A DNA stretch of 64,000 nt from Piscinibacter lacus (GTDB lineage Bacteria > Pseudomonadota > Gammaproteobacteria > Burkholderiales > Burkholderiaceae_C). The notes under the pieces were generated by a model. It was not told where the DNA came from. It did not search any database and saw only the letters and a program-made list of their open reading frames with translations. The stretch lies in assembly GCF_016735685.1 (NCBI RefSeq), contig NZ_JAERRA010000001.1, positions 1,612,001 to 1,676,000 of the forward strand, in the 5' to 3' direction. Shown piece by piece: positions 1 through 64,000 of this stretch; positions within the stretch are counted from its first letter, which is position 1, and every line of letters starts with the position of its first letter. The translations under genes and the position numbers were made by a program.

Positions 1-447
1 TTTGTCACCACCTCGGTGGACAAGCTGATCAACTGGTCGAAGACCGGTTCCCTGTGGCCGATGACCTTCGGCCTCGCATGCTGTGCGGTGGAGATGATGC
101 ATGCCGGTGCGGCACGCTACGACATCGACCGCTTCGGCATGCTGTTCCGGCCCAGCCCGCGACAGAGCGACCTGATGATCGTGGCCGGCACCTTGTGCAA
201 CAAGATGGCGCCTGCCCTTCGCAAGGTCTACGACCAGATGGCCGAGCCGCGCTGGGTGCTGTCGATGGGTAGTTGCGCGAACGGCGGCGGCTACTACCAC
301 TACAGCTACAGCGTGGTGCGCGGCTGCGACCGCATCGTGCCGGTCGATGTCTATGTGCCGGGCTGCCCGCCGACGGCCGAGGCCCTGCTCTACGGCATCC
401 TGCAATTGCAGGCCAAGATCCGCCGCGAGAACACCATCGCCCGCTGA
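1..447 (+). CDS. nuoB: NADH-quinone oxidoreductase subunit B (5' partial)
   Basis: Complex I subunit of the peripheral arm that carries the terminal 4Fe-4S cluster N2, from which electrons pass to quinone at the NuoB/NuoD interface. The frame is open from base 1, so the true start lies upstream of the window. The GTG near base 16 is internal. Visible family signatures are the tandem cysteines in GLACCAVEM, the [10 protein letters not shown] segment and the [11 protein letters not shown] motif, which together supply the four N2 ligands. It is followed 13 bases later by nuoC and opens the visible part of a nuoB-nuoN operon. nuoA should lie just before the window. Identity is certain; only the N-terminus is missing. 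Confidence 0.97.
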
Positions 448-460
448 AGCCTTGCCCACC

Positions 461-1072
461 ATGTCTCATCCCACCTTGGACACGCTGCAGGACGCGCTGC
501 GGTCGGTGCTCGGCGAGCGCCTGAGCTCGATCGTAGCCGACCGTGGCGAAGTCACCATCACCGTGCCGGCAGCCCGCTTGCTGGAAGCCGCCGAGCTGCT
601 GCGCGATGCGCCGGCCCTGCGCTTCGAGCAACTGATCGACCTGTGCGGCATGGACTACTCGCAGTACAAGGACGGCGCCTCGCCGCTGGCCGAAGGCCCG
701 CGCTATGCCGTCGTCGTGCACCTGCTGTCGGTCAGCCTCAACCAGCGCGTGCGCCTGCGGGTGTTCTGCCCCGAGGACGATCTGCCCATGGTCGCCTCGC
801 TCAACGGCATCTGGTCCTCGGCCAACTGGTTCGAGCGCGAGGCCTTCGATCTCTACGGCATCGTCTTCGACGGCCACGAGGACTTGCGCCGCATCCTGAC
901 CGACTACGGCTTCATCGGCCATCCCTTCCGCAAGGATTTCCCGACCCACGGTCACGTCGAGATGCGCTACGACCCCGAGCAGCAGCGCGTGATCTACCAG
1001 CCGGTGAGCATCGAGCTGCGCGAGATCACGCCCCGCATCGTCCGCGAGGACAAGTACGGCGGCCTGCACTGA
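461..1072 (+). CDS. nuoC: NADH-quinone oxidoreductase subunit C
   Basis: The 30-kDa-type subunit of the complex I peripheral arm, which contacts NuoD and NuoB and has no cofactor of its own. The protein is 203 residues from the ATG that begins MSHPTLDTL, a usual length for a stand-alone NuoC not fused to NuoD. The family core is clear: [17 protein letters not shown], then [19 protein letters not shown]. Longer in-frame extensions upstream overlap nuoB and were not used. It lies 13 bases after nuoB and 17 bases before nuoD, so it should be co-transcribed with them. Confidence 0.96.
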
Positions 1073-1089
1073 ACGGACCCGGCACGACC

Positions 1090-2343
1090 ATGGCTGAGAT
1101 CAAGAACTACACGCTGAACTTCGGTCCCCAGCACCCGGCCGCGCACGGCGTGCTGCGGCTGGTGCTTGAACTCGACGGCGAAGTCATCCAGCGCGCCGAC
1201 CCGCACATCGGCCTGCTGCATCGCGCCACCGAGAAGCTGGCCGAGTCGAAGACCTACATCCAGTCGCTGCCTTACATGGACCGGCTGGACTACGTCTCGA
1301 TGATGTGCAACGAGCATGCCTACTGCCTGGCCATCGAGAAGCTGATGGGCATCGAGGTGCCCGAGCGCGCGCAGTACATCCGCGTGATGTTCAGCGAGAT
1401 CACCCGCCTGCTCAACCACCTGCTCTGGCTGGGCTGCCACGGGCTGGACTGCGGCGCGATGAACATTCTCATCTACTGCTTCCGCGAGCGCGAGGACCTG
1501 TTCGACATGTACGAGGCGGTCTCGGGCGCGCGCATGCATGCGGCCTACTTCCGGCCGGGCGGCGTTTACCGCGACCTGCCCGACACCATGCCGCAGTACC
1601 AGGCCAGCAAGGTCCGCAATGCCAAGACCATCGCCCGCCTGAACGACAACCGCCAGGGCTCGCTGCTGGACTTCATCGACGACTTCAGCCGCCGCTTCCC
1701 GCCGCTGGTCGACGAGTACGAGACCCTGCTGACCGACAACCGCATCTGGAAGCAGCGCACCGTCGGCATCGGCGTGGTCACACCCGAGCGTGCGCTCAAC
1801 CTGGGCTTCACCGGCGCGATGCTGCGCGGCTCGGGCATCGCCTGGGACCTGCGCAAGCAGCAGCCCTATGACGTCTACGACCGGATGGATTTCGACATCC
1901 CGGTCGGCAAGACCGGCGACTGCTACGACCGCTACCTGGTCCGCATCGAGGAGATGCGCCAGTCCAACCGCATCATCCAGCAGTGCGTGGCCTGGCTGCG
2001 CGCCAACCCCGGTCCGGTCATCACCGAGAACCACAAGGTCGCGCCGCCCTCGCGGGTCGAGATGAAGAGCTCGATGGAGGAGCTGATCCACCACTTCAAG
2101 CTCTTCACCGAAGGCTTCCATGTGCCCGAGGGCGAGGCCTATGCCGCCGTCGAGCATCCGAAGGGCGAGTTCGGCATCTACCTCGTCAGCGACAGCGCCA
2201 ACAAGCCCTACCGCCTCAAGATCCGCGCGCCCGGCTTCGCCCACCTCGCGGCGATGGACGAGATGTCGCGCGGCCACATGATTGCCGATGCCGTGGCCGT
2301 GATCGGCACGATGGACATCGTCTTCGGCGAGATCGACCGCTGA
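1090..2343 (+). CDS. nuoD: NADH-quinone oxidoreductase subunit D
   Basis: The 49-kDa-type subunit of complex I, which forms much of the quinone-binding pocket next to cluster N2. The 417-residue product starts [20 protein letters not shown], with the conserved GPQHPAAHG near residue 12 and the [14 protein letters not shown] segment that follows. The C-terminal [19 protein letters not shown] and the [10 protein letters not shown] end match the family. The start is chosen because the conserved N-terminus begins there; the same frame is open far upstream within nuoC but without homology. It is separated from nuoC by 17 bases and from nuoE by 20. Confidence 0.97.
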
Positions 2344-2363
2344 CCCCGCACGAGACAAGCGCG

Positions 2364-2879
2364 ATGAGCTTCTTCAGTGATGACACGCTGGCCCGCTTCG
2401 AACGCGAGGCCGCCAAGTACCCGCCCGAGCAGCGCCAGTCGGCCGTGATGGCCTGCCTGGCCATCGTCCAGCAGGAACAGGGCTGGGTGAGCCAGGATGC
2501 CGAGGTGGCGCTGGCGGCCGTGCTCGGCATGGCGCCGATCGCGGTGCATGAGGTCACGACCTTCTACAACATGTACAACCAGCAGCCGGTGGGCCGCTAC
2601 AAGCTCAACGTCTGCACCAACCTGCCCTGCCAGCTTCGCGAAGGGCAGACCGCGCTCGAGCATGTCTGCAAGCGCCTGGGCGTCGAGCCCTACGGCAGCA
2701 CGGCCGACGGCGTCTTCACCGTGCAGCCCAGCGAATGCCTGGGCGCCTGCGCCGATGCGCCGGTGATGCTGCTCAACGACCGCGAGATGCTGAGCTTCAT
2801 GCATGCCGAGCGGCTCGACGAGCTGCTGGCGATGTGCGCGGCCGAGGCGGCCACCGCCACGGCGAAGTCCGGTCAGTAA
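2364..2879 (+). CDS. nuoE: NADH-quinone oxidoreductase subunit E
   Basis: The 24-kDa-type, thioredoxin-fold subunit of the NADH dehydrogenase module, carrying the 2Fe-2S cluster N1a. The product has 171 residues from [13 protein letters not shown]. The four cluster ligands are visible as CTNLPC in the middle and ECLGAC toward the C-terminus. A short Ala/Thr-rich tail follows the family core. The start is the first ATG after nuoD in this frame that gives the expected N-terminus ([19 protein letters not shown]). It is followed 13 bases later by nuoF, its direct partner in the complex. Confidence 0.96.
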
Positions 2880-2892
2880 GAGGCACCCCCCG

Positions 2893-4257
2893 ATGAGCAC
2901 GCTGGATCTGTCGAAGTTCAAGGCCACCGGCCGCGAGACCTGCTTCCACGGTCGCCACATCGAGCCGCAGATCTATGCCGGCCTCGATGGCACGAACTGG
3001 CATCTGCAGGACTACGTCGCCCGCGGCGGCTATGTGGCCCTGCGCCGCCTGCTGACCGGCCTGATGCCGGACGGCACGCAGGGCGAGCCGATGACGCCCG
3101 AGCAACTGATTGCCGAGGTCAAGTCCAGCGGCCTGCGCGGCCGCGGCGGTGCCGGCTTCCCGACCGGGCTGAAGTGGAGCTTCATGCCGCGCGCCCTGCC
3201 GGTGCAGAAGTACCTGGTCTGCAATTCGGACGAGGGCGAGCCGGGCACCTGCAAGGACCGCGACATCCTGATGTTCAACCCCCATGCCGTGATCGAAGGC
3301 ATGGCCATCGCGGCCTACGCCATGGGCATCAGCGTGGGCTACAACTACATCCACGGCGAGATCTTCGAGGTCTACGAGCGCTTCGAGGCGGCGCTGGAAG
3401 AGGCCCGCGCCGCCGGCTTCCTGGGTGACCACATCCTCGGCAGCAAGCACAGCTTCCAACTGCATGCCGCCCATGGCTTCGGCGCCTACATCTGCGGCGA
3501 GGAAACGGCGCTGCTCGAATCGCTGGAAGGCAAGAAGGGCCAGCCGCGCTTCAAGCCGCCTTTCCCGGCGAGCTTCGGGCTCTATGGCAAGCCGACGACG
3601 ATCAACAACACCGAGACCTTCGCGGCCGTGCCCTGGATCGTTCGCCACGGCGGCGAGGCCTATCTGAAGGTCGGCAAGCCCAACAACGGCGGCACCAAGA
3701 TCTTCTCGATGGTCGGTGACGTCGAGCGCCCCGGCAACTACGAGGTGCCGATGGGCACGCCCTTCAGCACCCTGCTTGAACTCGCCGGCGGTGTGAAGGG
3801 CGGCAGGAAGCTCAAGGCCGTGATCCCCGGCGGCTCCTCGGCCCCGGTGCTGCCGGCGGACCTGATGATGGCCTGCACGATGGACTACGACTCGATCGCC
3901 AAGGCGGGCTCGATGCTGGGCTCGGGCGCCGTGATCGTGATGGACGAGACCCGCTGCATGGTCAAGAGCCTGCTGCGCCTGTCCTACTTCTACCAGCACG
4001 AAAGCTGCGGCCAGTGCACGCCCTGCCGCGAAGGCACCGGCTGGCTGTGGCGCATGGTCGATCGCATCGAGCACGGCCGCGGCCGGCCCGAGGACCTCGT
4101 CATGCTCGACAGCGTGGCCGAGAACATCATGGGCCGCACCATCTGTGCGCTGGGCGACGCGGCGGCCATGCCGGTCCGCGCGATGCTCAAGCACTTCCGC
4201 GACGAATTCGCCCACCACATCGAGCACAAGACCTGCATGGTCTCCGTGCCGGCCTGA
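2893..4257 (+). CDS. nuoF: NADH-quinone oxidoreductase subunit F
   Basis: NADH- and FMN-binding subunit of complex I, where NADH is oxidised. The protein is 454 residues. The glycine-rich FMN/NADH site [17 protein letters not shown] is seen near residue 80, then [15 protein letters not shown], and the N3 4Fe-4S motif [15 protein letters not shown] toward the C-terminus. The upstream open frame runs back into nuoE, but homology begins at [15 protein letters not shown], so that ATG is used. It sits between nuoE and nuoG in the standard order. Confidence 0.97.
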
Positions 4258-4285
4258 GTCGACCACGGCGCATCGCAGCAAGAAC

Positions 4286-6619
4286 ATGGTTGAAATCGAA
4301 CTCGACGGCCGCAAGGTCGAGGTGGCCGAAGGCAGCATGGTGATCCAGGCCGCCGAACGCAACGGCACCTACATCCCGCACTTCTGTTATCACAAGAAGC
4401 TGTCCGTGGCGGCCAACTGCCGCATGTGCCTGGTGGAGATCGAGAAGGCGCCCAAGCCCATGCCGGCCTGCGCGACCCCGGTCACCCAGGGCATGATCGT
4501 CCGCACCAAGAGCGACAAGGCCGTCAAGGCCCAGCAGTCGGTCATGGAGTTCCTGCTGATCAACCATCCGCTGGACTGCCCGATCTGCGACCAGGGCGGC
4601 GAATGCCAGTTGCAGGACCTGGCGGTCGGCTACGGCAAGTCCGCCTCGCGCTACGAAGAGGACAAGCGCGTGGTCTTCCGCAAGGACGTCGGCCCGCTGA
4701 TCTCCATGGAGGAGATGAGCCGCTGCATCCACTGCACCCGCTGCGTGCGCTTCGGCCAGGAAGTGGCCGGCGTGATGGAGCTGGGCATGGTCCACCGCGG
4801 CGAGCACAGCGAGATCACCACCATCACCGGCGGCACGGTCGACAGCGAGCTCTCGGGCAACATGATCGACCTCTGCCCGGTCGGCGCCCTCACCAGCAAG
4901 CCCTTCCGCTACAGCGCCCGCACCTGGGAGCTGTCGCGCCGCAAGAGCGTGAGCCCGCATGACAGCACCGGCGCCAATCTCGTCGTGCAGGTCAAGGCCG
5001 GCCAGGTGCTGCGCGTGCTGCCGCTGGAGAACGAGGCCGTCAACGAGTGCTGGATCGCCGACCGCGACCGCTTCAGCTACGAGGCCCTGAACAGCCCGGC
5101 GCGCCTCAAGCAGCCGATGATCAAGCAGGGCGGCGAATGGCTGGCCACCGACTGGACCACCGCGCTGGAGTACGTCGCCAACGGCCTCAAGGGCGTGAAG
5201 GCCGAGCATGGCGCCGCCGCCATCGGCGCGCTGGCCAGCCCGCATGCCACCGTCGAGGAACTGCATCTTCTGGCCCAGTTGGTGCGCGGCCTGGGCAGCG
5301 ACAACATCGACCACCGCCTGCGCCAGACCGACCCGGCGCTGGCCGCAGCGGCCGGCCAGGCGCTCTGGCTGGGCCTGCCGATCGCCGAGCTGTCGAGCCT
5401 CGACACCGCTTTCGTGGTGGGCTCCTTCCTGCGCAAGGATCATCCCCTCTTCGCCCTGCGACTGCGCCATGCTGCGCTGCGCGGCGCGGCCGTCCACGGC
5501 CTCAACGGCGTGGCCGAGGACTGGGCCCTGCCGAGCGCGAGCCGCTGGGTGGCCGCCCCTTCGGACTGGGCCCAGGCCCTGGCCGGCGTGGCCGCCGCGA
5601 TCGCCCAGGCCAAGGGCCTGAGCGCGCCCTTCGCCGTCAGCCCCTGCGCGCGAGCCCGGGCCGTGGCCGACAGCCTGCTGGCCGGCCAGCGCAAGGCCGT
5701 GCTGCTGGGCAATGCCGCCACCCAGCATCCGCAGGCTGCGGCGCTGCTGGGCCTGGCCCGATGGATTGCCGAGCAGACCGGTGCCAGCTTCGGCGTGCTG
5801 GGCGAGGCGGCCAACAGCGTCGGCGCTCAACTGGTCGGCGCCCAGCCGGCCGCGGACGGCCTGACGGCCGCCGCCATGCTGGGCCATGCCCCGCGCAAGG
5901 CCCTGCTGCTGCTGAACACCGAGCCGGTGCTTGATGGCGCCGATGCCGCGGCCGCCCGCGCCGCGCTGTCGGCCGCGCAGATGGTCGTGTCCCTCTCGCC
6001 CTTCGCCGACGCGAACACCGCCTTCGCCGACGTGCTGCTGCCCATCGCCCCCTTCAGCGAGACCTCCGGCACCTTCGTGAATGCCGAAGGCCGCGTGCAG
6101 AGCTTCCACGGCGTGGTCAAGCCCCTGGCCGACACCCGCCCGGCCTGGAAGGTGCTGCGCGTGCTGGGCGCCATGCTGGGCCTGCCGGGCTTCAGCGCCG
6201 AGAGCAGCGAGGAGGTCAAGGCCGCCGCCCTGGGCGATCTGGCCGCGCTGCCCGCCCGCCTCAGCAATGCCCTGGCCTTGCCGGCCAGCATCGGCACCGG
6301 CCCGCTGGCCGACCGTGGCTTGCAGCGCCTGCCCGAGGTGCCGATCTACGCCACCGACAGCTTGGTCCGCCGAGCCCCCGCGCTGCTGGCCACGGCCGAT
6401 GGCCGCGCACCGCGTGTCGGCCTGTCGCCGGCCACCTGGGCCGCGCTTGGCCTGCAAGCAGGCGACCGGGTCCGTGTCACCCAGGGGGCTGCCCAGGCCG
6501 TGCTGCCTGCCGAGCAGGAAGCCACGCTGGCCGAGGGCTGCGTCCGCTTGCCCGCAGGCCATGCCGACACCGCCGCCCTGGGTGCGATGAGCGGCACGGT
6601 CCGCGTCGAGAAGGCTTGA
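4286..6619 (+). CDS. nuoG: NADH-quinone oxidoreductase subunit G
   Basis: Large electron-wire subunit of the complex I peripheral arm. The 777-residue product begins with a 2Fe-2S ferredoxin domain ([20 protein letters not shown], then CLVEIEK), followed by [15 protein letters not shown] and the 4Fe-4S pattern [10 protein letters not shown]. The C-terminal two thirds is the molybdopterin-oxidoreductase-like domain that has lost its cofactor in complex I; it is Ala/Leu-rich and shortened relative to enterobacterial NuoG, as is usual for betaproteobacteria. The start [13 protein letters not shown] is the first residue of the ferredoxin fold. It is flanked by nuoF and nuoH. Confidence 0.96.
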
Positions 6620-6635
6620 GGAAAGGCACCCCACC

Positions 6636-7700
6636 ATGCTCGAACTCATGCAAAGCACCGGCAGCTCGCTCCTCGGGGGCGCTTGGCTGGTCGTCTGGAC
6701 CCTGATCAAGATCGTCGCCCTGCTGCTGCCGCTGATGGGCTGCGTGGCCTACCTGACGCTGTGGGAGCGCAAGGCCATCGGCTGGTCGCAGATCCGGCCG
6801 GGTCCCAACCGGGTCGGGCCCTATGGCCTGCTGACCCCGATCGCCGATGCGGTGAAGCTGATCTTCAAGGAGATCATCATCCCGACGGCGGCCAACAAGG
6901 GCCTGTTCTTCCTCGGCCCCATCATGACCATCATGCCGGCCCTGGCGGCCTGGGCGGTCGTGCCCTTCGGCCCCGAGGTCGCGCTGGCCAACATCAATGC
7001 CGGCCTGCTCTACCTGATGGCGATCATGTCGCTCGAGGTCTACGGCGTGATCATCGCCGGCTGGGCCTCGAACTCGAAGTACGCCTTCCTGGGGGCCATG
7101 CGCGCCTCGGCGCAGATGGTCAGCTACGAGATCGCGATGGGCTTCGCGCTCGTCGTCGTGCTGATGATCTCGGGCTCGCTGAACGTCACCGAGATCGTGT
7201 TGAAGCAGGACGTCGGCCAGTTCGCCGACATGGGCCTGAACTTCCTGAGCTGGAACTGGCTGCCGCTCTTCCCCATCTTCATCGTCTATTTCATCTCCGG
7301 CTTGGCCGAGACCAACCGCCATCCCTTCGACGTGGTGGAAGGCGAGTCGGAGATCGTGGCCGGCCACATGATCGAGTACTCCGGGATGTCGTTCGCGATG
7401 TTCTTCCTGGCCGAGTACGCGAACATGATCCTGGTGTCGATCCTGGCCGTCACGCTCTTCCTGGGCGGCTGGCTGCCGCCCATCGACAGCGCCGTCTTCA
7501 ACTGGATCCCGGGCTGGATCTGGCTGGGCTTGAAGACCTTCGTCGTCGTGACGATGTTCCTGTGGGTCCGCGCCACCTTCCCGCGCTTCCGCTACGACCA
7601 GATCATGCGTCTGGGCTGGAAGATCTTCATTCCCGTGACCCTGGTCTGGCTGGTGGTGGTCGGCCTTTGGATCCAGTCCCCGTTCAACATCTGGAAGTAA
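6636..7700 (+). CDS. nuoH: NADH-quinone oxidoreductase subunit H
   Basis: Membrane subunit at the junction between the peripheral and membrane arms; it lines the quinone chamber and the first proton path. The 354-residue product has about eight hydrophobic segments. Signatures include [19 protein letters not shown] near residue 45 and [18 protein letters not shown], a conserved acidic loop next to the quinone site. The GAGGAAAG upstream of the ATG is a plausible ribosome binding site. It lies 16 bases after nuoG and 13 before nuoI. Confidence 0.97.
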
Positions 7701-7713
7701 GGGCAGGACCGCC

Positions 7714-8211
7714 ATGACCACCCTCGCATCGATCAAGGACTTCTTCAGCAGCTTCCTGCTGCTGGAACTGTTCAAGGGCCTGAAGCTGACCGGCAAGCAT
7801 TTCCTCTCGCCGACCATCACCGTCCAGTTCCCGGAAGAGAAGACCCCGCAGAGCCCGCGCTTCCGCGGCCTGCATGCGCTGCGCCGCTACGAGAACGGCG
7901 AGGAGCGCTGCATCGCCTGCAAGCTCTGCGAGGCGGTTTGCCCGGCCATGGCCATCACCATCGAATCCGAAGTGCGTGACGACGGCAGCCGCCGCACCAC
8001 GCGCTATGACATCGACCTGACCAAGTGCATCTTCTGCGGCTTCTGCGAGGAGAGCTGCCCGGTCGACTCGATCGTCGAGACCCACATCTTCGAGTACCAC
8101 GGCGAGAAGCGCGGCGACCTGTACTTCACCAAGGACATGCTGCTGGCGGTCGGTGACCGCTACGAGCCCGTGATCGCCGCCAGCAAGGCCGCGGACGCGC
8201 GCTACCGCTGA
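7714..8211 (+). CDS. nuoI: NADH-quinone oxidoreductase subunit I
   Basis: Ferredoxin-like subunit carrying clusters N6a and N6b that hand electrons to NuoB. The product is 165 residues. Both 4Fe-4S motifs are intact: [16 protein letters not shown] and [16 protein letters not shown]. An amphipathic N-terminal helix ([19 protein letters not shown]) precedes the iron-sulphur core and matches the membrane-associating region of the family. Spacing to nuoH is 13 bases. Confidence 0.97.
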
Positions 8212-8236
8212 AGAAGAGGCCTGCCAACGCCCTGCC

Positions 8237-8884
8237 ATGACGACCCCCACCGCGCTCTTCTACCTCTTCGCGGCCGTGCTGCTGTTTGCAGCCTTCCGCG
8301 TCATCACCGCCCGCAGCTCGGTTCATGCTGCGCTCTATCTGGTGCTGGCCTTCTTCAATGCGGCCTGCGTCTGGATGCTGCTGGAGGCTGAGTTCCTCGC
8401 GATCACCCTGGTGCTGGTCTACGTCGGCGCGGTGATGGTGCTCTTCCTCTTCGTCGTGATGATGCTCGACGGCAACCTCGACCGCAGCCGCACCGGCTTC
8501 TGGAAGCATGTGCCGCTGGCGGCCGCGGTCGGCCTGGTCATCGCCTTCGAGATGGCGGCGGTGCTGCTCGGCGGCTTCCGCCTTAGCGATGCCCCCGAAG
8601 CCACGGCCGAAGCCGTGAGCCTGGGCAACACCAAGCTGCTTGGCATCGCCATCTACACCGACTACCTCTACCCGCTGCAGATCGCTGCCGTGCTGCTGCT
8701 GGTGGCCATCATCGCCGCCATCGCGCTGACGCTGCGTCGCCGCAAGGACAGCCGCTACATCGACCCGGGCGACCAGGTCCGCGTGAAGAAGGCCGACCGC
8801 CTCAGCATCCTGAAGATGGCGCCCACCGTGGCGAGCCCGCCGTCCGAGGCGCCCGCCCCCGGCCCCGAAGGAGCCGCCCGATGA
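8237..8884 (+). CDS. nuoJ: NADH-quinone oxidoreductase subunit J
   Basis: Membrane-arm subunit of complex I with about five transmembrane segments, taking part in the conformational coupling path. The 215-residue product includes the family stretch [18 protein letters not shown] in the third helix. The last 40 residues after the final helix are a hydrophilic, Pro/Ala-rich cytoplasmic tail that is longer than in enterobacterial NuoJ. The gene ends in an ATGA overlap with nuoK, so translation of the two is probably coupled. Confidence 0.96.
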
Positions 8885-9189
8885 CCCTCACCCTCGGCCA
8901 CTACCTCTCGCTGGGCGCGATGCTGTTCGCGCTGTCGGTGATCGGCATCTTCCTGAACCGCAAGAACCTGATCGTGCTGCTGATGGCCATCGAGCTGATG
9001 CTGCTGGCAGTCAACCTGAACTTCGTCGCCTTCTCGCACTTCCTGGGCGACATGGCGGGTCAGGTCTTCGTGTTCTTCATCCTCACCGTCGCCGCGGCCG
9101 AATCGGCGATCGGCCTGGCCATCCTCGTCGTGCTGTTCCGCAACCGCGCGACGATCGACGTCAACGAGCTGGACACGCTCAAGGGCTGA
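8881..9189 (+). CDS. nuoK: NADH-quinone oxidoreductase subunit K
   Basis: Small membrane subunit (102 residues, three helices) homologous to MrpC. The two conserved membrane glutamates used in proton transfer are visible in [16 protein letters not shown] and in the [13 protein letters not shown] helix. It starts on the ATG that overlaps the nuoJ stop by four bases. Length and helix pattern match the family exactly. Confidence 0.97.
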
Positions 9190-9222
9190 GTCCCTGACCC
9201 CGCCTACGAAGCCTCGCACACG

Positions 9223-11232
9223 ATGTCCCAACTCTCCACCTCGATGCTGCTTGCGGTGCCGCTGGCCCCGCTGGCCGGCGCCGTGCTCGCCGGCCTGTTC
9301 GGCAAGACCCTCGGTCGCCGCGGTTCGCATGTCGCCACCATCCTCGGCGTCGCCATCGCCTTCCTGATCTCGGCCTGGGTGCTCAAGCTCGTCGCTGTCG
9401 ACGGCGCCCGCTACAACGAGACGATCTACCAGTGGATGACGCTGGGCCAGCTCGTCATGGAGGTCGGCTTCCTGGTCGATGGCCTCACCGCGATGATGAT
9501 GGTCGTCGTGACCTTCGTTTCGCTGATGGTCCACATTTACACCATCGGCTACATGGAAGAGGACGCCGGCTACCAGCGCTTCTTCGCCTACATCTCGCTC
9601 TTCACCTTCAGCATGCTGATGCTGGTGATGAGCAACAACATGCTCCAGCTTTTCTTCGGCTGGGAAGCGGTGGGTCTGGTCAGCTACCTGCTGATCGGCT
9701 TCTGGTACACCAAGCCGACGGCGATCTTCGCCAACATGAAGGCCTTTCTGGTCAACCGGGTCGGTGACTTCGGCTTCATCCTGGGCATCGGCCTGCTGCT
9801 GGCCTACACCGGCTCGCTGAACTATGTCGAGGTCTTCGAGAAGAAGGACGAGCTGGCCGCGCTGGCCTTCCCCGGCACCGACTGGGCGCTGCTGACCGTG
9901 GCCTGCATCTGCCTCTTCATCGGCGCGATGGGCAAGAGCGCGCAGTTCCCGCTGCATGTCTGGCTGCCCGACTCGATGGAGGGCCCGACGCCGATCTCCG
10001 CGCTGATCCATGCCGCCACCATGGTGACGGCCGGCATCTTCATGGTCGCGCGCTTATCGCCACTGTTCGAGCTGAGCGACACCGCGCTCAACTTCGTGAT
10101 GGTCATCGGCGCGATCACGGCCCTGTTCATGGGCTTCCTCGGCATCATCCAGAACGACATCAAGCGCGTGGTCGCGTACTCGACGCTGTCTCAGCTCGGC
10201 TACATGACGGTCGCGCTCGGCGCCTCGGCGTACTCCGTGGCGGTCTTCCACCTGATGACCCATGCCTTCTTCAAGGCGCTGCTCTTCCTGGGGGCAGGCT
10301 CGGTCATCATCGGCATGCACCACGATCAGGACATCCGCAACATGGGCGGCCTGTGGAAGCGCATGCCCATCACCTGGATCACCTCGCTGCTGGGTTCGCT
10401 GGCGCTGATCGGCACGCCGCTGTTCGCTGGCTTCTACTCGAAGGACAGCATCATCCTGGCGGTCGAGGCCAGCACCCTGCCGGCCGCCGGCTTCGCCACC
10501 TTTGCCGTGGTGGCTGGCGTCTTCGTCACGGCCTTCTACAGCTTCCGCATGTACTTCCTGGTCTTCCATGGCCAGGAGCGCTTCCATCACAAGCCCTTCC
10601 CGGGCGAGCACGACCACCACGACGATAACCACGGCCACCACGAGCCGCATGTGCCGCATGAGTCGCCCTGGGTCGTGACCCTGCCGCTGGTGCTGCTGGC
10701 CATTCCCTCGGTCGTGATCGGCTACCTGAGCATCGAGCCCATGCTGTTCGGCAACTTCCTGGCCGATGCGATCACCGTCGACGCGAGCAAGCATCCCGCC
10801 ATGGCCGACCTGGCCGCGCACTTCCACGGCGCCTTCGCCATGGCCGTTCACGGCCTCCAGACCCTGCCTTTCTGGCTGGCGCTCGGCGGCGTGGTGACGG
10901 CCTGGGTCTTCTACCTGAAGCTGCCGGCCATCCCGGCGGCCTTCGATGCCCGCCTCGGTGCGCTGCGCCGTGTGCTGGAGAACAAGTACTACATGGACGC
11001 GATCAACGAGAAGGTCTTCGCGGCAGGGGCCCGCGGCCTCGGTCGCGTGCTGTGGAAGGGCGGTGACGTGGCCTTCATCGACGGCCTGCTTGTCAACGGC
11101 CCCGCCCGTCTGGTCGGCTGGATCGCGCAGCGGGTGCGCACGCTCCAGACCGGTTTCATCTACCACTACGCGCTGGTGATGATCGTCGGCGTGTTCGTCC
11201 TGCTGACCTGGTTCGTGCGTTTCGGGCGCTGA
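9223..11232 (+). CDS. nuoL: NADH-quinone oxidoreductase subunit L
   Basis: Antiporter-like, proton-pumping subunit at the distal end of the membrane arm. The 669-residue product has the conserved core LFFGWEAVGLVSYLLIGFW, then GKSAQFPLHVWLPDSMEGPT with the key lysine, and the long C-terminal region that holds the lateral helix. One cytoplasmic loop near residues 460-480 is unusually His/Asp-rich (around bases 10606-10660). Start ATG follows nuoK by 33 bases. The organisation is standard. Confidence 0.97.
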   Translation: MSQLSTSMLLAVPLAPLAGAVLAGLFGKTLGRRGSHVATILGVAIAFLISAWVLKLVAVDGARYNETIYQWMTLGQLVMEVGFLVDGLTAMMMVVVTFVSLMVHIYTIGYMEEDAGYQRFFAYISLFTFSMLMLVMSNNMLQLFFGWEAVGLVSYLLIGFWYTKPTAIFANMKAFLVNRVGDFGFILGIGLLLAYTGSLNYVEVFEKKDELAALAFPGTDWALLTVACICLFIGAMGKSAQFPLHVWLPDSMEGPTPISALIHAATMVTAGIFMVARLSPLFELSDTALNFVMVIGAITALFMGFLGIIQNDIKRVVAYSTLSQLGYMTVALGASAYSVAVFHLMTHAFFKALLFLGAGSVIIGMHHDQDIRNMGGLWKRMPITWITSLLGSLALIGTPLFAGFYSKDSIILAVEASTLPAAGFATFAVVAGVFVTAFYSFRMYFLVFHGQERFHHKPFPGEHDHHDDNHGHHEPHVPHESPWVVTLPLVLLAIPSVVIGYLSIEPMLFGNFLADAITVDASKHPAMADLAAHFHGAFAMAVHGLQTLPFWLALGGVVTAWVFYLKLPAIPAAFDARLGALRRVLENKYYMDAINEKVFAAGARGLGRVLWKGGDVAFIDGLLVNGPARLVGWIAQRVRTLQTGFIYHYALVMIVGVFVLLTWFVRFGR

Positions 11233-11253
11233 GCGGGCAACAAGAAGAAGAAC

Positions 11254-12729
11254 ATGGGAACCCTCTCGATTGCCATCTGGACCCCGATCGCCTTCGGTGT
11301 CCTCCTGCTTGCCTTCGGCCGCCAGGCCCAGGCGCATGTCGCGCGCTGGCTCGCGTTGGTCGGGGCCGTGCTCGGCGTGCTGGTGACGCTGCCGGTCATC
11401 ACCGGTTTCGACACCTCGACCGCGGCCATGCAGTTCGTCGAGAACCTGCCGTGGATCGCACGCTTCAATGTGCGCTACCACCTCGGCATCGACGGCCTGT
11501 CGATGTGGTTCGTGCCGCTGACCGCCTTCATCACCGTGATCGTCGTGATCGCGGCCTGGGAGGTGATCGAGGACCGGCCGCACCAGTACCTCGGCGCCTT
11601 CCTGATCCTGTCGGGCCTGCTGATCGGCGTGTTCACCGCACTCGACGGCCTGCTCTTCTATGTGTTCTTCGAGGCCACGCTGATCCCGATGTACATCGTG
11701 ATCGGTGTCTGGGGCGGCCCGCGCCGTGTCTATGCGGCCTTCAAGTTCTTCCTGTACACGCTGCTCGGCTCGCTGCTCATGCTGGTCGCGCTGATCTACC
11801 TGTACTACAAATCGGGCGGCAGCTTCCAGATCCTGGACTGGCACCAGCTTCCGCTGCCGATGGACGCGCAGACCCTGCTGTTCTTCGCCTTCTTCGCCGC
11901 CTTCGCGGTCAAGGTGCCGATGTGGCCGGTGCACACCTGGCTGCCCGATGCGCACGTCGAGGCGCCGACCGGCGGCTCCGTCGTGCTGGCGGCGATCATG
12001 CTGAAGCTCGGGGCCTATGGCTTCCTGCGCTTCTCGCTGCCCATCACGCCCGATGCCAGCCAGGCCTGGGCCGGCCTCATCATCGGCCTGAGCCTGGTGG
12101 CGGTGCTCTACATCGGCGTGGTCGCGCTGGTGCAGGGCGACATGAAGAAGCTGGTCGCCTACTCCTCGATCGCGCACATGGGCTTCGTGACCCTGGGCTT
12201 CTTCCTCTTCGATCCCCTGGCCCTGGCCGGCGGCATCGTGCAGATGGTCAGCCACGGCTTCGTCTCGGGTGCCATGTTCCTCTGCATCGGCGTGCTCTAC
12301 GACCGCGTGCACAGCCGCGAGATCGCCAGCTACGGCGGCGTGGTCAACACCATGCCCAAGTTCGCGGCCTTTGCCGTGCTGTTCGCCATGGCCAACTGCG
12401 GCCTGCCGGGCACGGCGGGCTTCGTGGGCGAGTGGATGGTCATCCTCGGCGCGGTCAAGGTCGATTTCTGGATCGGCCTGCTGGCCGCGACCACGCTGAT
12501 CTTCGGCGCCGCGTACACGCTGTGGATGGTCAAGCGCGTCTACTTCGGCCCGGTGGCCAATGAGGACGTGCGCGGCCTGAGCGACCTCAATGCCCGCGAG
12601 TTCCTGATGCTGGGCGTGCTGGCCGTCGCCGTGCTGGCGATGGGCCTCTACCCCAAGCCCTTCACCGACGTGATGGACGTGTCGGTGGCCGAGCTGCTGC
12701 GTCACGTGGCTGTCTCCAAGCTGCCCTGA
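11254..12729 (+). CDS. nuoM: NADH-quinone oxidoreductase subunit M
   Basis: Second antiporter-like proton-pumping subunit of complex I. The 491-residue, roughly 14-helix protein shows the family motifs FFEATLIPMYIVIGVWGG (with the functional glutamate), FAVKVPMWPVHTWLPDAHVE (with the lysine) and VAYSSIAHMGFVTLG. The first ATG after nuoL in frame gives the usual short N-terminus. Spacing to nuoL is 21 bases. Confidence 0.97.
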   Translation: MGTLSIAIWTPIAFGVLLLAFGRQAQAHVARWLALVGAVLGVLVTLPVITGFDTSTAAMQFVENLPWIARFNVRYHLGIDGLSMWFVPLTAFITVIVVIAAWEVIEDRPHQYLGAFLILSGLLIGVFTALDGLLFYVFFEATLIPMYIVIGVWGGPRRVYAAFKFFLYTLLGSLLMLVALIYLYYKSGGSFQILDWHQLPLPMDAQTLLFFAFFAAFAVKVPMWPVHTWLPDAHVEAPTGGSVVLAAIMLKLGAYGFLRFSLPITPDASQAWAGLIIGLSLVAVLYIGVVALVQGDMKKLVAYSSIAHMGFVTLGFFLFDPLALAGGIVQMVSHGFVSGAMFLCIGVLYDRVHSREIASYGGVVNTMPKFAAFAVLFAMANCGLPGTAGFVGEWMVILGAVKVDFWIGLLAATTLIFGAAYTLWMVKRVYFGPVANEDVRGLSDLNAREFLMLGVLAVAVLAMGLYPKPFTDVMDVSVAELLRHVAVSKLP

Positions 12730-12760
12730 GCCGCACCGGCCTGAACCCGATACCCCGACG

Positions 12761-14257
12761 ATGAACCCGATGAACTGGTCCGTCCTGAGCCCCGAGATCC
12801 TGCTGCTGGCGATGAGCTGCTTCATCACCCTGGCCGATCTCTTCGTCAGCTCGCCCCGGCGCGGCCTCACCCATGGCCTGTCGATGATCACCCTGGCTGC
12901 GGTGGCGGCCCTGCACCTGCTGGGCTTCCTGGAGGCGCAGACGCAGTACGCCTTCGGCAACATGGTCGTCAGCGATCCCATGGGCCATCTGCTGGCCTTC
13001 TTCGCGGTCGTGGCCACGGCGGTCACGCTGATCTATGCGCGGCCCTATGCGGCCTCGCGCGAGATGCTCAAGGGCGAGCTGCACACGTTGGCGCTGTTCG
13101 CCCTGCTCGGCATCCTGGTGATGATCTCGGCCAACCACTTCCTGGTGATCTACCTGGGCCTGGAGCTGATGTCGCTGAGCCTCTATGCCCTGGTGGCGCT
13201 GCGCCGCGACCATGCGCCGGCCACCGAGGCCGCGATGAAGTACTTCGTGCTCGGCGCCCTGGCCAGCGGCTTCCTCCTCTATGGCCTGTCCATGCTCTAC
13301 GGCGCGACCGGCGCGCTGGAGCTGGGCAAGGTGTTCGAAGCCATCGGCAGCGGCCAGATCAATGCGCAGGTGCTGGTCTTCGGCGTGGTCTTCATCGTCG
13401 CCGGCCTGGCCTTCAAGCTGGGCGTCGTGCCCTTCCACATGTGGGTGCCCGATGTCTACCAAGGGGCGCCGACAGCAGTCACGCTGATGATTGCCGCCGC
13501 GCCCAAGCTGGCCGCCTTCGCGATCACCATCCGCCTGCTCGTCGAGGGCATGATCGGCCTGGGCAAGGACTGGCAGCAGATGCTGATGGTGCTGTCGGTC
13601 TGCTCGCTGGTGCTCGGCAACCTGGCCGCGATCGCGCAGGACAACCTCAAGCGCCTGCTGGCCTACTCGACGATCTCGCAGCTCGGCTTCATGCTGCTCG
13701 GCCTGACGCCGACGCTGATCGCCGGCAACACCCTGTCGGCCGCCAACGGCTACAGCTCGGCCATGTTCTACCTGGTCGCCTATGTGCTGACAACCCTGGC
13801 CGGCTTCGGCGTGCTGCTGGCGCTGACGCAGCGCGGCTTCGAAAGCGAGCAGGTCAGCGACCTGGCCGGCCTGAACCGCCGCAGCCCGCTGATGGCCGGC
13901 ATCATGGCCCTGGTGATGTTCTCGCTGGCCGGCATCCCGCCGACGGTGGGCTTCTATGCCAAGCTGGCCGTGCTGCAGTCGCTGGTCTCGACCAATGTGC
14001 CGCTCTACATCGGCCTGGCGGTCTTCGCGGTGCTGCTGTCGCTGATCGGCGCCTATTACTACCTGCGCATCGTCAAGGTCATGTACTTCGATGCGCCGGC
14101 CACGACCGGCCCGGCCTCGGGCGAGCTGCTCCTGATGCCGACCGAGGTGCGCGTGGTGCTGGGCCTCAATGCCCTGCTCGTGCTGGGTTTCGGCCTGCTG
14201 CCCGGCGGCTTGATGGCCTGGTGCGCCGACGCCATCCGCATGGCCCTGGCCACCTGA
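12761..14257 (+). CDS. nuoN: NADH-quinone oxidoreductase subunit N
   Basis: Third antiporter-like subunit of the membrane arm, adjacent to NuoK. The product has 498 residues. Signatures are YLGLELMSLSLYALVAL, FKLGVVPFHMWVPDVYQGAP and LLAYSTISQLGFMLLG. The start is MNPMNWSVL; a second ATG three codons later is also possible and makes no difference to the domain. It closes the nuo set proper, but transcription probably continues because a DUF2818 gene starts 24 bases later. Confidence 0.96.
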   Translation: MNPMNWSVLSPEILLLAMSCFITLADLFVSSPRRGLTHGLSMITLAAVAALHLLGFLEAQTQYAFGNMVVSDPMGHLLAFFAVVATAVTLIYARPYAASREMLKGELHTLALFALLGILVMISANHFLVIYLGLELMSLSLYALVALRRDHAPATEAAMKYFVLGALASGFLLYGLSMLYGATGALELGKVFEAIGSGQINAQVLVFGVVFIVAGLAFKLGVVPFHMWVPDVYQGAPTAVTLMIAAAPKLAAFAITIRLLVEGMIGLGKDWQQMLMVLSVCSLVLGNLAAIAQDNLKRLLAYSTISQLGFMLLGLTPTLIAGNTLSAANGYSSAMFYLVAYVLTTLAGFGVLLALTQRGFESEQVSDLAGLNRRSPLMAGIMALVMFSLAGIPPTVGFYAKLAVLQSLVSTNVPLYIGLAVFAVLLSLIGAYYYLRIVKVMYFDAPATTGPASGELLLMPTEVRVVLGLNALLVLGFGLLPGGLMAWCADAIRMALAT

Positions 14258-14281
14258 TCGACCGTCCCGGACAGCCTCACG

Positions 14282-14581
14282 ATGTCGCTTGATCTTGCGG
14301 TCTACCTCCTGATCGCGCTGGCCCTGGTCGCCGCGAACCTGCCTTTCTTCAGCCAGCGCCTGCTGCTGCTCGGCCCGCGCCGGGCCGACAAAGGCCTGGG
14401 CTGGCGGCTGCTGGAGCTGCTCATCCTGTGCGCCCTGGTCACCGCCCTGGGCTTCATGCTGGAAGCGCGCCTCGGCCAGCGCCATGCCCAGGGCTGGCCC
14501 TTCTATGCCGTGGTGGTCTGCCTCTTCCTGACCTTTGCCTTCCCCGGCTTCGTCTGGCGCCATCTGCGCCGGTCGACCTGA
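14282..14581 (+). CDS. DUF2818 family membrane protein
   Basis: A 99-residue membrane protein with three hydrophobic segments (about residues 5-22, 40-58 and 70-90) and a short basic C-terminus. From family knowledge, DUF2818 genes sit directly behind nuoN in Burkholderiales, which fits the 24-base spacing here, so a role in complex I assembly or stability is a guess by association only. No catalytic motif is visible. Start ATG begins MSLDLAVYLL. Confidence 0.88.
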   Translation: MSLDLAVYLLIALALVAANLPFFSQRLLLLGPRRADKGLGWRLLELLILCALVTALGFMLEARLGQRHAQGWPFYAVVVCLFLTFAFPGFVWRHLRRST

Positions 14582-14618
14582 GGGGCGGGCGCCGCCACGG
14601 GCACGAACGGGCCTCGCG

Positions 14619-15239
14619 ATGAACGATAGCCTCCCGCCCGACGCCCACCTGCGCGAGCAGCCGATCGACACCCGCGAGGTCTACCGCGGCCACTTCCTGC
14701 ATGTGCGCCGCGACAGCGTGCGCCTGCCTGACGGGCAGGAGGCCGCGCGCGAGTACATCGTCCACCCCGGCGCGGTGATGATCGTGCCGCTGCTCGACGA
14801 CGGCCGCCTCGTCGTCGAGCGCCAGTGGCGCTACCCCCTGCACCGCGCCTTCATCGAGTTCCCGGCCGGCAAGCTCGATGCCGGCGAGCCGGTGCTGGCC
14901 TGCGCGATCCGCGAACTGGCCGAAGAGACCGGCTACCGCGCCACCGAATGGGCGCGCGCCGGCCTGCTGCACAACGCGATCGCCTACAGCAACGAGGGCA
15001 TCGAGGTCTGGTTCGCGCGCGGCCTGAGCCTGGGCGAACGTCGGCTCGACGAGGGCGAGTTCCTCGACGTGCAGACCACCACGCTGGAAGCCCTGGAAGA
15101 CCAGGCCGCCCGCGGCGAGCTGACCGATGCCAAGACCCTGATCGGCATGCTCTGGCTGCGCCATTGGCGCGATGGCCGTTGGGCCTTGGACTGGCAGGCC
15201 GCACCGGCCGGCCCGGATCGCGCATCATCGGCGGCATGA
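14619..15239 (+). CDS. NUDIX hydrolase, ADP-ribose pyrophosphatase type
   Basis: Predicted to split ADP-ribose or a related nucleoside diphosphate derivative into AMP and a phosphorylated sugar. The 206-residue product carries a full NUDIX box: a Gly at GKLDAGEPV, five residues, Glu, then RELAEETGY, around residues 87-109. The preceding VVERQWRYPLHRAFIEFPAG segment is typical of the NudF/ADP-ribose subgroup. The start MNDSLPPDAHL is preferred; an earlier in-frame ATG overlaps the DUF2818 gene and adds only Arg/Pro-rich sequence. It overlaps the following DUF1178 gene by four bases. Confidence 0.9.
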   Translation: MNDSLPPDAHLREQPIDTREVYRGHFLHVRRDSVRLPDGQEAAREYIVHPGAVMIVPLLDDGRLVVERQWRYPLHRAFIEFPAGKLDAGEPVLACAIRELAEETGYRATEWARAGLLHNAIAYSNEGIEVWFARGLSLGERRLDEGEFLDVQTTTLEALEDQAARGELTDAKTLIGMLWLRHWRDGRWALDWQAAPAGPDRASSAA

Positions 15240-15691
15240 AGGTTTTCGACCTGCAATGCGAGCACGGCCACGGCTTCGAGGGCTGGTTCGCTTCCGAAGC
15301 CGACCATGCCGACCAGCAGGCGCGTGGTCTGGTCGAGTGCCCGCTGTGCGGCAGCCCCAAGGTCGACAAGCGCCCTTCGGCGCCGCGGCTGAACCTTTCG
15401 GGCGCGCCGCGCGGTGAGGCGCTGCCGCCGCCGGCCCGGCCGGCCCGCGCCACGCCGGAGCAGCAGAGCGTCGAAGCCCTGTGGATGCGCGCCGTGCGCC
15501 ATGTGCTCGACCACACCGAGGACGTCGGCCCGCGCTTTGCCGACGAGGCCCGCCGCATCCACCACGGCGAAAGCCCGGAGCGAGGCATCCGAGGCCAGAC
15601 CAGCCCCGAGGAGCGGCTGGCCCTGCGCGAAGAGGGCATCGAGGTGCACAGCCTGCCCCTCCCCGAGGCCCTGAAGGGCCCGACCCACTGA
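15236..15691 (+). CDS. DUF1178 family protein
   Basis: A 151-residue soluble protein of unknown role. The N-terminal part starts MKVFDLQCEHGHGFEGWF and has a probable zinc site made of that Cys/His pair plus CPLCGSPKVDKRPSAP around residue 38. The C-terminal half is a charged helical region. It starts at an ATGA overlap with the NUDIX gene, so the two should be translated as a pair. The family is common in alpha- and betaproteobacteria next to NUDIX or carbon-nitrogen hydrolase genes. Function is not known. Confidence 0.88.
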   Translation: MKVFDLQCEHGHGFEGWFASEADHADQQARGLVECPLCGSPKVDKRPSAPRLNLSGAPRGEALPPPARPARATPEQQSVEALWMRAVRHVLDHTEDVGPRFADEARRIHHGESPERGIRGQTSPEERLALREEGIEVHSLPLPEALKGPTH

Positions 15692-15697
15692 GCGCGA

Positions 15698-15721
15698 CCC
15701 GCGCCGACGCAGGGACGCGGG
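15698..15721. terminator. Weak hairpin between convergent genes
   Basis: CCCGCG and CGCGGG can pair over a 12-base loop in the 33-base gap between the DUF1178 stop and the stop of the minus-strand oxidase. There is no T-tract, so intrinsic termination is only a possibility suggested by its position. Confidence 0.25.
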
Positions 15722-15724
15722 CCC

Positions 15725-17185
15725 TCAGCCCGGCGGCAGCAGCCGGCCCGGGTTCATCAGGTTGAGCGGATCCAGGGCCTGCTTGAGGCGGCGCATCAGG
15801 GCCAGGGCCACCGGGTCCTTGCGGCGGCCGAGTTCCTCGCACTTCAAGGCGCCGATGCCGTGCTCGGCCGAGAAGCTGCCGCCCGCGGCCTGCACCGCGT
15901 CATGCACCAGGGCATTGACCTGCGCCTCGTGCGCGCGCAGGAAGGCCGGCGCATCGATACCGGCCGGCGCCTGCAGGTTGTGGTGCAGGTTGCCGTCGCC
16001 CAGATGCCCGAAGCAGATCAGCGTGCTGCCCGGGCAGGCCGCTGCCAAGTCGCGGCCATTGGCCTCGACGAAGGCAGGGATGCGGGACACCGGCAGGGCG
16101 ATGTCGTGCTTGATGTTGAGCCCCGCCTCGGCCTGGGCCAGCGGGATGTGCTCGCGCAGCGCCCACAGGCTGCGCGACTGGGCCAGGCTGGCGGCCACCA
16201 CCGCATCGTCGATGGTGCCGGCTTCCAGCGCGCCGGCCAGCAGGGCCTCGAAGCGCTCGGTGGCCCGGGCGGCAGCAGCTTCGCCCGGCGCGTCGGGGCT
16301 GCCGGCCTCGGACTGTTCGATCAGCACCGTCCAGGCCGGCCAGGCGCCGTCCGCGAAAGGGCGGGGCAGGGCGGGGAAGTGGCGGGCGACCAGCGCCAGT
16401 GCCGCCGCATTCATCACCTCGAAGCCCGTCAGCGCGGCACCCAGCGCGGCGCGCGCCCGGCCGAGCAGGGCCACCGCGGCTTCCAGGCTGGCGCAGGCGG
16501 CCAGCGCGGTGGTCTGCGCGGCCGGGGCGGGGAAGAGCTTGAGCGTGGCCGCGGTCAGGATGCCCAGCGTGCCTTCGCTGCCGATGTAGAGATCGCGCAG
16601 GTCGTAGCCGGTGTTGTCCTTGCGCAGGCCGCCCAGGCCGGACCACAGCTCGCCCTGCGGCGTGACCACCTCCAGGCCCAGGCAGAGCTCGCGCGCATTG
16701 CCATAGCGCAGCACCGCGGTGCCGCCGGCATTGCTGGCCAGGTTGCCGCCGATGGTGCAACTGCCTTCGGCGGCCAGGCTCAGCGGGAAGAGCAGGCCGG
16801 CGGCCGCCGCCACCTGCTGCACCTGCTGCAGGATGCAGCCGGCCTCGACGGTGAGGGTGAGGTTGTCGACGTCGAGCGCGCGGACGCGACTGAGCCGGCC
16901 CAGGTTCAGCAGGATCTGCCGGCCGCTGGCATCGGGCACGCCGCCGCCCACCAGGCCGGTGTTGCCGCCCTGCGGCACCACGGCCACGCCCGCGGCGGCG
17001 CAGGCCCGCATGACGGTCGCCACCTCGGCGGCATCGGCCGGCCGCACCAGGGCCAGCGGGCGGCCGTGGTAGCGCTTGCGCCAGTCCACCGTCCAGGCGG
17101 AGAGGTCGGCATCCTCGGGCCGCAGCACATGGGCCGGGCCGATGTGCTGGCGCAGCGTGTCGAGCAGGGCCTCCGGGCGGTCCAT
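15725..17185 (-). CDS. FAD-binding oxidoreductase, GlcD/D-lactate dehydrogenase type
   Basis: Predicted FAD-linked 2-hydroxyacid oxidase of 486 residues. The N-terminal FAD_binding_4 domain shows VVPQGGNTGLVGGGVPD near residue 75 and TIGGNLASNAGGTAVLRYGN; the C-terminal GlcD-type cap has CFGHLGDGNLHHNLQ and AEHGIGALK. Substrate cannot be fixed from sequence: glycolate, D-lactate and 2-hydroxyglutarate are all used by close relatives. The start MDRPEALLDTL is chosen over a longer upstream frame that runs into the DUF2069 gene. It lies 22 bases downstream of that gene, so both are probably one transcript. Confidence 0.88.
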   Translation of the reverse strand: MDRPEALLDTLRQHIGPAHVLRPEDADLSAWTVDWRKRYHGRPLALVRPADAAEVATVMRACAAAGVAVVPQGGNTGLVGGGVPDASGRQILLNLGRLSRVRALDVDNLTLTVEAGCILQQVQQVAAAAGLLFPLSLAAEGSCTIGGNLASNAGGTAVLRYGNARELCLGLEVVTPQGELWSGLGGLRKDNTGYDLRDLYIGSEGTLGILTAATLKLFPAPAAQTTALAACASLEAAVALLGRARAALGAALTGFEVMNAAALALVARHFPALPRPFADGAWPAWTVLIEQSEAGSPDAPGEAAAARATERFEALLAGALEAGTIDDAVVAASLAQSRSLWALREHIPLAQAEAGLNIKHDIALPVSRIPAFVEANGRDLAAACPGSTLICFGHLGDGNLHHNLQAPAGIDAPAFLRAHEAQVNALVHDAVQAAGGSFSAEHGIGALKCEELGRRKDPVALALMRRLKQALDPLNLMNPGRLLPPG

Positions 17186-17207
17186 CGCGGGCCGGGGCGC
17201 TGGGGCT

Positions 17208-17591
17208 TCAGGCGGCGGCTTGCGCGCGGCCCAGGGCCAGGCGCTGGCGCACATGCAGCGCGCAGGCGCAGAACAGCGCGATGCTCAGCGCGATCTCCAG
17301 CCCCGCCAGCGCCTGGCTGGGGGCCGGGTCGCTCCAGGCGCGCACCACGCCTTCGGTGAAGTAGAGCCACACCGCCAGGCTCAGCCAGCGGAAGGTGTAG
17401 AGCCGCTGCTTGAGCAGCCCGGGCAGGGCCAGCACCAGGGGCAGCACCTTGATCGCGAGGGTGCCGGTGCCGGTGGGTGCGAGCCACAGCTCCCACAGCA
17501 GGCCCAGGGCGATCAGGGCCAGAAGCAGGCCCAGGGCGGCGGCGCGGCTCTGCGCGGCGGCCCGGGGCGTCGGGACGGGGAGAAAGGACAT
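17208..17591 (-). CDS. DUF2069 family membrane protein
   Basis: A 127-residue membrane protein with about four hydrophobic segments (LGLLLALIALGLLWELWL, LAIKVLPLVLALPGLL, WLSLAVWLYF, ALAGLEIALSIALFCACAL). This matches the DUF2069 family, which has no assigned function. The ATG giving MSFLPVPTPRA is used; a second ATG three codons upstream is possible. Its start is only 18 bases from the start of the divergently read YihY-type gene, and it is followed by the FAD oxidase. Confidence 0.85.
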   Translation of the reverse strand: MSFLPVPTPRAAAQSRAAALGLLLALIALGLLWELWLAPTGTGTLAIKVLPLVLALPGLLKQRLYTFRWLSLAVWLYFTEGVVRAWSDPAPSQALAGLEIALSIALFCACALHVRQRLALGRAQAAA

Positions 17592-17609
17592 GGCTGGCAT
17601 GATGCCAGC

Positions 17610-18896
17610 ATGGCTTCGACCCTTGCCCTGCGTCTGCTGGCCCTGCGCGAACGCGCGGCCGAGCTGGCCGAGATCCTGCAACGCTGGCCCTGGCGCGACA
17701 CCCTCAGCACCCTGGCCCAGCGCTTCCGCGAGGACCGCCTCGGCCTGACCGCCAGCAGCCTGACCTTCACCACCACCATCGCCCTGGTGCCGCTGATGAC
17801 GGTGACCCTGGCGCTCTTCAATGCCTTCCCCGTCTTCGGCCCCTTCCGCCGCGCGCTGGAGAACCAGTTCCTGCAGGGCCTGGTGCCCGAGGGCATCGCC
17901 GGGCCGGTGCTGGAGAACCTGACCCGCTTCGCCCTCAAGGCCAACCGCCTCGGCACCCTGGGCCTGGTCATCCTGGTGATGACGGCCCTGGCCTTGATGC
18001 TGACCATCGACCGCACGCTCAACGGCATCTGGCGCGTGCGCCAGCCCCGGCCGATCGCGCAGCGGGTGCTGGTCTACTGGGCCGCCGCCACGCTGGGGCC
18101 CTTGCTGGTGGGCATCAGCCTGTCGATGACCTCCTACCTGATCTCGGCCGGGCAGGGCTGGGTCTCGGGTCGGCCGGGCGGCGGGGTCGGCATCCTGCTG
18201 TCGGGCCTGGAGTTCCTGATGGTCGGCGGCTTCGCAGCCGCGCTCTTCCACTACGTGCCCAACACCACGGTGCGCTGGGCGCATGCCCTGGCCGGCGGTG
18301 CCTTCGTCGCGGTCGGCCTGGAAGTGGCCAAGGGCCTGCTGGGCTGGTATGTGGGCCAGGTGCCGGGCTACAGCCGGGTCTATGGCGCCTTCGCGGCCCT
18401 GCCGCTCTTCCTGATCTGGCTCTACATGGTGTGGCTGATCGTGCTCTTCGGCGCGGTCATCGCGGCCTATGCGCCCAGCTTGCAGATGCGCGTGCGGCGC
18501 CTGCCCGAGGGGCCGGGCTCGGCCTTCGAGCTGGCCCTGGTGCTGCTGCGCTTGCTGCATGCCGCGCGCGCGTCCTCGTCGGCCCAGGGCCTGGGCGCGG
18601 CCGAGCTTGCGCGCCGCCTGCGCGTGGACCCGCTGCAACTGGAGCCCACCCTCGGCCTGCTGGTGGCGCTGGACTGGATCGCCCGCCTCGACGAGGCCGA
18701 GCCGCCGCGCTACGTGCTGCTCGTCGACCCCGCGCGCACGCCGGGCGAGCCGCTGATCGCCCAGACCCTGCTGGCCCCGGGCGAGGCCAGCGCGGCCTTT
18801 CGCCAGGCGGCCGGCTTCGAGCGCATGAGCCTGGCCGAGCTGATCGGCCGCAGCCCGGTGCCCCAGGACACGGCGAGCGGCAACTCAGGGCGATGA
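17610..18896 (+). CDS. YihY/virulence factor BrkB family membrane protein
   Basis: Inner-membrane protein of 428 residues with six predicted transmembrane segments in the first 290 residues. The family was once labelled ribonuclease BN, but that activity belongs to another protein; no enzymatic role is assigned here. Signatures are GLTASSLTFTTTIALVPLM, LNGIWRVRQPRP and FLIWLYMVWLIVLFGAVIAA. The C-terminal 130 residues form a winged-helix-like tail seen in betaproteobacterial members. The frame is open further upstream on the opposite strand of the DUF2069 gene, but homology starts at MASTLALRLLALRE. No good ribosome binding site precedes this ATG. Confidence 0.87.
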   Translation: MASTLALRLLALRERAAELAEILQRWPWRDTLSTLAQRFREDRLGLTASSLTFTTTIALVPLMTVTLALFNAFPVFGPFRRALENQFLQGLVPEGIAGPVLENLTRFALKANRLGTLGLVILVMTALALMLTIDRTLNGIWRVRQPRPIAQRVLVYWAAATLGPLLVGISLSMTSYLISAGQGWVSGRPGGGVGILLSGLEFLMVGGFAAALFHYVPNTTVRWAHALAGGAFVAVGLEVAKGLLGWYVGQVPGYSRVYGAFAALPLFLIWLYMVWLIVLFGAVIAAYAPSLQMRVRRLPEGPGSAFELALVLLRLLHAARASSSAQGLGAAELARRLRVDPLQLEPTLGLLVALDWIARLDEAEPPRYVLLVDPARTPGEPLIAQTLLAPGEASAAFRQAAGFERMSLAELIGRSPVPQDTASGNSGR

Positions 18897-18899
18897 CCC

Positions 18900-18927
18900 T
18901 TGCATCGCCCGGGGGCTTGGTTATATT
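18900..18927 (+). promoter_or_regulatory. Predicted sigma-70 promoter for the CBS-domain gene
   Basis: TTGCAT and TATATT are separated by 16 bases just after the YihY-type stop codon. They would start transcription about 30 bases before the CBS-domain ATG. The A/T-rich TATATT stands out in a very GC-rich surrounding. Confidence 0.5.
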
Positions 18928-18967
18928 GGCCCAGCACGGTCGGGCATCACATCCCAGGAGAACAGCC

Positions 18968-19432
18968 ATGAAAGTCAGTGAAATCCTTCGGGTGAAGGGC
19001 GCCGCCCTCTACACCGTCTCGCCCGATGACACCCTGCAGCGCGCGGCGAAGATGATGTCCGAGATGGACATCGGCTCCGTCGTCGTCATGGAGCATGGCG
19101 ACCTGGCCGGCATGCTCACCTTCCGCGAGCTGATCCAGGCCCTGATGGCCAAGGGCGGCGCGCTCGGCGACACCATCGTCCGCACCGTGATGGACGACCA
19201 TCCGCTGACCTGCACCCCCGAGACCGACATCGACGAAGTCCGCCGCATGATGCTGGGCCGCCATGCCCGCTACCTGCCGGTGTTGGACGGCCGCGCCCTG
19301 CACGGCGTGATCTCCTTCCACGACGTGGCCAAGGCTGTGGTCGACAGCCAGGACTTCGAGAACCGCATGCTCAAGGCCTACATCCGCGACTGGCCCTCGG
19401 ACCACGACGCGGCCGCCCAGCAGCAGCAGTGA
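18968..19432 (+). CDS. CBS-pair domain protein
   Basis: A 154-residue protein made of two CBS motifs only (about residues 7-62 and 75-130), with no attached enzyme or channel. CBS pairs bind adenosine nucleotides or S-adenosylmethionine and act as energy or ligand sensors. The sequence shows the usual second-half pattern [21 protein letters not shown]. The ATG is preceded by AGGAG at a good distance. It has its own promoter and is probably a single-gene unit, since aroC follows after 127 bases. Confidence 0.9.
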
Positions 19433-19559
19433 TCGCGGCGCCGCCCGGCAGCCCGCTGCGGCGGGGCCGGGCCGGTGTCTTCGGTTGGACGCAGGGCAGG
19501 GCGCTTGCCGCGGGCCCCCTCGGCGACAATCGCGGTCTTTTTCGCGACCCGTCCCGATC

Positions 19560-20660
19560 ATGTCCGGCAGCACCCTCGGCCACCTTTTCCGCGTCACCAC
19601 CTTCGGCGAGAGCCACGGCCCGGCCATCGGCTGCGTGATCGACGGCTGCCCGCCCGGCCTGCCGCTGTCGGTCGAGGACATCCAGCCCGAACTCGATCGC
19701 CGCCGCCCCGGCACCAGCCGCCATGTCACCCAGCGGCAGGAAGCCGACCAGGTCGAGATCCTCTCGGGCACCTACGAAGGCCTGAGCACCGGCACCCCCA
19801 TCGCGCTGTTGATCCGCAACACCGACCAGCGCAGCAAGGACTACGGCAACATCGTCCAGACCTTCCGTCCGGGCCATGCCGACTACAGCTACCACCACAA
19901 GTACGGCCTGCGCGACCCGCGCGGCGGCGGCCGCAGCTCGGCCCGCCTGACGGCCCCGGTCGTTGCCGCCGGCGCCGTGGCCCGCAAGTGGCTGGCCCAG
20001 CATCACGGCGTGAGCCTGCGCGGCGGCATGGCCGCCCTCGGCCCCATCGACATCGCCTTCGAGGGCTGGGAGCATGTGCCGAACAATCCCTTCTTCGCGC
20101 CCAACCGCAGCCAGATCGAGGCGCTCGAAGCCCATATGGATGCGCTGCGCAAGGCGGGCGACTCCTGCGGCGCCCGCATCGTCGTCGAGGCCCAGGGCGT
20201 GCCGCCCGGCTGGGGTGAGCCGATCTTTGACAAGCTCGATGCCGACATTGCCCACGCGATGATGGGCCTCAATGCCGTCAAGGGCGTCGAGATCGGTGCC
20301 GGCTTTGCCTGCGTCGCCCAGCCGGGCAGCGTGCATGGCGACGAGCTCACGCCCCAGGGCTTCCGCAGCAACCATGCCGGCGGCGTGCTGGGCGGCATCA
20401 GCAGCGGCCAGGACCTGCGCGTCTCGATCGCCATCAAGCCGACCAGCTCGATCCGCATCCCGCGCCAGTCCATCGACCTCGATGGTCAACCGGTCACGGT
20501 CGAGACCTTCGGCCGCCACGACCCCTGCGTCGGCATCCGCGCCACGCCCATCGCCGAAGCCCTGCTGGCCCTGGTGCTGATCGACCATGCCCTGCGCCAC
20601 CGCGCGCAGTGCGGCGACGTGCGCGTCGCCACCCCGGCGATCCCGGCCTCGGCGGGCTGA
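19560..20660 (+). CDS. aroC: Chorismate synthase
   Basis: Converts 5-enolpyruvylshikimate-3-phosphate to chorismate, the last common step of aromatic amino-acid synthesis, using reduced FMN. The product is 366 residues, the normal length. Family signatures are [19 protein letters not shown] near the N-terminus, [29 protein letters not shown] and [13 protein letters not shown]. The start [12 protein letters not shown] is the conserved N-terminus; an upstream in-frame extension has no homology. It appears to be transcribed alone. Confidence 0.97.
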
Positions 20661-20829
20661 GCGGCCTAAGCAGGGCCGGCCGCGCCGGCCCGGGGGGATG
20701 GGCCCGCGCCAGCGGGCCGCAGCCTGCGCCTAGCAGGTCTCGTTCAGCTTGCCGTCAGGGCTTGCCCGGCTGCGCGCTGCGGGGCGCGCACGAACACTGC
20801 GGCGGCCCCGACCCACCGAGCCCCCGAGG

Positions 20830-21849
20830 ATGAACACCGAAAACGCCCTGCAGGACTGGCGCGAGCTCGCGCACCGCGTCGAGCGCGAAGTGGCCCAGGC
20901 CGTGATCGGCCAGCCCCAGACCCTGCGCCTGATCAATGTCGCGACCTTCGCCCGCGGCCATGTGCTGCTTGAAGGCGATGTCGGGGTGGGCAAGACGACG
21001 GTGCTGCGCGCCTTCTCGCGCGCCATCGGCGGCGATTTCGAGCGGGTCGAGGGCACGGTGGACCTGATGCCCGGGGACTTGATCTATCACACCTATGTCG
21101 ATGCCGAGGGCCGCCCCCGCATCGACCCGGGCCCCCTGCTGCGCCACGGCGAGCGCCTGACCACCTTCTTCTTCAACGAGATCAACCGCGCCCGGCCGCA
21201 GGTGCAGTCGCTGCTGCTGCGCGCCATGGCCGAGCGCACCGTCTCGGCCTTCAACCGCGAATACCGCTTCCCGCACATGACGGTCTTCGCCGACCGCAAC
21301 AAGGTCGAGAAGGAGGAGACCTTCGAGCTCGCCTCGGCCGCCCGGGACCGATTCATGTTCGAGCTGAACATGAGCAAGCCGACCGACCGCAGCATCCGCC
21401 GCGCCCTGGTCTTCGACACCGCCTTCCATGACACCGAGGCGCTGATCGCCCAGGTGGCGCCCGCCCTGCTGCCGGCCGAGGAGCTCAACACCATCGCGGC
21501 CCTGATCCAGAAGAGCGTGCGCACCAGCGAGACGATCGAGCGCTATGTGCTCGACCTCTGGGAGGCCAGCGAGACGCCGCAGAACCTGGGCATCACCCTC
21601 GACGGCGTGGATATGAACCGCCTGATCCTGGCCGGTGCCAGCCCGCGCGGCATGAGCGCCCTGCTGCGCGCCACCCGGGTGGTGGCCTGGCTGGACGGCC
21701 GCTTGCATGTCGAGCCCGACGATGTGCGCGCGGTGCTGCCCGCCATCCTGGGCCACCGCATCTTCTTCACCCCCATCTACGAGCTGCGCCGTGCCGAGCT
21801 GGCCGGCGCCCTCATCGCCCGCATCCTGGACCGCGTGGCCGCGCCGTGA
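20830..21849 (+). CDS. mxaR: MoxR-type AAA+ ATPase (MxaR-like)
   Basis: AAA+ ATPase of the MoxR family, which acts as a chaperone-like partner of von Willebrand (vWA) proteins when periplasmic metalloenzymes are matured. The product is 339 residues. The Walker A motif is GDVGVGKTT near residue 50 and the Walker B region is TTFFFNEINRARPQ near residue 115. The gene heads a chain of six genes with overlapping stops and starts whose order matches mxaRSACKL of methylotrophs, where the set is needed to insert calcium into methanol dehydrogenase. The symbol is given from gene order; a generic moxR name would also be acceptable. Confidence 0.85.
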   Translation: MNTENALQDWRELAHRVEREVAQAVIGQPQTLRLINVATFARGHVLLEGDVGVGKTTVLRAFSRAIGGDFERVEGTVDLMPGDLIYHTYVDAEGRPRIDPGPLLRHGERLTTFFFNEINRARPQVQSLLLRAMAERTVSAFNREYRFPHMTVFADRNKVEKEETFELASAARDRFMFELNMSKPTDRSIRRALVFDTAFHDTEALIAQVAPALLPAEELNTIAALIQKSVRTSETIERYVLDLWEASETPQNLGITLDGVDMNRLILAGASPRGMSALLRATRVVAWLDGRLHVEPDDVRAVLPAILGHRIFFTPIYELRRAELAGALIARILDRVAAP

Positions 21850-22772
21850 GCCGTTCTCCCCTGCCGTCGCTGCCGCCCCCCGCGCCAGCCCGGGGCCCGG
21901 CCGAGTTCCACTACAAGCTGCCGGGCCGCCACGGCGGCCAGCGGCCGGGCGCGCACGAGGGCAGCAGCCTGGGCGCCGGCCAGCAGTTCGCGGCGCATCG
22001 GCGGCTGCTCGACCATCCGGACCCGCGCCGCATCGACCTGCGCGCCAGCCTGCGCGATCCCCAGGGCGACTGGCTGGTGCGCATCGCCCGCCAGCGGGTG
22101 GCGGTGCCGGTGCAGGCGGTGGTCGATGTCTCGGCTTCGATGCGTTTCGGCGCGCAGCGCGCCAAGCTGGACCGGGTGGCTGATTTCGTTGAGGTCCTGG
22201 GTCACAGCGCCTTCCGCGCCGGCGACCCGGTCGGCCTGATGGCCTTCGATGCGGGCGAGCGCACCGACCTCTTCCTGCCCCCGCGCCACAGCCGTGGCGC
22301 GGGCCGCGTGATGGCCGAAGGCCTGCGCGCCTGCGCGCCGGCGGCGCCGCCGCGGCCGGGCGCCGACCCGCTCGCCGGCCTGCGGGCTTGCGTGGACCGG
22401 CTGGCCGGCCGGCGCAGCCTGGTCGTCCTGGTGTCGGACTTCCACGGCATGCCGCTGGACGGGCTGGCCGCGCAGATCGACCGGCTCAGCCCGGCGTGGG
22501 TGCTGCCGGTGCTGGTCTGGGATCCGGCCGAGGTCGTGCCGCCCGGGGTCGATGCCCTGCTCAGCCTGCGCGATGCCGAGACCGGCGCGCGCCGCAGCCT
22601 GTGGCTGCGCGAGCGGGTGCGGCAGGACTGGCATGCCGCCGTTGCCGCCCGCCGCGCCGCCCTGCAGGCCCTGTGCGTCGCGCGCGCGTTGCCGCCCTTC
22701 GACCTGCTCGGCCCCGCCGGCGAGTTCGATGCCGAGGCCCTGACCCGTCACTTCATGGAGAGCGTGGCATGA
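21846..22772 (+). CDS. mxaS: DUF58 domain protein (MxaS-like)
   Basis: DUF58 protein of 308 residues, the usual partner of a MoxR ATPase. It has a vWA-like fold with a partial metal-site pattern VVDVSASMRFG near residue 97. It starts with GTG inside a GTGA overlap with the preceding gene, which supports coupled translation. The N-terminal 40 residues are Pro/Arg-rich. No membrane segments are seen, whereas many DUF58 proteins have two, as expected for the shorter MxaS form. Confidence 0.8.
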   Translation: MSRSPLPSLPPPAPARGPAEFHYKLPGRHGGQRPGAHEGSSLGAGQQFAAHRRLLDHPDPRRIDLRASLRDPQGDWLVRIARQRVAVPVQAVVDVSASMRFGAQRAKLDRVADFVEVLGHSAFRAGDPVGLMAFDAGERTDLFLPPRHSRGAGRVMAEGLRACAPAAPPRPGADPLAGLRACVDRLAGRRSLVVLVSDFHGMPLDGLAAQIDRLSPAWVLPVLVWDPAEVVPPGVDALLSLRDAETGARRSLWLRERVRQDWHAAVAARRAALQALCVARALPPFDLLGPAGEFDAEALTRHFMESVA

Positions 22773-23659
22773 GGCGAGCCTTGCCTGCCGGACTGCTGAC
22801 CCTCGGCCTGGCCCTCAGCCTCGGCGGCCTGCCCACCGCAGCGCCCGCGCAGACGCCGCCGGCCCAGCGGGTGCAGGCCGCCCAGGTCATGCAGCCGCGG
22901 GCCTTCGGCCATGTGCTGGGCGATGTGCTGACGCAGCGGGTGCGGCTTGGGCAGGGCGCCGAGGCGCTCGCGCCCAAGGCCCTGCCCGAAGCCGGCCGCG
23001 TCGGCCTCTGGCTTGATCGGCGGGCGCCCGCGGTCGAGCGCGATGCACAGGGCGTGCAGTGGCTGCGCATCGACTACCAGGTGATCAATGCGCCTCCCAG
23101 CCTGGGCATGATCCGCCTGCCGGCCCTGAGCCTGCCCACCACCGCGGGGCCGACCCTGGCCGTGCCGGCCTGGCCGGTGAGCCTGGGGCCCCTGAGCCCC
23201 GCCGAGGGCAGCGAGCTGCCGGCCCTGCAGCCCGACCGCCTGGTGGCCCTGCGCGACACCGCCGCGCCGCGCCAGGCCCTTCAGGCGGCCCTGGCGGCCC
23301 TGGCGGCGGTGCTGCTGGCTTGGCTGGGCTGGTGGACCCTGCAGCAGTGGCGCGAGGCGCAGACCCTGCCCTTCGCACGCGCCAGCGCCCGCCTGCGCCG
23401 CGCCGACGGCAGCCGGCTGGACGACTGGCAGGCCCTGCACGAGGCCATCAACCAGAGCGCCGGCCGGGTGGTGCATGCCGCCAGCCTGGCGCGGCTGGTT
23501 GAGGAGCGGCCGGCCTGGAAGCCGCTGCATGCCGAGCTGGAGGCCTTCTTCGCGGCCTCCAATGCGCGCTTCTTCGGCGCGGCCTCGGCCCGGCCCGACC
23601 CGAGCCTGCGCGCCCTGGCCCTGGCCCTGCGGCAGGTCGAGAAGCAGACTGCAGACTGA
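22769..23659 (+). CDS. mxaA: MxaA-like exported protein
   Basis: Predicted exported and membrane-anchored protein of 296 residues. An N-terminal signal sequence (MRRALPAGLLTLGLALSLGG) is followed by a periplasmic region and a single transmembrane helix about residues 175-192 (ALAALAAVLLAWLGWWTL), then a cytoplasmic tail. Identification as MxaA comes from gene order between the DUF58 gene and the first vWA gene plus this topology, since MxaA proteins are weakly conserved. It begins in an ATGA overlap with the DUF58 gene. Its stop codon lies at the very edge of a foldback repeat. Confidence 0.72.
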   Translation: MRRALPAGLLTLGLALSLGGLPTAAPAQTPPAQRVQAAQVMQPRAFGHVLGDVLTQRVRLGQGAEALAPKALPEAGRVGLWLDRRAPAVERDAQGVQWLRIDYQVINAPPSLGMIRLPALSLPTTAGPTLAVPAWPVSLGPLSPAEGSELPALQPDRLVALRDTAAPRQALQAALAALAAVLLAWLGWWTLQQWREAQTLPFARASARLRRADGSRLDDWQALHEAINQSAGRVVHAASLARLVEERPAWKPLHAELEAFFAASNARFFGAASARPDPSLRALALALRQVEKQTAD

Positions 23660-23822
23660 GAAGGTGTGAACGGACCTGCCATGCCCGCTCATGCCGCCCG
23701 GAGCCGCCCCCTCGGCCTTGCAAATGCTCGCCGTAGCACGGGCTACGGCTGTGCTTTGCGCCTTGATGGGACGACTCCGGCCGACCTGCTCGGACACGGC
23801 CGGTCCATTCACACCTTCTGAG
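23656..23822. repeat. Foldback (MITE-like) intergenic element
   Basis: About 167 bases form one long imperfect palindrome. The outer 25 bases at each end (23656-23680 and 23798-23822) pair at 22 of 25 positions, with AGAAGGTGTGAA as the shared core. The next 30 bases pair at about 22 positions, and the centre holds a further inverted repeat, GCCGTAGC / GCTACGGC. It is the only real gap in an otherwise overlapping gene chain. It codes for no gene, although the mxaC frame stays open through it. No transposase is present, so it would be a non-autonomous element or a large RNA hairpin. Confidence 0.7.
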
Positions 23823-23828
23823 CGCAGC

Positions 23829-24860
23829 ATGCAAGGCTTCGATTTCGCCCAGCCGCTGTGGCTGCTTCTGCTGCCGCTGGCCCTGCTGCCCCTGCAGCGC
23901 CGGCCGGCCGATGACCTGGCCTTCCCGGCCATTGCCTGGCTGCCGGCGGACCGCCTGGGCCGCTTCGTCGACCGGCTGGGCCAGGTCCTGGCGGTGCTGG
24001 CCCTGGTCGCTGCAGTGATCGGCCTGGCCGGCCCCGGCCGCGACGGTGGCTCCGAGCTGCGCAGCGGCCGGGGCGCCGAGCTGCTGATCCTGATGGACCG
24101 CAGCAGCAGCATGGACGCCAATGTGATTCCCAAGGACGTGAAGGCGGGCGGCCAGTTCAACAGCCTGCCCAGCAAGAGCGAGGTGGTGCGCGGCCTGCTC
24201 AGCCAGTTCGTCGCCAAGCGGCCCGAGGACCGCTTTGCCTTCATCGCCTTCAGCACCCGCGCCATGCCCATCGTGCCCTTCACCGACAACCATGCCTTGG
24301 TGCAGGCGGCCCTGGCCGCCACCGGCATCGGCCGCGGCCTGCCGGACACGCGCATGGGCACGGCCCTGCTGGCGGCGATCGAGGCCTTCAGCGGCCGGCC
24401 CTATGCCGGCAGCCGCATCGTGCTGGTGGTGTCCGACGGCGGCGCCCAGCTCGACGAGCCGACGCGCGAGCGCATCCGCGCCGGCCTGGCCCGCGAGCGC
24501 ATCGGCCTGTACTGGGTCTACATCCGCAGCAATCCCAATTCGCCGGACCTCACGCAGGAGAGCGGTGGCAGCTATGACTCGGCCGAGGAACTGGCGCTGC
24601 ACACCTTCTTCGGCTCGCTCGCCACGCCCTACCGGCTCTACCAGACCGACGACGCGCAGATGATGGCCAATGCCATGGCCGAGATCGACCGCCAGCAGAA
24701 CTTGCCGTTGGTCTATGAGCGGCGGCTTCCGCGCAGCGACTACCGCAGCGCCTTCTTTCTGCTGGCCCTGCTCAGCACCCTGGGCCTGCTGGTCTGCCGC
24801 GCGCTGCAATTGCAGGCCTGGCCCCGGCCGCCCGCCCCCGAGCTTCGGACGCCGGCATGA
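23829..24860 (+). CDS. mxaC: vWA domain membrane protein (MxaC-like)
   Basis: A 343-residue protein with hydrophobic segments near the N-terminus (QPLWLLLLPLALLPL and the helix around residue 55), a periplasmic vWA domain with a complete metal-site start DRSSSMD near residue 93, and a C-terminal transmembrane helix (AFFLLALLSTLGLLVC). This topology is that of BatA/MxaC-type proteins which work with a MoxR ATPase. The ATG six bases after the foldback element gives the expected N-terminus (MQGFDFAQPLWL); longer in-frame starts lie within the repeat. Confidence 0.8.
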   Translation: MQGFDFAQPLWLLLLPLALLPLQRRPADDLAFPAIAWLPADRLGRFVDRLGQVLAVLALVAAVIGLAGPGRDGGSELRSGRGAELLILMDRSSSMDANVIPKDVKAGGQFNSLPSKSEVVRGLLSQFVAKRPEDRFAFIAFSTRAMPIVPFTDNHALVQAALAATGIGRGLPDTRMGTALLAAIEAFSGRPYAGSRIVLVVSDGGAQLDEPTRERIRAGLARERIGLYWVYIRSNPNSPDLTQESGGSYDSAEELALHTFFGSLATPYRLYQTDDAQMMANAMAEIDRQQNLPLVYERRLPRSDYRSAFFLLALLSTLGLLVCRALQLQAWPRPPAPELRTPA

Positions 24861-25423
24861 GACGACGCAGCGCACACGCGATCTTTGGCGGCCTGGCCCT
24901 GGCCTGCGCCGCCCTGGCCCTGGCCCAGGCCCTGCGCCTGGACCAGGCCGAGCGGATGAACACCGGCCTGCGTGCCGCCCTGGAGGCCCCGGTCGACCTG
25001 GCCCGGCCTGTCCTGCCCTCGAGCGACGATCCGGTCGAGCTGCGCCTGGCCCGGGCCACTGCGCTGGCCGCCGCCGGGGCGCATGAGGCGGCCTTCAAGG
25101 CCTACAGCAGCGTGCTGCGCAGCGCCGGCCCCGCGGCCGACAGTGCGCTGAGCCGCCAGGCGCTCTTCAACCTCGGCAACCTGTCCCTGCGCCAGGCCCT
25201 GGCCCAGGGCGGCGACGAAGCCCTGCCCCTGGTCGAGCTGGCCAAGCAGCGCTACCGCGACCTGCTGCGCGTCGCGCCCGAAGACTGGGATGCCCGCTAC
25301 AACCTGGAACGCGCCCTGCGCCTGGCCCCCGAGCTGGAAGAGGCCCTGGCCGCCGAGGACGATGTGCCCGTCGAGCGCCGGCAGATCATGCTGCGCGGCA
25401 TGGAACCCGGGGACCTGCCGTGA
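24857..25423 (+). CDS. mxaK: MxaK-like protein
   Basis: A 188-residue protein with one N-terminal membrane anchor (about residues 8-26) and an Ala/Leu-rich helical body with a TPR-like region around residues 70-150 (DSALSRQALFNLGNLSLRQA, then YRDLLRVAPEDWDARYNLER). Size, position between the two vWA genes and this helical repeat fit MxaK. It starts and ends in four-base overlaps with its neighbours. The biochemical role is unknown even in methylotrophs. Confidence 0.75.
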   Translation: MRRRSAHAIFGGLALACAALALAQALRLDQAERMNTGLRAALEAPVDLARPVLPSSDDPVELRLARATALAAAGAHEAAFKAYSSVLRSAGPAADSALSRQALFNLGNLSLRQALAQGGDEALPLVELAKQRYRDLLRVAPEDWDARYNLERALRLAPELEEALAAEDDVPVERRQIMLRGMEPGDLP

Positions 25424-26346
25424 GCTGGCGCCAACCCGGCATGCTGGGGGGCCAGCTTCGCGCCCTGTGGCGTCGCGAGCATGCCCTGGCCGGGGCCGTG
25501 CTGCTGCTGGCTCTGGCCCTGGCGCTGCCGCCGATCACACTGGAGCGGCCCCGCGTCACCTACCTGGTCACCTTCGACCTGACGCAGAGCATGGACGTCG
25601 AGGACATGGTCCGCGACGGCCGCAGCCTCAGCCGCCTGGACGCCGCCCGTGCCGCTGTGCGCGAACTGCTGCCGCGCCTGCCCTGCGGATCGCGCGTGGG
25701 CTGGGCCATCTTTGCCGACTACCGCACCCTGCCGCTGATGCTGCCGGTGGAGGTGTGCAGCCATTACGAAGACCTGCTCGCCGCGCTCGACGCCATCGAT
25801 GGCCGCATGCGCTGGGCCAATGCCAGCAACATCGCCAAGGGCGTGACCTGGAGCATCCGCACCGCCCGCAATGTCGACGAAGGCACCCGGGTACTCTTCT
25901 TCACCGACGGCCACGAGGCCCCGCCCATGGCCGGCAACACCCCGCCGCCCATGGGCGACATCACCGCAGGCGAGGTCGGTGGCCTGCTCATCGGCGTGGG
26001 TGGCGAACTGCCCCAGCCCATCCCCAAGACCACCCGCGAAGGCCAGCCGGCCGGCCATTGGGCGGCCGACGAAGTGGTGCAGCGGGCCGACCGGCCGGTC
26101 GGCCAGAGCACCGAACACCTGTCGGAGCTGCGCGAGGAGCATCTCAAGGCCGTCGCCAAGCTGCTGGGCTTCGGCTACCGCCGCCTGGGCAGCGACACCG
26201 CCCTGGTCGAGGCCGTGCTGGACCCCGCCCTGGCGCGCAAACAGCCCACGCCCACCGACCTGCGCTGGGTGGCGGCGCTCGCCGCCCTGGGCCTGCTGGC
26301 CTGGCGACACCGGCCGGCATGGCCCCTGCGCCTCGGGCGGCGCTGA
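25420..26346 (+). CDS. mxaL: vWA domain protein (MxaL-like)
   Basis: Second vWA protein of the set, 308 residues, beginning with GTG in an overlap with mxaK. An N-terminal membrane segment (AGAVLLLALALALPP) precedes the vWA domain, whose metal-site motif reads DLTQSMD near residue 50, with Thr at the middle position where Ser is more usual. A C-terminal helix (LRWVAALAALGLLAW) gives a second anchor. It ends the six-gene chain; 119 bases follow before the next small gene. An mxaD gene and the methanol dehydrogenase genes are not in the window. Confidence 0.78.
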   Translation: MSWRQPGMLGGQLRALWRREHALAGAVLLLALALALPPITLERPRVTYLVTFDLTQSMDVEDMVRDGRSLSRLDAARAAVRELLPRLPCGSRVGWAIFADYRTLPLMLPVEVCSHYEDLLAALDAIDGRMRWANASNIAKGVTWSIRTARNVDEGTRVLFFTDGHEAPPMAGNTPPPMGDITAGEVGGLLIGVGGELPQPIPKTTREGQPAGHWAADEVVQRADRPVGQSTEHLSELREEHLKAVAKLLGFGYRRLGSDTALVEAVLDPALARKQPTPTDLRWVAALAALGLLAWRHRPAWPLRLGRR

Positions 26347-26465
26347 AGGGCTGGCGGCAGGGGGGCCGACGGGTGGCCAGCCTGCCCGCCCGCCTGTCCA
26401 TCCCGCCGGGTCGGCTGTTGGGGGGCTGTCCCTCGGGCCCCGCGGATCCGCGCTATCTTGCGGCC

Positions 26466-26753
26466 ATGGATAGCTTTCGCACGATCCTCGGCAAATGGGT
26501 GGCGGTTGCGCTGCTCGCGTGGATCGGCCTGGGTGCCGTGGCGGCACCGATCACGGCATGCTGCGGCGACACAGAGGCAAGCTGCTGTGCCGTGCATGGC
26601 GCCGGCCAGGGATGCGCCGCCTGCGCCACCGCCCCCGCGCTGCCCTCGGCCCCTCCCCCCAAGCCTCAGGCAGGCCAGATGGAGAAGGCGCAGCCCGCGG
26701 CCCCCAGCCCGACGCCTGCCCTGCCCACCCCACCCTGGAGCCCGCCGGACTGA
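26466..26753 (+). CDS. Small secreted Cys-rich, Pro-rich protein
   Basis: A 95-residue product with a signal-type N-terminus (about residues 10-27, WVAVALLAWIGLGAVAA) followed by a short cysteine cluster: ACC, a Cys-Cys pair six residues later and CAAC. A low-complexity Pro/Ala/Gln tail follows. The pattern suggests metal or thiol chemistry in the periplasm, but no named family is recognised. It lies between mxaL and an even smaller Cys-Cys protein, and a perfect 12-base palindrome CGCGGATCCGCG sits 14 bases before its ATG. The start lacks a clear ribosome binding site, which lowers confidence. Confidence 0.55.
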   Translation: MDSFRTILGKWVAVALLAWIGLGAVAAPITACCGDTEASCCAVHGAGQGCAACATAPALPSAPPPKPQAGQMEKAQPAAPSPTPALPTPPWSPPD

Positions 26754-26804
26754 GACGGGCCGATCCCACCGTCCCCACGTCTCAAACCCTTTCGGAGTTC
26801 CACC

Positions 26805-26933
26805 ATGAAGTCTTTCACCGTCAAGGCCCTCGCGGCCCTCGGCGCTTCGGCCTTTTCCGTGTCCGCCTTCGCAGCCACCTGCTGCATCGCCGGCGCAGCC
26901 TGCTGCGCCGAACTGCTGCCCTGCTGCTGGTGA
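26805..26933 (+). CDS. Tiny secreted peptide with three Cys-Cys pairs
   Basis: A 42-codon gene with GGAG seven bases before its ATG. Residues 1-23 form a textbook signal peptide ending AFA, and the remaining mature peptide, ATCCIAGAACCAELLPCCW, has three Cys-Cys pairs spaced exactly five residues apart. The spacing of seven residues per pair would line the pairs along a helix face, which suggests binding of a soft metal such as copper, or a disulphide-rich structure. It follows another Cys-rich secreted protein and precedes a strong terminator. I do not recognise an established family name. Confidence 0.72.
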   Translation: MKSFTVKALAALGASAFSVSAFAATCCIAGAACCAELLPCCW

Positions 26934-26965
26934 GCACGGGCGCATGAGGTGATCCCCGTCACCTG

Positions 26966-27000
26966 AAAAAGGGCCGGATGCGCGAGCGTCCGGCCCTTTT
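26966..27000 (+). terminator. Rho-independent terminator after the Cys-rich genes
   Basis: AAAAGGGCCGGA pairs with TCCGGCCCTTTT across a 10-base loop, 33 bases after the stop of the tiny Cys-Cys peptide gene. The stem is 12 bases with terminal A and T runs, so it could work in both directions. Confidence 0.85.
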
Positions 27001-27099
27001 GCGTTGGAGCGGGCAGGCTGTGCCTCTCAAGGTCAATGGGCACGCTGTGCGCGAGCCCGTGCTTTGGCGACAGGTCGCTCCCGGCGCACCCAGAAAGAC

Positions 27100-27131
27100 A
27101 AAAGGCCCAGTCGCTTTCGCGACTGGGCCTT
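27100..27131 (-). terminator. Original terminator of tRNA-Asn
   Basis: Read on the minus strand, AAGGCCCAGTCGC, a GAAA tetraloop, GCGACTGGGCCTT and then a T-rich run. It lies ten bases beyond the 3' end of the truncated tRNA-Asn and is clearly its chromosomal terminator, left in place when the island entered. Confidence 0.85.
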
Positions 27132-27140
27132 CATCTGATT

Positions 27141-27185
27141 TGGCTCCCCGACCTGGGCTCGAACCAGGGACCTACGGATTAACAG
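27141..27185 (-). tRNA. Truncated tRNA-Asn 3' half: left attachment site of the island
   Basis: On the minus strand these 45 bases run from the anticodon loop (anticodon GTT) through the T-arm (GGTTCGAGCC) and acceptor stem to a CCA end, as in tRNA-Asn. Upstream (higher coordinates) the 5' half, with D-arm and the first acceptor strand, is missing and unrelated sequence begins. This is the signature of a tyrosine-recombinase insertion that recreates the intact tRNA at the other end of the element, so this copy is the att duplicate and not a functional tRNA gene. Confidence 0.85.
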
Positions 27186-27300
27186 CGGGCTTCCAGGGTC
27201 GCAGAGCCTGCGACACACGAGCACAAGACCTAGGAAAATCAACAACTTAGCCGACTGCGTCCGACTTCGCGCGACAGCAATCGACACGTTTTTGGGGTCG

Positions 27301-27324
27301 TTTTACTGACACTTTTACTGACAC
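27301..27324. repeat. Tandem 12-base repeat near the attachment site
   Basis: TTTTACTGACAC occurs twice head to tail, about 120 bases inside the island from the tRNA duplicate. Short direct repeats at this distance often are arm-type binding sites for a tyrosine integrase or its excisionase; that role is inferred from position only. Confidence 0.5.
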
Positions 27325-27392
27325 CCCTCCAACGCCTGCGGATGGTAGCTCGACGCACGGGCGCCCCTCAAGCAGCGGCCACACGGCGTGGC

Positions 27393-28367
27393 TCAGGGCT
27401 GGCCCTTCGCGACCTTGTCGCCCCGTCCGCCCCGTTCTGTCCTGGCGCCCCGCACGCTCCGCAGGGCCCGCGCGCGATACCACGCCAACTTCCGGCCATC
27501 CTCGCCGACGCGGTACTCGAGGTCGAACTGGCGCGACTCGCTGAGCACCTGCGGCCAGGCCCGGCAGCCGTACTTCTGCGGCGTCTGTTCGGGATGGGTC
27601 GACGCCATCCATTCGCGCGCGCGGTCAAGCCGCGTCCAGCCGCCTTCCGACAGGTGCTGCTCGGCTTTCCGGAGCACCCCGACGATGCCGCTGACAGGCC
27701 ACTCGAAGCTGCCATCCGGTGCGATGCCGTTGACGACCAGCTCACGGAAGGCATCGGACTGGGTGAAGGATGCCATCAGCGCCCGAGCCTCGTCCATGCT
27801 CCGCGCCCAGCCTGCCAGCTCACCGAAGTGCTGGTCGATGCGCTCGTAGCAGGCTTCCAGATGACGGGCCGCAGCCGCGCAACCGTCGTCGCTCCAAAGG
27901 TCGAAGCGGTCGATGAGGTGGTGCACGAGCTGATTGCGCATCGCGACCAGGTCCTCGACCGCAGCACGGGCCTGCGCCAGCCTCTCCGGCGCCATGACCA
28001 TCCTTTGGCTGAAGGCCATCGCCACCCGGTCGGTCGGCGTCTTGCCTTCGGGCAGCAGGTCGCGCTCGCAGTCGTCGACCACCGCGTAGGACTCGAACAA
28101 GGCCTTCACCAGCGTCCCAAGGCTCTTGTCGGCCAGCTTGTCGACCCGGGAGGCCCGTTGCGCTTCCAGCGTGTCGACGGGCCCCGCCAACTCGTGGTGG
28201 GCAAGGAGGGTCTTCATCAGCCGCTCGTACTGCTGCAGGCGCAGCATGCAGCGACCGAGAAGGCGTTGGACTTCGCGGTGCTTCTCGTGCAGCGCGTCGC
28301 CCGGCCTGCCGTGCTGCGCGTCGCGATGACCTTCAGGACTGGACTCGGTGTCGAATGCGGTGGTCAT
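27393..28367 (-). CDS. OST-HTH/LOTUS domain protein
   Basis: A 324-residue protein. The N-terminal two thirds is helical (QRLLGRCMLRLQQYERLMKT, then LVAMRNQLVHHLIDRFDLWS), and the C-terminal part around residues 230-310 (GWTRLDRAREWMASTHPEQ, KYGCRAWPQVLSESRQFDL) has the pattern of an OST-HTH/LOTUS domain, a winged helix known for RNA binding. Similar proteins occur on beta- and gammaproteobacterial integrative elements. The start is the ATG that overlaps the stop of the TPR-like gene by four bases; longer frames run into that gene. The cellular role is unknown. Confidence 0.75.
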   Translation of the reverse strand: MTTAFDTESSPEGHRDAQHGRPGDALHEKHREVQRLLGRCMLRLQQYERLMKTLLAHHELAGPVDTLEAQRASRVDKLADKSLGTLVKALFESYAVVDDCERDLLPEGKTPTDRVAMAFSQRMVMAPERLAQARAAVEDLVAMRNQLVHHLIDRFDLWSDDGCAAAARHLEACYERIDQHFGELAGWARSMDEARALMASFTQSDAFRELVVNGIAPDGSFEWPVSGIVGVLRKAEQHLSEGGWTRLDRAREWMASTHPEQTPQKYGCRAWPQVLSESRQFDLEYRVGEDGRKLAWYRARALRSVRGARTERGGRGDKVAKGQP

Positions 28368-29854
28368 CGCGCTACGTGGGCCGGTCCGCAACGAGCGACG
28401 CGGTCGATGCACTCGGTCAGCAGTTGCTCCCAGCCCTCATGGCTTCCCACTCGGGGCCGAGCAGGGTCGCCGCGGGTCGGCCAGTAGGCCGACCAGTAGG
28501 TGCGCAGTTCCCGCTCCGTCTGCAGCACAACGGGTTCGGCGAGGAAGGCCTGGCACGCGGCACGCAGACCGGGCAGGATGCAGTAGCTGGGCCAGGCGAA
28601 CTCGGCGAAGGTGTCCATGTCCGGCTGCACGGACCGGTAGCCTGGTTCGTCCTTCGGCAGCGCCTTCGGGTCGTTGAGCAGGAATGCCCGCAGCATCGGC
28701 AATGTGAACAAGGCCTCGGTCAGCTCGCGTCGAAAAGTGTTGAGGTCGTCGAGCGCGAATGCGACGAAGGCTCGTGTCGCGCTGGCCGTCAGTCCCGACT
28801 CCGATTCGAGCGCCTTGAGCGAGCGCTTCGCGGCTACCAGGTTGGCATGCTCGAGCTGAAGGAACGGCAGCACGTAGCGCACCCCGAGGTTGTCGCCGGG
28901 GTTCAAGCGAAGCATCTTGCGGGCGACCTTCGCTGCCGCCGCGCCGAGCCCTGCATCGTGGTTGAGGGACATCTGCAGCCAGAGCAGGCGGTGATAGACG
29001 CGGTTGCCGAGATGTCCCCATCGAACATGGCCCTTGTAGCCTTTGGGCATGAGCGCTTCGGCCAGTCGGACGAAACGGTTCGCTGTCGTCAGCGCCTCTG
29101 CCTCCTTGGCCTCGCGCTGCATCCAGGCCAAGGCAAGTCCTGCCTCCAAGAATCCAGGTTGTGCCGCCAGCGTGGACTCGACCCATCGCCTGGCCTGCTT
29201 CTTCCGGGGCTTGGTGAATTCGTCATAGCCTTGCCACTGTTCGTCCAACTGCTCGACGAGTTGGCTGCAGGCCGGGCTCTCCTCGAAGCTGCCACCGCTG
29301 CCGCCTTCGGCATCCTTCGGGTACACCACGAAGCGGTAGAGCGGCTCCAGCGCGTACAGCGGGCTGCGCCGTCGCACGGCTTGCCAGCTGCGCCCACCGC
29401 AAAGCGCAGCCGAGACGCCGTCGAGCACGTGCTGCTTCGGGGTGTCGGTCAGCATCGCCAGGGTCTCCCCGAGCTGTTCCAGTGCCTCGAGCTGTGCAGC
29501 CGGCATGGCCACGTCGTCTTCGGCCTGGACTGTCAGCACGACAGCTCCCGCCAAGGCGTCCAGCCACCCCGCGGGCAACAGACCCTTCTCGAAGGCCTGG
29601 GCGCTGGTCAGGTGGGCCGACAGGTGATGCCACGATGGAAACCGCAAGGCCTGAGCGACGACCTCAAGAGCATGACTGTGCTGGAGGTTGGCAAGCTTGG
29701 CGAGCAGCTTCGCCGCCATCTTGATGCGGCCTTCGAGCTTGGCTGCCTGTTCGGCCGGGTACTGGTTGAACCAGAACGATTCGATGGCGAGGTCGAGCGC
29801 GGAAGCCGCGCGGTCGAACACCGGACTGGGGGTGAACTTGATGGCATCAGACAT
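28364..29854 (-). CDS. TPR-like (ST7-type) helical repeat protein
   Basis: A 496-residue soluble protein with helical-repeat character. Its middle section (HHRLLWLQ-type helices, then ARKMLRLNPGDNLGVRYVLP) resembles TPR proteins of the ST7 kind. A short N-terminal block (residues 1-120) contains LRFPSWHHLSAHL, also seen in phage- and island-borne proteins. The ATG giving MSDAIKFTPSP is preceded by GAGGAGAA, a strong ribosome binding site, so upstream in-frame starts are rejected. It overlaps the LOTUS gene by four bases; the two probably form one operon and may act together on RNA or protein complexes. Confidence 0.7.
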   Translation of the reverse strand: MSDAIKFTPSPVFDRAASALDLAIESFWFNQYPAEQAAKLEGRIKMAAKLLAKLANLQHSHALEVVAQALRFPSWHHLSAHLTSAQAFEKGLLPAGWLDALAGAVVLTVQAEDDVAMPAAQLEALEQLGETLAMLTDTPKQHVLDGVSAALCGGRSWQAVRRRSPLYALEPLYRFVVYPKDAEGGSGGSFEESPACSQLVEQLDEQWQGYDEFTKPRKKQARRWVESTLAAQPGFLEAGLALAWMQREAKEAEALTTANRFVRLAEALMPKGYKGHVRWGHLGNRVYHRLLWLQMSLNHDAGLGAAAAKVARKMLRLNPGDNLGVRYVLPFLQLEHANLVAAKRSLKALESESGLTASATRAFVAFALDDLNTFRRELTEALFTLPMLRAFLLNDPKALPKDEPGYRSVQPDMDTFAEFAWPSYCILPGLRAACQAFLAEPVVLQTERELRTYWSAYWPTRGDPARPRVGSHEGWEQLLTECIDRVARCGPAHVAR

Positions 29855-30183
29855 GGTTCTCCTCGCAGGCGTCGACGGGCATCGACAAAGACGGTCCGCT
29901 CGCCCAGCGCCTGCAGACCGATGGGTCGTCAAGGGTGTCTGGTGCTTCATGACATCGAACATGTCGCTGGGGCTGCTTCTCCGATGCGGACGGAAGGCGC
30001 GCGACGAACACCTGCGCGCCGCTTATCGCATGGCGGGTATGCAGACACTCTGGCGCGAGCGAGGCGAGTGGAAGAGGCGATGGCAGGCGCCAGAAAATGG
30101 CCCCCGCAGCATCTGCTGGCGGGGGCCGAATGGTCTATGGTCTTCCCCGGTTCGACGTGCAGGCGTGTGCGGGAGAGGACTCG
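29855..30183. other. Gene-free gap between the TPR-like gene and ssb
   Basis: About 330 bases between two minus-strand genes. It contains the predicted ssb terminator and otherwise no convincing open frame; any promoter for the TPR/LOTUS pair should be here, but no clear -35/-10 pair is visible. Confidence 0.5.
30099..30127 (-). terminator. Terminator downstream of ssb
   Basis: GGCCCCCGC and GCGGGGGCC pair over an 11-base loop; on the minus strand the stem is followed by ATTTTCT. It lies 57 bases beyond the ssb stop codon. Confidence 0.65.
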
Positions 30184-30504
30184 TTACCTGGTGACCTCGG
30201 TGGCGACAGAGGACGAGGCCGGCTTGGCAATCTTGGCCGCCTCGAACGCGATGATGAGCAGGGTCCCGGTGGGCTTGCCCTCGCGTGACAGATAGAAATC
30301 GGTCTTGAGTCTGCCGGTGACCTTGACGAAGTCGCCCTTGTCGAACTGCGGCTTGTCCTCTTTCATCACCCTCACCGAGTACCAGCAGGTGTCGGCGTTG
30401 GCCCCGCGCTGGCTCTCTGCCAAGCGAAATTCGTAGTAGTCCTTGTTCGTGGTCTTGCTGCGCTTGCGCTCGGGCTGGGTGGCGACGTTTCCAAATACTT
30501 GCAT
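30184..30504 (-). CDS. ssb: Single-stranded DNA-binding protein, short island type
   Basis: A 106-residue OB-fold protein. The sequence GNVATQPERKRS, EFRLAESQR, WYSVRVMKED and KGDFVKVTGRLKTDFYLS follows the order of SSB beta strands, including the conserved W-Y aromatic pair. It lacks the long Gly/Pro-rich linker and acidic tip of housekeeping SSB. Such short SSBs are typical of conjugative elements and IncQ-like replicons. The start MQVFGN is chosen because the OB-fold begins there. Upstream lies one of the recurrent CTACAC boxes. Confidence 0.85.
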   Translation of the reverse strand: MQVFGNVATQPERKRSKTTNKDYYEFRLAESQRGANADTCWYSVRVMKEDKPQFDKGDFVKVTGRLKTDFYLSREGKPTGTLLIIAFEAAKIAKPASSSVATEVTR

Positions 30505-30542
30505 GCAGTGTCCTCGTGTCTGACGGAACAGCTCCGTCACGA

Positions 30543-30563
30543 CGTGTAGCAACGTCCGTCAAA
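30543..30563 (-). promoter_or_regulatory. Island-type upstream box (TTGACG, 8 bases, TACAC) before ssb
   Basis: Read on the minus strand, TTGACG is followed after eight bases by TACACG, about 38 bases before the ssb ATG. The same arrangement, with 16 of 21 bases identical, lies before the 35,652 gene, and shorter versions occur before three other island genes. It may be a shared promoter -10 with a regulator site. Confidence 0.45.
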
Positions 30564-30711
30564 CCGGCTCCGCCGAGTCTCAGTGCGCTTTTGCTGGCGC
30601 TCGCATCTCGTGTGCGCGGAAATGCGCAACACATGTAGCGACGTCTCAGCATGCCGAGTCGAGGACCGGCTCCACTCGCGTGAGCATGGTCAGCGCAGCC
30701 TTGCGACATCA

Positions 30712-30725
30712 GAGAACGTGTTCTC
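30712..30725. promoter_or_regulatory. Inverted repeat GAGAAC-GT-GTTCTC, possible operator
   Basis: A 6-base inverted repeat with a 2-base centre, 55 bases before the BPSL0761-family gene. Eleven of its bases (GAGAACGTGTT) recur at 32,726 in the gene-free segment. Binding by a dimeric regulator is a guess. Confidence 0.35.
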
Positions 30726-30779
30726 CGAAGCTGCCCAGACCGCCTGCCAGAATCGACCGGGTCGCCGAGGAAAGCCAAG

Positions 30780-31061
30780 ATGACCACGCCCTACGAACGA
30801 ACCCGTGCCTTGCTGGAGACAAGGCAGTTCCTGGATGAGCTGACCTCGTCTGAATCGACACCCGGCGTGCCCGATGAGATTCGTTGCCTGGCGCGGCAAC
30901 TCCTGCGTCACTACCCGGGAGTCAGGGAGCTCGACCTGGCGCACAAGGCACTGCCTATGTTCTTTGCAGCGGCGCTGCCGCCGCCGAACCCGACGACTGC
31001 GGCGGCGATAGACGATGCCAAGCAGGGCAGGACGCCAGGTACCGCCTTCGAAGACCTGTAA
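30780..31061 (+). CDS. BPSL0761 family protein
   Basis: A 93-residue protein beginning MTTPYERTRALLETRQFLDE, the signature of the BPSL0761 family, with the conserved RQLLRHYPGVRELDLAHKA in the middle. The family is widespread in Burkholderiales and often island-borne; its function is unknown. The Pro/Ala-rich C-terminus is variable. No operon partner is evident: the next gene reads on the opposite strand and converges with it. Confidence 0.82.
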   Translation: MTTPYERTRALLETRQFLDELTSSESTPGVPDEIRCLARQLLRHYPGVRELDLAHKALPMFFAAALPPPNPTTAAAIDDAKQGRTPGTAFEDL

Positions 31062-31113
31062 GGCCGCGCGTCTGGCTTGCTGGAGGGCGCCTGTTCACTG
31101 AGTTCGACCCGTT

Positions 31114-32397
31114 TCAGCCAGACCGAGCGCTCAAAGAACAGCGCACCAGGGGGCTCGACGGCATGGCCCATGTCCCATCGCACACCGGTCGTCGCCACGG
31201 CAGGTAGTTGTCGCCGAACCAGCCGGCGGCCGAGTGCTGCAGTTGCGCGTCAGCTCGGTACTTGGGCAGCCACACCGGCAGGTCCTGCACGATGACGTGG
31301 CCGACCACGCGTTCGCGCAGCGCCGAGCGTCCGTGACCCATCGGCGTGTCGATGGCCTTCCATACCTCGTACTCGTCCGGCTGCGTGGACGTCTTGAGCT
31401 GACAACGGCCTTCTTCCAGACTGAGGACGTCAAGCTCCCGCTTCAGTGCGGCCAAGGTGGCGCTCACACGATGCCGGATGCGCGGCGTACGGCAGAAGAC
31501 CACCACCCGGCGCAGCACGGCGCCCAAGGCTGTGGACCGCCCGATGGAGAGCACCTCGGCACACAGCGACGCTGCCCGCTGCGAGCCGCGGGCGCTGCAG
31601 TCCACCTCGATGGCGGTCAGTCCGTCAGCCTCCAGCACCACGGCGTCGGGCCGCAGCCAGAGGCGGCGGGCTTTGCCGCGCACCGTGGCCGTGGCCATCA
31701 GCAGGCCGCCACGCATGGGGGCACCCGGCTCCGCGCCCTCATTGAGCTTCTCCAGCAACTTGCGCTCGGTCATCGCCTGCAGCCCACGCTGCTCGGCACA
31801 CAGCACCAGACACTGGGCCCACAGCAGGTGCTCCGGGTTCGTCATGTCGCTCACCCGACGCACCGATGCCTGGGCCTCGATGCCGCGGTCGGCCAGCCAT
31901 GCGGCCCCCTGGCTGGTGAGGCCGTAGATGGTCTGGAACCGCGCGGACTTGTAGCGCCTGAGCAGCTGCGCCTTCACCAGGCCGCGCACGGCGCGCTGCG
32001 CAGCGGCCAAGGCCGTCTTGAACGGCCGCTCGGGGTAACACGCGACGGCAACGTCGAGCGTGCGGATGACCCGGAAGCGGTTCGCTAGCGACAGCGCGAT
32101 GGTCCAGCTGCGCGCCTGCAGCTGGCCGGTCGAAAGCTGGCTCGACAGCCCCCGTTTCGGGCCAGGTCGCGACGGCGTGGGCAGTGGCGATGTGCCTCCA
32201 GGTGGCAGCGGCGCAGTGTCAGCGGGTGACGGCGTCAGTGCACCCGTCGGGCAGCTGGCCAGATGCCCTTCGGCGGCGGCAACAGTCGCCACGGTGTTAC
32301 CCGCGTTACCGCCCCGCGCGGACATGGAGGTTGCCGCAGGGGCAGCGGTTGGCGTGTCAGTGATGTCGGGACCAGTGTCCCTGGGGTGTGCGTGCAT
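31114..32397 (-). CDS. Winged-helix protein similar to replication-relaxation family
   Basis: A predicted protein of 427 residues from the ATG at 32,397; an in-frame GTG at 32,508 would add 37 residues. After a Pro/Ala-rich N-terminus comes a winged-helix-like region (GLVKAQLLRRYKSARFQTI, then GLTSQGAAWLADRG), and later a segment RPDAVVLEADGLTAIEVDC that resembles the strand pair of PD-(D/E)XK nuclease folds found in replication-relaxation proteins. These occur next to replication or mobilisation genes on mobile elements. Whether it cuts DNA is unclear because a lysine expected after EVD is not obvious. It stands alone on its strand. Confidence 0.55.
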   Translation of the reverse strand: MHAHPRDTGPDITDTPTAAPAATSMSARGGNAGNTVATVAAAEGHLASCPTGALTPSPADTAPLPPGGTSPLPTPSRPGPKRGLSSQLSTGQLQARSWTIALSLANRFRVIRTLDVAVACYPERPFKTALAAAQRAVRGLVKAQLLRRYKSARFQTIYGLTSQGAAWLADRGIEAQASVRRVSDMTNPEHLLWAQCLVLCAEQRGLQAMTERKLLEKLNEGAEPGAPMRGGLLMATATVRGKARRLWLRPDAVVLEADGLTAIEVDCSARGSQRAASLCAEVLSIGRSTALGAVLRRVVVFCRTPRIRHRVSATLAALKRELDVLSLEEGRCQLKTSTQPDEYEVWKAIDTPMGHGRSALRERVVGHVIVQDLPVWLPKYRADAQLQHSAAGWFGDNYLPWRRPVCDGTWAMPSSPLVRCSLSARSG

Positions 32398-33225
32398 GAG
32401 GTCGGCTCTCGCGAACAGGTTTTCGGGAGCCGCTGACCGCTCATCGATGCGGACGACGGCAGCGGCCGGTTCTGTCGTGTAGCCACCAGCGCGCGTCAGG
32501 CGTGGCACCCGCTGGGCATAGCCTGCCCACCTCGCCGCTGCCGGGGTGACGTGGGTGTGTTCGAGTGCTGGCCGAGCGGCCGCCCGAGGGCAGGGGGCAG
32601 ATGTGTGTTCCCCTCGTACGGCCTCGCACGCCTTGGGGGCGCGCGTCGGTCACGCTTTCGTCGCGACGTCCCTCAAGGCCACTGTGCTGTCCGCCGGCTT
32701 CGCCGGTGCGAACCGCCGCCGCCCCGAGAACGTGTTTTTCAAGGGTGGACGTGCCAACAGGGGCGGCTTGCCCAACTGTGTCTGCGGCAGGTCGTGCCGC
32801 CCTGGCTTGCCCCGGACGCGGGGTGCCAGGCGTTCATCGCCCGCATCCGGGGGCCCGACCAGGCAGGCGCCGCAGGCGGCGCCCGTGGTGCCGAGGTCGA
32901 CCTGCGCTGGGTCGGCGGCGGTTCGCACCGCCTTGCCGGCCCGGTCGCGAGCAACTGTGCGCCCGCAGGCCAGCGTCCGAGGACAGCCGACTCCTCGTGC
33001 ACGCCGCAGCGCTGTCGCCATAGACACCGGCTGAACGCCGGTCCGTCCGCCGGCTGGTGAGGTCAAGGTGCGGACGCACGGTGCCGTCGGGCCCGACGTT
33101 CGAAGAAGCCGTTCAGCTCGATGCCGAGGGTACTGCCAGGCTCTTTACCAGGGATTGGTCCCATCAGGTCGTAGCCGCAGTGCCCCGGTCACCTCGCCGG
33201 CGTTGCCACGCCCGCAAACGTCCCC

Positions 33226-33245
33226 GTCTTGCCGCGCGGCAAGAC
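33226..33245. repeat. Palindrome copy 1 (CTTGCCGCGCGGCAAG core)
   Basis: A perfect 20-base palindrome, the first of three copies sharing a 16-base core. It lies about 90 bases before the gene starting at 33,333. The other two copies are close together behind repC. Candidates are a partition or replication-initiator site or an operator. Confidence 0.7.
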
Positions 33246-33296
33246 CCTGCAACGCCCGCCAGCAGCTGTGACAGCTGGACCGTGACACCGAGTCAC

Positions 33297-33302
33297 TACA
33301 CG
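33297..33302 (+). promoter_or_regulatory. CTACAC box before the 33,333 gene
   Basis: The sequence GTCACTACACGG with TACACG 30 bases before the ATG matches the boxes seen before ssb (30,543), the HTH gene (34,055), the 35,652 gene and the 39,332 gene. No good -35 element is present at 17 bases. Confidence 0.35.
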
Positions 33303-33332
33303 GGGTCTCCCTCAACCTCTCCGGAGACCACC

Positions 33333-33977
33333 ATGCACACCAAGACCCGCGGCCAGACCGCCTACCTCTACCGTTCGACCTGGGTGCGCAAAGGCACCCG
33401 CGACAACACGCACGGCTACTCGCTGCAGACCTTTGTCGGCAGCATCCGCCGCGATGCTTTCGTGCTGCCTGATGACCTGGCGGCAAAGCTGACCGAAGGT
33501 GAACGCGCCTACATCGAGGCCACCATCTGCCGACCGGCCCGGGAGGCTGCCGAGCGTGCCCGACGCGAGGCCGAGCTCCACGAAGCCGACCCGCTGTGGC
33601 GACTGGCCGAGGCCGGTCGTCTGGCCAGCGAAGCTGCCGAACGCAGCCGGAGCCGTCGAGTCCACCGTCAGCGCGTCATGGACGTGAGCGAGGCCTTGGC
33701 CAAGGTGCAGGTAATCGACCCGGTTGAGACCCCCCGGGCACCAGATAAGCGCGCTGACCCGCTGCAGGACGCCTTGGTCAGCATCCGCGCCGCAGCGGCC
33801 GCCGTCCGCGGTGGAGCGTATGGCCGTGCGCCGGAGACCGGCGTGCGGTCGACCAGGCCCTATCGGCTCTGGTCGGACATCTACGAAGCCGTCTGCGGCA
33901 CCGACGGTGACGCGGTTGGCGGCAGTCTGATGAGGGCTCTGCAGGACCGTGGCTTTGCCAAGAGCCGTCAGCGTTGA
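33333..33977 (+). CDS. Conserved island protein of unknown function
   Basis: A 214-residue protein from the ATG at MHTKTRGQTAYLYRSTW, with GGAG a few bases upstream; the frame is open 276 bases further but that part has no protein character. Around residues 60-130 a long charged helix rich in Ala, Glu and Arg (PAREAAERARREAELHEADP) is likely a coiled coil. The C-terminal 40 residues (YRLWSDIYEAVCGTDGDAVG) form a small separate block. Not recognised as a named family. Position between the palindrome and the HTH gene suggests an element maintenance role, but that is only context. Confidence 0.6.
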   Translation: MHTKTRGQTAYLYRSTWVRKGTRDNTHGYSLQTFVGSIRRDAFVLPDDLAAKLTEGERAYIEATICRPAREAAERARREAELHEADPLWRLAEAGRLASEAAERSRSRRVHRQRVMDVSEALAKVQVIDPVETPRAPDKRADPLQDALVSIRAAAAAVRGGAYGRAPETGVRSTRPYRLWSDIYEAVCGTDGDAVGGSLMRALQDRGFAKSRQR

Positions 33978-34054
33978 GCGTTACCCATTTGGTCGCCCTC
34001 GCCCCACTTGCCGCCAACGTGGGCGACGCCGTGCCGAACCTTGTGCGAGGTCGC

Positions 34055-34060
34055 TATACG
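34055..34060 (+). promoter_or_regulatory. CTATAC box before the HTH gene
   Basis: GGTCGCTATACG, close to the GGTCGCTACACG before the 39,332 gene. If TATACG is a -10 element, transcription would begin near 34,067, which favours the in-frame ATG at 34,100 as the translated start of the HTH gene or makes the gene leaderless. Confidence 0.4.
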
Positions 34061-34066
34061 TAGTGC

Positions 34067-34687
34067 ATGCACATGCATGCGCAACAGGACATTGATGCCA
34101 TGCATCGCAAGAGCCACACCGGCCATCCCCAGGAAACCCCCGCGCAACGCGTCACCCGTCTCTACGCCACCGAGGGCGGCCCGCTCATCGGTTGGCTGTA
34201 TGACGAGTGCCGACGCCGAGGGCAGGAGTTCCGAGAGATGGCGGCCGCGCTGGGCGTGACCTACGGGTATATCAACCAGCTGCGCAGCGGTATCCGTCAG
34301 GTTCGCCAAATCAGCGACGACTTTGCCGTGCGCTGCGCCAACTACCTGGGCGTGCCGCCAGTCGTCGTCAAGATGGTGGCTGGACGGATTCCGATGAGCG
34401 ACTTCGTTCACCCGAGGGAGCCGTTGCAGGACGCCATCGACCGGGCCATGGCCCGGATGCTCGACGACCCTGCCGCCCGCCACATCCTGCCTGCCGACAT
34501 GTCCGGGCTCAGCCTTGACGCCAAGCAGTCATTGGTGGCGATGTACCAGGAGTGCACCGGCCACGACCTGCTGGGCGCCTGCCAGTTGCCCGAACTGGTG
34601 CGGTGGCTGCAGCGCGCGGCCATGATTCACGACGAGTCGGAAGCCGAGGCCGTGCGCGGTCACCGCGACCTGGTTGCAGTGGGCTGA
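34067..34687 (+). CDS. XRE-type helix-turn-helix regulator
   Basis: Up to 206 residues. A Cro/C1-type HTH lies around residues 50-80 (FREMAAALGVTYGYINQLRSG). The C-terminal half (HPREPLQDAIDRAMARMLDD, then LDAKQSLVAMYQECTG) may be a dimerisation or sensing domain. There are three in-frame ATGs at 34,067, 34,073 and 34,100; the last is preceded by ACAGGA and by a box compatible with a promoter, so the real protein may be 11 residues shorter. It could be the regulator that recognises one of the island repeats. A clear terminator follows. Confidence 0.72.
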   Translation: MHMHAQQDIDAMHRKSHTGHPQETPAQRVTRLYATEGGPLIGWLYDECRRRGQEFREMAAALGVTYGYINQLRSGIRQVRQISDDFAVRCANYLGVPPVVVKMVAGRIPMSDFVHPREPLQDAIDRAMARMLDDPAARHILPADMSGLSLDAKQSLVAMYQECTGHDLLGACQLPELVRWLQRAAMIHDESEAEAVRGHRDLVAVG

Positions 34688-35007
34688 CGGGGTTGACCGA
34701 AGGGGCGGATGGGCTGGCAACGGTTGCCGGACCATCGTGTTCCATCGTTGATTGAAGGGGCGGGCCGTGGCTCGCCCCTTTTCTTTGGCGATGACCACGG
34801 CAGTAGTGAGAGAGCTAAACCCCGTCGCCGTCAGGGGCAGGACCGGTGAGAGAAACAAACCGACCTATGTCATTGATTCAGCTAGGCACCCCGAGCAAGT
34901 TCAACCCTTGCCGAAGGCAAATTTCGGAACTGCGATTGTCGTTTCGTGAATCCGGGTCTCCAGACGAGGGGACCTGCTTACTGGGTTCCGGCTTTTCCGG
35001 GAAGGAG
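34688..35007. other. Gene-free gap between convergent regulators
   Basis: About 320 bases. The first part holds the terminator of the HTH gene. The part from about 34,800 to 35,000 is noticeably less GC-rich than its surroundings and carries no gene; it may be the remnant of a lost partner of the antitoxin-like gene next to it. Confidence 0.45.
34755..34787 (+). terminator. Rho-independent terminator of the HTH gene
   Basis: AAGGGGCG and CGCCCCTT pair over a 10-base loop and are followed by TTTCTTT, 68 bases after the HTH stop codon. Confidence 0.8.
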
Positions 35008-35652
35008 CTAACGAACTGTCCGGTCCGCCTTGATAGGGAGGCCCTCGAGCTCAGCGTCGTACAGACCAAGCTTCTGGCTCGCCGCCACCATCGCGTTCAG
35101 GCCCTTCGACTGGCGCTCCTTGCTTAGAGCCTTGTACTTGAGCAGCGCCGCCTTCGAAATTCGGCGGTGGCCGCCGTCGGTTCGACGAACGACTCCGAGG
35201 GCGCCCGAGTCGGCAAGCGTGTTGAGATGCGTCCTCGAGACGTGCAGGAGCTTTGAAGCAGCCTCGCTCGTGAGTTCCTCATCCTCATCGGCACTCGAGG
35301 CTGCCTTGGACGCGCCTGATGCTTGCATGAGCGCCGTCCAGTCTTTGCCAACCGTGGCCTGAAGCTCGGCTGCCGACAGCACATGAGAGAGGAACGCACG
35401 GTGCTCCCGCGCATGCTCCTTGCCTGACAGGAAACTCGTGACGAAGGCCTGCTCCAACAACACTGGAACGCTCTCGGCCACCACCTTCTCGACCGACTTG
35501 CGCGACGGCTTCGCCGCTCCAAGCTGTGCGTGGACATGGGCAACGAGCCGAGCGGTCAGGTCCTTGGAGAAGGCGCCCAGTGCAAGGTGGAGCCCCGCGA
35601 GTAGCTGGTTCTCGACGGGTGCAGACGGCGGAGTGCGGACGAACGTAGGCAT
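35008..35652 (-). CDS. Excisionase/MerR-like DNA-binding protein, antitoxin-like
   Basis: A 214-residue protein. Residues 130-175 hold an excisionase-type winged helix (LTSEAASKLLHVSRTHLNTL, then GGHRRISKAALLKYK). The N-terminal part is helical. Proteins of this shape are usually the antitoxin of a two-gene system with a PIN-domain ribonuclease just downstream; here the downstream 320 bases hold no toxin gene, so the antitoxin is an orphan or acts as a regulator on its own. The ATG (MPTFVRTPPSAP) is preceded by GAGG. A predicted promoter lies directly upstream. Confidence 0.68.
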   Translation of the reverse strand: MPTFVRTPPSAPVENQLLAGLHLALGAFSKDLTARLVAHVHAQLGAAKPSRKSVEKVVAESVPVLLEQAFVTSFLSGKEHAREHRAFLSHVLSAAELQATVGKDWTALMQASGASKAASSADEDEELTSEAASKLLHVSRTHLNTLADSGALGVVRRTDGGHRRISKAALLKYKALSKERQSKGLNAMVAASQKLGLYDAELEGLPIKADRTVR

Positions 35653-35676
35653 GGTGGACCTCACCGGACGGGACCC

Positions 35677-35705
35677 GGTGTAGCAAAAGTCGTCAAAAGC
35701 GTCAA
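35677..35705 (-). promoter_or_regulatory. Predicted promoter and island box for the antitoxin-like gene
   Basis: On the minus strand TTGACG (35,700-35,705) and TACACC (35,677-35,682) are 17 bases apart, a sigma-70-like pair that starts about 25 bases before the ATG. A second TTGACG lies 8 bases before TACACC, giving the same arrangement as in front of ssb; the repeated TTTTGACG may bind a regulator, possibly the gene product itself. Confidence 0.5.
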
Positions 35706-35755
35706 ACTCGACGAGTGCTGAGGCACTCCTGCGCGTCAGGGAGGACCGCTGCCGG

Positions 35756-35793
35756 GGACGGCAACGGCTGAGACATGCCAGCCGTTGCCGTCC
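35756..35793. promoter_or_regulatory. 15-base-pair hairpin in the rep leader region
   Basis: GGACGGCAACGGCTG pairs perfectly with its inverse over an 8-base loop, 220 bases before the HTH-repA-repC genes. A C/T-rich run (TCTCTCTT) follows on the plus strand. It could be a terminator, an attenuator or part of an antisense control element for replication; between these the sequence does not decide. Confidence 0.55.
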
Positions 35794-36013
35794 TCTCTCT
35801 TGTCAACCGTCCATCTCAAACCGCCCGGCCAACTCCTTCGAGAAGGGCAGGCCCACCGGCTCCACCGGCGTCGACATACCTCGCATCCTGGTGTGACGGA
35901 AGGAATAAACCAGCGGCCTACACGTGCCAGCTGAGGCCCAGACCGGGCGCCAGCGGGCATGAGGCAGCGCTACCGGTCGCGCTCGTGCTCCGACCACCGG
36001 TGTGGAGCCTTGA
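35794..36013. other. Remaining leader region before the rep genes
   Basis: No gene is seen. A weak CTACAC box lies at 35,919-35,924, 90 bases before the small HTH gene, but without a recognisable -35. The promoter of the rep operon is expected here. Confidence 0.35.
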
Positions 36014-36229
36014 ATGTCTGACCCCCATCTCTTCAAACCCGTCCTCGAACTGCAGGACCTTGCCAATCTCCTGGGCCGGAGCCCGGAGACCGTCCGCAAG
36101 GACCTGCGCCGCAACCCCGCCGCCGTGCCGCCGCGCCTTCTCATCCCGGGCACCCGGCTGCTGCGCTGGCGCACGGCCGACGTGCAGGCCTGGCTGGCCC
36201 AGCGTGTGGAGGGCCCGCGCCGTGGCTGA
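36014..36229 (+). CDS. Small helix-turn-helix protein of the rep operon
   Basis: A 71-residue protein consisting of one HTH of the AlpA/excisionase type (LQDLANLLGRSPETVRKDL) followed by a short wing. Position and overlap with repA mimic IncQ plasmids, in which a small repressor gene precedes repA and repC, so it probably represses its own operon. The stop codon overlaps the GTG start of repA by eight bases. The frame that is open over it belongs to a non-coding extension of the repA frame. Confidence 0.72.
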   Translation: MSDPHLFKPVLELQDLANLLGRSPETVRKDLRRNPAAVPPRLLIPGTRLLRWRTADVQAWLAQRVEGPRRG

Positions 36230-37115
36230 ACCACTGAAGAACCCCTTCTCGCGTGCGCTGGACGTGGCCTTCATGCTGCGCAACCCGCCGCCGCCGCTGG
36301 ACGAGGTGCTGCCCGGTCTGCTGGCCAAGACGGTTGGCCTCGGCGTGGGCCCGGGAGCGGTGAGCAAAACCATGTTGATGCTGCAGGTGGCCATCGCCAA
36401 GGCCACCGGGACGCCCCTGTTCGGTGGCGCGATGGGCGGGTTGGTGGGTGGTACGCCCGTGCGACCGCAGCAGCCCGAGCGTGTCGTATTGGTCCTGGCC
36501 GAAGAACTGGCCGAGGTGGTGTGGGGGCGGCTGCAGGCCATCGCCAGCGTTCAGCTCGGCGGTCTCGACATCGACCCGGACCGAGCCCTGGCCCTCTTGA
36601 GTCAGAACCTGGTCATCCACTCGCTGGCGGGCGAAGAACAGGTGAACCTGCTCAGCGACGGCCTGGAGAAGACAGCCGCAGGTGACCTGCTGCTGCAGGC
36701 CTGCCGCGGTGCGCGACTGGTCGTGCTAGACCCGATTCGGGAGTTCCACAACGCCGACGAGAACGACTCGGCGGCGATGGGCGCCCTGGTGCGGCACATC
36801 AAGCGCTACGCGCGTGTCACGGGCGCTGCCTGGCTGCTGGTGCACCACACCAGCCGTGCCGCCGCCCTCAACGGCTACGGCGACACGGCCGATGCCGGTC
36901 GAGGCTCGACGGCGCTGACCAATGCCGTGCGCTGGCAGCTGAACCTCAGCCGCCCGACACGGCAGACGGCCATGCAGCATGGCCTGCGCGACGGTGCGCT
37001 GCACCAGCACGTGCTTCTGGATATCCCCAAGGCCAACTACATCGCCACGCCTGAGACGATGTTGCTGCGGCGCGGACCGCATGGCGTGTTGCTGCCGGCG
37101 TCGGAGGTGGCATGA
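36222..37115 (+). CDS. repA: IncQ-like replicative helicase RepA
   Basis: Predicted hexameric 5'-3' replicative helicase of the RSF1010 RepA type, 297 residues from a GTG inside the preceding gene. The nucleotide-binding loop reads GVGPGAVSKTMLMLQ near residue 44, with Ser where Gly usually stands before Lys, a form seen in this AAA family. ARLVVLDPIREFHNADEND near residue 165 is the Walker B region, followed by WLLVHHTSRAA and GRGSTALTNAVRWQLNL. A large upstream extension of the frame exists but is non-coding. It overlaps repC by four bases. Confidence 0.85.
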   Translation: MAEPLKNPFSRALDVAFMLRNPPPPLDEVLPGLLAKTVGLGVGPGAVSKTMLMLQVAIAKATGTPLFGGAMGGLVGGTPVRPQQPERVVLVLAEELAEVVWGRLQAIASVQLGGLDIDPDRALALLSQNLVIHSLAGEEQVNLLSDGLEKTAAGDLLLQACRGARLVVLDPIREFHNADENDSAAMGALVRHIKRYARVTGAAWLLVHHTSRAAALNGYGDTADAGRGSTALTNAVRWQLNLSRPTRQTAMQHGLRDGALHQHVLLDIPKANYIATPETMLLRRGPHGVLLPASEVA

Positions 37116-38200
37116 AGCGCAAGCCCTCTGGCGCCGCGGCGGTATCGCCGCGTGTCGTTCGCCTCGCCCAGCCGTTTGGCCTGTGCCAGTTGTTCCGCCC
37201 GATGCCCAAGGACGGCGTTGCCCGGCCGACCCTCAACGAGACCGTCGTGTACGCCGGCACGACGCTGCGCTTCAGCGCCCGCGAGGCGCTGGGTGTGCCG
37301 GAGCAGACGCTGCTGCTGGTGCTGCTGGAACTGGCGCAGGAGCAGTACCGCCGGCAACCGGCGGCGCACCACCTTCTTGAGTCCGACCGCAGCGAGGTCG
37401 GCAGCTTGCTGTGGTCCGGGTTGTGTGTCAGCGCCACCGAGTCCACGGGTCAAGTGCCGTCCACCTTGATGCTCAACTGCTCATGGAGCGAACTGCACCG
37501 CCGCTGTGGCTCAGCCAGTGTCGGCGGTGCTGTGAACCAGACCCGGCGGCGGTCTCTGCAGCGCCTGTGCGAAGTGACTGTGTGGGAGCGCGTGGCGGCC
37601 AGCCGACAGGAACACTCCTGCCGCCTCGTGAGCTGGCTGGTGGGTGACGACCAGCGCGTGCATGTGGCACTGAACTACCGCTTGGCCGCCGCCATTCTGG
37701 CGCCGGGTTATGCCCAGCTGTTCTTGTCTGAGCGGCTGGCACTGCGCTCGCAGACCGCCATGCTGGTGCACGCCTTCCTGTCGACCTGCCTGGGCGCCGG
37801 CAAGACCCTCTCGGTGGGCTATGGGACGCTGGTGGACCGGCTGTGGCCCGACACCGGCGAGGTGGTGTCGCCCACCACGCGCAAGCGCCGGCCGCAAGAC
37901 GTGAAGGCGGCGCTGAAGGGCATCAGCGAGCTGCAGCGGTGGAGTGTGGAGCTGGGGCCCGCGGTGGCCCAGGTCACCCGCCGGTCGGCAACTTCGGCAC
38001 CGCAGCCCGCCCAGCTGAGGCCGTCCACCGGCGGCCGACACCAACCACCCCCCACGCCGGGCAAGCCTGCAGCCCGCGAAATGACGAGCCCTGGGCGTTT
38101 CGCGGACCCCAGCTCGTCATATGGCGGTCACCCGTTCTGGAAAAGACTGAACGCTGACAAGGACTTGCCGCGAAATGACGAGGTCGGTATGACTTCTTAA
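37112..38200 (+). CDS. repC: IncQ-like replication initiator RepC
   Basis: Initiator that binds the origin in IncQ replicons, 362 residues starting in an ATGA overlap with repA. The middle and C-terminal part (GAGKTLSVGYGTLVDRLWP, then SPTTRKRRPQDVKAALKGIS) aligns by eye with RSF1010 RepC, which has the same tryptophan-proline and Arg-rich segment in its second winged helix. The last 80 residues after QVTRRSATS are low complexity and Pro-rich; this part overlaps DNA repeats, so its composition may be set by DNA function. IncQ RepB primase is absent. Confidence 0.82.
   Translation: MKRKPSGAAAVSPRVVRLAQPFGLCQLFRPMPKDGVARPTLNETVVYAGTTLRFSAREALGVPEQTLLLVLLELAQEQYRRQPAAHHLLESDRSEVGSLLWSGLCVSATESTGQVPSTLMLNCSWSELHRRCGSASVGGAVNQTRRRSLQRLCEVTVWERVAASRQEHSCRLVSWLVGDDQRVHVALNYRLAAAILAPGYAQLFLSERLALRSQTAMLVHAFLSTCLGAGKTLSVGYGTLVDRLWPDTGEVVSPTTRKRRPQDVKAALKGISELQRWSVELGPAVAQVTRRSATSAPQPAQLRPSTGGRHQPPPTPGKPAAREMTSPGRFADPSSSYGGHPFWKRLNADKDLPRNDEVGMTS
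38075..38182. repeat. CGCGAAATGACGAG repeats at the 3' end of repC
   Basis: The 14-base unit CGCGAAATGACGAG occurs at 38,075-38,088 and 38,169-38,182. Between them an inverted half, GCTCGTCAT at 38,112-38,120, forms a hairpin with the first copy, and TTTCGCG at 38,098 pairs with its CGCGAAA. This cluster lies within the low-complexity repC tail, where IncQ-like replicons could hold initiator or operator sites. Confidence 0.55.
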
Positions 38201-38320
38201 TAGAAGAACTGCTTGCCAGGGTTGGGCCGGGCAAGCCGTGCCCGTCCCTGCCTTGGCGTATGGGGCCCTGGCCGGGGAGATGGCGCCTGTGGCCCCCACC
38301 TTGCCCAGCCCCGCCGGGCG

Positions 38321-38340
38321 GTCTTGCCGCGCGGCAAGAT
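38321..38340. repeat. Palindrome copy 2 (CTTGCCGCGCGGCAAG core)
   Basis: Perfect over 18 bases (38,322-38,339). CGTCACTCAA begins at 38,365, forming the first composite unit behind repC. Confidence 0.7.
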
Positions 38341-38477
38341 GAGGAGCCCTCGCCACGGCGGGCGCGTCACTCAAACCCGAATCTGGGTTGGATTGACCTG
38401 CTCGAGTCGGGTAGACGGCCTGGGCTTGGACACGGCCGACAGCACCGTATCGAGCCGACATCGTGCACGTGCTCAGC

Positions 38478-38499
38478 CATCTTGCCGCGCGGCAAGATG
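38478..38499. repeat. Palindrome copy 3 (CTTGCCGCGCGGCAAG core)
   Basis: The longest copy, perfectly palindromic over 22 bases. CGTCACTCAA begins at 38,525, in the same relative place as after copy 2. Confidence 0.7.
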
Positions 38500-38551
38500 C
38501 CCGAGACGCCAGCCGCGGTGCACACGTCACTCAACCCAAAGCCAAAGAAGA

Positions 38552-38580
38552 AGAGGGGCAGCCTGGTCGGCCGCCCCTCT
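38552..38580 (-). terminator. Terminator of the 39,332 minus-strand gene
   Basis: AGAGGGGC and GCCCCTCT pair over a 13-base loop; on the minus strand the stem is followed by TCTTCTTT. It lies 35 bases beyond the stop codon. Confidence 0.75.
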
Positions 38581-38615
38581 GTGAATCAGCCGCTGCGCGG
38601 CCCTTGGTGCATGGT

Positions 38616-39332
38616 TCAGTGCATGGCCTGGTCGCCCAGCGGCAATAGCATCTGCGCCACCTGGGTGGAGGCCGCAAAGACTTCCATCAGCCGCACGGCA
38701 TTGGCGCCCCGGCCGGCCACCATCACACGCAGGTCGCGCGGGGTGGCGCCTGGCGCCTGCGCCGCGGATGCCGCGGGGCCCAGCGACAGGCCGCCGTTCA
38801 TCAACTGCAGACCGGCGCTGAGCATGCTGTACAGGTGGGCATCGCCCTGGGGCGCATCGTCCACGGTGGCCGCGCGCAGCAGGGCCTCGGCATCGCGCAT
38901 CGCGGATTGCCCGGTCTCGAACGACGCGGTCACGGTGTCGTCCGTGGCCGTGAGCACGAGGCCGAACTGGCCGCGGTCGATGCTGCTGCGCAGCCAGTCC
39001 ATGGCGTTGGTCTCCCACATGGGCACCGCCCAGATGAACTGCATGCCCTCGGCCTCCACCGACAGCGCCACCACAGGCAGGCCGGGCTCGAAGTCCTGCA
39101 CCACCAAGCGCATGCGCAGCTTGCTGCCCTGGGTGAGCAGCTCGATGTCGGCGCGCGACAGCTCGGCAAAGAGCACCCACCCGGGGATGTGCGTGGTGCC
39201 GTGCTCGGCGGCCATCTCGGCAGCCTGTCCCGGGCTCAGCAGCTCGGCGTAACGCGCGCGGTCGCAGTGGCGCATCAAGGGCAGGTAGGCGCTCTGGGAG
39301 AGCTGGGGGTACTGGCTTTGGTCTATGTACAT
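38616..39332 (-). CDS. Island protein of unknown function
   Basis: A 238-residue soluble, acidic protein starting MYIDQSQYPQLSQ with AAGGA upstream. No known catalytic motif or membrane segment is seen. Residues 70-150 look like alternating strands (LRMRLVVQDFEPGLPVVALS, MQFIWAVPMWE), and a Gly/Ala-rich stretch follows near residue 190. It is a single-gene unit with a CTACAC box 30 bases upstream and its own terminator, standing between the candidate origin and the defence cluster. No function is proposed. Confidence 0.6.
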   Translation of the reverse strand: MYIDQSQYPQLSQSAYLPLMRHCDRARYAELLSPGQAAEMAAEHGTTHIPGWVLFAELSRADIELLTQGSKLRMRLVVQDFEPGLPVVALSVEAEGMQFIWAVPMWETNAMDWLRSSIDRGQFGLVLTATDDTVTASFETGQSAMRDAEALLRAATVDDAPQGDAHLYSMLSAGLQLMNGGLSLGPAASAAQAPGATPRDLRVMVAGRGANAVRLMEVFAASTQVAQMLLPLGDQAMH

Positions 39333-39362
39333 GGTTGTCCTTCAAGAGTTGTCCTGGAGAAC

Positions 39363-39368
39363 CGTGTA
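39363..39368 (-). promoter_or_regulatory. CTACAC box before the 39,332 gene
   Basis: On the minus strand GGTCGCTACACGG with TACACG 30 bases before the ATG, matching the other island boxes. Confidence 0.35.
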
Positions 39369-39490
39369 GCGACCTAGCGCAGATAGCCGGAGCGTTGAGG
39401 CACATGTGAGAACCGGTCCGCAAGACCCACTGCAAAGCCTGCGGCTGAAGGTCCAACCTTTGGTGCGAATTTCGTGCCCGCGATACAAGG

Positions 39491-39529
39491 TATAAGCTGA
39501 AAAAAAGCCGGCAAATACCGGCAGGGAGG
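39491..39529 (+). promoter_or_regulatory. Upstream control region of the defence genes
   Basis: TATAAG (39,491-39,496) is a good -10 candidate in a relatively A/T-rich stretch, without a convincing -35. It is followed by a run of seven A and the hairpin GCCGG-CAAATA-CCGGC (39,507-39,522), then AGGGAGG. The hairpin with its A-run could also stop minus-strand transcription coming out of the cluster. Confidence 0.4.
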
Positions 39530-39530
39530 C

Positions 39531-39605
39531 ATGCAAGGCATCCGGCGCACCAGTTCCGCGCCTGCTCCTTCCCGGAAGAAACAGAACAAACCCCGGAAGT
39601 CCTGA
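39531..39605 (+). CDS. Possible 24-codon leader peptide
   Basis: A short frame starts with ATG one base after AGGGAGG and ends two bases before the DrmD-like ATG, with many Arg and Lys codons. The spacing to the purine run is too short for a normal ribosome binding site, so it may not be translated. If it is, it would couple translation into the first defence gene. Confidence 0.25.
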   Translation: MQGIRRTSSAPAPSRKKQNKPRKS

Positions 39606-39607
39606 GC

Positions 39608-42559
39608 ATGCTTGCTTTCGCCCCTGGCGCCCGCGTCGTCATCCGCGACGAGGAATGGCTGATTCGACGCGTCGACCCCTCCACCGACGGGGGATGGCTT
39701 CTCACCTGCGACGGCGTGTCCGAGCTCGTCCGTGGCCGCGACGCGCTGTTCCTGACCGAGCTGGAAGACCAGATTGAGGTGCTCGACCCGGCCGAGACCC
39801 GGCTGGTCGCCGACGACAGCCCCACCTACACCGCCTCGCTGTTGTACCTGGAGAGCATGCGTCGGCGCAGTGTCGCGAACGACGAGCGCATCCACTTGGG
39901 CCACCGCGGGGTGATGAACTTGGTGCCCTACCAGCTTGACCCGGCGCTACAGGCGCTGCGTCAGCCGCGTTCGCGCATCCTGATTGCCGACGCGGTGGGC
40001 CTGGGCAAGACGCTGGAGGCCGGCGTGCTGGCCACCGAGCTCATCCAGCGCGGCCGCGGCAAGCGCATCCTGGTCGTCACCCAGAAGGCCATGCTCACCC
40101 AGTTCCAGAAGGAATGGTGGAGCCGCTTCTCCATCCCGCTGGTGCGGCTGGACTCGGTGGGGCTGGCGCGGGTGCGCAACCGCATCCCGGCGAATCACAA
40201 CCCGTTCAACCACTTCGACCGCAGCATCATCTCCATCGACACGCTCAAGAGCAATCTCGAGTACCGCAACTATCTGGAGAACGCTTGGTGGGACATCATC
40301 GTCATCGACGAGTGCCACAACGTCGCGGCCCGCGCCGGTGAATCGGGCCTGTCGCGCCGGGCCCGCCTGGCGCGCCTGCTGGCCACCCGGTCCGACACCC
40401 TGGTGCTGCTGTCGGCCACGCCCCACGATGGCTCGGCACGCAGCTTCGCGTCGCTGATGAGCCTGCTCGACCCGACGGCCATTTCCGACCCCGACCACTA
40501 CACGCCCGAAGACTTCCGCAGCAAGGGCCTGGTCATCCGCCGCTTCAAAAAGGACATCCGCGACCAGGTCTCGGCCGACTTCCAGGAGCGCGAGACCACC
40601 TGCCTTCGCGAGAAGGCCTCGGCGCTGGAGGAAGCGGCCTACCGCGCGCTGCTGGAGGTGCGCTTCACCCAGGGCGGCCAGCACAAAGCCGGGCGGCAGC
40701 AGGAGCTGCAGCGCATCGGCATGCAGAAGGCGCTGTTCTCCAGCCCCAAGGCCGCGCTGGAGTCCACCCAGCGCCGCATCGCCCTGCTGCGCGGCAAGGA
40801 CAGTCCTAGCGATGACGAGCGTACCGAGGTCATGGGCCTGGACGAGCTGCGCCTGGCCTTGCAGGCCCTGGTCGATGACCCCTCGGCCAAGAGCTTCAGC
40901 CGCTACCAGAAGCTGCTGGAGCTGCTGCGCTCGGCCACCTTCGGCTGGGCCAAGGACGACGCCAACGACCGCCTCGTCATCTTCTCCGAGCGCATCGAGA
41001 CGCTGAACTGGCTGAAGGAACGCCTCACCGCCGACCTGCAGCTCAAGCCCAAGCAACTGGAGGTGCTGCACGGCGGCATGGCCGACACAGAGCAGCAGGC
41101 CCTGGTTGAGCGCTTCGGCCGCCTGGACGACCCGCTGCGCGTGCTGGTGTGCTCCGACGTGGCCAGCGAAGGCCTGAACCTGCACTACTTCTGCCACCGG
41201 CTGGTGCACTTCGACCTGCCCTGGTCGCTGATGACCTTCCAGCAGCGCAACGGCCGCGTGGACCGTTATGGCCAGAAGCACCGGCCTCACATCGTCTACC
41301 TGTTCACCGAGGCAGTGACCGAGAAGATTCGCGGCGACCTGCGCATCCTCGAAATCCTGGAGCAGAAGGACGAGCAGGCTAACTTCAACCTGGGCGACCC
41401 GTCGGCCTTCCTGAACGTCTACGACCCCGACAAGGAGGTCGAGAAGGTCAGCGACTACATGGCCGGCGGCATGACGCCTGAGCAGGTCGAGGCCGCGCTG
41501 GACCAGTCGGCCGCAGCCAAGGGCTCGGACGACGGTGCCAACGAAGGCGACTACCTGCTGGAACTGTTCGGTGGCGGTGACGCAGCGGCCGAGGCCGCAG
41601 CCCAACCGACCGGCAACAGCCTCAACCACATCGAAGAGCCCGCCACGCTGTTCGACAGCGAGTACCACTACGCTAAGGCCGCGCTCACCCAGCTCAACCA
41701 GGGCCAGACCCTGTGCCAATGGACCTCGCTCGACGCCGAGCGCCTGGTCTCGCTGACCGCCCCGCGCGACCTGCAGGAACGCCTGCGCCAGCTACCCCGC
41801 GAGGTGCAGGCCGACAACGACTACTACGCGCTGACGGCCGATACCCAGCGCATGGCCGATGCCATCGAAGCCGCCCGCCAGGCCCGCGCCGAGGAAGAGA
41901 CCTGGCCCAAGCTGCACTACTTGTGGCCGCAGCACCCCATCGTTGAATGGCTGGGCGACCGCGTGCTCACGCACTTCGGGCGTCACTGCGCGCCCTTGCT
42001 GCAGAGCGTGCACCTTCAACCCGGTGAACAGGCCTTCGTGCTGATGGGCCTGGTGCCCAACCGCAAAGGCCAGCCGCTGCTGGTCGAGTGGCAGGTGGCG
42101 CACAGGAAAGTCGACGCCGCTGGCCAGGGCGAATTCACCCTGCAGCCCTTCGATGCCTTCGCTGCCCGCGCCGGCCTCAAGGCGGGCAAGCTGCCCAACC
42201 GCGGCCAGCTCGCCGAGGGCGCGCCGCTGCAGCAGGCGATGCAAGGCGCGCTGCCGAAGGCCGTGACCGCCATGCGCTCGCACATGGTGGCGAAACAGGC
42301 CGCCTTCTCCGCCGGCCTGAACGAGCGCCTGCGCACCACGCTGGCTGAGCTGGAGCGCCTGCAAGGCCGCCAGGTGGAGCAGCTCACTCTGGACCTCGAA
42401 CGCCAGCTGGAGACCGTCAAGCGCGGTCGCTTTGAACACCGCAAGCAGCAAATCAACCGGGTCTTCGACGACTATCGCCAGTGGGTGCACGACACCCTGA
42501 CCACCGAACCGCAGCCCTGGATTCAAGTATTGGCCGCCGTGACCAGCGCTGGAGCCTGA
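39608..42559 (+). CDS. drmD: DrmD-like SNF2 helicase (DISARM class 1 type)
   Basis: A 983-residue superfamily 2 ATPase. An N-terminal SH3-like block (residues 5-60) is followed by the helicase core: ADAVGLGKTLEAG (residues 128-139), DECH (234-237), LLSATPHDG near 262, and the C-terminal lobe with CSDVASEGLNLHYF and QQRNGRVDRYGQ near residue 550. The rest is a long helical region. Length, N-terminus and pairing with a large adenine methylase point to DISARM DrmD. GGAAG eight bases before the ATG is a good ribosome binding site. The methylase starts two bases after its stop. Role by family: translocation on DNA in anti-phage defence. Confidence 0.8.
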   Translation: MLAFAPGARVVIRDEEWLIRRVDPSTDGGWLLTCDGVSELVRGRDALFLTELEDQIEVLDPAETRLVADDSPTYTASLLYLESMRRRSVANDERIHLGHRGVMNLVPYQLDPALQALRQPRSRILIADAVGLGKTLEAGVLATELIQRGRGKRILVVTQKAMLTQFQKEWWSRFSIPLVRLDSVGLARVRNRIPANHNPFNHFDRSIISIDTLKSNLEYRNYLENAWWDIIVIDECHNVAARAGESGLSRRARLARLLATRSDTLVLLSATPHDGSARSFASLMSLLDPTAISDPDHYTPEDFRSKGLVIRRFKKDIRDQVSADFQERETTCLREKASALEEAAYRALLEVRFTQGGQHKAGRQQELQRIGMQKALFSSPKAALESTQRRIALLRGKDSPSDDERTEVMGLDELRLALQALVDDPSAKSFSRYQKLLELLRSATFGWAKDDANDRLVIFSERIETLNWLKERLTADLQLKPKQLEVLHGGMADTEQQALVERFGRLDDPLRVLVCSDVASEGLNLHYFCHRLVHFDLPWSLMTFQQRNGRVDRYGQKHRPHIVYLFTEAVTEKIRGDLRILEILEQKDEQANFNLGDPSAFLNVYDPDKEVEKVSDYMAGGMTPEQVEAALDQSAAAKGSDDGANEGDYLLELFGGGDAAAEAAAQPTGNSLNHIEEPATLFDSEYHYAKAALTQLNQGQTLCQWTSLDAERLVSLTAPRDLQERLRQLPREVQADNDYYALTADTQRMADAIEAARQARAEEETWPKLHYLWPQHPIVEWLGDRVLTHFGRHCAPLLQSVHLQPGEQAFVLMGLVPNRKGQPLLVEWQVAHRKVDAAGQGEFTLQPFDAFAARAGLKAGKLPNRGQLAEGAPLQQAMQGALPKAVTAMRSHMVAKQAAFSAGLNERLRTTLAELERLQGRQVEQLTLDLERQLETVKRGRFEHRKQQINRVFDDYRQWVHDTLTTEPQPWIQVLAAVTSAGA

Positions 42560-42561
42560 CC

Positions 42562-45500
42562 ATGCCCGTCCTCGAAGCCGTCCACACCTTCGCTGGCATC
42601 GCCAACGAAAACGAGTTCTACAGCCACCACTACCTGGCCGAGGTATTCAAGGGCGACATCAAGTCGCGCCTTGATGCCTGGGAAGCCGCCGAAGCCGAAC
42701 ACCCCGGTGAAGACGCCTGGCGCGCCCCGCACAAGCGCATCCAGGCCTGGGCCCAGCGCTGGTTCAGCCTGCGCGGCCAGGTGCAGCGCGGCGCCAGCGA
42801 TGCTGAGCGCTGGCAGCTCTTCACCCAGCTGCAGGCGGGCTTGCTGCAAGCCCTGGGCTACCCCGCGCCGGGCAAGCTGCCTCAATCCCATGAGTTCGTG
42901 CCGGGAATGCCCGTGCCGGCCTGGCATCTGCAGTCGCCGCGTCTGGTGGTGATTCCGGCCTACCAGCCCGGTGCCGAACAGGAAGACCTGCTCGACCATA
43001 AGCTCGTCAGCCTGCTGTACGGCTCTGAGGGCGTGCCCCGCGACCTGCAAGGCGAGCCCTGGGCCGAGCTGCTGACCGATGCCGTCTTCGGTGCCGAGGC
43101 CCCGCCGCGCTACGTCATACTGGCCGGGCTGGACGAATGGCTGCTGCTGGACCGCTACAAGTGGCCGAACAACCGTGCTCTTCGCTTCGACTGGGCCGAC
43201 ATCCTCGACCGCAAGGACGCCGACACCCTCAAGGCCTGCGCCGCGCTCTTGCACCGCGACTGCCTGGCCCCCGGCGAGGGCAACAGCCTGCTGGAGAGCC
43301 TGGACGAGAACGCCCACAAGCACGCCTTCGGCGTCAGCGAGGACCTGAAGTACGCCCTGCGCGAAGCCATCGAGCTGCTGGGCAACGAGGCCGCCCGCCA
43401 GCTGGACGAGCAGGCCAGCGGCAGCAAGAAGAGCGTGTATTCGGGCCAGTACAAGCTGGAGCCGGCCGACCTCAGCCTGGAATGCCTGCGGCTGGTCTAC
43501 CGCCTGCTGTTCATGTTCTACATCGAGGCGCGGCCCGAGCTGGGCTACGTGCCCATCGCCAAGAGCGAGGTCTACCTCAAGGGCTACAGCCTGGAGAGCC
43601 TGCGCGACCTGGAGCTGCAGCCGCTCAGTACGCCCCATGCGCGCGAAGGCGTGTACTTCGACGCCTCGCTGCGTCGCCTGTTCAAGCTGGTCGCCCAGGG
43701 GGTGGGCCTCGCGGGCCAGACCCAAGGCCAGCTCGGCAGCGTCACGCCTGGAACGGCGGGCCTGGTGGCCGGCGCCAAAGATGTCTTCGCACTTGCGCCC
43801 CTGGACAGCCGCCTGTTCGACGACAACTCCCTGCCGCTCCTGAGCAAGGTGCGTTTTCCGAACCACCTGTGGCAACGCATCATCAAGCTGATGTCGCTCA
43901 CCCGCGGCAGCAAGGGCCGGCGCGCCGGCCGCGTCAGCTACCAGCTGCTGTCCATCAACCAGCTGGGCGCGGTGTACGAGGCGCTGCTCAGCTACCGCGG
44001 CTTCTTCGCCGCCGACGACCTCTACGAGGTCAAGCCCGCCCCGAAGAAGGGCCGCGCCGCTGCGGCAGAGAGCGACGGAGACGATGACAGCGATGGCGAC
44101 GACGACAGCGCCGACGACGCTGGCAGCGCTCGCCGCGGCCGCGCCGGTGGTGGTGGTGACTCTGAAGCCGACAAGCTGGAGAACGCCTGGTTCGTGCCGG
44201 CTGGCCGCCTGAGCGACTACCACGAGGACGAGCGCGTCTACGACCTCGACGACAACGGCCACCGCAAGCTGCGCATGTACCCCAAGGGCAGCTTCATCTA
44301 CCGCCTGGCGGGCCGCGACCGGCAGAAGAGTGCCAGCTACTACACCCCGCAGGTGCTGACGCAGTGCCTGGTGAAGTACGCGCTGAAGGAACTGCTGGCC
44401 GAGGAGAACGGCCGCGTGAAGAAGGCCGACGATATCCTCACGCTCACCGTCTGCGAGCCCGCCATGGGCAGCGCGGCGTTCTTGAACGAGGCCGTCAACC
44501 AGCTGGCCGATGCCTACCTGGAGCGTAAGCAGGCCGAGCTGGGCAAACGCATCCCGCACGACGAGTACCCGCAGGAACTGCAGAAGGTGCGCATGGTGCT
44601 GGCCGACCGCAACGTGTTCGGCGTGGACTTGAACCCCGTGGCGGTGGAACTGGCCGAGGTGTCGCTGTGGCTCAACGCCATCTACGGCGAGCCGACTGAA
44701 GACAAGGACGGCAACCCGCTGCCGCTGAAGCCCGCTCGCGTGCCCTGGTTCGGCTACCAGCTCTTCGCCGGTAACAGCCTCATCGGTGCGCGCCGGCAGG
44801 CCTACCGCGCCACCAGCGTGGTGAAGGGCGCCAAGCCAGCCTGGCACGAGGAGGCGCCGCGCAGGGTGACAAACACCGAAGCGCGCCAGGCCGACGAGAT
44901 CTGGCACTTCCTGCTGCCCGACCCAAGCATGGCGGATTACGCCGACAAGGACGCCAAGAAGCTCTACCCCGACGACTTCGAGCGCTTGAAGAAGTGGCGC
45001 AAGGCCTTCAACGCGCCACTGGCCCACCACGAGGTGGCACGGCTGCAGCAGCTCAGCACCAAGGTGGAAGAGCTGTGGGCCGAGCACACGGCAGCCCTGG
45101 CACGCGACCGCGCCCGCACCGAAGACCTGCTGGACGTCTGGCCCTATGGACAGGGCCAGAAGGGCCAGCAGGACGACGCGCTCTCTCAGCTGTCTCGCGC
45201 GGAGAAGGAAGCCATCCGCCGCCAAAACCTGCTGAACGAAGACGGCGACCTGGCCACGCCCTTCCGCCGCCTGAAGCTGGTGATGGACTACTGGTGCGCG
45301 CTGTGGTTCTGGCCCATCACCGAAAGCAGCCGCCTGCCCAGCCGCGAGGAGTGGTGGATGGAGGTGGGCGCCATCCTGGAAGGCAATGTCGTCGACATCG
45401 CTCCGCAGACCGCGCTGGATCTGATGCCGGCCACCGCGGCACCCCAGGTGCTGGTACCCGAGGTGCAGCCCGTCTTCGACGGATTCGAGACGCAACTACC

Positions 45501-47727
45501 GCTGCAGCAGGCGGCCGACAGGCCCAACCTGCACGATAAGTTCGGCCAGTTGCGCATCAAGCGCCTGCGCGAGCACTTTCCGCGCGTGCCGGTGGTGGAG
45601 GCCATCGCCGCACGGCGGCGCTTCATGCACTGGGAGCTGTGCTTTGCAGACGTGCTGATTCAGCGCGGGGGGTTCGACCTCATCCTCGGGAACCCGCCTT
45701 GGTTGAAGGTGGAATGGAACGAGGCAGGTGTGCTAGGCGAGTTCAATCCGCAGTTCGCAATCCGCAACTTCAGCGCCACTGAGCTGACGAAGGAGCGCGA
45801 ACAGGCCTTTGCGAGTCACCCCGGCCTGCAGGCCGCCTGGACAGCCGAGTTGGAGGAGGCTGAGGGCACGCAGAACGTGCTGAACGCGGTGCAAAACTAT
45901 CCTCTGCTCAAGGGTGTCCAGCCCAACCTGTACAAGTGCTTCATGCCTCTGGCCTGGGGGCTGAACGGGCGGCAAGGCGTGACTGGGTTGCTGCATCCTG
46001 AAGGGCCGTATGATGACCCCAAGGGCGGCGCGCTGCGCGAGGTGGTGTATTCGCGATTGCGGCGGCACTTCGGATTCATCAACGAACTGCAGCTCTTTGC
46101 TGAGGTGGACCACAAGACCAAGTACAGCGTCAACATCTACGGCTCGCAGTTCACTGCGCTGGCCTTTGACCAGCTAGCAAACTTGTTCTCCCCGGCCACG
46201 GTGGATGCCTGCTACGAGCACGACAGCAGCGGCACCGTGGGCGGATACAAGAACAACGCTGGGCATTGGAACACCACCGGCCACGCCCAGCGCATCGTGC
46301 GGGTGGACGAAGCCTCGCTTACGGTTTTTGCCCTGCTCTATGACGAGCCTGGCACACAGGGTCGACGTGCGCGGCTGCCGGCTCTACATGCGCAGACGCT
46401 GAACAGCGTACTGACCAAACTCGCAGCATGGCCACGACGACTGGCTGACATTGGTGATAGCTGTTTCTCGACCGTTATGTTCGACGAGACGTACTCGCAA
46501 CGTGACGGGACCATGAACCGCCGCCCACTCGGCGACAACACATTCCCGGCCACGCCCGGAGACTGGGTGCTATCTGGCCCGCACTTCTTTCTGGCAAATC
46601 CGTACAACAAAACACCTCGCAGGGTCTGCACAGCCAACGGTCATTACGACGTCGTCGACCTGGAATCGCTACCCGATGACTATCTGCCACGTAGCAACTA
46701 TCGGCCGATGGCGGACCCGGCCGAGTATTTGCAGCGAACACCGCGCGTCGGGTGGGTTGAAGAGGGTGAGACGTTGGCGCGTCCGGTGACGTCCTACTTT
46801 CGCTTGGTCTTCCGAAACATGCTGCCTTCTGGCAACGAACGAACCCTGCTGAGCATCATCTCGCCGCCGGGCCATGCACACGTTCACTCTGTGATTTCAA
46901 CCACGTTCCGTCGTGTGAAGGACCTAACTTCAAGTGCACTGATGTGTCAGTCGTTGCTTGCAGACTTCTTCATCAAGAGTACGGGTCGTAGCGGTCTCTA
47001 CTCAACTTGGATGACGCTTCCCTGGCTGGAGCCGTTGCCATCCATGACCGCACGAATGTCGGCGCTTAACTGCCTTTCTGCCTACTACACCCCCCTGTGG
47101 GAACAGGTCTTCGACCTCGAGTTCGCCGACCAGCAGTGGACCCAGCCCGCCAACCCGCGCCTGCCGCAGGACTTCTGGAGCAACCTCACCGGCACCTGGA
47201 CCCGCCACTGCGCGCTGCGCAGCGACTACGCCCGCCGCATGGCGCTGGTGGAAATCGACGTGCTGGTGGCCCAGGCCCTGGGCCTGACGCTGGATGAGCT
47301 GCTGCTCATCTACCGCGTGCAGTTCCCGGTGATGCAGGGCTACGAGCGCGACACCTGGTACGACATCCACGGCCGCATCGTCTTCACCAACAGCAAGGGC
47401 CTGGTCGGCGTCGGCCTGCCCCGCAAGGGCGCCGCCAAGACCCCCAAGACCCGCATCCAGACGCCCGACGGCAAGACCCGAGAAGGCAACTTCGGCTGGG
47501 AAGACCTGTGGGCCTATCCCGACAAGGGCGCCACCACGGCCGAGCGCGACCCTTCAGGCGGCAGCCCCAAGGTGCCCGACGGCACCGTCATCACCCAGTG
47601 GGTGACCGACGACACATTACCCGGCGGCCCGCGCACCGTGGAGCGGCGCTACGTGGCGCCGTTTGCGCGGGCGAATCGGGAGGAGGACTACCGGGTGGCT
47701 TGGGCGTTTTTCGAGGGGGCGGAGTAG
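42562..47727 (+). CDS. drmMI: DrmMI-like N6-adenine DNA methyltransferase (DISARM class 1 type)
   Basis: A 1,721-residue protein predicted to methylate adenine in DNA and mark self. The SAM-binding motif reads EPAMGSAAF (residues 632-640), followed by NVFGVDLNPVAVELAEVSLW, and the catalytic motif is NPPW (1044-1047), typical of gamma-type N6-adenine enzymes. An N-terminal 550-residue region and an acidic low-complexity linker (near residue 515) precede it. The C-terminal 600 residues should contain target recognition; part of this, about 46.2-47.06 kb, looks richer in A/T than the rest. No nuclease domain is evident. PglX of BREX is an alternative family, but no BREX partner genes are present. 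Confidence 0.8.
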   Translation: MPVLEAVHTFAGIANENEFYSHHYLAEVFKGDIKSRLDAWEAAEAEHPGEDAWRAPHKRIQAWAQRWFSLRGQVQRGASDAERWQLFTQLQAGLLQALGYPAPGKLPQSHEFVPGMPVPAWHLQSPRLVVIPAYQPGAEQEDLLDHKLVSLLYGSEGVPRDLQGEPWAELLTDAVFGAEAPPRYVILAGLDEWLLLDRYKWPNNRALRFDWADILDRKDADTLKACAALLHRDCLAPGEGNSLLESLDENAHKHAFGVSEDLKYALREAIELLGNEAARQLDEQASGSKKSVYSGQYKLEPADLSLECLRLVYRLLFMFYIEARPELGYVPIAKSEVYLKGYSLESLRDLELQPLSTPHAREGVYFDASLRRLFKLVAQGVGLAGQTQGQLGSVTPGTAGLVAGAKDVFALAPLDSRLFDDNSLPLLSKVRFPNHLWQRIIKLMSLTRGSKGRRAGRVSYQLLSINQLGAVYEALLSYRGFFAADDLYEVKPAPKKGRAAAAESDGDDDSDGDDDSADDAGSARRGRAGGGGDSEADKLENAWFVPAGRLSDYHEDERVYDLDDNGHRKLRMYPKGSFIYRLAGRDRQKSASYYTPQVLTQCLVKYALKELLAEENGRVKKADDILTLTVCEPAMGSAAFLNEAVNQLADAYLERKQAELGKRIPHDEYPQELQKVRMVLADRNVFGVDLNPVAVELAEVSLWLNAIYGEPTEDKDGNPLPLKPARVPWFGYQLFAGNSLIGARRQAYRATSVVKGAKPAWHEEAPRRVTNTEARQADEIWHFLLPDPSMADYADKDAKKLYPDDFERLKKWRKAFNAPLAHHEVARLQQLSTKVEELWAEHTAALARDRARTEDLLDVWPYGQGQKGQQDDALSQLSRAEKEAIRRQNLLNEDGDLATPFRRLKLVMDYWCALWFWPITESSRLPSREEWWMEVGAILEGNVVDIAPQTALDLMPATAAPQVLVPEVQPVFDGFETQLPLQQAADRPNLHDKFGQLRIKRLREHFPRVPVVEAIAARRRFMHWELCFADVLIQRGGFDLILGNPPWLKVEWNEAGVLGEFNPQFAIRNFSATELTKEREQAFASHPGLQAAWTAELEEAEGTQNVLNAVQNYPLLKGVQPNLYKCFMPLAWGLNGRQGVTGLLHPEGPYDDPKGGALREVVYSRLRRHFGFINELQLFAEVDHKTKYSVNIYGSQFTALAFDQLANLFSPATVDACYEHDSSGTVGGYKNNAGHWNTTGHAQRIVRVDEASLTVFALLYDEPGTQGRRARLPALHAQTLNSVLTKLAAWPRRLADIGDSCFSTVMFDETYSQRDGTMNRRPLGDNTFPATPGDWVLSGPHFFLANPYNKTPRRVCTANGHYDVVDLESLPDDYLPRSNYRPMADPAEYLQRTPRVGWVEEGETLARPVTSYFRLVFRNMLPSGNERTLLSIISPPGHAHVHSVISTTFRRVKDLTSSALMCQSLLADFFIKSTGRSGLYSTWMTLPWLEPLPSMTARMSALNCLSAYYTPLWEQVFDLEFADQQWTQPANPRLPQDFWSNLTGTWTRHCALRSDYARRMALVEIDVLVAQALGLTLDELLLIYRVQFPVMQGYERDTWYDIHGRIVFTNSKGLVGVGLPRKGAAKTPKTRIQTPDGKTREGNFGWEDLWAYPDKGATTAERDPSGGSPKVPDGTVITQWVTDDTLPGGPRTVERRYVAPFARANREEDYRVAWAFFEGAE

Positions 47728-47747
47728 CTCATGCCATGAGCCACTCC
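47721..47747 (+). promoter_or_regulatory. Hairpin across the methylase stop codon
   Basis: GGAGTAGCTCAT pairs with ATGAGCCACTCC at 11 of 12 positions over a 3-base loop; the methylase stop codon is inside the stem. No T-run follows, so it is more likely an RNA-processing or stability element than a full terminator. The 105-base gap behind it holds further GC-rich inverted repeats and separates the drmD-drmMI pair from the rest of the locus. Confidence 0.5.
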
Positions 47748-47832
47748 GTTCGGAGAATGGGCTTCGGCCGCAGCCGAGCGGCCGCCACCAACCGTCCGGC
47801 GCACTGACCAACCAGGGAGTAACAAGAACACC

Positions 47833-48837
47833 ATGCGATTGACACCCATCCCGAAGCGAGAACTGAAGAACGTCGGTCCGGCCATCTGGCGGGCCGTCGA
47901 TGTGATGGAGAAAGAGTTCGGCGCACAGCTGACCCATGACTCCGGTCACGACGGGGACAACGGCGAGGACGCCACTACCTGGATATTCACCTTCCCGCGC
48001 CACGCCGATGCCCAGGTGGCTGTCGCCATGAACGTCAGGAAGCTGAGCATGCTCATGCGCGGCAAGACCCTGGACGGTCGGCCGTTCGATGGCGTGGCGT
48101 CTGGCTTGGCGAAGTTCGAGAAGCGCTACACCAATCCCGACAAGGGCGTGGCCAGCAGCGTGCTGGGCTCCCGTGCGCCGTACTTGAATCCTTCATCGAC
48201 CAATCCGCTGTGGCGTGTCGTTCCAGCCACCGGCGAGATTTCGGACCTGTTGCGCCTGTACCTGAACACCGGCTCCGCCACGGCTCCGGTCGAGGCACTC
48301 GCCGAAGATGCTGTGGAGCCACCCGCGGCGCCAGCTCCCGCCGAGCCGCCCGCACTGGACCCGAAGGGCCTTGCCGGCGGCCAGCGGGCCCCTGTCGATG
48401 CCGAGACCTTCGAGGCGCTGCTGGAGCGGCGCTCCGAGGTCGGTCAGGCCGGCGAACTGCTTGCGGTGCAGGACGAGCTCAGCCGCTTGGCCGGGCTGGG
48501 ATGCGCGGAGCCGCATCGCTGGGTGGAGCGCGTGGCACTGGTGGACGTTGGTCGGGGCTACGACATCGCGTCGACCTGGCCTGGACATGAGCGGTTCATC
48601 GAGGTCAAGAGCACCACCTCTGCCAGCGGCGGGCTGTTCATCACCAGCAACGAGCGCCGCGTCTTGGCGGACCTGGGCGAGCGGGCCTGGCTGTACCGCG
48701 TCGTCCTCAAGGCCGACGGCACGGGGGAGGTCGTCATCCGGCTGCAAGACCCAATGCGAGCGTTGCCGCCAGAGGCGTTCGAGCCGGTGGTCTTCCAGGT
48801 AGGGGCTGGAGCGCTGAGTCAGGCCGCCGGGGTATAG
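47833..48837 (+). CDS. DUF3883 domain protein
   Basis: A 334-residue protein. The N-terminal 140 residues form an unassigned alpha/beta region. A Pro/Ala-rich linker lies around residues 155-185. The C-terminal domain shows GYDIASTWPGHERFIEVKST near residues 240-258 and LFITSNERR, the pattern of DUF3883, a PD-(D/E)XK-like domain found in many defence loci and attached to helicases or sensors. The E-V-K triad suggests that nuclease activity is possible. It is the first gene after the hairpin-rich gap. Confidence 0.72.
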   Translation: MRLTPIPKRELKNVGPAIWRAVDVMEKEFGAQLTHDSGHDGDNGEDATTWIFTFPRHADAQVAVAMNVRKLSMLMRGKTLDGRPFDGVASGLAKFEKRYTNPDKGVASSVLGSRAPYLNPSSTNPLWRVVPATGEISDLLRLYLNTGSATAPVEALAEDAVEPPAAPAPAEPPALDPKGLAGGQRAPVDAETFEALLERRSEVGQAGELLAVQDELSRLAGLGCAEPHRWVERVALVDVGRGYDIASTWPGHERFIEVKSTTSASGGLFITSNERRVLADLGERAWLYRVVLKADGTGEVVIRLQDPMRALPPEAFEPVVFQVGAGALSQAAGV

Positions 48838-48884
48838 CGGGCATCGAGGCGCCGCGACAGGAAAACAAGAGGCAGGGGGAAGAA

Positions 48885-51044
48885 GTGGACAAGGCGGAGA
48901 GCACGAAGGAACTGAGACTGGACCGCCCGTTGCGGGCCGGGACGGCGCTTGACGCCGATGCGCTGGACCGCCGGGCCTTTGCCAGCCGGGTCACCGAAGT
49001 CCTGCGACGCATCACGCCGGACGAAGGTCTCGTGGTGTCGGTCGAAGGGCCTTGGGGCAGCGGCAAGACCTCGGTTCTGGCGATGGTTGAAGAACTGCTC
49101 AAGGCTGAACCTGACGGCGAGCGCCCGCTCGTCGTTCACTTCAACCCCTGGCTGATTGGTGACCGCGACGCCCTGCTGAGGCAGTTTCTCGCCAGCATCG
49201 CCAAGGCTGTCCGCCTGACCGACCATGCCAAGGAGGGCAAGCGGGTCGCGAAGGAGCTCAAGACCTATTCGAAGGCCTTCGATGTCCTGAAACTGATACC
49301 CGGTGCGGAGCCGTGGGCCAGCATCGTCAAGTCGGTGGTGGAGTCCGTCGGCGACGCCACCGGCGCTGCCGCCGAGCACAAAACGCCTGATGTCGAGGCA
49401 CGAAAAGACGCGCTGGAGAAGGCGCTTCGAAAGTTCCCGCAGCGCATCGTCGTCCTGCTGGACGACCTGGACCGCCTGTATCCCGCCGAGGCCTACGAAA
49501 TGGTGCGCATCGTCAAGGCGGTGGGCGACCTTCCCAACGTCGGCTACGTCTTGGCCTGGGATGAGAAGTACGTCAGCGCTGCGCTGGAGCGGCTCAACGT
49601 GCCGTTCGCCGTCAGCTACCTCGACAAGGTCGTCCAGGTACGGCTGCCGATTCCACCGCTGTCGTTCCAGCAGCGCATGGCGCTGATGAATCAAGGGCTG
49701 CAGCGACTTCCGCCTGAAGCCCTGGTTGCCCACTTCCCCAACGGGGACGACCGCCTCGCTTCGCTGTTCCATGCTGGGCAGAGGGAACTCGTCGAGCAGC
49801 CCCGTGACGTCGTTCGACTGTTCGATGTCGTTGCTGCTATTGAGCCAGGCCTCCGCGGCGAAGTGCACCTGGCGGACATGTTGGGGCTGGCCACCTTGAT
49901 GACCAAGGCGCCGGCGGTGTACGACCTTCTTTGCCGAACGCCGCAGGCGTTCGTGGGGCGACGGCCGGGAGCAAGCGCCTCGTTTGACAAGCCGCTCGAA
50001 GTCATCCAGAGCTTCGCAGACGAGCGAAACAAGGCCATCGACAGCTATCCATACGCCAAGGGGGTGAGGGAGGTTGTGCACTGGCTGTTTCCTCAGACCG
50101 CCAAGGCCGATGACGCGTTCAGCCTGGACCGTGTGGTGTTCTTGGAGGGGCACCTCGCGCACCCGGAGCGTCTTCAAGTGGCTCTGCACCTGAGCGCCAG
50201 GCCTGGTGACCTCAGCTTGGTGCGTGTTCGGCAGTACCTGTTCGAGCCAGCCAAGAGAGGTGAGATTGCGGCTGCGCTGCAGCAAGACAACTGCATCGAC
50301 TTCATTGAGCAGCTCGGCAACATGGCGGAGGGGCTGGGCACCGAGGTTGGAGTCGATGCAGCGTCGTTAGCCAAAGACATTGCGCGGCTTATCGATACCC
50401 AGCCTTTCGTTCGCCGGGCAAGTGAGCGCCATGACGTGTTCGTCATGCGCGCAGACCGAGTCGCAGAGCGGGCAATCGGTCAGCTGGCCAAGCGGCTGGA
50501 TGAGGCTGAAGCAGGTGCGCTTGCCGAGCACATCCTTTGCGACCCGCATGCACTGTCCATGGCAGCAGCGCTTGCGGCGACGAGCTTCATGGCTGAAGAC
50601 GGCGACCCCGAGGACGGTCTGAAAGTGCCTGCCGACGCTCGGAATCGAGCGCTCTCTGCCTATGCAGGCAACGTCGAAGGGACAGCCAAGACGGGCGAGT
50701 TGTTTGCCAAAGTGTCGCCCGGCTTTGCCCTGTGGGTCTTGACGCGACTTATGCCTGAGCGATGCAAGGCCGTCTTCAAGGCTGTCCAGCATTGGGAGCC
50801 GTCATTGGACACTTTCGTGGAGGCCATGCTGAGGCATTCCTTCGACAGCAATAACGGGCAAACGTATCGGCTTCCGAAGGAGCGAGAGCACCTGGAGAAC
50901 TACGTCGCTCTTGAAGAGCTGAAGACACTCGCGCTGGAGCGCTTGAAGGATGAATCTATGACCTATCCGCTTCGGGCCGCCTGGAGGGCGATAGTTGAAG
51001 AGAAGTCCATCTATGGCAAAGACGGTACGTTGGCCCGCCGCTGA
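48885..51044 (+). CDS. KAP family P-loop NTPase
   Basis: A 719-residue NTPase of the KAP family. Walker A is GPWGSGKT (residues 55-62) and Walker B is VVLLDDLDRL with Asp 193/194, followed by VGYVLAWDEKYV, the typical sensor strand. Many KAP proteins carry membrane helices inserted near the Walker motifs; none are visible here, so this is a soluble form. The C-terminal 450 residues are helical. It begins with GTG, preceded by AGGGGGA, 47 bases after the DUF3883 gene. KAP NTPases recur in anti-phage systems, but the action of this one is unknown. Confidence 0.8.
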   Translation: MDKAESTKELRLDRPLRAGTALDADALDRRAFASRVTEVLRRITPDEGLVVSVEGPWGSGKTSVLAMVEELLKAEPDGERPLVVHFNPWLIGDRDALLRQFLASIAKAVRLTDHAKEGKRVAKELKTYSKAFDVLKLIPGAEPWASIVKSVVESVGDATGAAAEHKTPDVEARKDALEKALRKFPQRIVVLLDDLDRLYPAEAYEMVRIVKAVGDLPNVGYVLAWDEKYVSAALERLNVPFAVSYLDKVVQVRLPIPPLSFQQRMALMNQGLQRLPPEALVAHFPNGDDRLASLFHAGQRELVEQPRDVVRLFDVVAAIEPGLRGEVHLADMLGLATLMTKAPAVYDLLCRTPQAFVGRRPGASASFDKPLEVIQSFADERNKAIDSYPYAKGVREVVHWLFPQTAKADDAFSLDRVVFLEGHLAHPERLQVALHLSARPGDLSLVRVRQYLFEPAKRGEIAAALQQDNCIDFIEQLGNMAEGLGTEVGVDAASLAKDIARLIDTQPFVRRASERHDVFVMRADRVAERAIGQLAKRLDEAEAGALAEHILCDPHALSMAAALAATSFMAEDGDPEDGLKVPADARNRALSAYAGNVEGTAKTGELFAKVSPGFALWVLTRLMPERCKAVFKAVQHWEPSLDTFVEAMLRHSFDSNNGQTYRLPKEREHLENYVALEELKTLALERLKDESMTYPLRAAWRAIVEEKSIYGKDGTLARR

Positions 51045-51181
51045 GCCGGGCAGTCCACGCACTTCTGCCAAAAGAAGAATCGAATGCCGCCCTCACTTTT
51101 CGCCTGCGAAATTCCGACCGGACTGAAGAAGCGCCGAGCTTCAGGCTTCGTGCTCGTTGACGGCGAAATGAGGGACCAGCC

Positions 51182-54100
51182 ATGAATCCCGGTGACCGCG
51201 TCCGCCTGATAGACAACCCGAGCCGTATCGGGGTGCTGACCAGCGACCCTCCGACGGGCGAAGGGCGACGCCGGCGGCTGGTAGTCGCGTTCCCGGACGG
51301 CACCGAGCCCATCCTGGCCAGCTCGCTGGAACGGGTCGAGGCAGAGACGAATGACCCCTACCTGCTGATGCAGCGCGGCCAGTACGGAGGCGCCTCGCAT
51401 CTACGCGGCGCCATCACCTTGGCCAGGCTCAGCGGCAAGCTGGCGAACCTGATTTACAGCCTCAACACCACCAATACGAAGTTCCTGCCCTACCAGTTCA
51501 AGCCGGTGCTGCAGTTCCTCGACTCGCCTAGCCGGGGCATCGTGATTGCGGACGAGGTCGGTCTGGGCAAGACCATCGAAGCCGGCCTGATTTGGACCGA
51601 ACTGCGCGCTCGACAGGACGCCCGGCGCCTGCTGGTGGTCTGTCCGGCCATGCTGCGCGAGAAGTGGTGCGCGGAGCTGGCCAACCGCTTCGGCGTGAAG
51701 GCTCAGATGGTTGATGCGGGGGAACTGCTCGAGCATCTGTCCTCAGCCAAGGCGGACCGGACGGAGGAGTTCGCGCTGGTGGCCAGCATGCAAGGCTTGC
51801 GGCCGCCGAAGCACTGGAACTCAGAGAGCTCACCCTCCCAGAGCTCGGCTGCCAAGCTGGCGCGATTCCTGGAAGCAGCTGGCGACGACGAGCCTTTGCT
51901 CGACCTGGTCGTCGTCGACGAAGCGCACTACCTGCGCAACCGGGGAACGCAGACGCACCGCTTTGCCGCGCTGCTGCGGCCGGTCACCGACGGCCTGGCC
52001 TTGCTGTCGGCCACGCCCATCCAGATGCGCAGCACGGACCTGTTCAACTTGCTGCACCTGCTGGACGAGGACGCATTCCCGATGGAGTGGACCTATGACC
52101 ATTCGGTCCGCGCCAACGCACCCATCGTGGCCCTGCGGGACCGACTCAAGCGCGACCCACCGGTGACACAGGAGGAATTCAAGGCCGCGCTGCAGGAATC
52201 CGTTGCGCTTCGGTGGTTTGAGGACAGCGAGCAGATTGAGCACCTGCTCAAGAACCTGCCAACGGACGACGACCTGCGCAACGTGCGGTCGCGCGCGGAC
52301 TATGCCGAGTTGCTCGACCGCCTGAACCCCAGGGCCAAGGTCATCACGCGCACGCTCAAGCGCGAGGTGGACGAGCTTCGGGTCACCCGGGAGCCCCGGA
52401 CTCTGCGCATTGAGATGAGCGCGGCAGAGCGCGACTTCTACGAAGGCGTGACCGAAGCGGTGCAGGAATACTGTGAGTCGGTCGATGTCTCCGAGGGCTT
52501 CTTGCTGACCATTCCGCAACGCCAGATGTCGAGTTGCATGGCGGCTGCGTGCATGGGCTGGAAGCGCCGGCAAGAGGAGCAGGCTGAGCTGACGCAGGAG
52601 ACGGTGACCGAACTCGAAGGGGAGACGGTAGAGCAGGAGGCTGCGCCGGGTCCGGCCACCCAACGAGGCACCGGTGAGCTGTTGTCCATCCTGAGTGGCA
52701 TTGCTCGGAAGTGCGGCGACTACGAGCGCCTGGCTGCTGACGACAGCAAGTTCACCGCCCTGGTGAAGAACCTCAAGGGCTACTGGCGCGAGAACGTCGG
52801 CAAGAAGGTGGTGCTGTTCGCTTTCTACCGGAACACGCTTTACTACCTTGCCCAGCGTCTGGCCGAGGCCGGCGTCCGGTCCATCGTGTTGCACGGCGGC
52901 ATGGACAAGACCGAGGTGCTGCGCTCGTTCGAGAACGACGCCGCGGTCCAGGTCCTGCTGTCGTCAGAGGTGGCGTCTGAAGGCGTCGACCTTCAGTTCT
53001 CCAGCCTCTTGGTGAACTACGACCTGCCGTGGAATCCGGCCCGCATCGAGCAGCGGATAGGTCGTATCGACCGCATCGGGCAGGCAGAGGCCAAGATTCT
53101 CATCTGGAACCTGGTCTACGAGGACACGCTGGACGAACGCGTCCACGACAGGTTGCTGGAGCGGCTGAATGTGTTCCGGCAGGCGCTCGGGAGCATGGAA
53201 GAGCTGCTAGGCGCCGAAGTCCGAAAACTCACCGTGGACCTGCTGTCGCATCGCCGGACGCCCAAGCAGGAGGAGGAGCGCATCGGCGATGCCGCCATGG
53301 CCCTGGAACGCAATCGACGAGATGAGGAACAGTTGAACGCGCAGGCGTCCAAGCTGCTCGGGCACGGCGACTACATCCAGAACAAGGCCAAGGCCGCCAT
53401 GGACCTGGGGCGGTACATCCGCGGCGATGACCTGTACCACTTCGTCAAGGACTACCTCGAAACCTCGTTCCCGGGCTCTCGGGTGATGGTCAATGACGAG
53501 CCTGTCCGCAAGGGGCTCATCGAGCTCTCCATGGACGCCCGGGTGGCCTTTCATGCCTTCCTGGCAGACGCCAAGCTGCTGGGCCGCACCACCGTGCTCG
53601 ACAACCGTCCGCGTCAGCTCTGGTTCGACAACCAGGCGGGCCATGTGGCACGAGACGTGGAGAAGGTCACCCAGGACCACCCCCTGGTGCGCTTCGTCTC
53701 GGAACAACAGAAGAAGCGCAGCACCAAGGACGGCTACTTCCCGACCTCAGCGGTGCAACTGCCCGCGTCCCGCGTCGCAGGCGTGGCGTCTGGCACGTAC
53801 GTCTATGTGGTCATCCGCTGGACCTTCTCCGGCCCGCGGGATGTCGAGCGCCTCGTCTACGAAGCGCGATGCATCGAGACGGGCCTTGCATTGGAGCCGG
53901 ACGCGGCCGAGTCGCTGGTCAACGCCGCGGCCAACCATGGGGCAGACTGGCAGGCAGCTGCCAAGAACATCCTGGACCACAAGCGAATTTCAGCGCTTCA
54001 GGATGACTGCCGGGCGACCATCGAGGAGCACTTTGACGCCAGCAAAGCAGCGCAGCTGCGGGAGAACCGCGACCGTGTGCGTGAGATGAACGCGTCCCTG

Positions 54101-54319
54101 GACGCCGACCTGAAACGCAAACGTGAAGAAGCCACCGAGCGGATTGCCCGGTACCAAGCTTCATCGAACCCGCGCCACAGAGGCCTGCTGGGTATGGAAC
54201 GCACGAAGCTGCGGCAGCTGGAGCAGAAGTACGAAGAGCGCAAGCTCGCCAACGGCCTGAGGGAGGCCTTGGACCCACGCCAGAAGGATGTTTCCTCCGG
54301 CGTCATACGGGTGGAGTGA
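51182..54319 (+). CDS. Second SNF2/RapA-like helicase
   Basis: A 1,045-residue superfamily 2 ATPase clearly related to the DrmD-like protein. ADEVGLGKTIEAG covers residues 123-135, DEAH lies at 246-249, LLSATPIQM near 280, and the C-terminal lobe has SSEVASEGVDLQFSSL and EQRIGRIDRIGQ near residue 625. The last 150 residues form a charged coiled coil (RKREEATERIARYQASS, EQKYEERKLANG). An acidic Glu-rich insertion lies near residue 460. It follows the KAP gene after 137 bases and is directly followed by the Hsp70-like gene, so the two may act as a pair. Confidence 0.8.
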   Translation: MNPGDRVRLIDNPSRIGVLTSDPPTGEGRRRRLVVAFPDGTEPILASSLERVEAETNDPYLLMQRGQYGGASHLRGAITLARLSGKLANLIYSLNTTNTKFLPYQFKPVLQFLDSPSRGIVIADEVGLGKTIEAGLIWTELRARQDARRLLVVCPAMLREKWCAELANRFGVKAQMVDAGELLEHLSSAKADRTEEFALVASMQGLRPPKHWNSESSPSQSSAAKLARFLEAAGDDEPLLDLVVVDEAHYLRNRGTQTHRFAALLRPVTDGLALLSATPIQMRSTDLFNLLHLLDEDAFPMEWTYDHSVRANAPIVALRDRLKRDPPVTQEEFKAALQESVALRWFEDSEQIEHLLKNLPTDDDLRNVRSRADYAELLDRLNPRAKVITRTLKREVDELRVTREPRTLRIEMSAAERDFYEGVTEAVQEYCESVDVSEGFLLTIPQRQMSSCMAAACMGWKRRQEEQAELTQETVTELEGETVEQEAAPGPATQRGTGELLSILSGIARKCGDYERLAADDSKFTALVKNLKGYWRENVGKKVVLFAFYRNTLYYLAQRLAEAGVRSIVLHGGMDKTEVLRSFENDAAVQVLLSSEVASEGVDLQFSSLLVNYDLPWNPARIEQRIGRIDRIGQAEAKILIWNLVYEDTLDERVHDRLLERLNVFRQALGSMEELLGAEVRKLTVDLLSHRRTPKQEEERIGDAAMALERNRRDEEQLNAQASKLLGHGDYIQNKAKAAMDLGRYIRGDDLYHFVKDYLETSFPGSRVMVNDEPVRKGLIELSMDARVAFHAFLADAKLLGRTTVLDNRPRQLWFDNQAGHVARDVEKVTQDHPLVRFVSEQQKKRSTKDGYFPTSAVQLPASRVAGVASGTYVYVVIRWTFSGPRDVERLVYEARCIETGLALEPDAAESLVNAAANHGADWQAAAKNILDHKRISALQDDCRATIEEHFDASKAAQLRENRDRVREMNASLDADLKRKREEATERIARYQASSNPRHRGLLGMERTKLRQLEQKYEERKLANGLREALDPRQKDVSSGVIRVE

Positions 54320-54342
54320 CAGGCACGAGGGAGGCAGAAGGC

Positions 54343-55947
54343 ATGAGAGGCAATCGCTTGAAACGGGCACCCAAGAGCGCGCAGCGTGCGCCGGCGCGTC
54401 CCTACCATCGGCCGAACTTCTACTTTCTTCGCGACAAGCCCGTACGCCAACCTGTCGTCCCCACCGAACCCGCGCTGACTTTCGACGTCCACGACAACGT
54501 TTGTCTTGGCTGGAAGCCGGATGAGTTGGGGTCGAGTGACCCCCTGCAGCGCGATGAGGTGCTCGGAGCCAGGCTCGAACCACCCGGGGCGACAGCAGGC
54601 CCGGCGCGAGAGCTGGTGATGGGTCTGGACTTCGGCACATCGTCGACCAAGGTGGTGATTGCCGACAGGACCATGAACGCTGCGTATGCGGTCCCGTTCA
54701 TGGATTCCGTCGGTGTGGCGAGCTACTTGTTGCCATCGGCGCTGCTGGAAACGGCGGAAGGCGTCTATGCACTGGCCGGGTCCGGGAAGCGACTTGCCGA
54801 CCTGAAGCTGGCCATGCTGTCGGCCTTGTCTGACGAGCGGGCATGTGCCAGGGGCTGCGCGTTCCTGGCGTTGACGATTCGACAGGCCCGAGCCTGGCTC
54901 TACGAATCCAAGGGTGACCAGTACCTGCGGGCAGACATCCTTTGGACCTTGGCGATTGGCCAGCCGGCCGACCAAGCAGCCTCGGAGCATCACCGCAGGC
55001 ACTTTGAGCAGCTGGCCAAGGTAGCCTGGCAGCTGGCGGGCAGTCAGGGCTCCATCGGGGTGGAGACTGCCTTGAATGCTTGGAGCCTCCGAGCTGAGCT
55101 GAACCTGGACGATGAGCTCGAAGTCCGTCCGATGGCCGAGCTGTCTGCCCAGATTCACGGCTTCGTCAGTTCCTCGCACTTCGATGCGCGTTTGCCGAAC
55201 ATCTACCTCTTGGTCGATGTTGGCGCTGGCACAGTGGACGCGTCGCTCTTTCACGTGCGGAAGGACCGAGGCGGCACGGTCTCATTCGACTTCTTCACGC
55301 ATGCCGTCGAACTACTTGGGGCGGCGAACCTCAACCGTGCCCGACTGGCATGGTGGCTGGCTCAGCTTCGCTACGTGCAGGGTCAGCTCGAGCCTGGCAG
55401 CGACCAGGTCGCAAAGCGCATCGGCACCACGGTCGCAGAGCTGGAAAGCATGAAGCTGCCGACGGAGTTCCGTGGCCGCTACCCGGATTCCTATCGCAGT
55501 TATGTCAAGGGCGTGGAGGTTGGCTTCGAAGGCGGCGCGAAGAATCCGGATGAAGATTTTTACCAGCGAGTCCGCAACCAGGTGGCAGGCAAGGTGCTCT
55601 ATGGAGCCTGGAAGCAGATGCTGCTGACCCAAGAGGCCGTTCGCGGCATGCCGTTCTTTCTGTGCGGGGGCGGCGGCCGCCACCCCTTCTATGCAGCGCT
55701 CAAGACGCGCCTGCAGAAAACGGATGGCTGCACCTGGCTCAATGCCAAGCCTCGCGAACTGGCGCTGCCGACGAACATTAGTGCGCCGGGCGTGGCGCAC
55801 GGTGACTACGACCGGCTGTCGGTCGCCTATGGTCTCAGCCAACTCAACCCTGGAACCTTTGAGCGCGTCGTCGCCCTGAAGCCCAGAGTGTTTGCATCCG
55901 AGGAGACGGACTGGAACACGGTCACCGTGGACAAGTCCGTCTGCTGA
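54343..55947 (+). CDS. Hsp70/actin-fold ATPase
   Basis: A 534-residue protein with the actin-superfamily nucleotide site: phosphate-1 loop GLDFGTSSTKVV (Asp 96), phosphate-2 loop LVDVGAGTVDASLF (Asp 292) and adenosine motif FLCGGGGRHPF near residue 442. The first 90 residues are a basic, Pro-rich extension. It lacks the substrate-binding half of DnaK, so it is a stand-alone ATPase like those next to some helicases. The ATG at 54,343 with GAGGCAGAAGG upstream is preferred; a GTG overlapping the previous stop would add nine residues. It lies between two large helicases and may regulate assembly of the complex. Confidence 0.75.
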   Translation: MRGNRLKRAPKSAQRAPARPYHRPNFYFLRDKPVRQPVVPTEPALTFDVHDNVCLGWKPDELGSSDPLQRDEVLGARLEPPGATAGPARELVMGLDFGTSSTKVVIADRTMNAAYAVPFMDSVGVASYLLPSALLETAEGVYALAGSGKRLADLKLAMLSALSDERACARGCAFLALTIRQARAWLYESKGDQYLRADILWTLAIGQPADQAASEHHRRHFEQLAKVAWQLAGSQGSIGVETALNAWSLRAELNLDDELEVRPMAELSAQIHGFVSSSHFDARLPNIYLLVDVGAGTVDASLFHVRKDRGGTVSFDFFTHAVELLGAANLNRARLAWWLAQLRYVQGQLEPGSDQVAKRIGTTVAELESMKLPTEFRGRYPDSYRSYVKGVEVGFEGGAKNPDEDFYQRVRNQVAGKVLYGAWKQMLLTQEAVRGMPFFLCGGGGRHPFYAALKTRLQKTDGCTWLNAKPRELALPTNISAPGVAHGDYDRLSVAYGLSQLNPGTFERVVALKPRVFASEETDWNTVTVDKSVC

Positions 55948-55965
55948 ACAGAAATAGAACAGGCC

Positions 55966-58900
55966 ATGCTTCCATCACTCCTCGCCCGCGACATACAGAC
56001 GGGCTTGAAACAGTTCCTCGTCTCCGGCTTCGAGCCGGCCGACGCCTTCATGCACGGCCTGATGAGCCGGTTCACCGAAGACGAGGACGCCTGGCTCAAG
56101 GGTCCGTACGTCCAGATGGGGCTGCCGTTCGCCGTAGGCTCGGCGGGGCGGACCTTCTTCAAGACCTTCGAGACCGAGCACCCCGGCTACCACCACCAAG
56201 AACTGGCTTGGAAGCGGCTGTCCAGCCAGCACCAGGCCGCCAGCACGTTGGTGGCCACTGGCACGGGTTCTGGCAAGACTGAGTGCTTCCTGTTCCCGCT
56301 GCTGGACCATTGCACGCGAGCGCGTGCCGCAGGCGAGGCGGGCGTGAAGGCGCTGGTCATCTACCCCATGAACGCCTTGGCCACGGACCAGGCGAAACGC
56401 ATCGCGGAGCGCGTTGCCCAGACGCCAGCCTTCGCCGGCATGCGGGTGGGCCTCTACGTCGGCGGGAACGCTGGCAAGCCAGGCGAAGGCATGGTGATGA
56501 CGCCGACCAGCGTCATCACCGACCGCGACACGATGCGCAAGCATCCGCCAGACATCTTGCTGACCAACTACAAGATGCTGGACTACCTGATGTTGCGGCC
56601 GAAGGACCGGCAGCTCTGGGCACAGAACAAGCCGACCACGCTGCGCTACGTGGTGGTGGACGAACTGCACACTTTCGACGGTGCACAAGGCACCGACCTG
56701 GCCCTGCTGCTGCGCCGGCTGCGTGCCCGGCTGCAGTCACCGGAGGGGCACCTGATTTGCGCGGGCACATCGGCCACGCTGGGGGGCTCGTCGGATACCG
56801 AGCCCCTGCGCGAGTACGCCCGTCAGGTGTTCGGCGTGCCGTTCGGCGCCGATGCGGTGGTGACCGAGAACCGCCTCACTGTCGATGCCTTCCTGGGCGA
56901 CGCGATGGTCGAGCACATGTTCATGTGGCGGCCCGAGCTGGACGCGGTGCTGCAGCCGGCTCAGTACGCCAACCCTGTGGATGCGGTTCGGGCGTGGTTC
57001 GGCGTGTTCTTCCCGGGGCTGGCTCAACCTTCTGGGCCGGATGAGGTGGCATCAGCCGCTTGGCGTCAGGCACTTGGTCAACACCTGAAGGAGCACCAGC
57101 TCTTCGTCAACCTCCTGCGGTTGATGAAGGGCGGCGTCGTCAGCTACAGCGCGCTGGAGGATGCCTTTGCTCGCAACATGCCTGCGGCCAGCCGCGTTCA
57201 GGTGGCCAGGGTGCTTGACGGCATGCTGGTGCTGGTGGCCTGGGCGCTGCGGGAGGGCAAGCAGCCGCTGGTGACGCTGCGTGTTCAGCTGTGGGTGCGC
57301 GAGCTGCGCCGCATGGTAGGCAAGCTGGCGCTGGACCCGCAGGACGTTCGGCTGCGCAGTGAACGGGACCTGCCCGGGGAGCGCGACGGTGTGTACCTGC
57401 CCATGGTGCAGTGCAGCCAGTGCCGCACCACGGGCTGGCTGTCGCGCCTGGTGCAGGGCAGCAGCAAGCTCTCGACCAAGCCCGACGAGATTTACAACAC
57501 TTGGTTCTCCCGCCGGCCGGAGGCGGCCAGGCTCTACGCAGCCAAGAGTCTCGGACGCTCGCATGTCCAAGGCGTCCATCAATACGCCTGCGTGGCTTGC
57601 GGCAACGTGCAGGCCGGCGAGGGGGCGTGCCTGGCCTGCGCGCACCAGGAGTTGCTCTACGTCTTTCAGGTCACGGCGCAGCGCTCGCATGTGGTCGGCA
57701 ACGCCCAGTACACCCGGCACGACGACACCTGCCCCAGTTGTGGCGAGCGAGATGAGTTGCTTCTGCTCGGTGCCCGGAACGCCACACTGGGCTCGCAGGT
57801 GGTGGAGGCGAGCTGGGCCAGCCTGTTCAACGACGACAAGAAGCTGATTGCGTTCTCGGACTCTGTGCAGGACGCCGCTCACCGCGCCGGCTTCTTCGGT
57901 GCGCGCACTTGGCAGAACAACGTGCGCATGGCCTGGGCCCATGTGTTGGATGAGCTGGGCGTGGTGCGTATGCCGTGGTCCGAGCTCTTGTCCCGCGCCG
58001 CCCAGCGCTTTGACGCTCCGGATTCGGTGCTGCACATGACGCCGGAGACCCTGGTGGCCGAGTTCCTGGCGCCGAACATGAGCTGGCAGCACGACTGGTC
58101 GGTCGAGTTGCTGGAGAAAGGGCAGTTGCCGGCCAACTCGCGCCTGCCGGGCAAGGTGAGGAAGCGCATGCTGTGGCAGCTGTTTAGCGACCTGACCTAT
58201 CAGAGCCAGCGCGGCCGCACGCTGGAGCGCATTGGCAAGGTGACGATGTCGGTGCCGTGGGAGCGCATCCAGGAAGTTGCAGCGGAGCTGCTGCCCCGCT
58301 TGCGCGAGGGGTTCGGCGCCCACGGGCTGGACCTGCCGGTGCTGTCGCAATGGCTCTGGGGCACGCTGGCCCACATGCGCCGCCGCGGTGGCGTGATGCA
58401 CCCGGAAATGGTGGCCTACGCGGGCGACGGCCAGGTGTGGCAACTGGCCAAAGGCGCAGGGCGTCGCGAATGGATGCCGGCCATGGGCGACTACACGCCG
58501 CACCCGGTCTTCCTGACGCTGGGCAAGCACTCGTCGTTTGACAAGCTCAGCGGCAACAGCCGTCCCACTTGGTACGACCGCTGGGCGGCTGCTGCGCTGG
58601 GCCAGCAAATGCTGCTGGCCAAGGGCATGGCCCCCGAGCTGTACGCCGCTGCGTTCGACGCGCTGCTGAAGGCGGGCGTCCTGCTTCGCACCACCCACCA
58701 TCAAGGCGACACGCTGGCTCTGAACCCCGAGGCGCTGGAGGTCGACACCGAGGTGGCCTTCATCTCGACCACCGGCAGCAAGCGCCGGCTGACCGTGCCG
58801 CGTCGGGTGGCCGAGCACCTGCTGGGCATGCCCTGCCTGGACGCCGTGGAGTCCATCTACGAACAACTCATTCCCGAAGCCGCTGATTGGTGGGTGCGAC

Positions 58901-61900
58901 GCTTCAGCCAGGGTGACCTGCGCCGGGTGATTGCCGCCGAGCACACCGGCCTGTTGGACAGGCAGGAGCGCGAGGCGCTGGAACAGCGCTTCAAGGACAA
59001 GAAGCCACGCCCGTGGTTCGAGAACCTGCTGTCGGCCACGCCGACGCTCGAGATGGGCGTGGACATCGGCGACCTGTCGTCGGTGTTGCTGTGCTCGGTG
59101 CCGCCGAATCAGGCCAGCTTTCTGCAGCGCATGGGACGTGCGGGGCGCCGGGATGGCAATGCCATGACGACGACGCTGGCCGACGGCAACAGCCCGCATG
59201 ACCTGTACTTCTTCGCCGAGACCGAGGAGATGATTGCCGGCGAGGTGGCGCCCCCTGGCGTCTTCCTGCAGGCCGCCGAAGTGCTGCGCCGGCAGTTGTT
59301 CGCGTTCTGCATGGACGACTGGGTGTCCAGCCTGCGCAATGCCAACGCCTTGCCTGACAAGACCTCCCAGGCGCTGGACGCCATGGAGCAGGCCAAGCTG
59401 GACCGCTTCCCGGCCATCTTCTGCGACCACGTCCTGAAGCACGAGCAGCGGCTGTTCGACAGCTTCATGGCCTTGCTCGGCAAAGACGTCGACGACGTCG
59501 TCCACGGCAGGCTATGGGACTTCATGCAAGGTCAAGGCGAGGCCGACGGCCTGCGAACCCGGCTGACCAAGGCCCTGGAAGAGCTGGTCGAGGAGCGCAA
59601 AACCTACAAGAAGCGCAAGGACGAACTCGACAGGGCCAAGACCAAGGCCCAGCAGAAGCCGCAGGACGAGGCCACGAAGAACGAAATCGATGAGCTGCTG
59701 CGCGAGCGCGACAAAATGCTCGAGCTCATCAAGGAAATCAACAGCCGAGACCTGTTGAACACCCTGACCGATGCCGGCCTGATACCCAACTACGCATTCC
59801 CGGAGTCAGGCATCCAACTGAAGTCCGTGTTGTGGCGCAAGCGCGGCGAAGACGAGCCCGGCCAGGGGGCCTACGTGGCCCTGGCAACGCAGAAGTACGA
59901 GCGGCCAGCGCAGTCGGCGCTGTCGGAGTTCGCGCCGGAGAACCGCTTTTATGCCAACCAGCGCCGGGTTGAAGTTGACCAAATCAATATGAACCTGGCC
60001 AAGGCGGAGGACTGGCGTTTCTGCCCGAGCTGCCACCACATGCAGAACCTGACGGTGGAGGCCGACGTGCACGCCACCTGTCCGCACTGCGGTGACCCGA
60101 TGTGGACAGACGGTGGCCAGAAGCACACCTTGCTGCGCTTCCGACAGGCGATTGCGAACAGCAACGACACCGACGTCCGCATCGACGACAGCTCGGAAGA
60201 CCGGGAGCCGCGGTACTACGTCCGCCAGTTGATGGCCGACTTCCAGCCCGCATACATCCGCGAGGCCTGGCAGATTCCCACGGGGGGCACGCCGTTTGGC
60301 TTCGAGTTCATCTCACGTGTGACGTTCCGCGACGTCAACTTCGGCGAGCTGGCCAAGCCGGGTGAGGCCTTCAAGGTGGCCGACAAGGAATCGCAGCGCC
60401 CCGGCTTCAAGCTGTGCAAGCACTGCGGCAAGGTGCAGAAGCCGCCGCGCCGCGGGGCTGGGACGGCCGAGCAGAGCCACAGCTTCGACTGTCCGAAGCA
60501 TGGCAGTGACGACCCGGCCAACCTGCTGGACTGCCTGTACCTGTACCGCGAGTTCGAATCCGAGGCGCTGCGCATCCTGGTGCCGTACACCAAGAACGGT
60601 GTCGATGAGAAGGTAGTGCAGTCCTTCATGGCCGCTGTGCAGCTTGGCCTGAAGCGCCGCTTCGGCGGCAAGGTGGACCACCTGCGCATGGTCCTGCAGG
60701 ACGAGCCCGGCAAGGACGGCGGGCCGCGCAAGCACTACGTGATGCTCTACGACTCAGTGCCGGGCGGCACGGGCTATTTGCACCAGTTGCTGGCCCATGA
60801 TGCCAAGACACTGGCCGACGTGCTGCGCATGGCGCTGGATGCGCTGACCGGCTGCTCGTGCAACCAGGACCCTGAGAAGGACGGCTGCTACCGCTGCCTG
60901 TACCAATACCGGCTCGGTCGCAGCATGGAGCTCGTTTCACGTGACAACGCCAAGGCCGTGCTCACGGAGCTGGTGGGCTCGCTGCCGTCGCTGGAGCGGG
61001 TCAAGACCATCTCGGACATCTACATCAACCCGAACTTCGATTCGGTCCTCGAGGCTCGCTTCATCGATAGCCTGAAGAAGATGAGCGGTGTGGCGGGGCT
61101 ACCGCCTATCAAGTTGGTGCAGGACGTTGTACATGGCAAGTCGGGCTTCGTTCTTGAGGTGGGCAGCCAGCGCTATCGTATTGAGCCCCAGTGCGAGTTG
61201 AATGGCGACGCTGGAGTGCCAGTGCCGAGCAAGCCGGACTTCGTCATCTGGCCCTGGGCCTCGGGCTCCAAGCGGCGGCCCGTGGCGGTTTTCTGTGACG
61301 GCTGGGCGTACCACAAGGACTGCATGCGTGAAGACGCGCTGAAGCGCAGCGCCATCGTCGCCAGCGGGAAGTTCTGGACCTGGTCGGTGACGCACCAGGA
61401 TGTCTCGGCCGCCATTGACGGCAACGCCGAGTCTGACCTGGACCCGGCGACTGTGACGCTCAATCGGCACGACGGTGGTAAGGCGCCGCCGAGCGTGCCC
61501 AGGGCACAGGAAAAGGCGTTCACCCAGCATGCGGTCGCGCGGTTGCTGCAGTGGCTGGCAGCCCCAGCCGGCCCCACGGACGTGGACAGTGCTGTGGAGG
61601 CGCAGCAGCGCAACGCGGTGTGGCTTGAGTTCCTGATGGTGCCGTCGACCGCGGAGGACAAGGCCGCAGCTGAAGTGCAGCGGGCGCCATGGCTTCCGCA
61701 ACTTCCAATGCACGTCCGAGAGCCCGGACCTGGCTTTGCGCCGGTGATGTCGAAGACCAACGGCGCCGCTTCGGTGCTGGGATGGTGGCCGGTGCTGCTC
61801 GCCAAAGGCCTGCCTTCACATCAAAACTGGGCCAGCCCGACTGCTGTGCTGTTGGATGCCTCAGTGGCTGGGGACGAGGATGCGCTGCACCGGGCTTGGC

Positions 61901-62388
61901 GTCGGTGGCTGCAGTTGTTCAACACCCTGCAGTTCCTGTCGGGCACCGTCCTCGTGACTGGCGAAGGCCTGGCTGCGCATGACTACGACGCGCTGGTCCC
62001 CGCGGCGGCCGGTACGACTCCGGCGGCGCCGGCAGCGCAGGCGGCACTCAACGCGGCCTGGCAGGCCGTTGTCGAGCAGGCGTTGGAAGCGCTTGCGCCG
62101 GGGCTCAAGCAACTGGCCCAGTCCGGCGCATCGCTGCCCGAAGTGGGCCTGGAGCTGGTAGACGCCAAGGGGCGCGTCTCGGCGGATTGCGAGCTGGCAT
62201 GGGTGCAGGAGAAGGTCGTCGTCCTGCGCTCCGACCAGGCCGACCTCGTCGAGCTGTGGGGCGCGGAGAACTGGAAGGTCGTGCTACTGGACGAGGCCAT
62301 GAACCTTGTCGTGGGCGCACCGTGGTCTGTGGCCGCTGCTGCGAGCCTCGGTCTGGAACTCAATGTGAATGAAGGAGGGGCAGCGTGA
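55966..62388 (+). CDS. DruE-like giant helicase with DUF1998/MZB and Vsr-like domain
   Basis: A 2,140-residue superfamily 2 helicase. Walker A is GTGSGKT (99-105), motif II DELH (232-235), then AGTSATLGG, and motif VI QRMGRAGRR (1054-1062). A charged coiled coil covers about 1205-1260. Zinc sites follow: CPSC at 1353-1356 with CPHC near 1377, and KLCKHCGK near 1485. The MZB/DUF1998 motif GCSCNQ...CYRC spans 1629-1644. Near the end, KPDFVIW (1756) and VAVFCDGWAYH (1773-1783) resemble a Vsr-type PD-(D/E)XK nuclease fold. Size and architecture match Druantia DruE; DISARM splits similar functions between DrmA and DrmB. Confidence 0.82.
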   Translation: MLPSLLARDIQTGLKQFLVSGFEPADAFMHGLMSRFTEDEDAWLKGPYVQMGLPFAVGSAGRTFFKTFETEHPGYHHQELAWKRLSSQHQAASTLVATGTGSGKTECFLFPLLDHCTRARAAGEAGVKALVIYPMNALATDQAKRIAERVAQTPAFAGMRVGLYVGGNAGKPGEGMVMTPTSVITDRDTMRKHPPDILLTNYKMLDYLMLRPKDRQLWAQNKPTTLRYVVVDELHTFDGAQGTDLALLLRRLRARLQSPEGHLICAGTSATLGGSSDTEPLREYARQVFGVPFGADAVVTENRLTVDAFLGDAMVEHMFMWRPELDAVLQPAQYANPVDAVRAWFGVFFPGLAQPSGPDEVASAAWRQALGQHLKEHQLFVNLLRLMKGGVVSYSALEDAFARNMPAASRVQVARVLDGMLVLVAWALREGKQPLVTLRVQLWVRELRRMVGKLALDPQDVRLRSERDLPGERDGVYLPMVQCSQCRTTGWLSRLVQGSSKLSTKPDEIYNTWFSRRPEAARLYAAKSLGRSHVQGVHQYACVACGNVQAGEGACLACAHQELLYVFQVTAQRSHVVGNAQYTRHDDTCPSCGERDELLLLGARNATLGSQVVEASWASLFNDDKKLIAFSDSVQDAAHRAGFFGARTWQNNVRMAWAHVLDELGVVRMPWSELLSRAAQRFDAPDSVLHMTPETLVAEFLAPNMSWQHDWSVELLEKGQLPANSRLPGKVRKRMLWQLFSDLTYQSQRGRTLERIGKVTMSVPWERIQEVAAELLPRLREGFGAHGLDLPVLSQWLWGTLAHMRRRGGVMHPEMVAYAGDGQVWQLAKGAGRREWMPAMGDYTPHPVFLTLGKHSSFDKLSGNSRPTWYDRWAAAALGQQMLLAKGMAPELYAAAFDALLKAGVLLRTTHHQGDTLALNPEALEVDTEVAFISTTGSKRRLTVPRRVAEHLLGMPCLDAVESIYEQLIPEAADWWVRRFSQGDLRRVIAAEHTGLLDRQEREALEQRFKDKKPRPWFENLLSATPTLEMGVDIGDLSSVLLCSVPPNQASFLQRMGRAGRRDGNAMTTTLADGNSPHDLYFFAETEEMIAGEVAPPGVFLQAAEVLRRQLFAFCMDDWVSSLRNANALPDKTSQALDAMEQAKLDRFPAIFCDHVLKHEQRLFDSFMALLGKDVDDVVHGRLWDFMQGQGEADGLRTRLTKALEELVEERKTYKKRKDELDRAKTKAQQKPQDEATKNEIDELLRERDKMLELIKEINSRDLLNTLTDAGLIPNYAFPESGIQLKSVLWRKRGEDEPGQGAYVALATQKYERPAQSALSEFAPENRFYANQRRVEVDQINMNLAKAEDWRFCPSCHHMQNLTVEADVHATCPHCGDPMWTDGGQKHTLLRFRQAIANSNDTDVRIDDSSEDREPRYYVRQLMADFQPAYIREAWQIPTGGTPFGFEFISRVTFRDVNFGELAKPGEAFKVADKESQRPGFKLCKHCGKVQKPPRRGAGTAEQSHSFDCPKHGSDDPANLLDCLYLYREFESEALRILVPYTKNGVDEKVVQSFMAAVQLGLKRRFGGKVDHLRMVLQDEPGKDGGPRKHYVMLYDSVPGGTGYLHQLLAHDAKTLADVLRMALDALTGCSCNQDPEKDGCYRCLYQYRLGRSMELVSRDNAKAVLTELVGSLPSLERVKTISDIYINPNFDSVLEARFIDSLKKMSGVAGLPPIKLVQDVVHGKSGFVLEVGSQRYRIEPQCELNGDAGVPVPSKPDFVIWPWASGSKRRPVAVFCDGWAYHKDCMREDALKRSAIVASGKFWTWSVTHQDVSAAIDGNAESDLDPATVTLNRHDGGKAPPSVPRAQEKAFTQHAVARLLQWLAAPAGPTDVDSAVEAQQRNAVWLEFLMVPSTAEDKAAAEVQRAPWLPQLPMHVREPGPGFAPVMSKTNGAASVLGWWPVLLAKGLPSHQNWASPTAVLLDASVAGDEDALHRAWRRWLQLFNTLQFLSGTVLVTGEGLAAHDYDALVPAAAGTTPAAPAAQAALNAAWQAVVEQALEALAPGLKQLAQSGASLPEVGLELVDAKGRVSADCELAWVQEKVVVLRSDQADLVELWGAENWKVVLLDEAMNLVVGAPWSVAAAASLGLELNVNEGGAA

Positions 62389-64000
62389 GCCTCAAACCCA
62401 AAGTGGCTTTGTCGCAGGACTTCCTGCTGCAACTCTCGAAGCTCCCATCCAGCGTTCACTCCAAGGTGATGAAGTGGGCCATCCAGTTCCAGTCGGACCC
62501 GACCAGCCCCGGCATCAACTACGAGTACATCAACGGTGCCCGTGACCCGAACCTGAAGTCGGTGCGCCTCGACCGCGACTGGCGCGGCATCGTGTTCAAG
62601 CCCAACAGCGGGGACGTCTACGTGCTGCTGTACGTGGACCATCACGACGATGCCTACCGTTGGGCCGAGAACCGCAAGCTGGCCATCAACCCGGTGACGG
62701 GAGCGATGCAGATGGTCATCATCGAAAGCGTCGCTGCAGTCGAGGCAGCTCCCGCACAACCAACACCGGCGGCAAAGGCGGTCCAAGCGCAGACGGCTGA
62801 GGCGCAATTGCCGCTGTTTGGCGGACTTGAGGACCGCGAATTGCTGAGCCTGGGCGTGCCAGAGGAGATGTTGGCCGAGGTGCGGCACCTTACGTCAGAA
62901 CCTGAATTGGACGCGCTGCAGGGCCGCCTGCCGGTGGAAGGCTACGAAGGGCTGTTCCTTGTCGCAGCGGGCGACACCGTCAGTCAGGTGCTGAATGCGC
63001 GCGAGACCCGGGTGGACCGTAAGGTCGACACGTCCGACTTCGCGGCGGCCCTGGCGACCCCGGAATCACAGTCACGCTTTGTCATCGTCGACGACGACGA
63101 GGCCATGCTGGCCATCATGAACGCGCCGCTGGCCCAGTGGCGCGTGTTTCTGCACCCGACCCAGCACAAGCTGGCCTCCGGCGACCGCAGTGGCCCGGTG
63201 CGGGTGCTGGGCGGTGCCGGCACAGGCAAGACGGTCCTTGCCATGCACCGTGCGCGATGGCTGGCCGACAACCGCACGCTGGATGGCAAGAAGGTGCTGT
63301 TCACGACCTTCACCAAGAACCTGGCGAGCGACATCGAGCAGAACCTGCGCACGCTGTGCGGCAGCGCCACCCTCGCCAAGCTGGAGGTGCGCAACCTGGA
63401 CGCCTGGGTGCACGGCTTCATGCGCAGCCGCAAGCTGGAGCACCGCATCGTCTACGACCGCAAGCAGGACGCCGCCCTGCAGGCCTGGCAGGCCGCCATG
63501 GCGGTGCGCGACACCACGCTGGACCTGCCGGACAACTTCTATGAGTTGGAGCTTGAGCAGGTCGTGTTGGCCCAGGGCATCACGACACGCGACCAGTATC
63601 GAACGGCGCGCCGCACTGGCCGTGAGAGCGTGCTGAGCCGCACCAAGCGCGATGCCGTGTGGCCGGTATTCGAGGAGTACCGCGGCCAGCTTAGCTCACG
63701 AAAGCTCAAGGAGGTCGACGACGCCTATCGAGAGATTGCTGAACTGCTGCTTGCCGAGGACAGCCATGCCTCGGCGTACAGCGCCATCGTCATCGACGAG
63801 ACGCAAGACCTGGGACCGCAGGCATTGAAGCTGCTTCGCGCCATGATTCCCGCAGGCGCCAACGACCTGTTCTTCGTCGGCGATGGTCACCAACGCATCT
63901 ACAGCCGGCACCGCGCCGCGATGAGCAAGTGCGGCATCGACATCCGGGGACGAGCCCGCAAGCTTTACCTGAACTACCGGACAACCGACGAAATTCGCCG
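62385..64000 (+). CDS. UvrD-type helicase with RelE-like N-terminus (3' partial)
   Basis: The frame starts with GTG in a GTGA overlap with the DruE-like gene and runs off the window after 538 codons. Residues 1-115 resemble the RelE/ParE fold (VKSVRLDRDWRGIVFKP-like strands, then YVLLYVDHHDDAYRWAENRK). A linker follows to about residue 200. The superfamily 1 core then shows GGAGTGKT (276-283), DETQD (471-475) and LNYRTTDEI at the window edge. Known UvrD proteins with such N-termini occur in defence islands. Whether the RelE-like part is an active RNase cannot be judged. It is translationally coupled to the giant helicase. Confidence 0.78.
   Translation, partial: MSLKPKVALSQDFLLQLSKLPSSVHSKVMKWAIQFQSDPTSPGINYEYINGARDPNLKSVRLDRDWRGIVFKPNSGDVYVLLYVDHHDDAYRWAENRKLAINPVTGAMQMVIIESVAAVEAAPAQPTPAAKAVQAQTAEAQLPLFGGLEDRELLSLGVPEEMLAEVRHLTSEPELDALQGRLPVEGYEGLFLVAAGDTVSQVLNARETRVDRKVDTSDFAAALATPESQSRFVIVDDDEAMLAIMNAPLAQWRVFLHPTQHKLASGDRSGPVRVLGGAGTGKTVLAMHRARWLADNRTLDGKKVLFTTFTKNLASDIEQNLRTLCGSATLAKLEVRNLDAWVHGFMRSRKLEHRIVYDRKQDAALQAWQAAMAVRDTTLDLPDNFYELELEQVVLAQGITTRDQYRTARRTGRESVLSRTKRDAVWPVFEEYRGQLSSRKLKEVDDAYREIAELLLAEDSHASAYSAIVIDETQDLGPQALKLLRAMIPAGANDLFFVGDGHQRIYSRHRAAMSKCGIDIRGRARKLYLNYRTTDEIR

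Follow-up and report, generated by a model that had tools for sequence, protein, structure and literature searches.

The closest described relative of the locus considered here is ARMADA Type II, presented in a preprint of 2025 (Bell et al., PMC12458937). The passages of that preprint that deal with the system give it four genes in strict order: ArmA, a BrxHII/RapA helicase; ArmB, a PglX-like methylase; ArmC, a YprA helicase with a Vsr nuclease; and ArmD, a RelE-GajB helicase. Anti-phage protection is published there for E. coli only; the four Arm genes suffice, all four (ArmD included) are required for defence, as is the asparagine of the ArmB NPPW motif, and cells remain intact. Elements integrated in tRNA genes are proposed, in the same passages, to spread ARMADA. 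Such loci are easily misread: profile labels (DrmD, DrmMI, DruE, GajB) make them resemble fragments of DISARM and Druantia.

The window, a stretch of 64,000 nucleotides from Piscinibacter lacus, carries a 24.9-kb operon of eight genes, all in one direction with small gaps or overlaps; the last runs 490 bases beyond the window end. Six of the eight encode ATPases. Both the layout and this count had been given in the original prediction, and both hold. The locus is a known ARMADA core joined by what is probably a new portable accessory module, a pair of genes designated here SNF2b and Hsp70-like. Its features, in window coordinates, are the following.

27141..27185, + strand: left 45-bp copy of the tRNA-Asn 3' end, presumed attachment site (exact 45-bp match)
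35775..37115, + strand: RepA-like AAA_25 ATPase of the carrying element (PF13481, 2.5e-30)
37112..38200, + strand: RepC replication protein of the carrying element (PF06504, 5.4e-15)
39608..42559, + strand: ArmA, BrxHII/RapA-type SNF2 helicase (identity to E. coli plasmid ArmA)
42481..47727, + strand: ArmB, PglX-like DNA methyltransferase (identity to E. coli ArmB; PADLOC IIG/DrmMI models)
47833..48837, + strand: DUF3883/NOV_C protein with a putative PD-(D/E)XK-type signature, cargo (PF13020, 3.5e-11)
48885..51044, + strand: KAP-family P-loop NTPase, cargo (PF07693, 3.1e-42)
51182..54319, + strand: SNF2b, second RapA/SNF2-type ATPase, partner of the Hsp70-like protein (PADLOC model)
54316..55947, + strand: Hsp70-fold ATPase consisting of the nucleotide-binding domain (NBD) only (fold by structure alignment)
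55966..62388, + strand: ArmC, YprA/DruE-type helicase with MZB (DUF1998) and a C-terminal Vsr-like region (PF09369, 5.4e-13; identity to E. coli ArmC)
62385..64000, on to 64490, + strand: ArmD, UvrD/GajB-type helicase with an N-terminal extension (UvrD Pfam; identity to E. coli ArmD)

The ArmB start may lie further downstream, past the ArmA stop. The start of the Hsp70-like gene is perhaps at 54343, because its closest homologues are 534-535 aa long. An ORF at 38260-39252 gave no family match and looks spurious.

The core genes and their carrying element

Judged by sequence, genes 1, 2, 7 and 8 of the operon are ArmA, ArmB, ArmC and ArmD of ARMADA Type II. When plasmids were searched by tblastn with the window ArmC gene, 62 records came up at E up to 1e-20, the best of them an E. 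coli plasmid carrying ArmA-ArmB-ArmC-ArmD followed by a 315-bp hypothetical gene (L070). Global alignment with the proteins of this plasmid gives 50.8% identity for ArmA (935 aligned residues), 52.3% for ArmB (1573), 39.0% for ArmC (2039) and 43.5% for ArmD (678, against a plasmid protein of 704 aa). The eight residues reported as mutated in PMC12458937 are all found in the plasmid proteins at the published numbers, within the expected motifs, and all are conserved in the window: the Walker A and B lysine and aspartate of ArmA (136 and 236 in E. coli, 134 and 234 here), the SAM-motif glycine (663) and NPPW asparagine (1071) of ArmB, K104 and D232 of ArmC, and K282 and D471 of ArmD. ArmA is directly followed by ArmB, the order expected of ARMADA II. 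The YprA/MZB part of ArmC is present by Pfam and by alignment; its putative Vsr-like region gave no match to a domain model and was recognised by eye, through D1758, F1776, D1778 and H1783, which do not vary among four sequences. The N-terminal extension of ArmD, termed RelE-like in the relevant passage of the preprint, gave no Pfam match.

Searches with an ArmC alignment (E at most 1e-100) found matches in seven of 369 genomes sampled from the class, five of 399 from the order and eight of 398 from the phylum, the window's own genome being included in each sample. Seventeen other ARMADA genomes came from this sampling; 16 were used as fetched stretches and one (G891) was left out. The order A-B-C-D is kept in all 12 sampled loci with the four genes on the fetched stretch.

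The operon had been taken for a hybrid of DISARM and DruE-like parts, in which other modules replaced the DISARM core. Its kinship with DISARM and Druantia, as a defence operon, stands; the hybrid gives way to ARMADA II, at 39-52% identity and with the eight residues. As identity and residues place the core in ARMADA II, the apparent replacement of a DISARM core comes down to a system already known, published in the passages cited of PMC12458937; the statement, in the original prediction, that larger DISARM-related arrays had been reported was right. The search with defence profiles suggested at that time yields PADLOC labels of DrmD, DrmMI, DruE and GajB, which here mirror shared ancestry, and leaves membership of DISARM, Druantia or MADS unsupported.

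The core thus places ARMADA II in this genome, and on a mobile element. A tRNA-Asn gene lies beyond the window at 75814-75889 on the - strand; the second copy of the 45-bp repeat, also outside, occupies 75814-75858, and a tyrosine integrase (PF00589, 2.9e-11) adjoins the tRNA at 74130-75485. A 31-base pattern from the repeat, allowing up to two mismatches, occurs in the genome at the two repeat sites only. Repeats, integrase and RepA/RepC together therefore indicate an integrated element of 48.7 kb that carries the operon, in agreement with the published proposal for tRNA-integrated elements. Five members of the family have the core genes to the right of the tRNA in collinear order; their fetched stretches contain no match to the tRNA or to the left flank. 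A search of 14 other family genomes with a protein of the left flank was negative, and the DNA left of the repeat at 27141 likewise has no match in the relatives; an empty integration site was therefore not found among them.

The ArmB-ArmC junction

In the window the junction between ArmB and ArmC spans 8.2 kb and holds four genes, DUF3883, KAP, SNF2b and Hsp70-like. Judged from tblastn ends, at least 1 kb separates ArmB from ArmC in nine of 13 readable sampled loci (G542, G643, G729, G341, G129, G336, G299, G846 and G765), and there is almost no junction in the other four (G458, G768, G827 and G953). Pfam names the cargo above cut-off in five of the nine:

G729: two dynamin-like GTPases, an HTH gene and HipA
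G129: an HNH protein, an HTH gene and HipA
G341: a protein kinase
G299: a Schlafen AlbA_2 protein
G765: a DUF3368 protein

The G643 junction has a ParA-like match slightly under the Pfam cut-off; the ORFs scanned in G542, G336 and G846 gave no Pfam match. Among loci selected by their Hsp70-like gene, GmrSD genes occur immediately downstream of ArmB in L004 and L018 and one gene further on in L012; the junction of L051 holds SNF2b, Hsp70, TOTE-type genes, an HTH gene and HipA. HTH-HipA thus recurs in the junctions of three loci. The variety of these genes makes the junction look like a recurrent cargo site. Hsp70, KAP, DUF3883, HipA and GmrSD have zero occurrences in the main text of the ARMADA preprint (PMC12458937).

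The DUF3883 and KAP genes of the window are local cargo. In the DUF3883 protein, E208, D244, E257 and K259 are conserved in 99-100% of those among 111 aligned rows that have no gap there, a pattern that we read as a PD-(D/E)XK-type signature. The KAP NTPase matches the PADLOC PifA model at 230 bits over residues 8-348, the ATPase part, and has no clear membrane segment (best 19-residue hydropathy window 1.2). The other 66 Hsp70-selected loci gave no match to either gene (E up to 1e-6), so the two were dropped as candidates for part of a conserved unit. The one plasmid relative of DUF3883 also sits elsewhere.

One could suppose that all eight genes form a single, enlarged ARMADA system needing every member, as the original prediction had it. 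The single strand and the short gaps and overlaps over 24.9 kb fit this supposition, and locus L004 repeats the arrangement ArmB-x-SNF2b-Hsp70-ArmC-ArmD. Homologues of the Hsp70-like and DUF3883 proteins also probably share a contig twice: one of 60,566 bases (83% and 57% identical, respectively) and one of 266,945 bases (57% and 39%). Yet L004, which matches the window's gene order from ArmB on, has a GmrSD gene and a gene of 241 aa in place of DUF3883 and KAP; the junctions of other ARMADA loci are empty or hold other genes; and four genes suffice in E. coli, according to the preprint passages. An integrated eight-gene system is thus very unlikely: four genes are a published system, the pair is separate, and the remaining two are local. 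The converse, that the genes are a chance pile-up seldom found together, is half borne out, in that the full set rarely recurs and the pair is missing from the 16 sampled stretches.

The SNF2b-Hsp70 pair and its neighbours

A RapA/SNF2-type ATPase and an NBD-only Hsp70-fold ATPase form a conserved two-gene unit. SNF2b matches the PADLOC 'DrmD' model PDLC02623 end to end (863 bits), its top-scoring solved structure is RapA, and it is only 25.8% identical to ArmA. The partner aligns with the Hsp70 NBD over residues 98-520 of 543. Of 7999 scored candidates, 310 are homologous to it at E at most 1e-3. A 30-row alignment of these proteins, scanned over genomes of 84,980 species, gave 66 loci, in 63 of which the Hsp70 ORF could be clustered; the three others (L053, L054 and L067) stand outside the pairing count, as do four of the 63 that are cut at a contig start. 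In 57 of the 59 testable loci the Hsp70-like gene is immediately preceded by SNF2b on the same strand; a script identified 56 of these, and L025, whose two gene calls overlap, is the other. Not all of the loci are independent, L060 and L061 being near-identical. SNF2b is missing upstream in L038 and L044. The gap is between -29 and +42 nt in 51 of 56 loci. In the order sample of 399 genomes, own included, SNF2b adjoins the Hsp70-like gene in all four genomes with a match to the latter. A Leptolyngbya plasmid has Hsp70-like and SNF2 genes in reverse order.

The two proteins have also diverged together: over 54 pairs, the window included (Hsp70 at least 420 aa, SNF2b more than 900 aa), their distance matrices correlate at r = 0.933, and the best of 2000 permutations reached 0.173. 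The K/D/E residues of SNF2b are invariant in 54 of 54 loci. In the Hsp70-like protein D105, E275, D301 and D308 are likewise kept in 54 of 54, T108 in 52 and T306 in 51, a conservation partly built in because one of the two retrieval patterns spans D301-D308. No description of the pair was found in the open-access text searched; the passages seen of PMC11890865 and PMC10952713 contain no Hsp70, and the main text of PMC12839542, on BREX-related DUF499 systems, has zero occurrences of Hsp70, YprA, DruE, UvrD, DUF1998 or ARMADA.

The Hsp70 fold itself suggests another account, in which the protein is a true chaperone folding the very large helicases, or else binds RNA in the manner of CnuD of the CoCoNuT systems, whose Hsp70-like proteins are suggested, in the relevant part of PMC11090510, to do so. 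This seems improbable. The protein ends about 20 residues past the nucleotide-binding fold, has no substrate-binding domain (SBD) and leaves no room for one; its ATPase motifs are intact, against the degenerate Walker A-like motifs given for CnuD in the same part; and its usual partner is an SNF2 ATPase, not McrBC.

The pair occurs in several phyla, beside very different restriction systems. ARMADA II genes lie within 10 kb of it in eight of the 66 loci, and in the window. It is inside the ArmB-ArmC junction in the window, L004 and L051; ahead of ArmA and ArmB in L012, L018 and L020 (with ArmC and ArmD beyond the sequenced stretch analysed; ArmA 54%, 37% and 51% identical to E. coli ArmA by blastp, respectively); past ArmD in L013 and L046; and on the strand opposite to ARMADA in L017. 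Weak or partial ARMADA-like matches in L006, L014 (an ArmA-like fragment of 512 aa), L031, L036 and L052 were not counted. Elsewhere it stands beside DISARM-like DrmA/DrmB and an NERD helicase (L023 scanned; same gene clusters in L024 and L026), Type I RM (L059 scanned; same cluster in L060, L061 and L069), Type III RM (L010 and L025), Mokosh-like genes (L032 and L033), a DRT UG19 reverse transcriptase (L068), a DUF499 BREX-related gene (L022) and PDC-S68 (L007 scanned; same cluster in L009). Genome G231 of the order sample is probably the same record as L023, the contigs being equal in length.

One perspective is that the pair is a defence system in its own right, and that ARMADA, DISARM-like genes and RM systems are no more than its companions in islands and operons. 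In favour of this, the pair is placed in different ways with respect to ARMADA, as just described, and some neighbours have no PADLOC match: two of the first ten hand-picked proteins (E 1e-10), and five of ten further ones (E 1e-5; one more was weak), with no matched control set in either case. Moreover, the pair is missing from the stretches of all 16 sampled ARMADA genomes, several of them short contigs, and so ARMADA II does not need it; one of these (G953) carries, close to ArmA and on the opposite strand, an SNF2b-like gene of 36% identity, with no Hsp70 match. In a tree of 59 Hsp70 rows, the ARMADA label requires eight changes for nine rows, and 178 of 500 label shuffles were as low; the label is no more clustered than when shuffled, which suggests that the pair and ARMADA came together repeatedly and independently rather than through co-adaptation. 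Against this perspective, Pfam and NCBIfam scans recognise in neither protein the nuclease or toxin domain expected of a stand-alone effector, and the pair often stands directly and co-directionally behind large restriction genes. Such independence is possible, if somewhat unlikely, and nearly as likely as a second perspective, that of an ATP-driven remodeller. Since both members are ATPases whose motifs are intact, and a nuclease domain is recognised in neither, this second role, in aid of the neighbours, is the likeliest.

Proposed working and relation to known systems

The gene identities, the pairing, the conserved catalytic residues and the mobile context are as read from the DNA itself. 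On balance it is likely, with room for doubt, that the locus is an ARMADA II system on a tRNA-Asn-integrated element whose ArmB-ArmC junction acquired the DUF3883-KAP and SNF2b-Hsp70 modules, and that it works as follows. ArmB, going by its family, would methylate self DNA and so mark it; ArmA would move along DNA and remodel complexes on it; ArmC would unwind infection-associated DNA and cut it with the C-terminal Vsr-like nuclease; ArmD would help as a helicase or RelE-like RNase. The role of ArmC follows the preprint's reading of its domains and the behaviour of its cousin DruE, described in the part seen of PMC13192584 as loading on 3' single strands and cutting long DNA.

The activities of all the accessory genes are ones that we infer. 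SNF2b, as a translocase, and its Hsp70-fold partner would probably form one ATP-driven complex: SNF2b would strip or remodel proteins on incoming DNA, such as RNA polymerase or phage DNA-binding proteins; the Hsp70-like ATPase would serve as its nucleotide-controlled clamp or recycling factor; and the neighbouring restriction enzyme, whichever it is, would then reach the DNA. KAP and the PD-(D/E)XK-type protein may be a separate sensor-nuclease pair.

A wider proposal, which we hold tentatively and at rather less than even odds, is that the pair is a new module, portable from system to system, that boosts prokaryotic immunity: a DNA-protein remodelling complex driven by ATP, which would join restriction systems of many unrelated kinds (ARMADA II, DISARM-like, Type I and III RM, BREX-related, DRT) and open protein-covered or transcribed phage DNA to them. 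With the same reserve, the ArmB-ArmC junction may be seen as a cargo bay that collects HipBA, GmrSD, kinase, Schlafen-type and dynamin-like modules as well as the pair. If this is true, a chaperone-fold ATPase tied to an SNF2 translocase would be a common accessory layer of immunity.

Among known systems, DISARM class 1 shares the pairing of an SNF2 helicase with a PglX-like methylase, and the window has relatives of DrmD. It differs in that drmA, drmB and drmC, whose absence from the operon had been correctly noted, are missing there and from the part scanned downstream, where the genes encode a metallophosphatase, AAA_27, integrase, PhoH/PIN and proteins that have no Pfam match. Both SNF2 proteins fall under the NCBIfam DrmD cut-off, ArmA at 352 bits and SNF2b at 434 against 610; the missing partners and these scores rule out membership. 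Druantia shares the DruE-like YprA helicase with DUF1998, here ArmC; with no other Dru protein among the eight genes it too is ruled out, and Druantia III, in the preprint's passage on it, has a PLD C-terminal region where window ArmC is Vsr-like. MADS is excluded by a MAD2 methylase score of 17.1 bits against a curated 720. The candidate PDC-M61 of PADLOC has a model, PDC-M61B, that matches 29 residues of the Hsp70-like protein (E 1.2e-5); the match is confined to one motif and the identity was rejected, PDC-M61A having no match in this genome or in the 14 control genomes of the same search. True Hsp70 chaperones have the SBD, whereas this protein is an NBD only. CoCoNuT CnuD, in the part of PMC11090510 that treats it, is likewise an Hsp70-fold ATPase in a restriction-type operon; the window protein differs in being NBD only, with intact motifs and an SNF2 partner, in an operon without a McrBC or CnuB gene.

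The comparison with ARMADA Type II is the closest. As far as the preprint's passages on carrier elements go, those elements have repeats of 16-20 nt, whereas the window element has 45-bp repeats at tRNA-Asn. An HUH endonuclease is described for those elements; in the window element RepA/RepC were recognised, and many of its genes have no Pfam match. Four additional genes stand between ArmB and ArmC. What the window shares with the published system is ArmA-ArmB-ArmC-ArmD in order, all eight tested residues, and a tRNA-integrated carrier such as PMC12458937 gives for other loci.

The carrying element and the flanks of the operon

The ARMADA II operon travels on an element integrated at tRNA-Asn, which extends past the window end:

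27141-75858, element of 48.7 kb with 45-bp direct repeats, a tyrosine integrase and RepA/RepC replication genes

The 1.4-kb stretch 5' of ArmA may contain a promoter. Overlapping long ORFs there (38527-39825, minus strand; 38260-39252, plus strand) have no Pfam match and are probably spurious, the DNA being high in GC. On the same element, 3' of ArmD (64859-69625; L002:8859-13625 in the downstream stretch), lie a calcineurin-like metallophosphatase gene and then a large AAA_27 ATPase gene; by our own reading, these are perhaps an SbcCD/YhaON-like nuclease-ATPase pair.

HTH-HipA genes beside ArmC

An HTH gene followed by HipA lies immediately 5' of ArmC in three other ARMADA II loci (G729, G129 and L051); in genome G729, two dynamin-like GTPases precede them.

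HTH-HipA sites near ArmC
L080:153-5797
L082:12607-14252
L051:15875-17488

The SNF2b-Hsp70 pair in other settings

On Leptolyngbya plasmid locus L071 the order is reversed, the Hsp70-like gene preceding the SNF2 gene (L071:8176-13634), and both lie 3' of type I-D cas1/cas2. In loci L023, L024 and L026, the pair directly follows a DISARM-like operon of DrmA, DrmB and NERD-helicase, found in L023 by a PADLOC scan and assigned in L024 and L026 through gene clusters shared with L023; operon and pair together are a possible DISARM variant.
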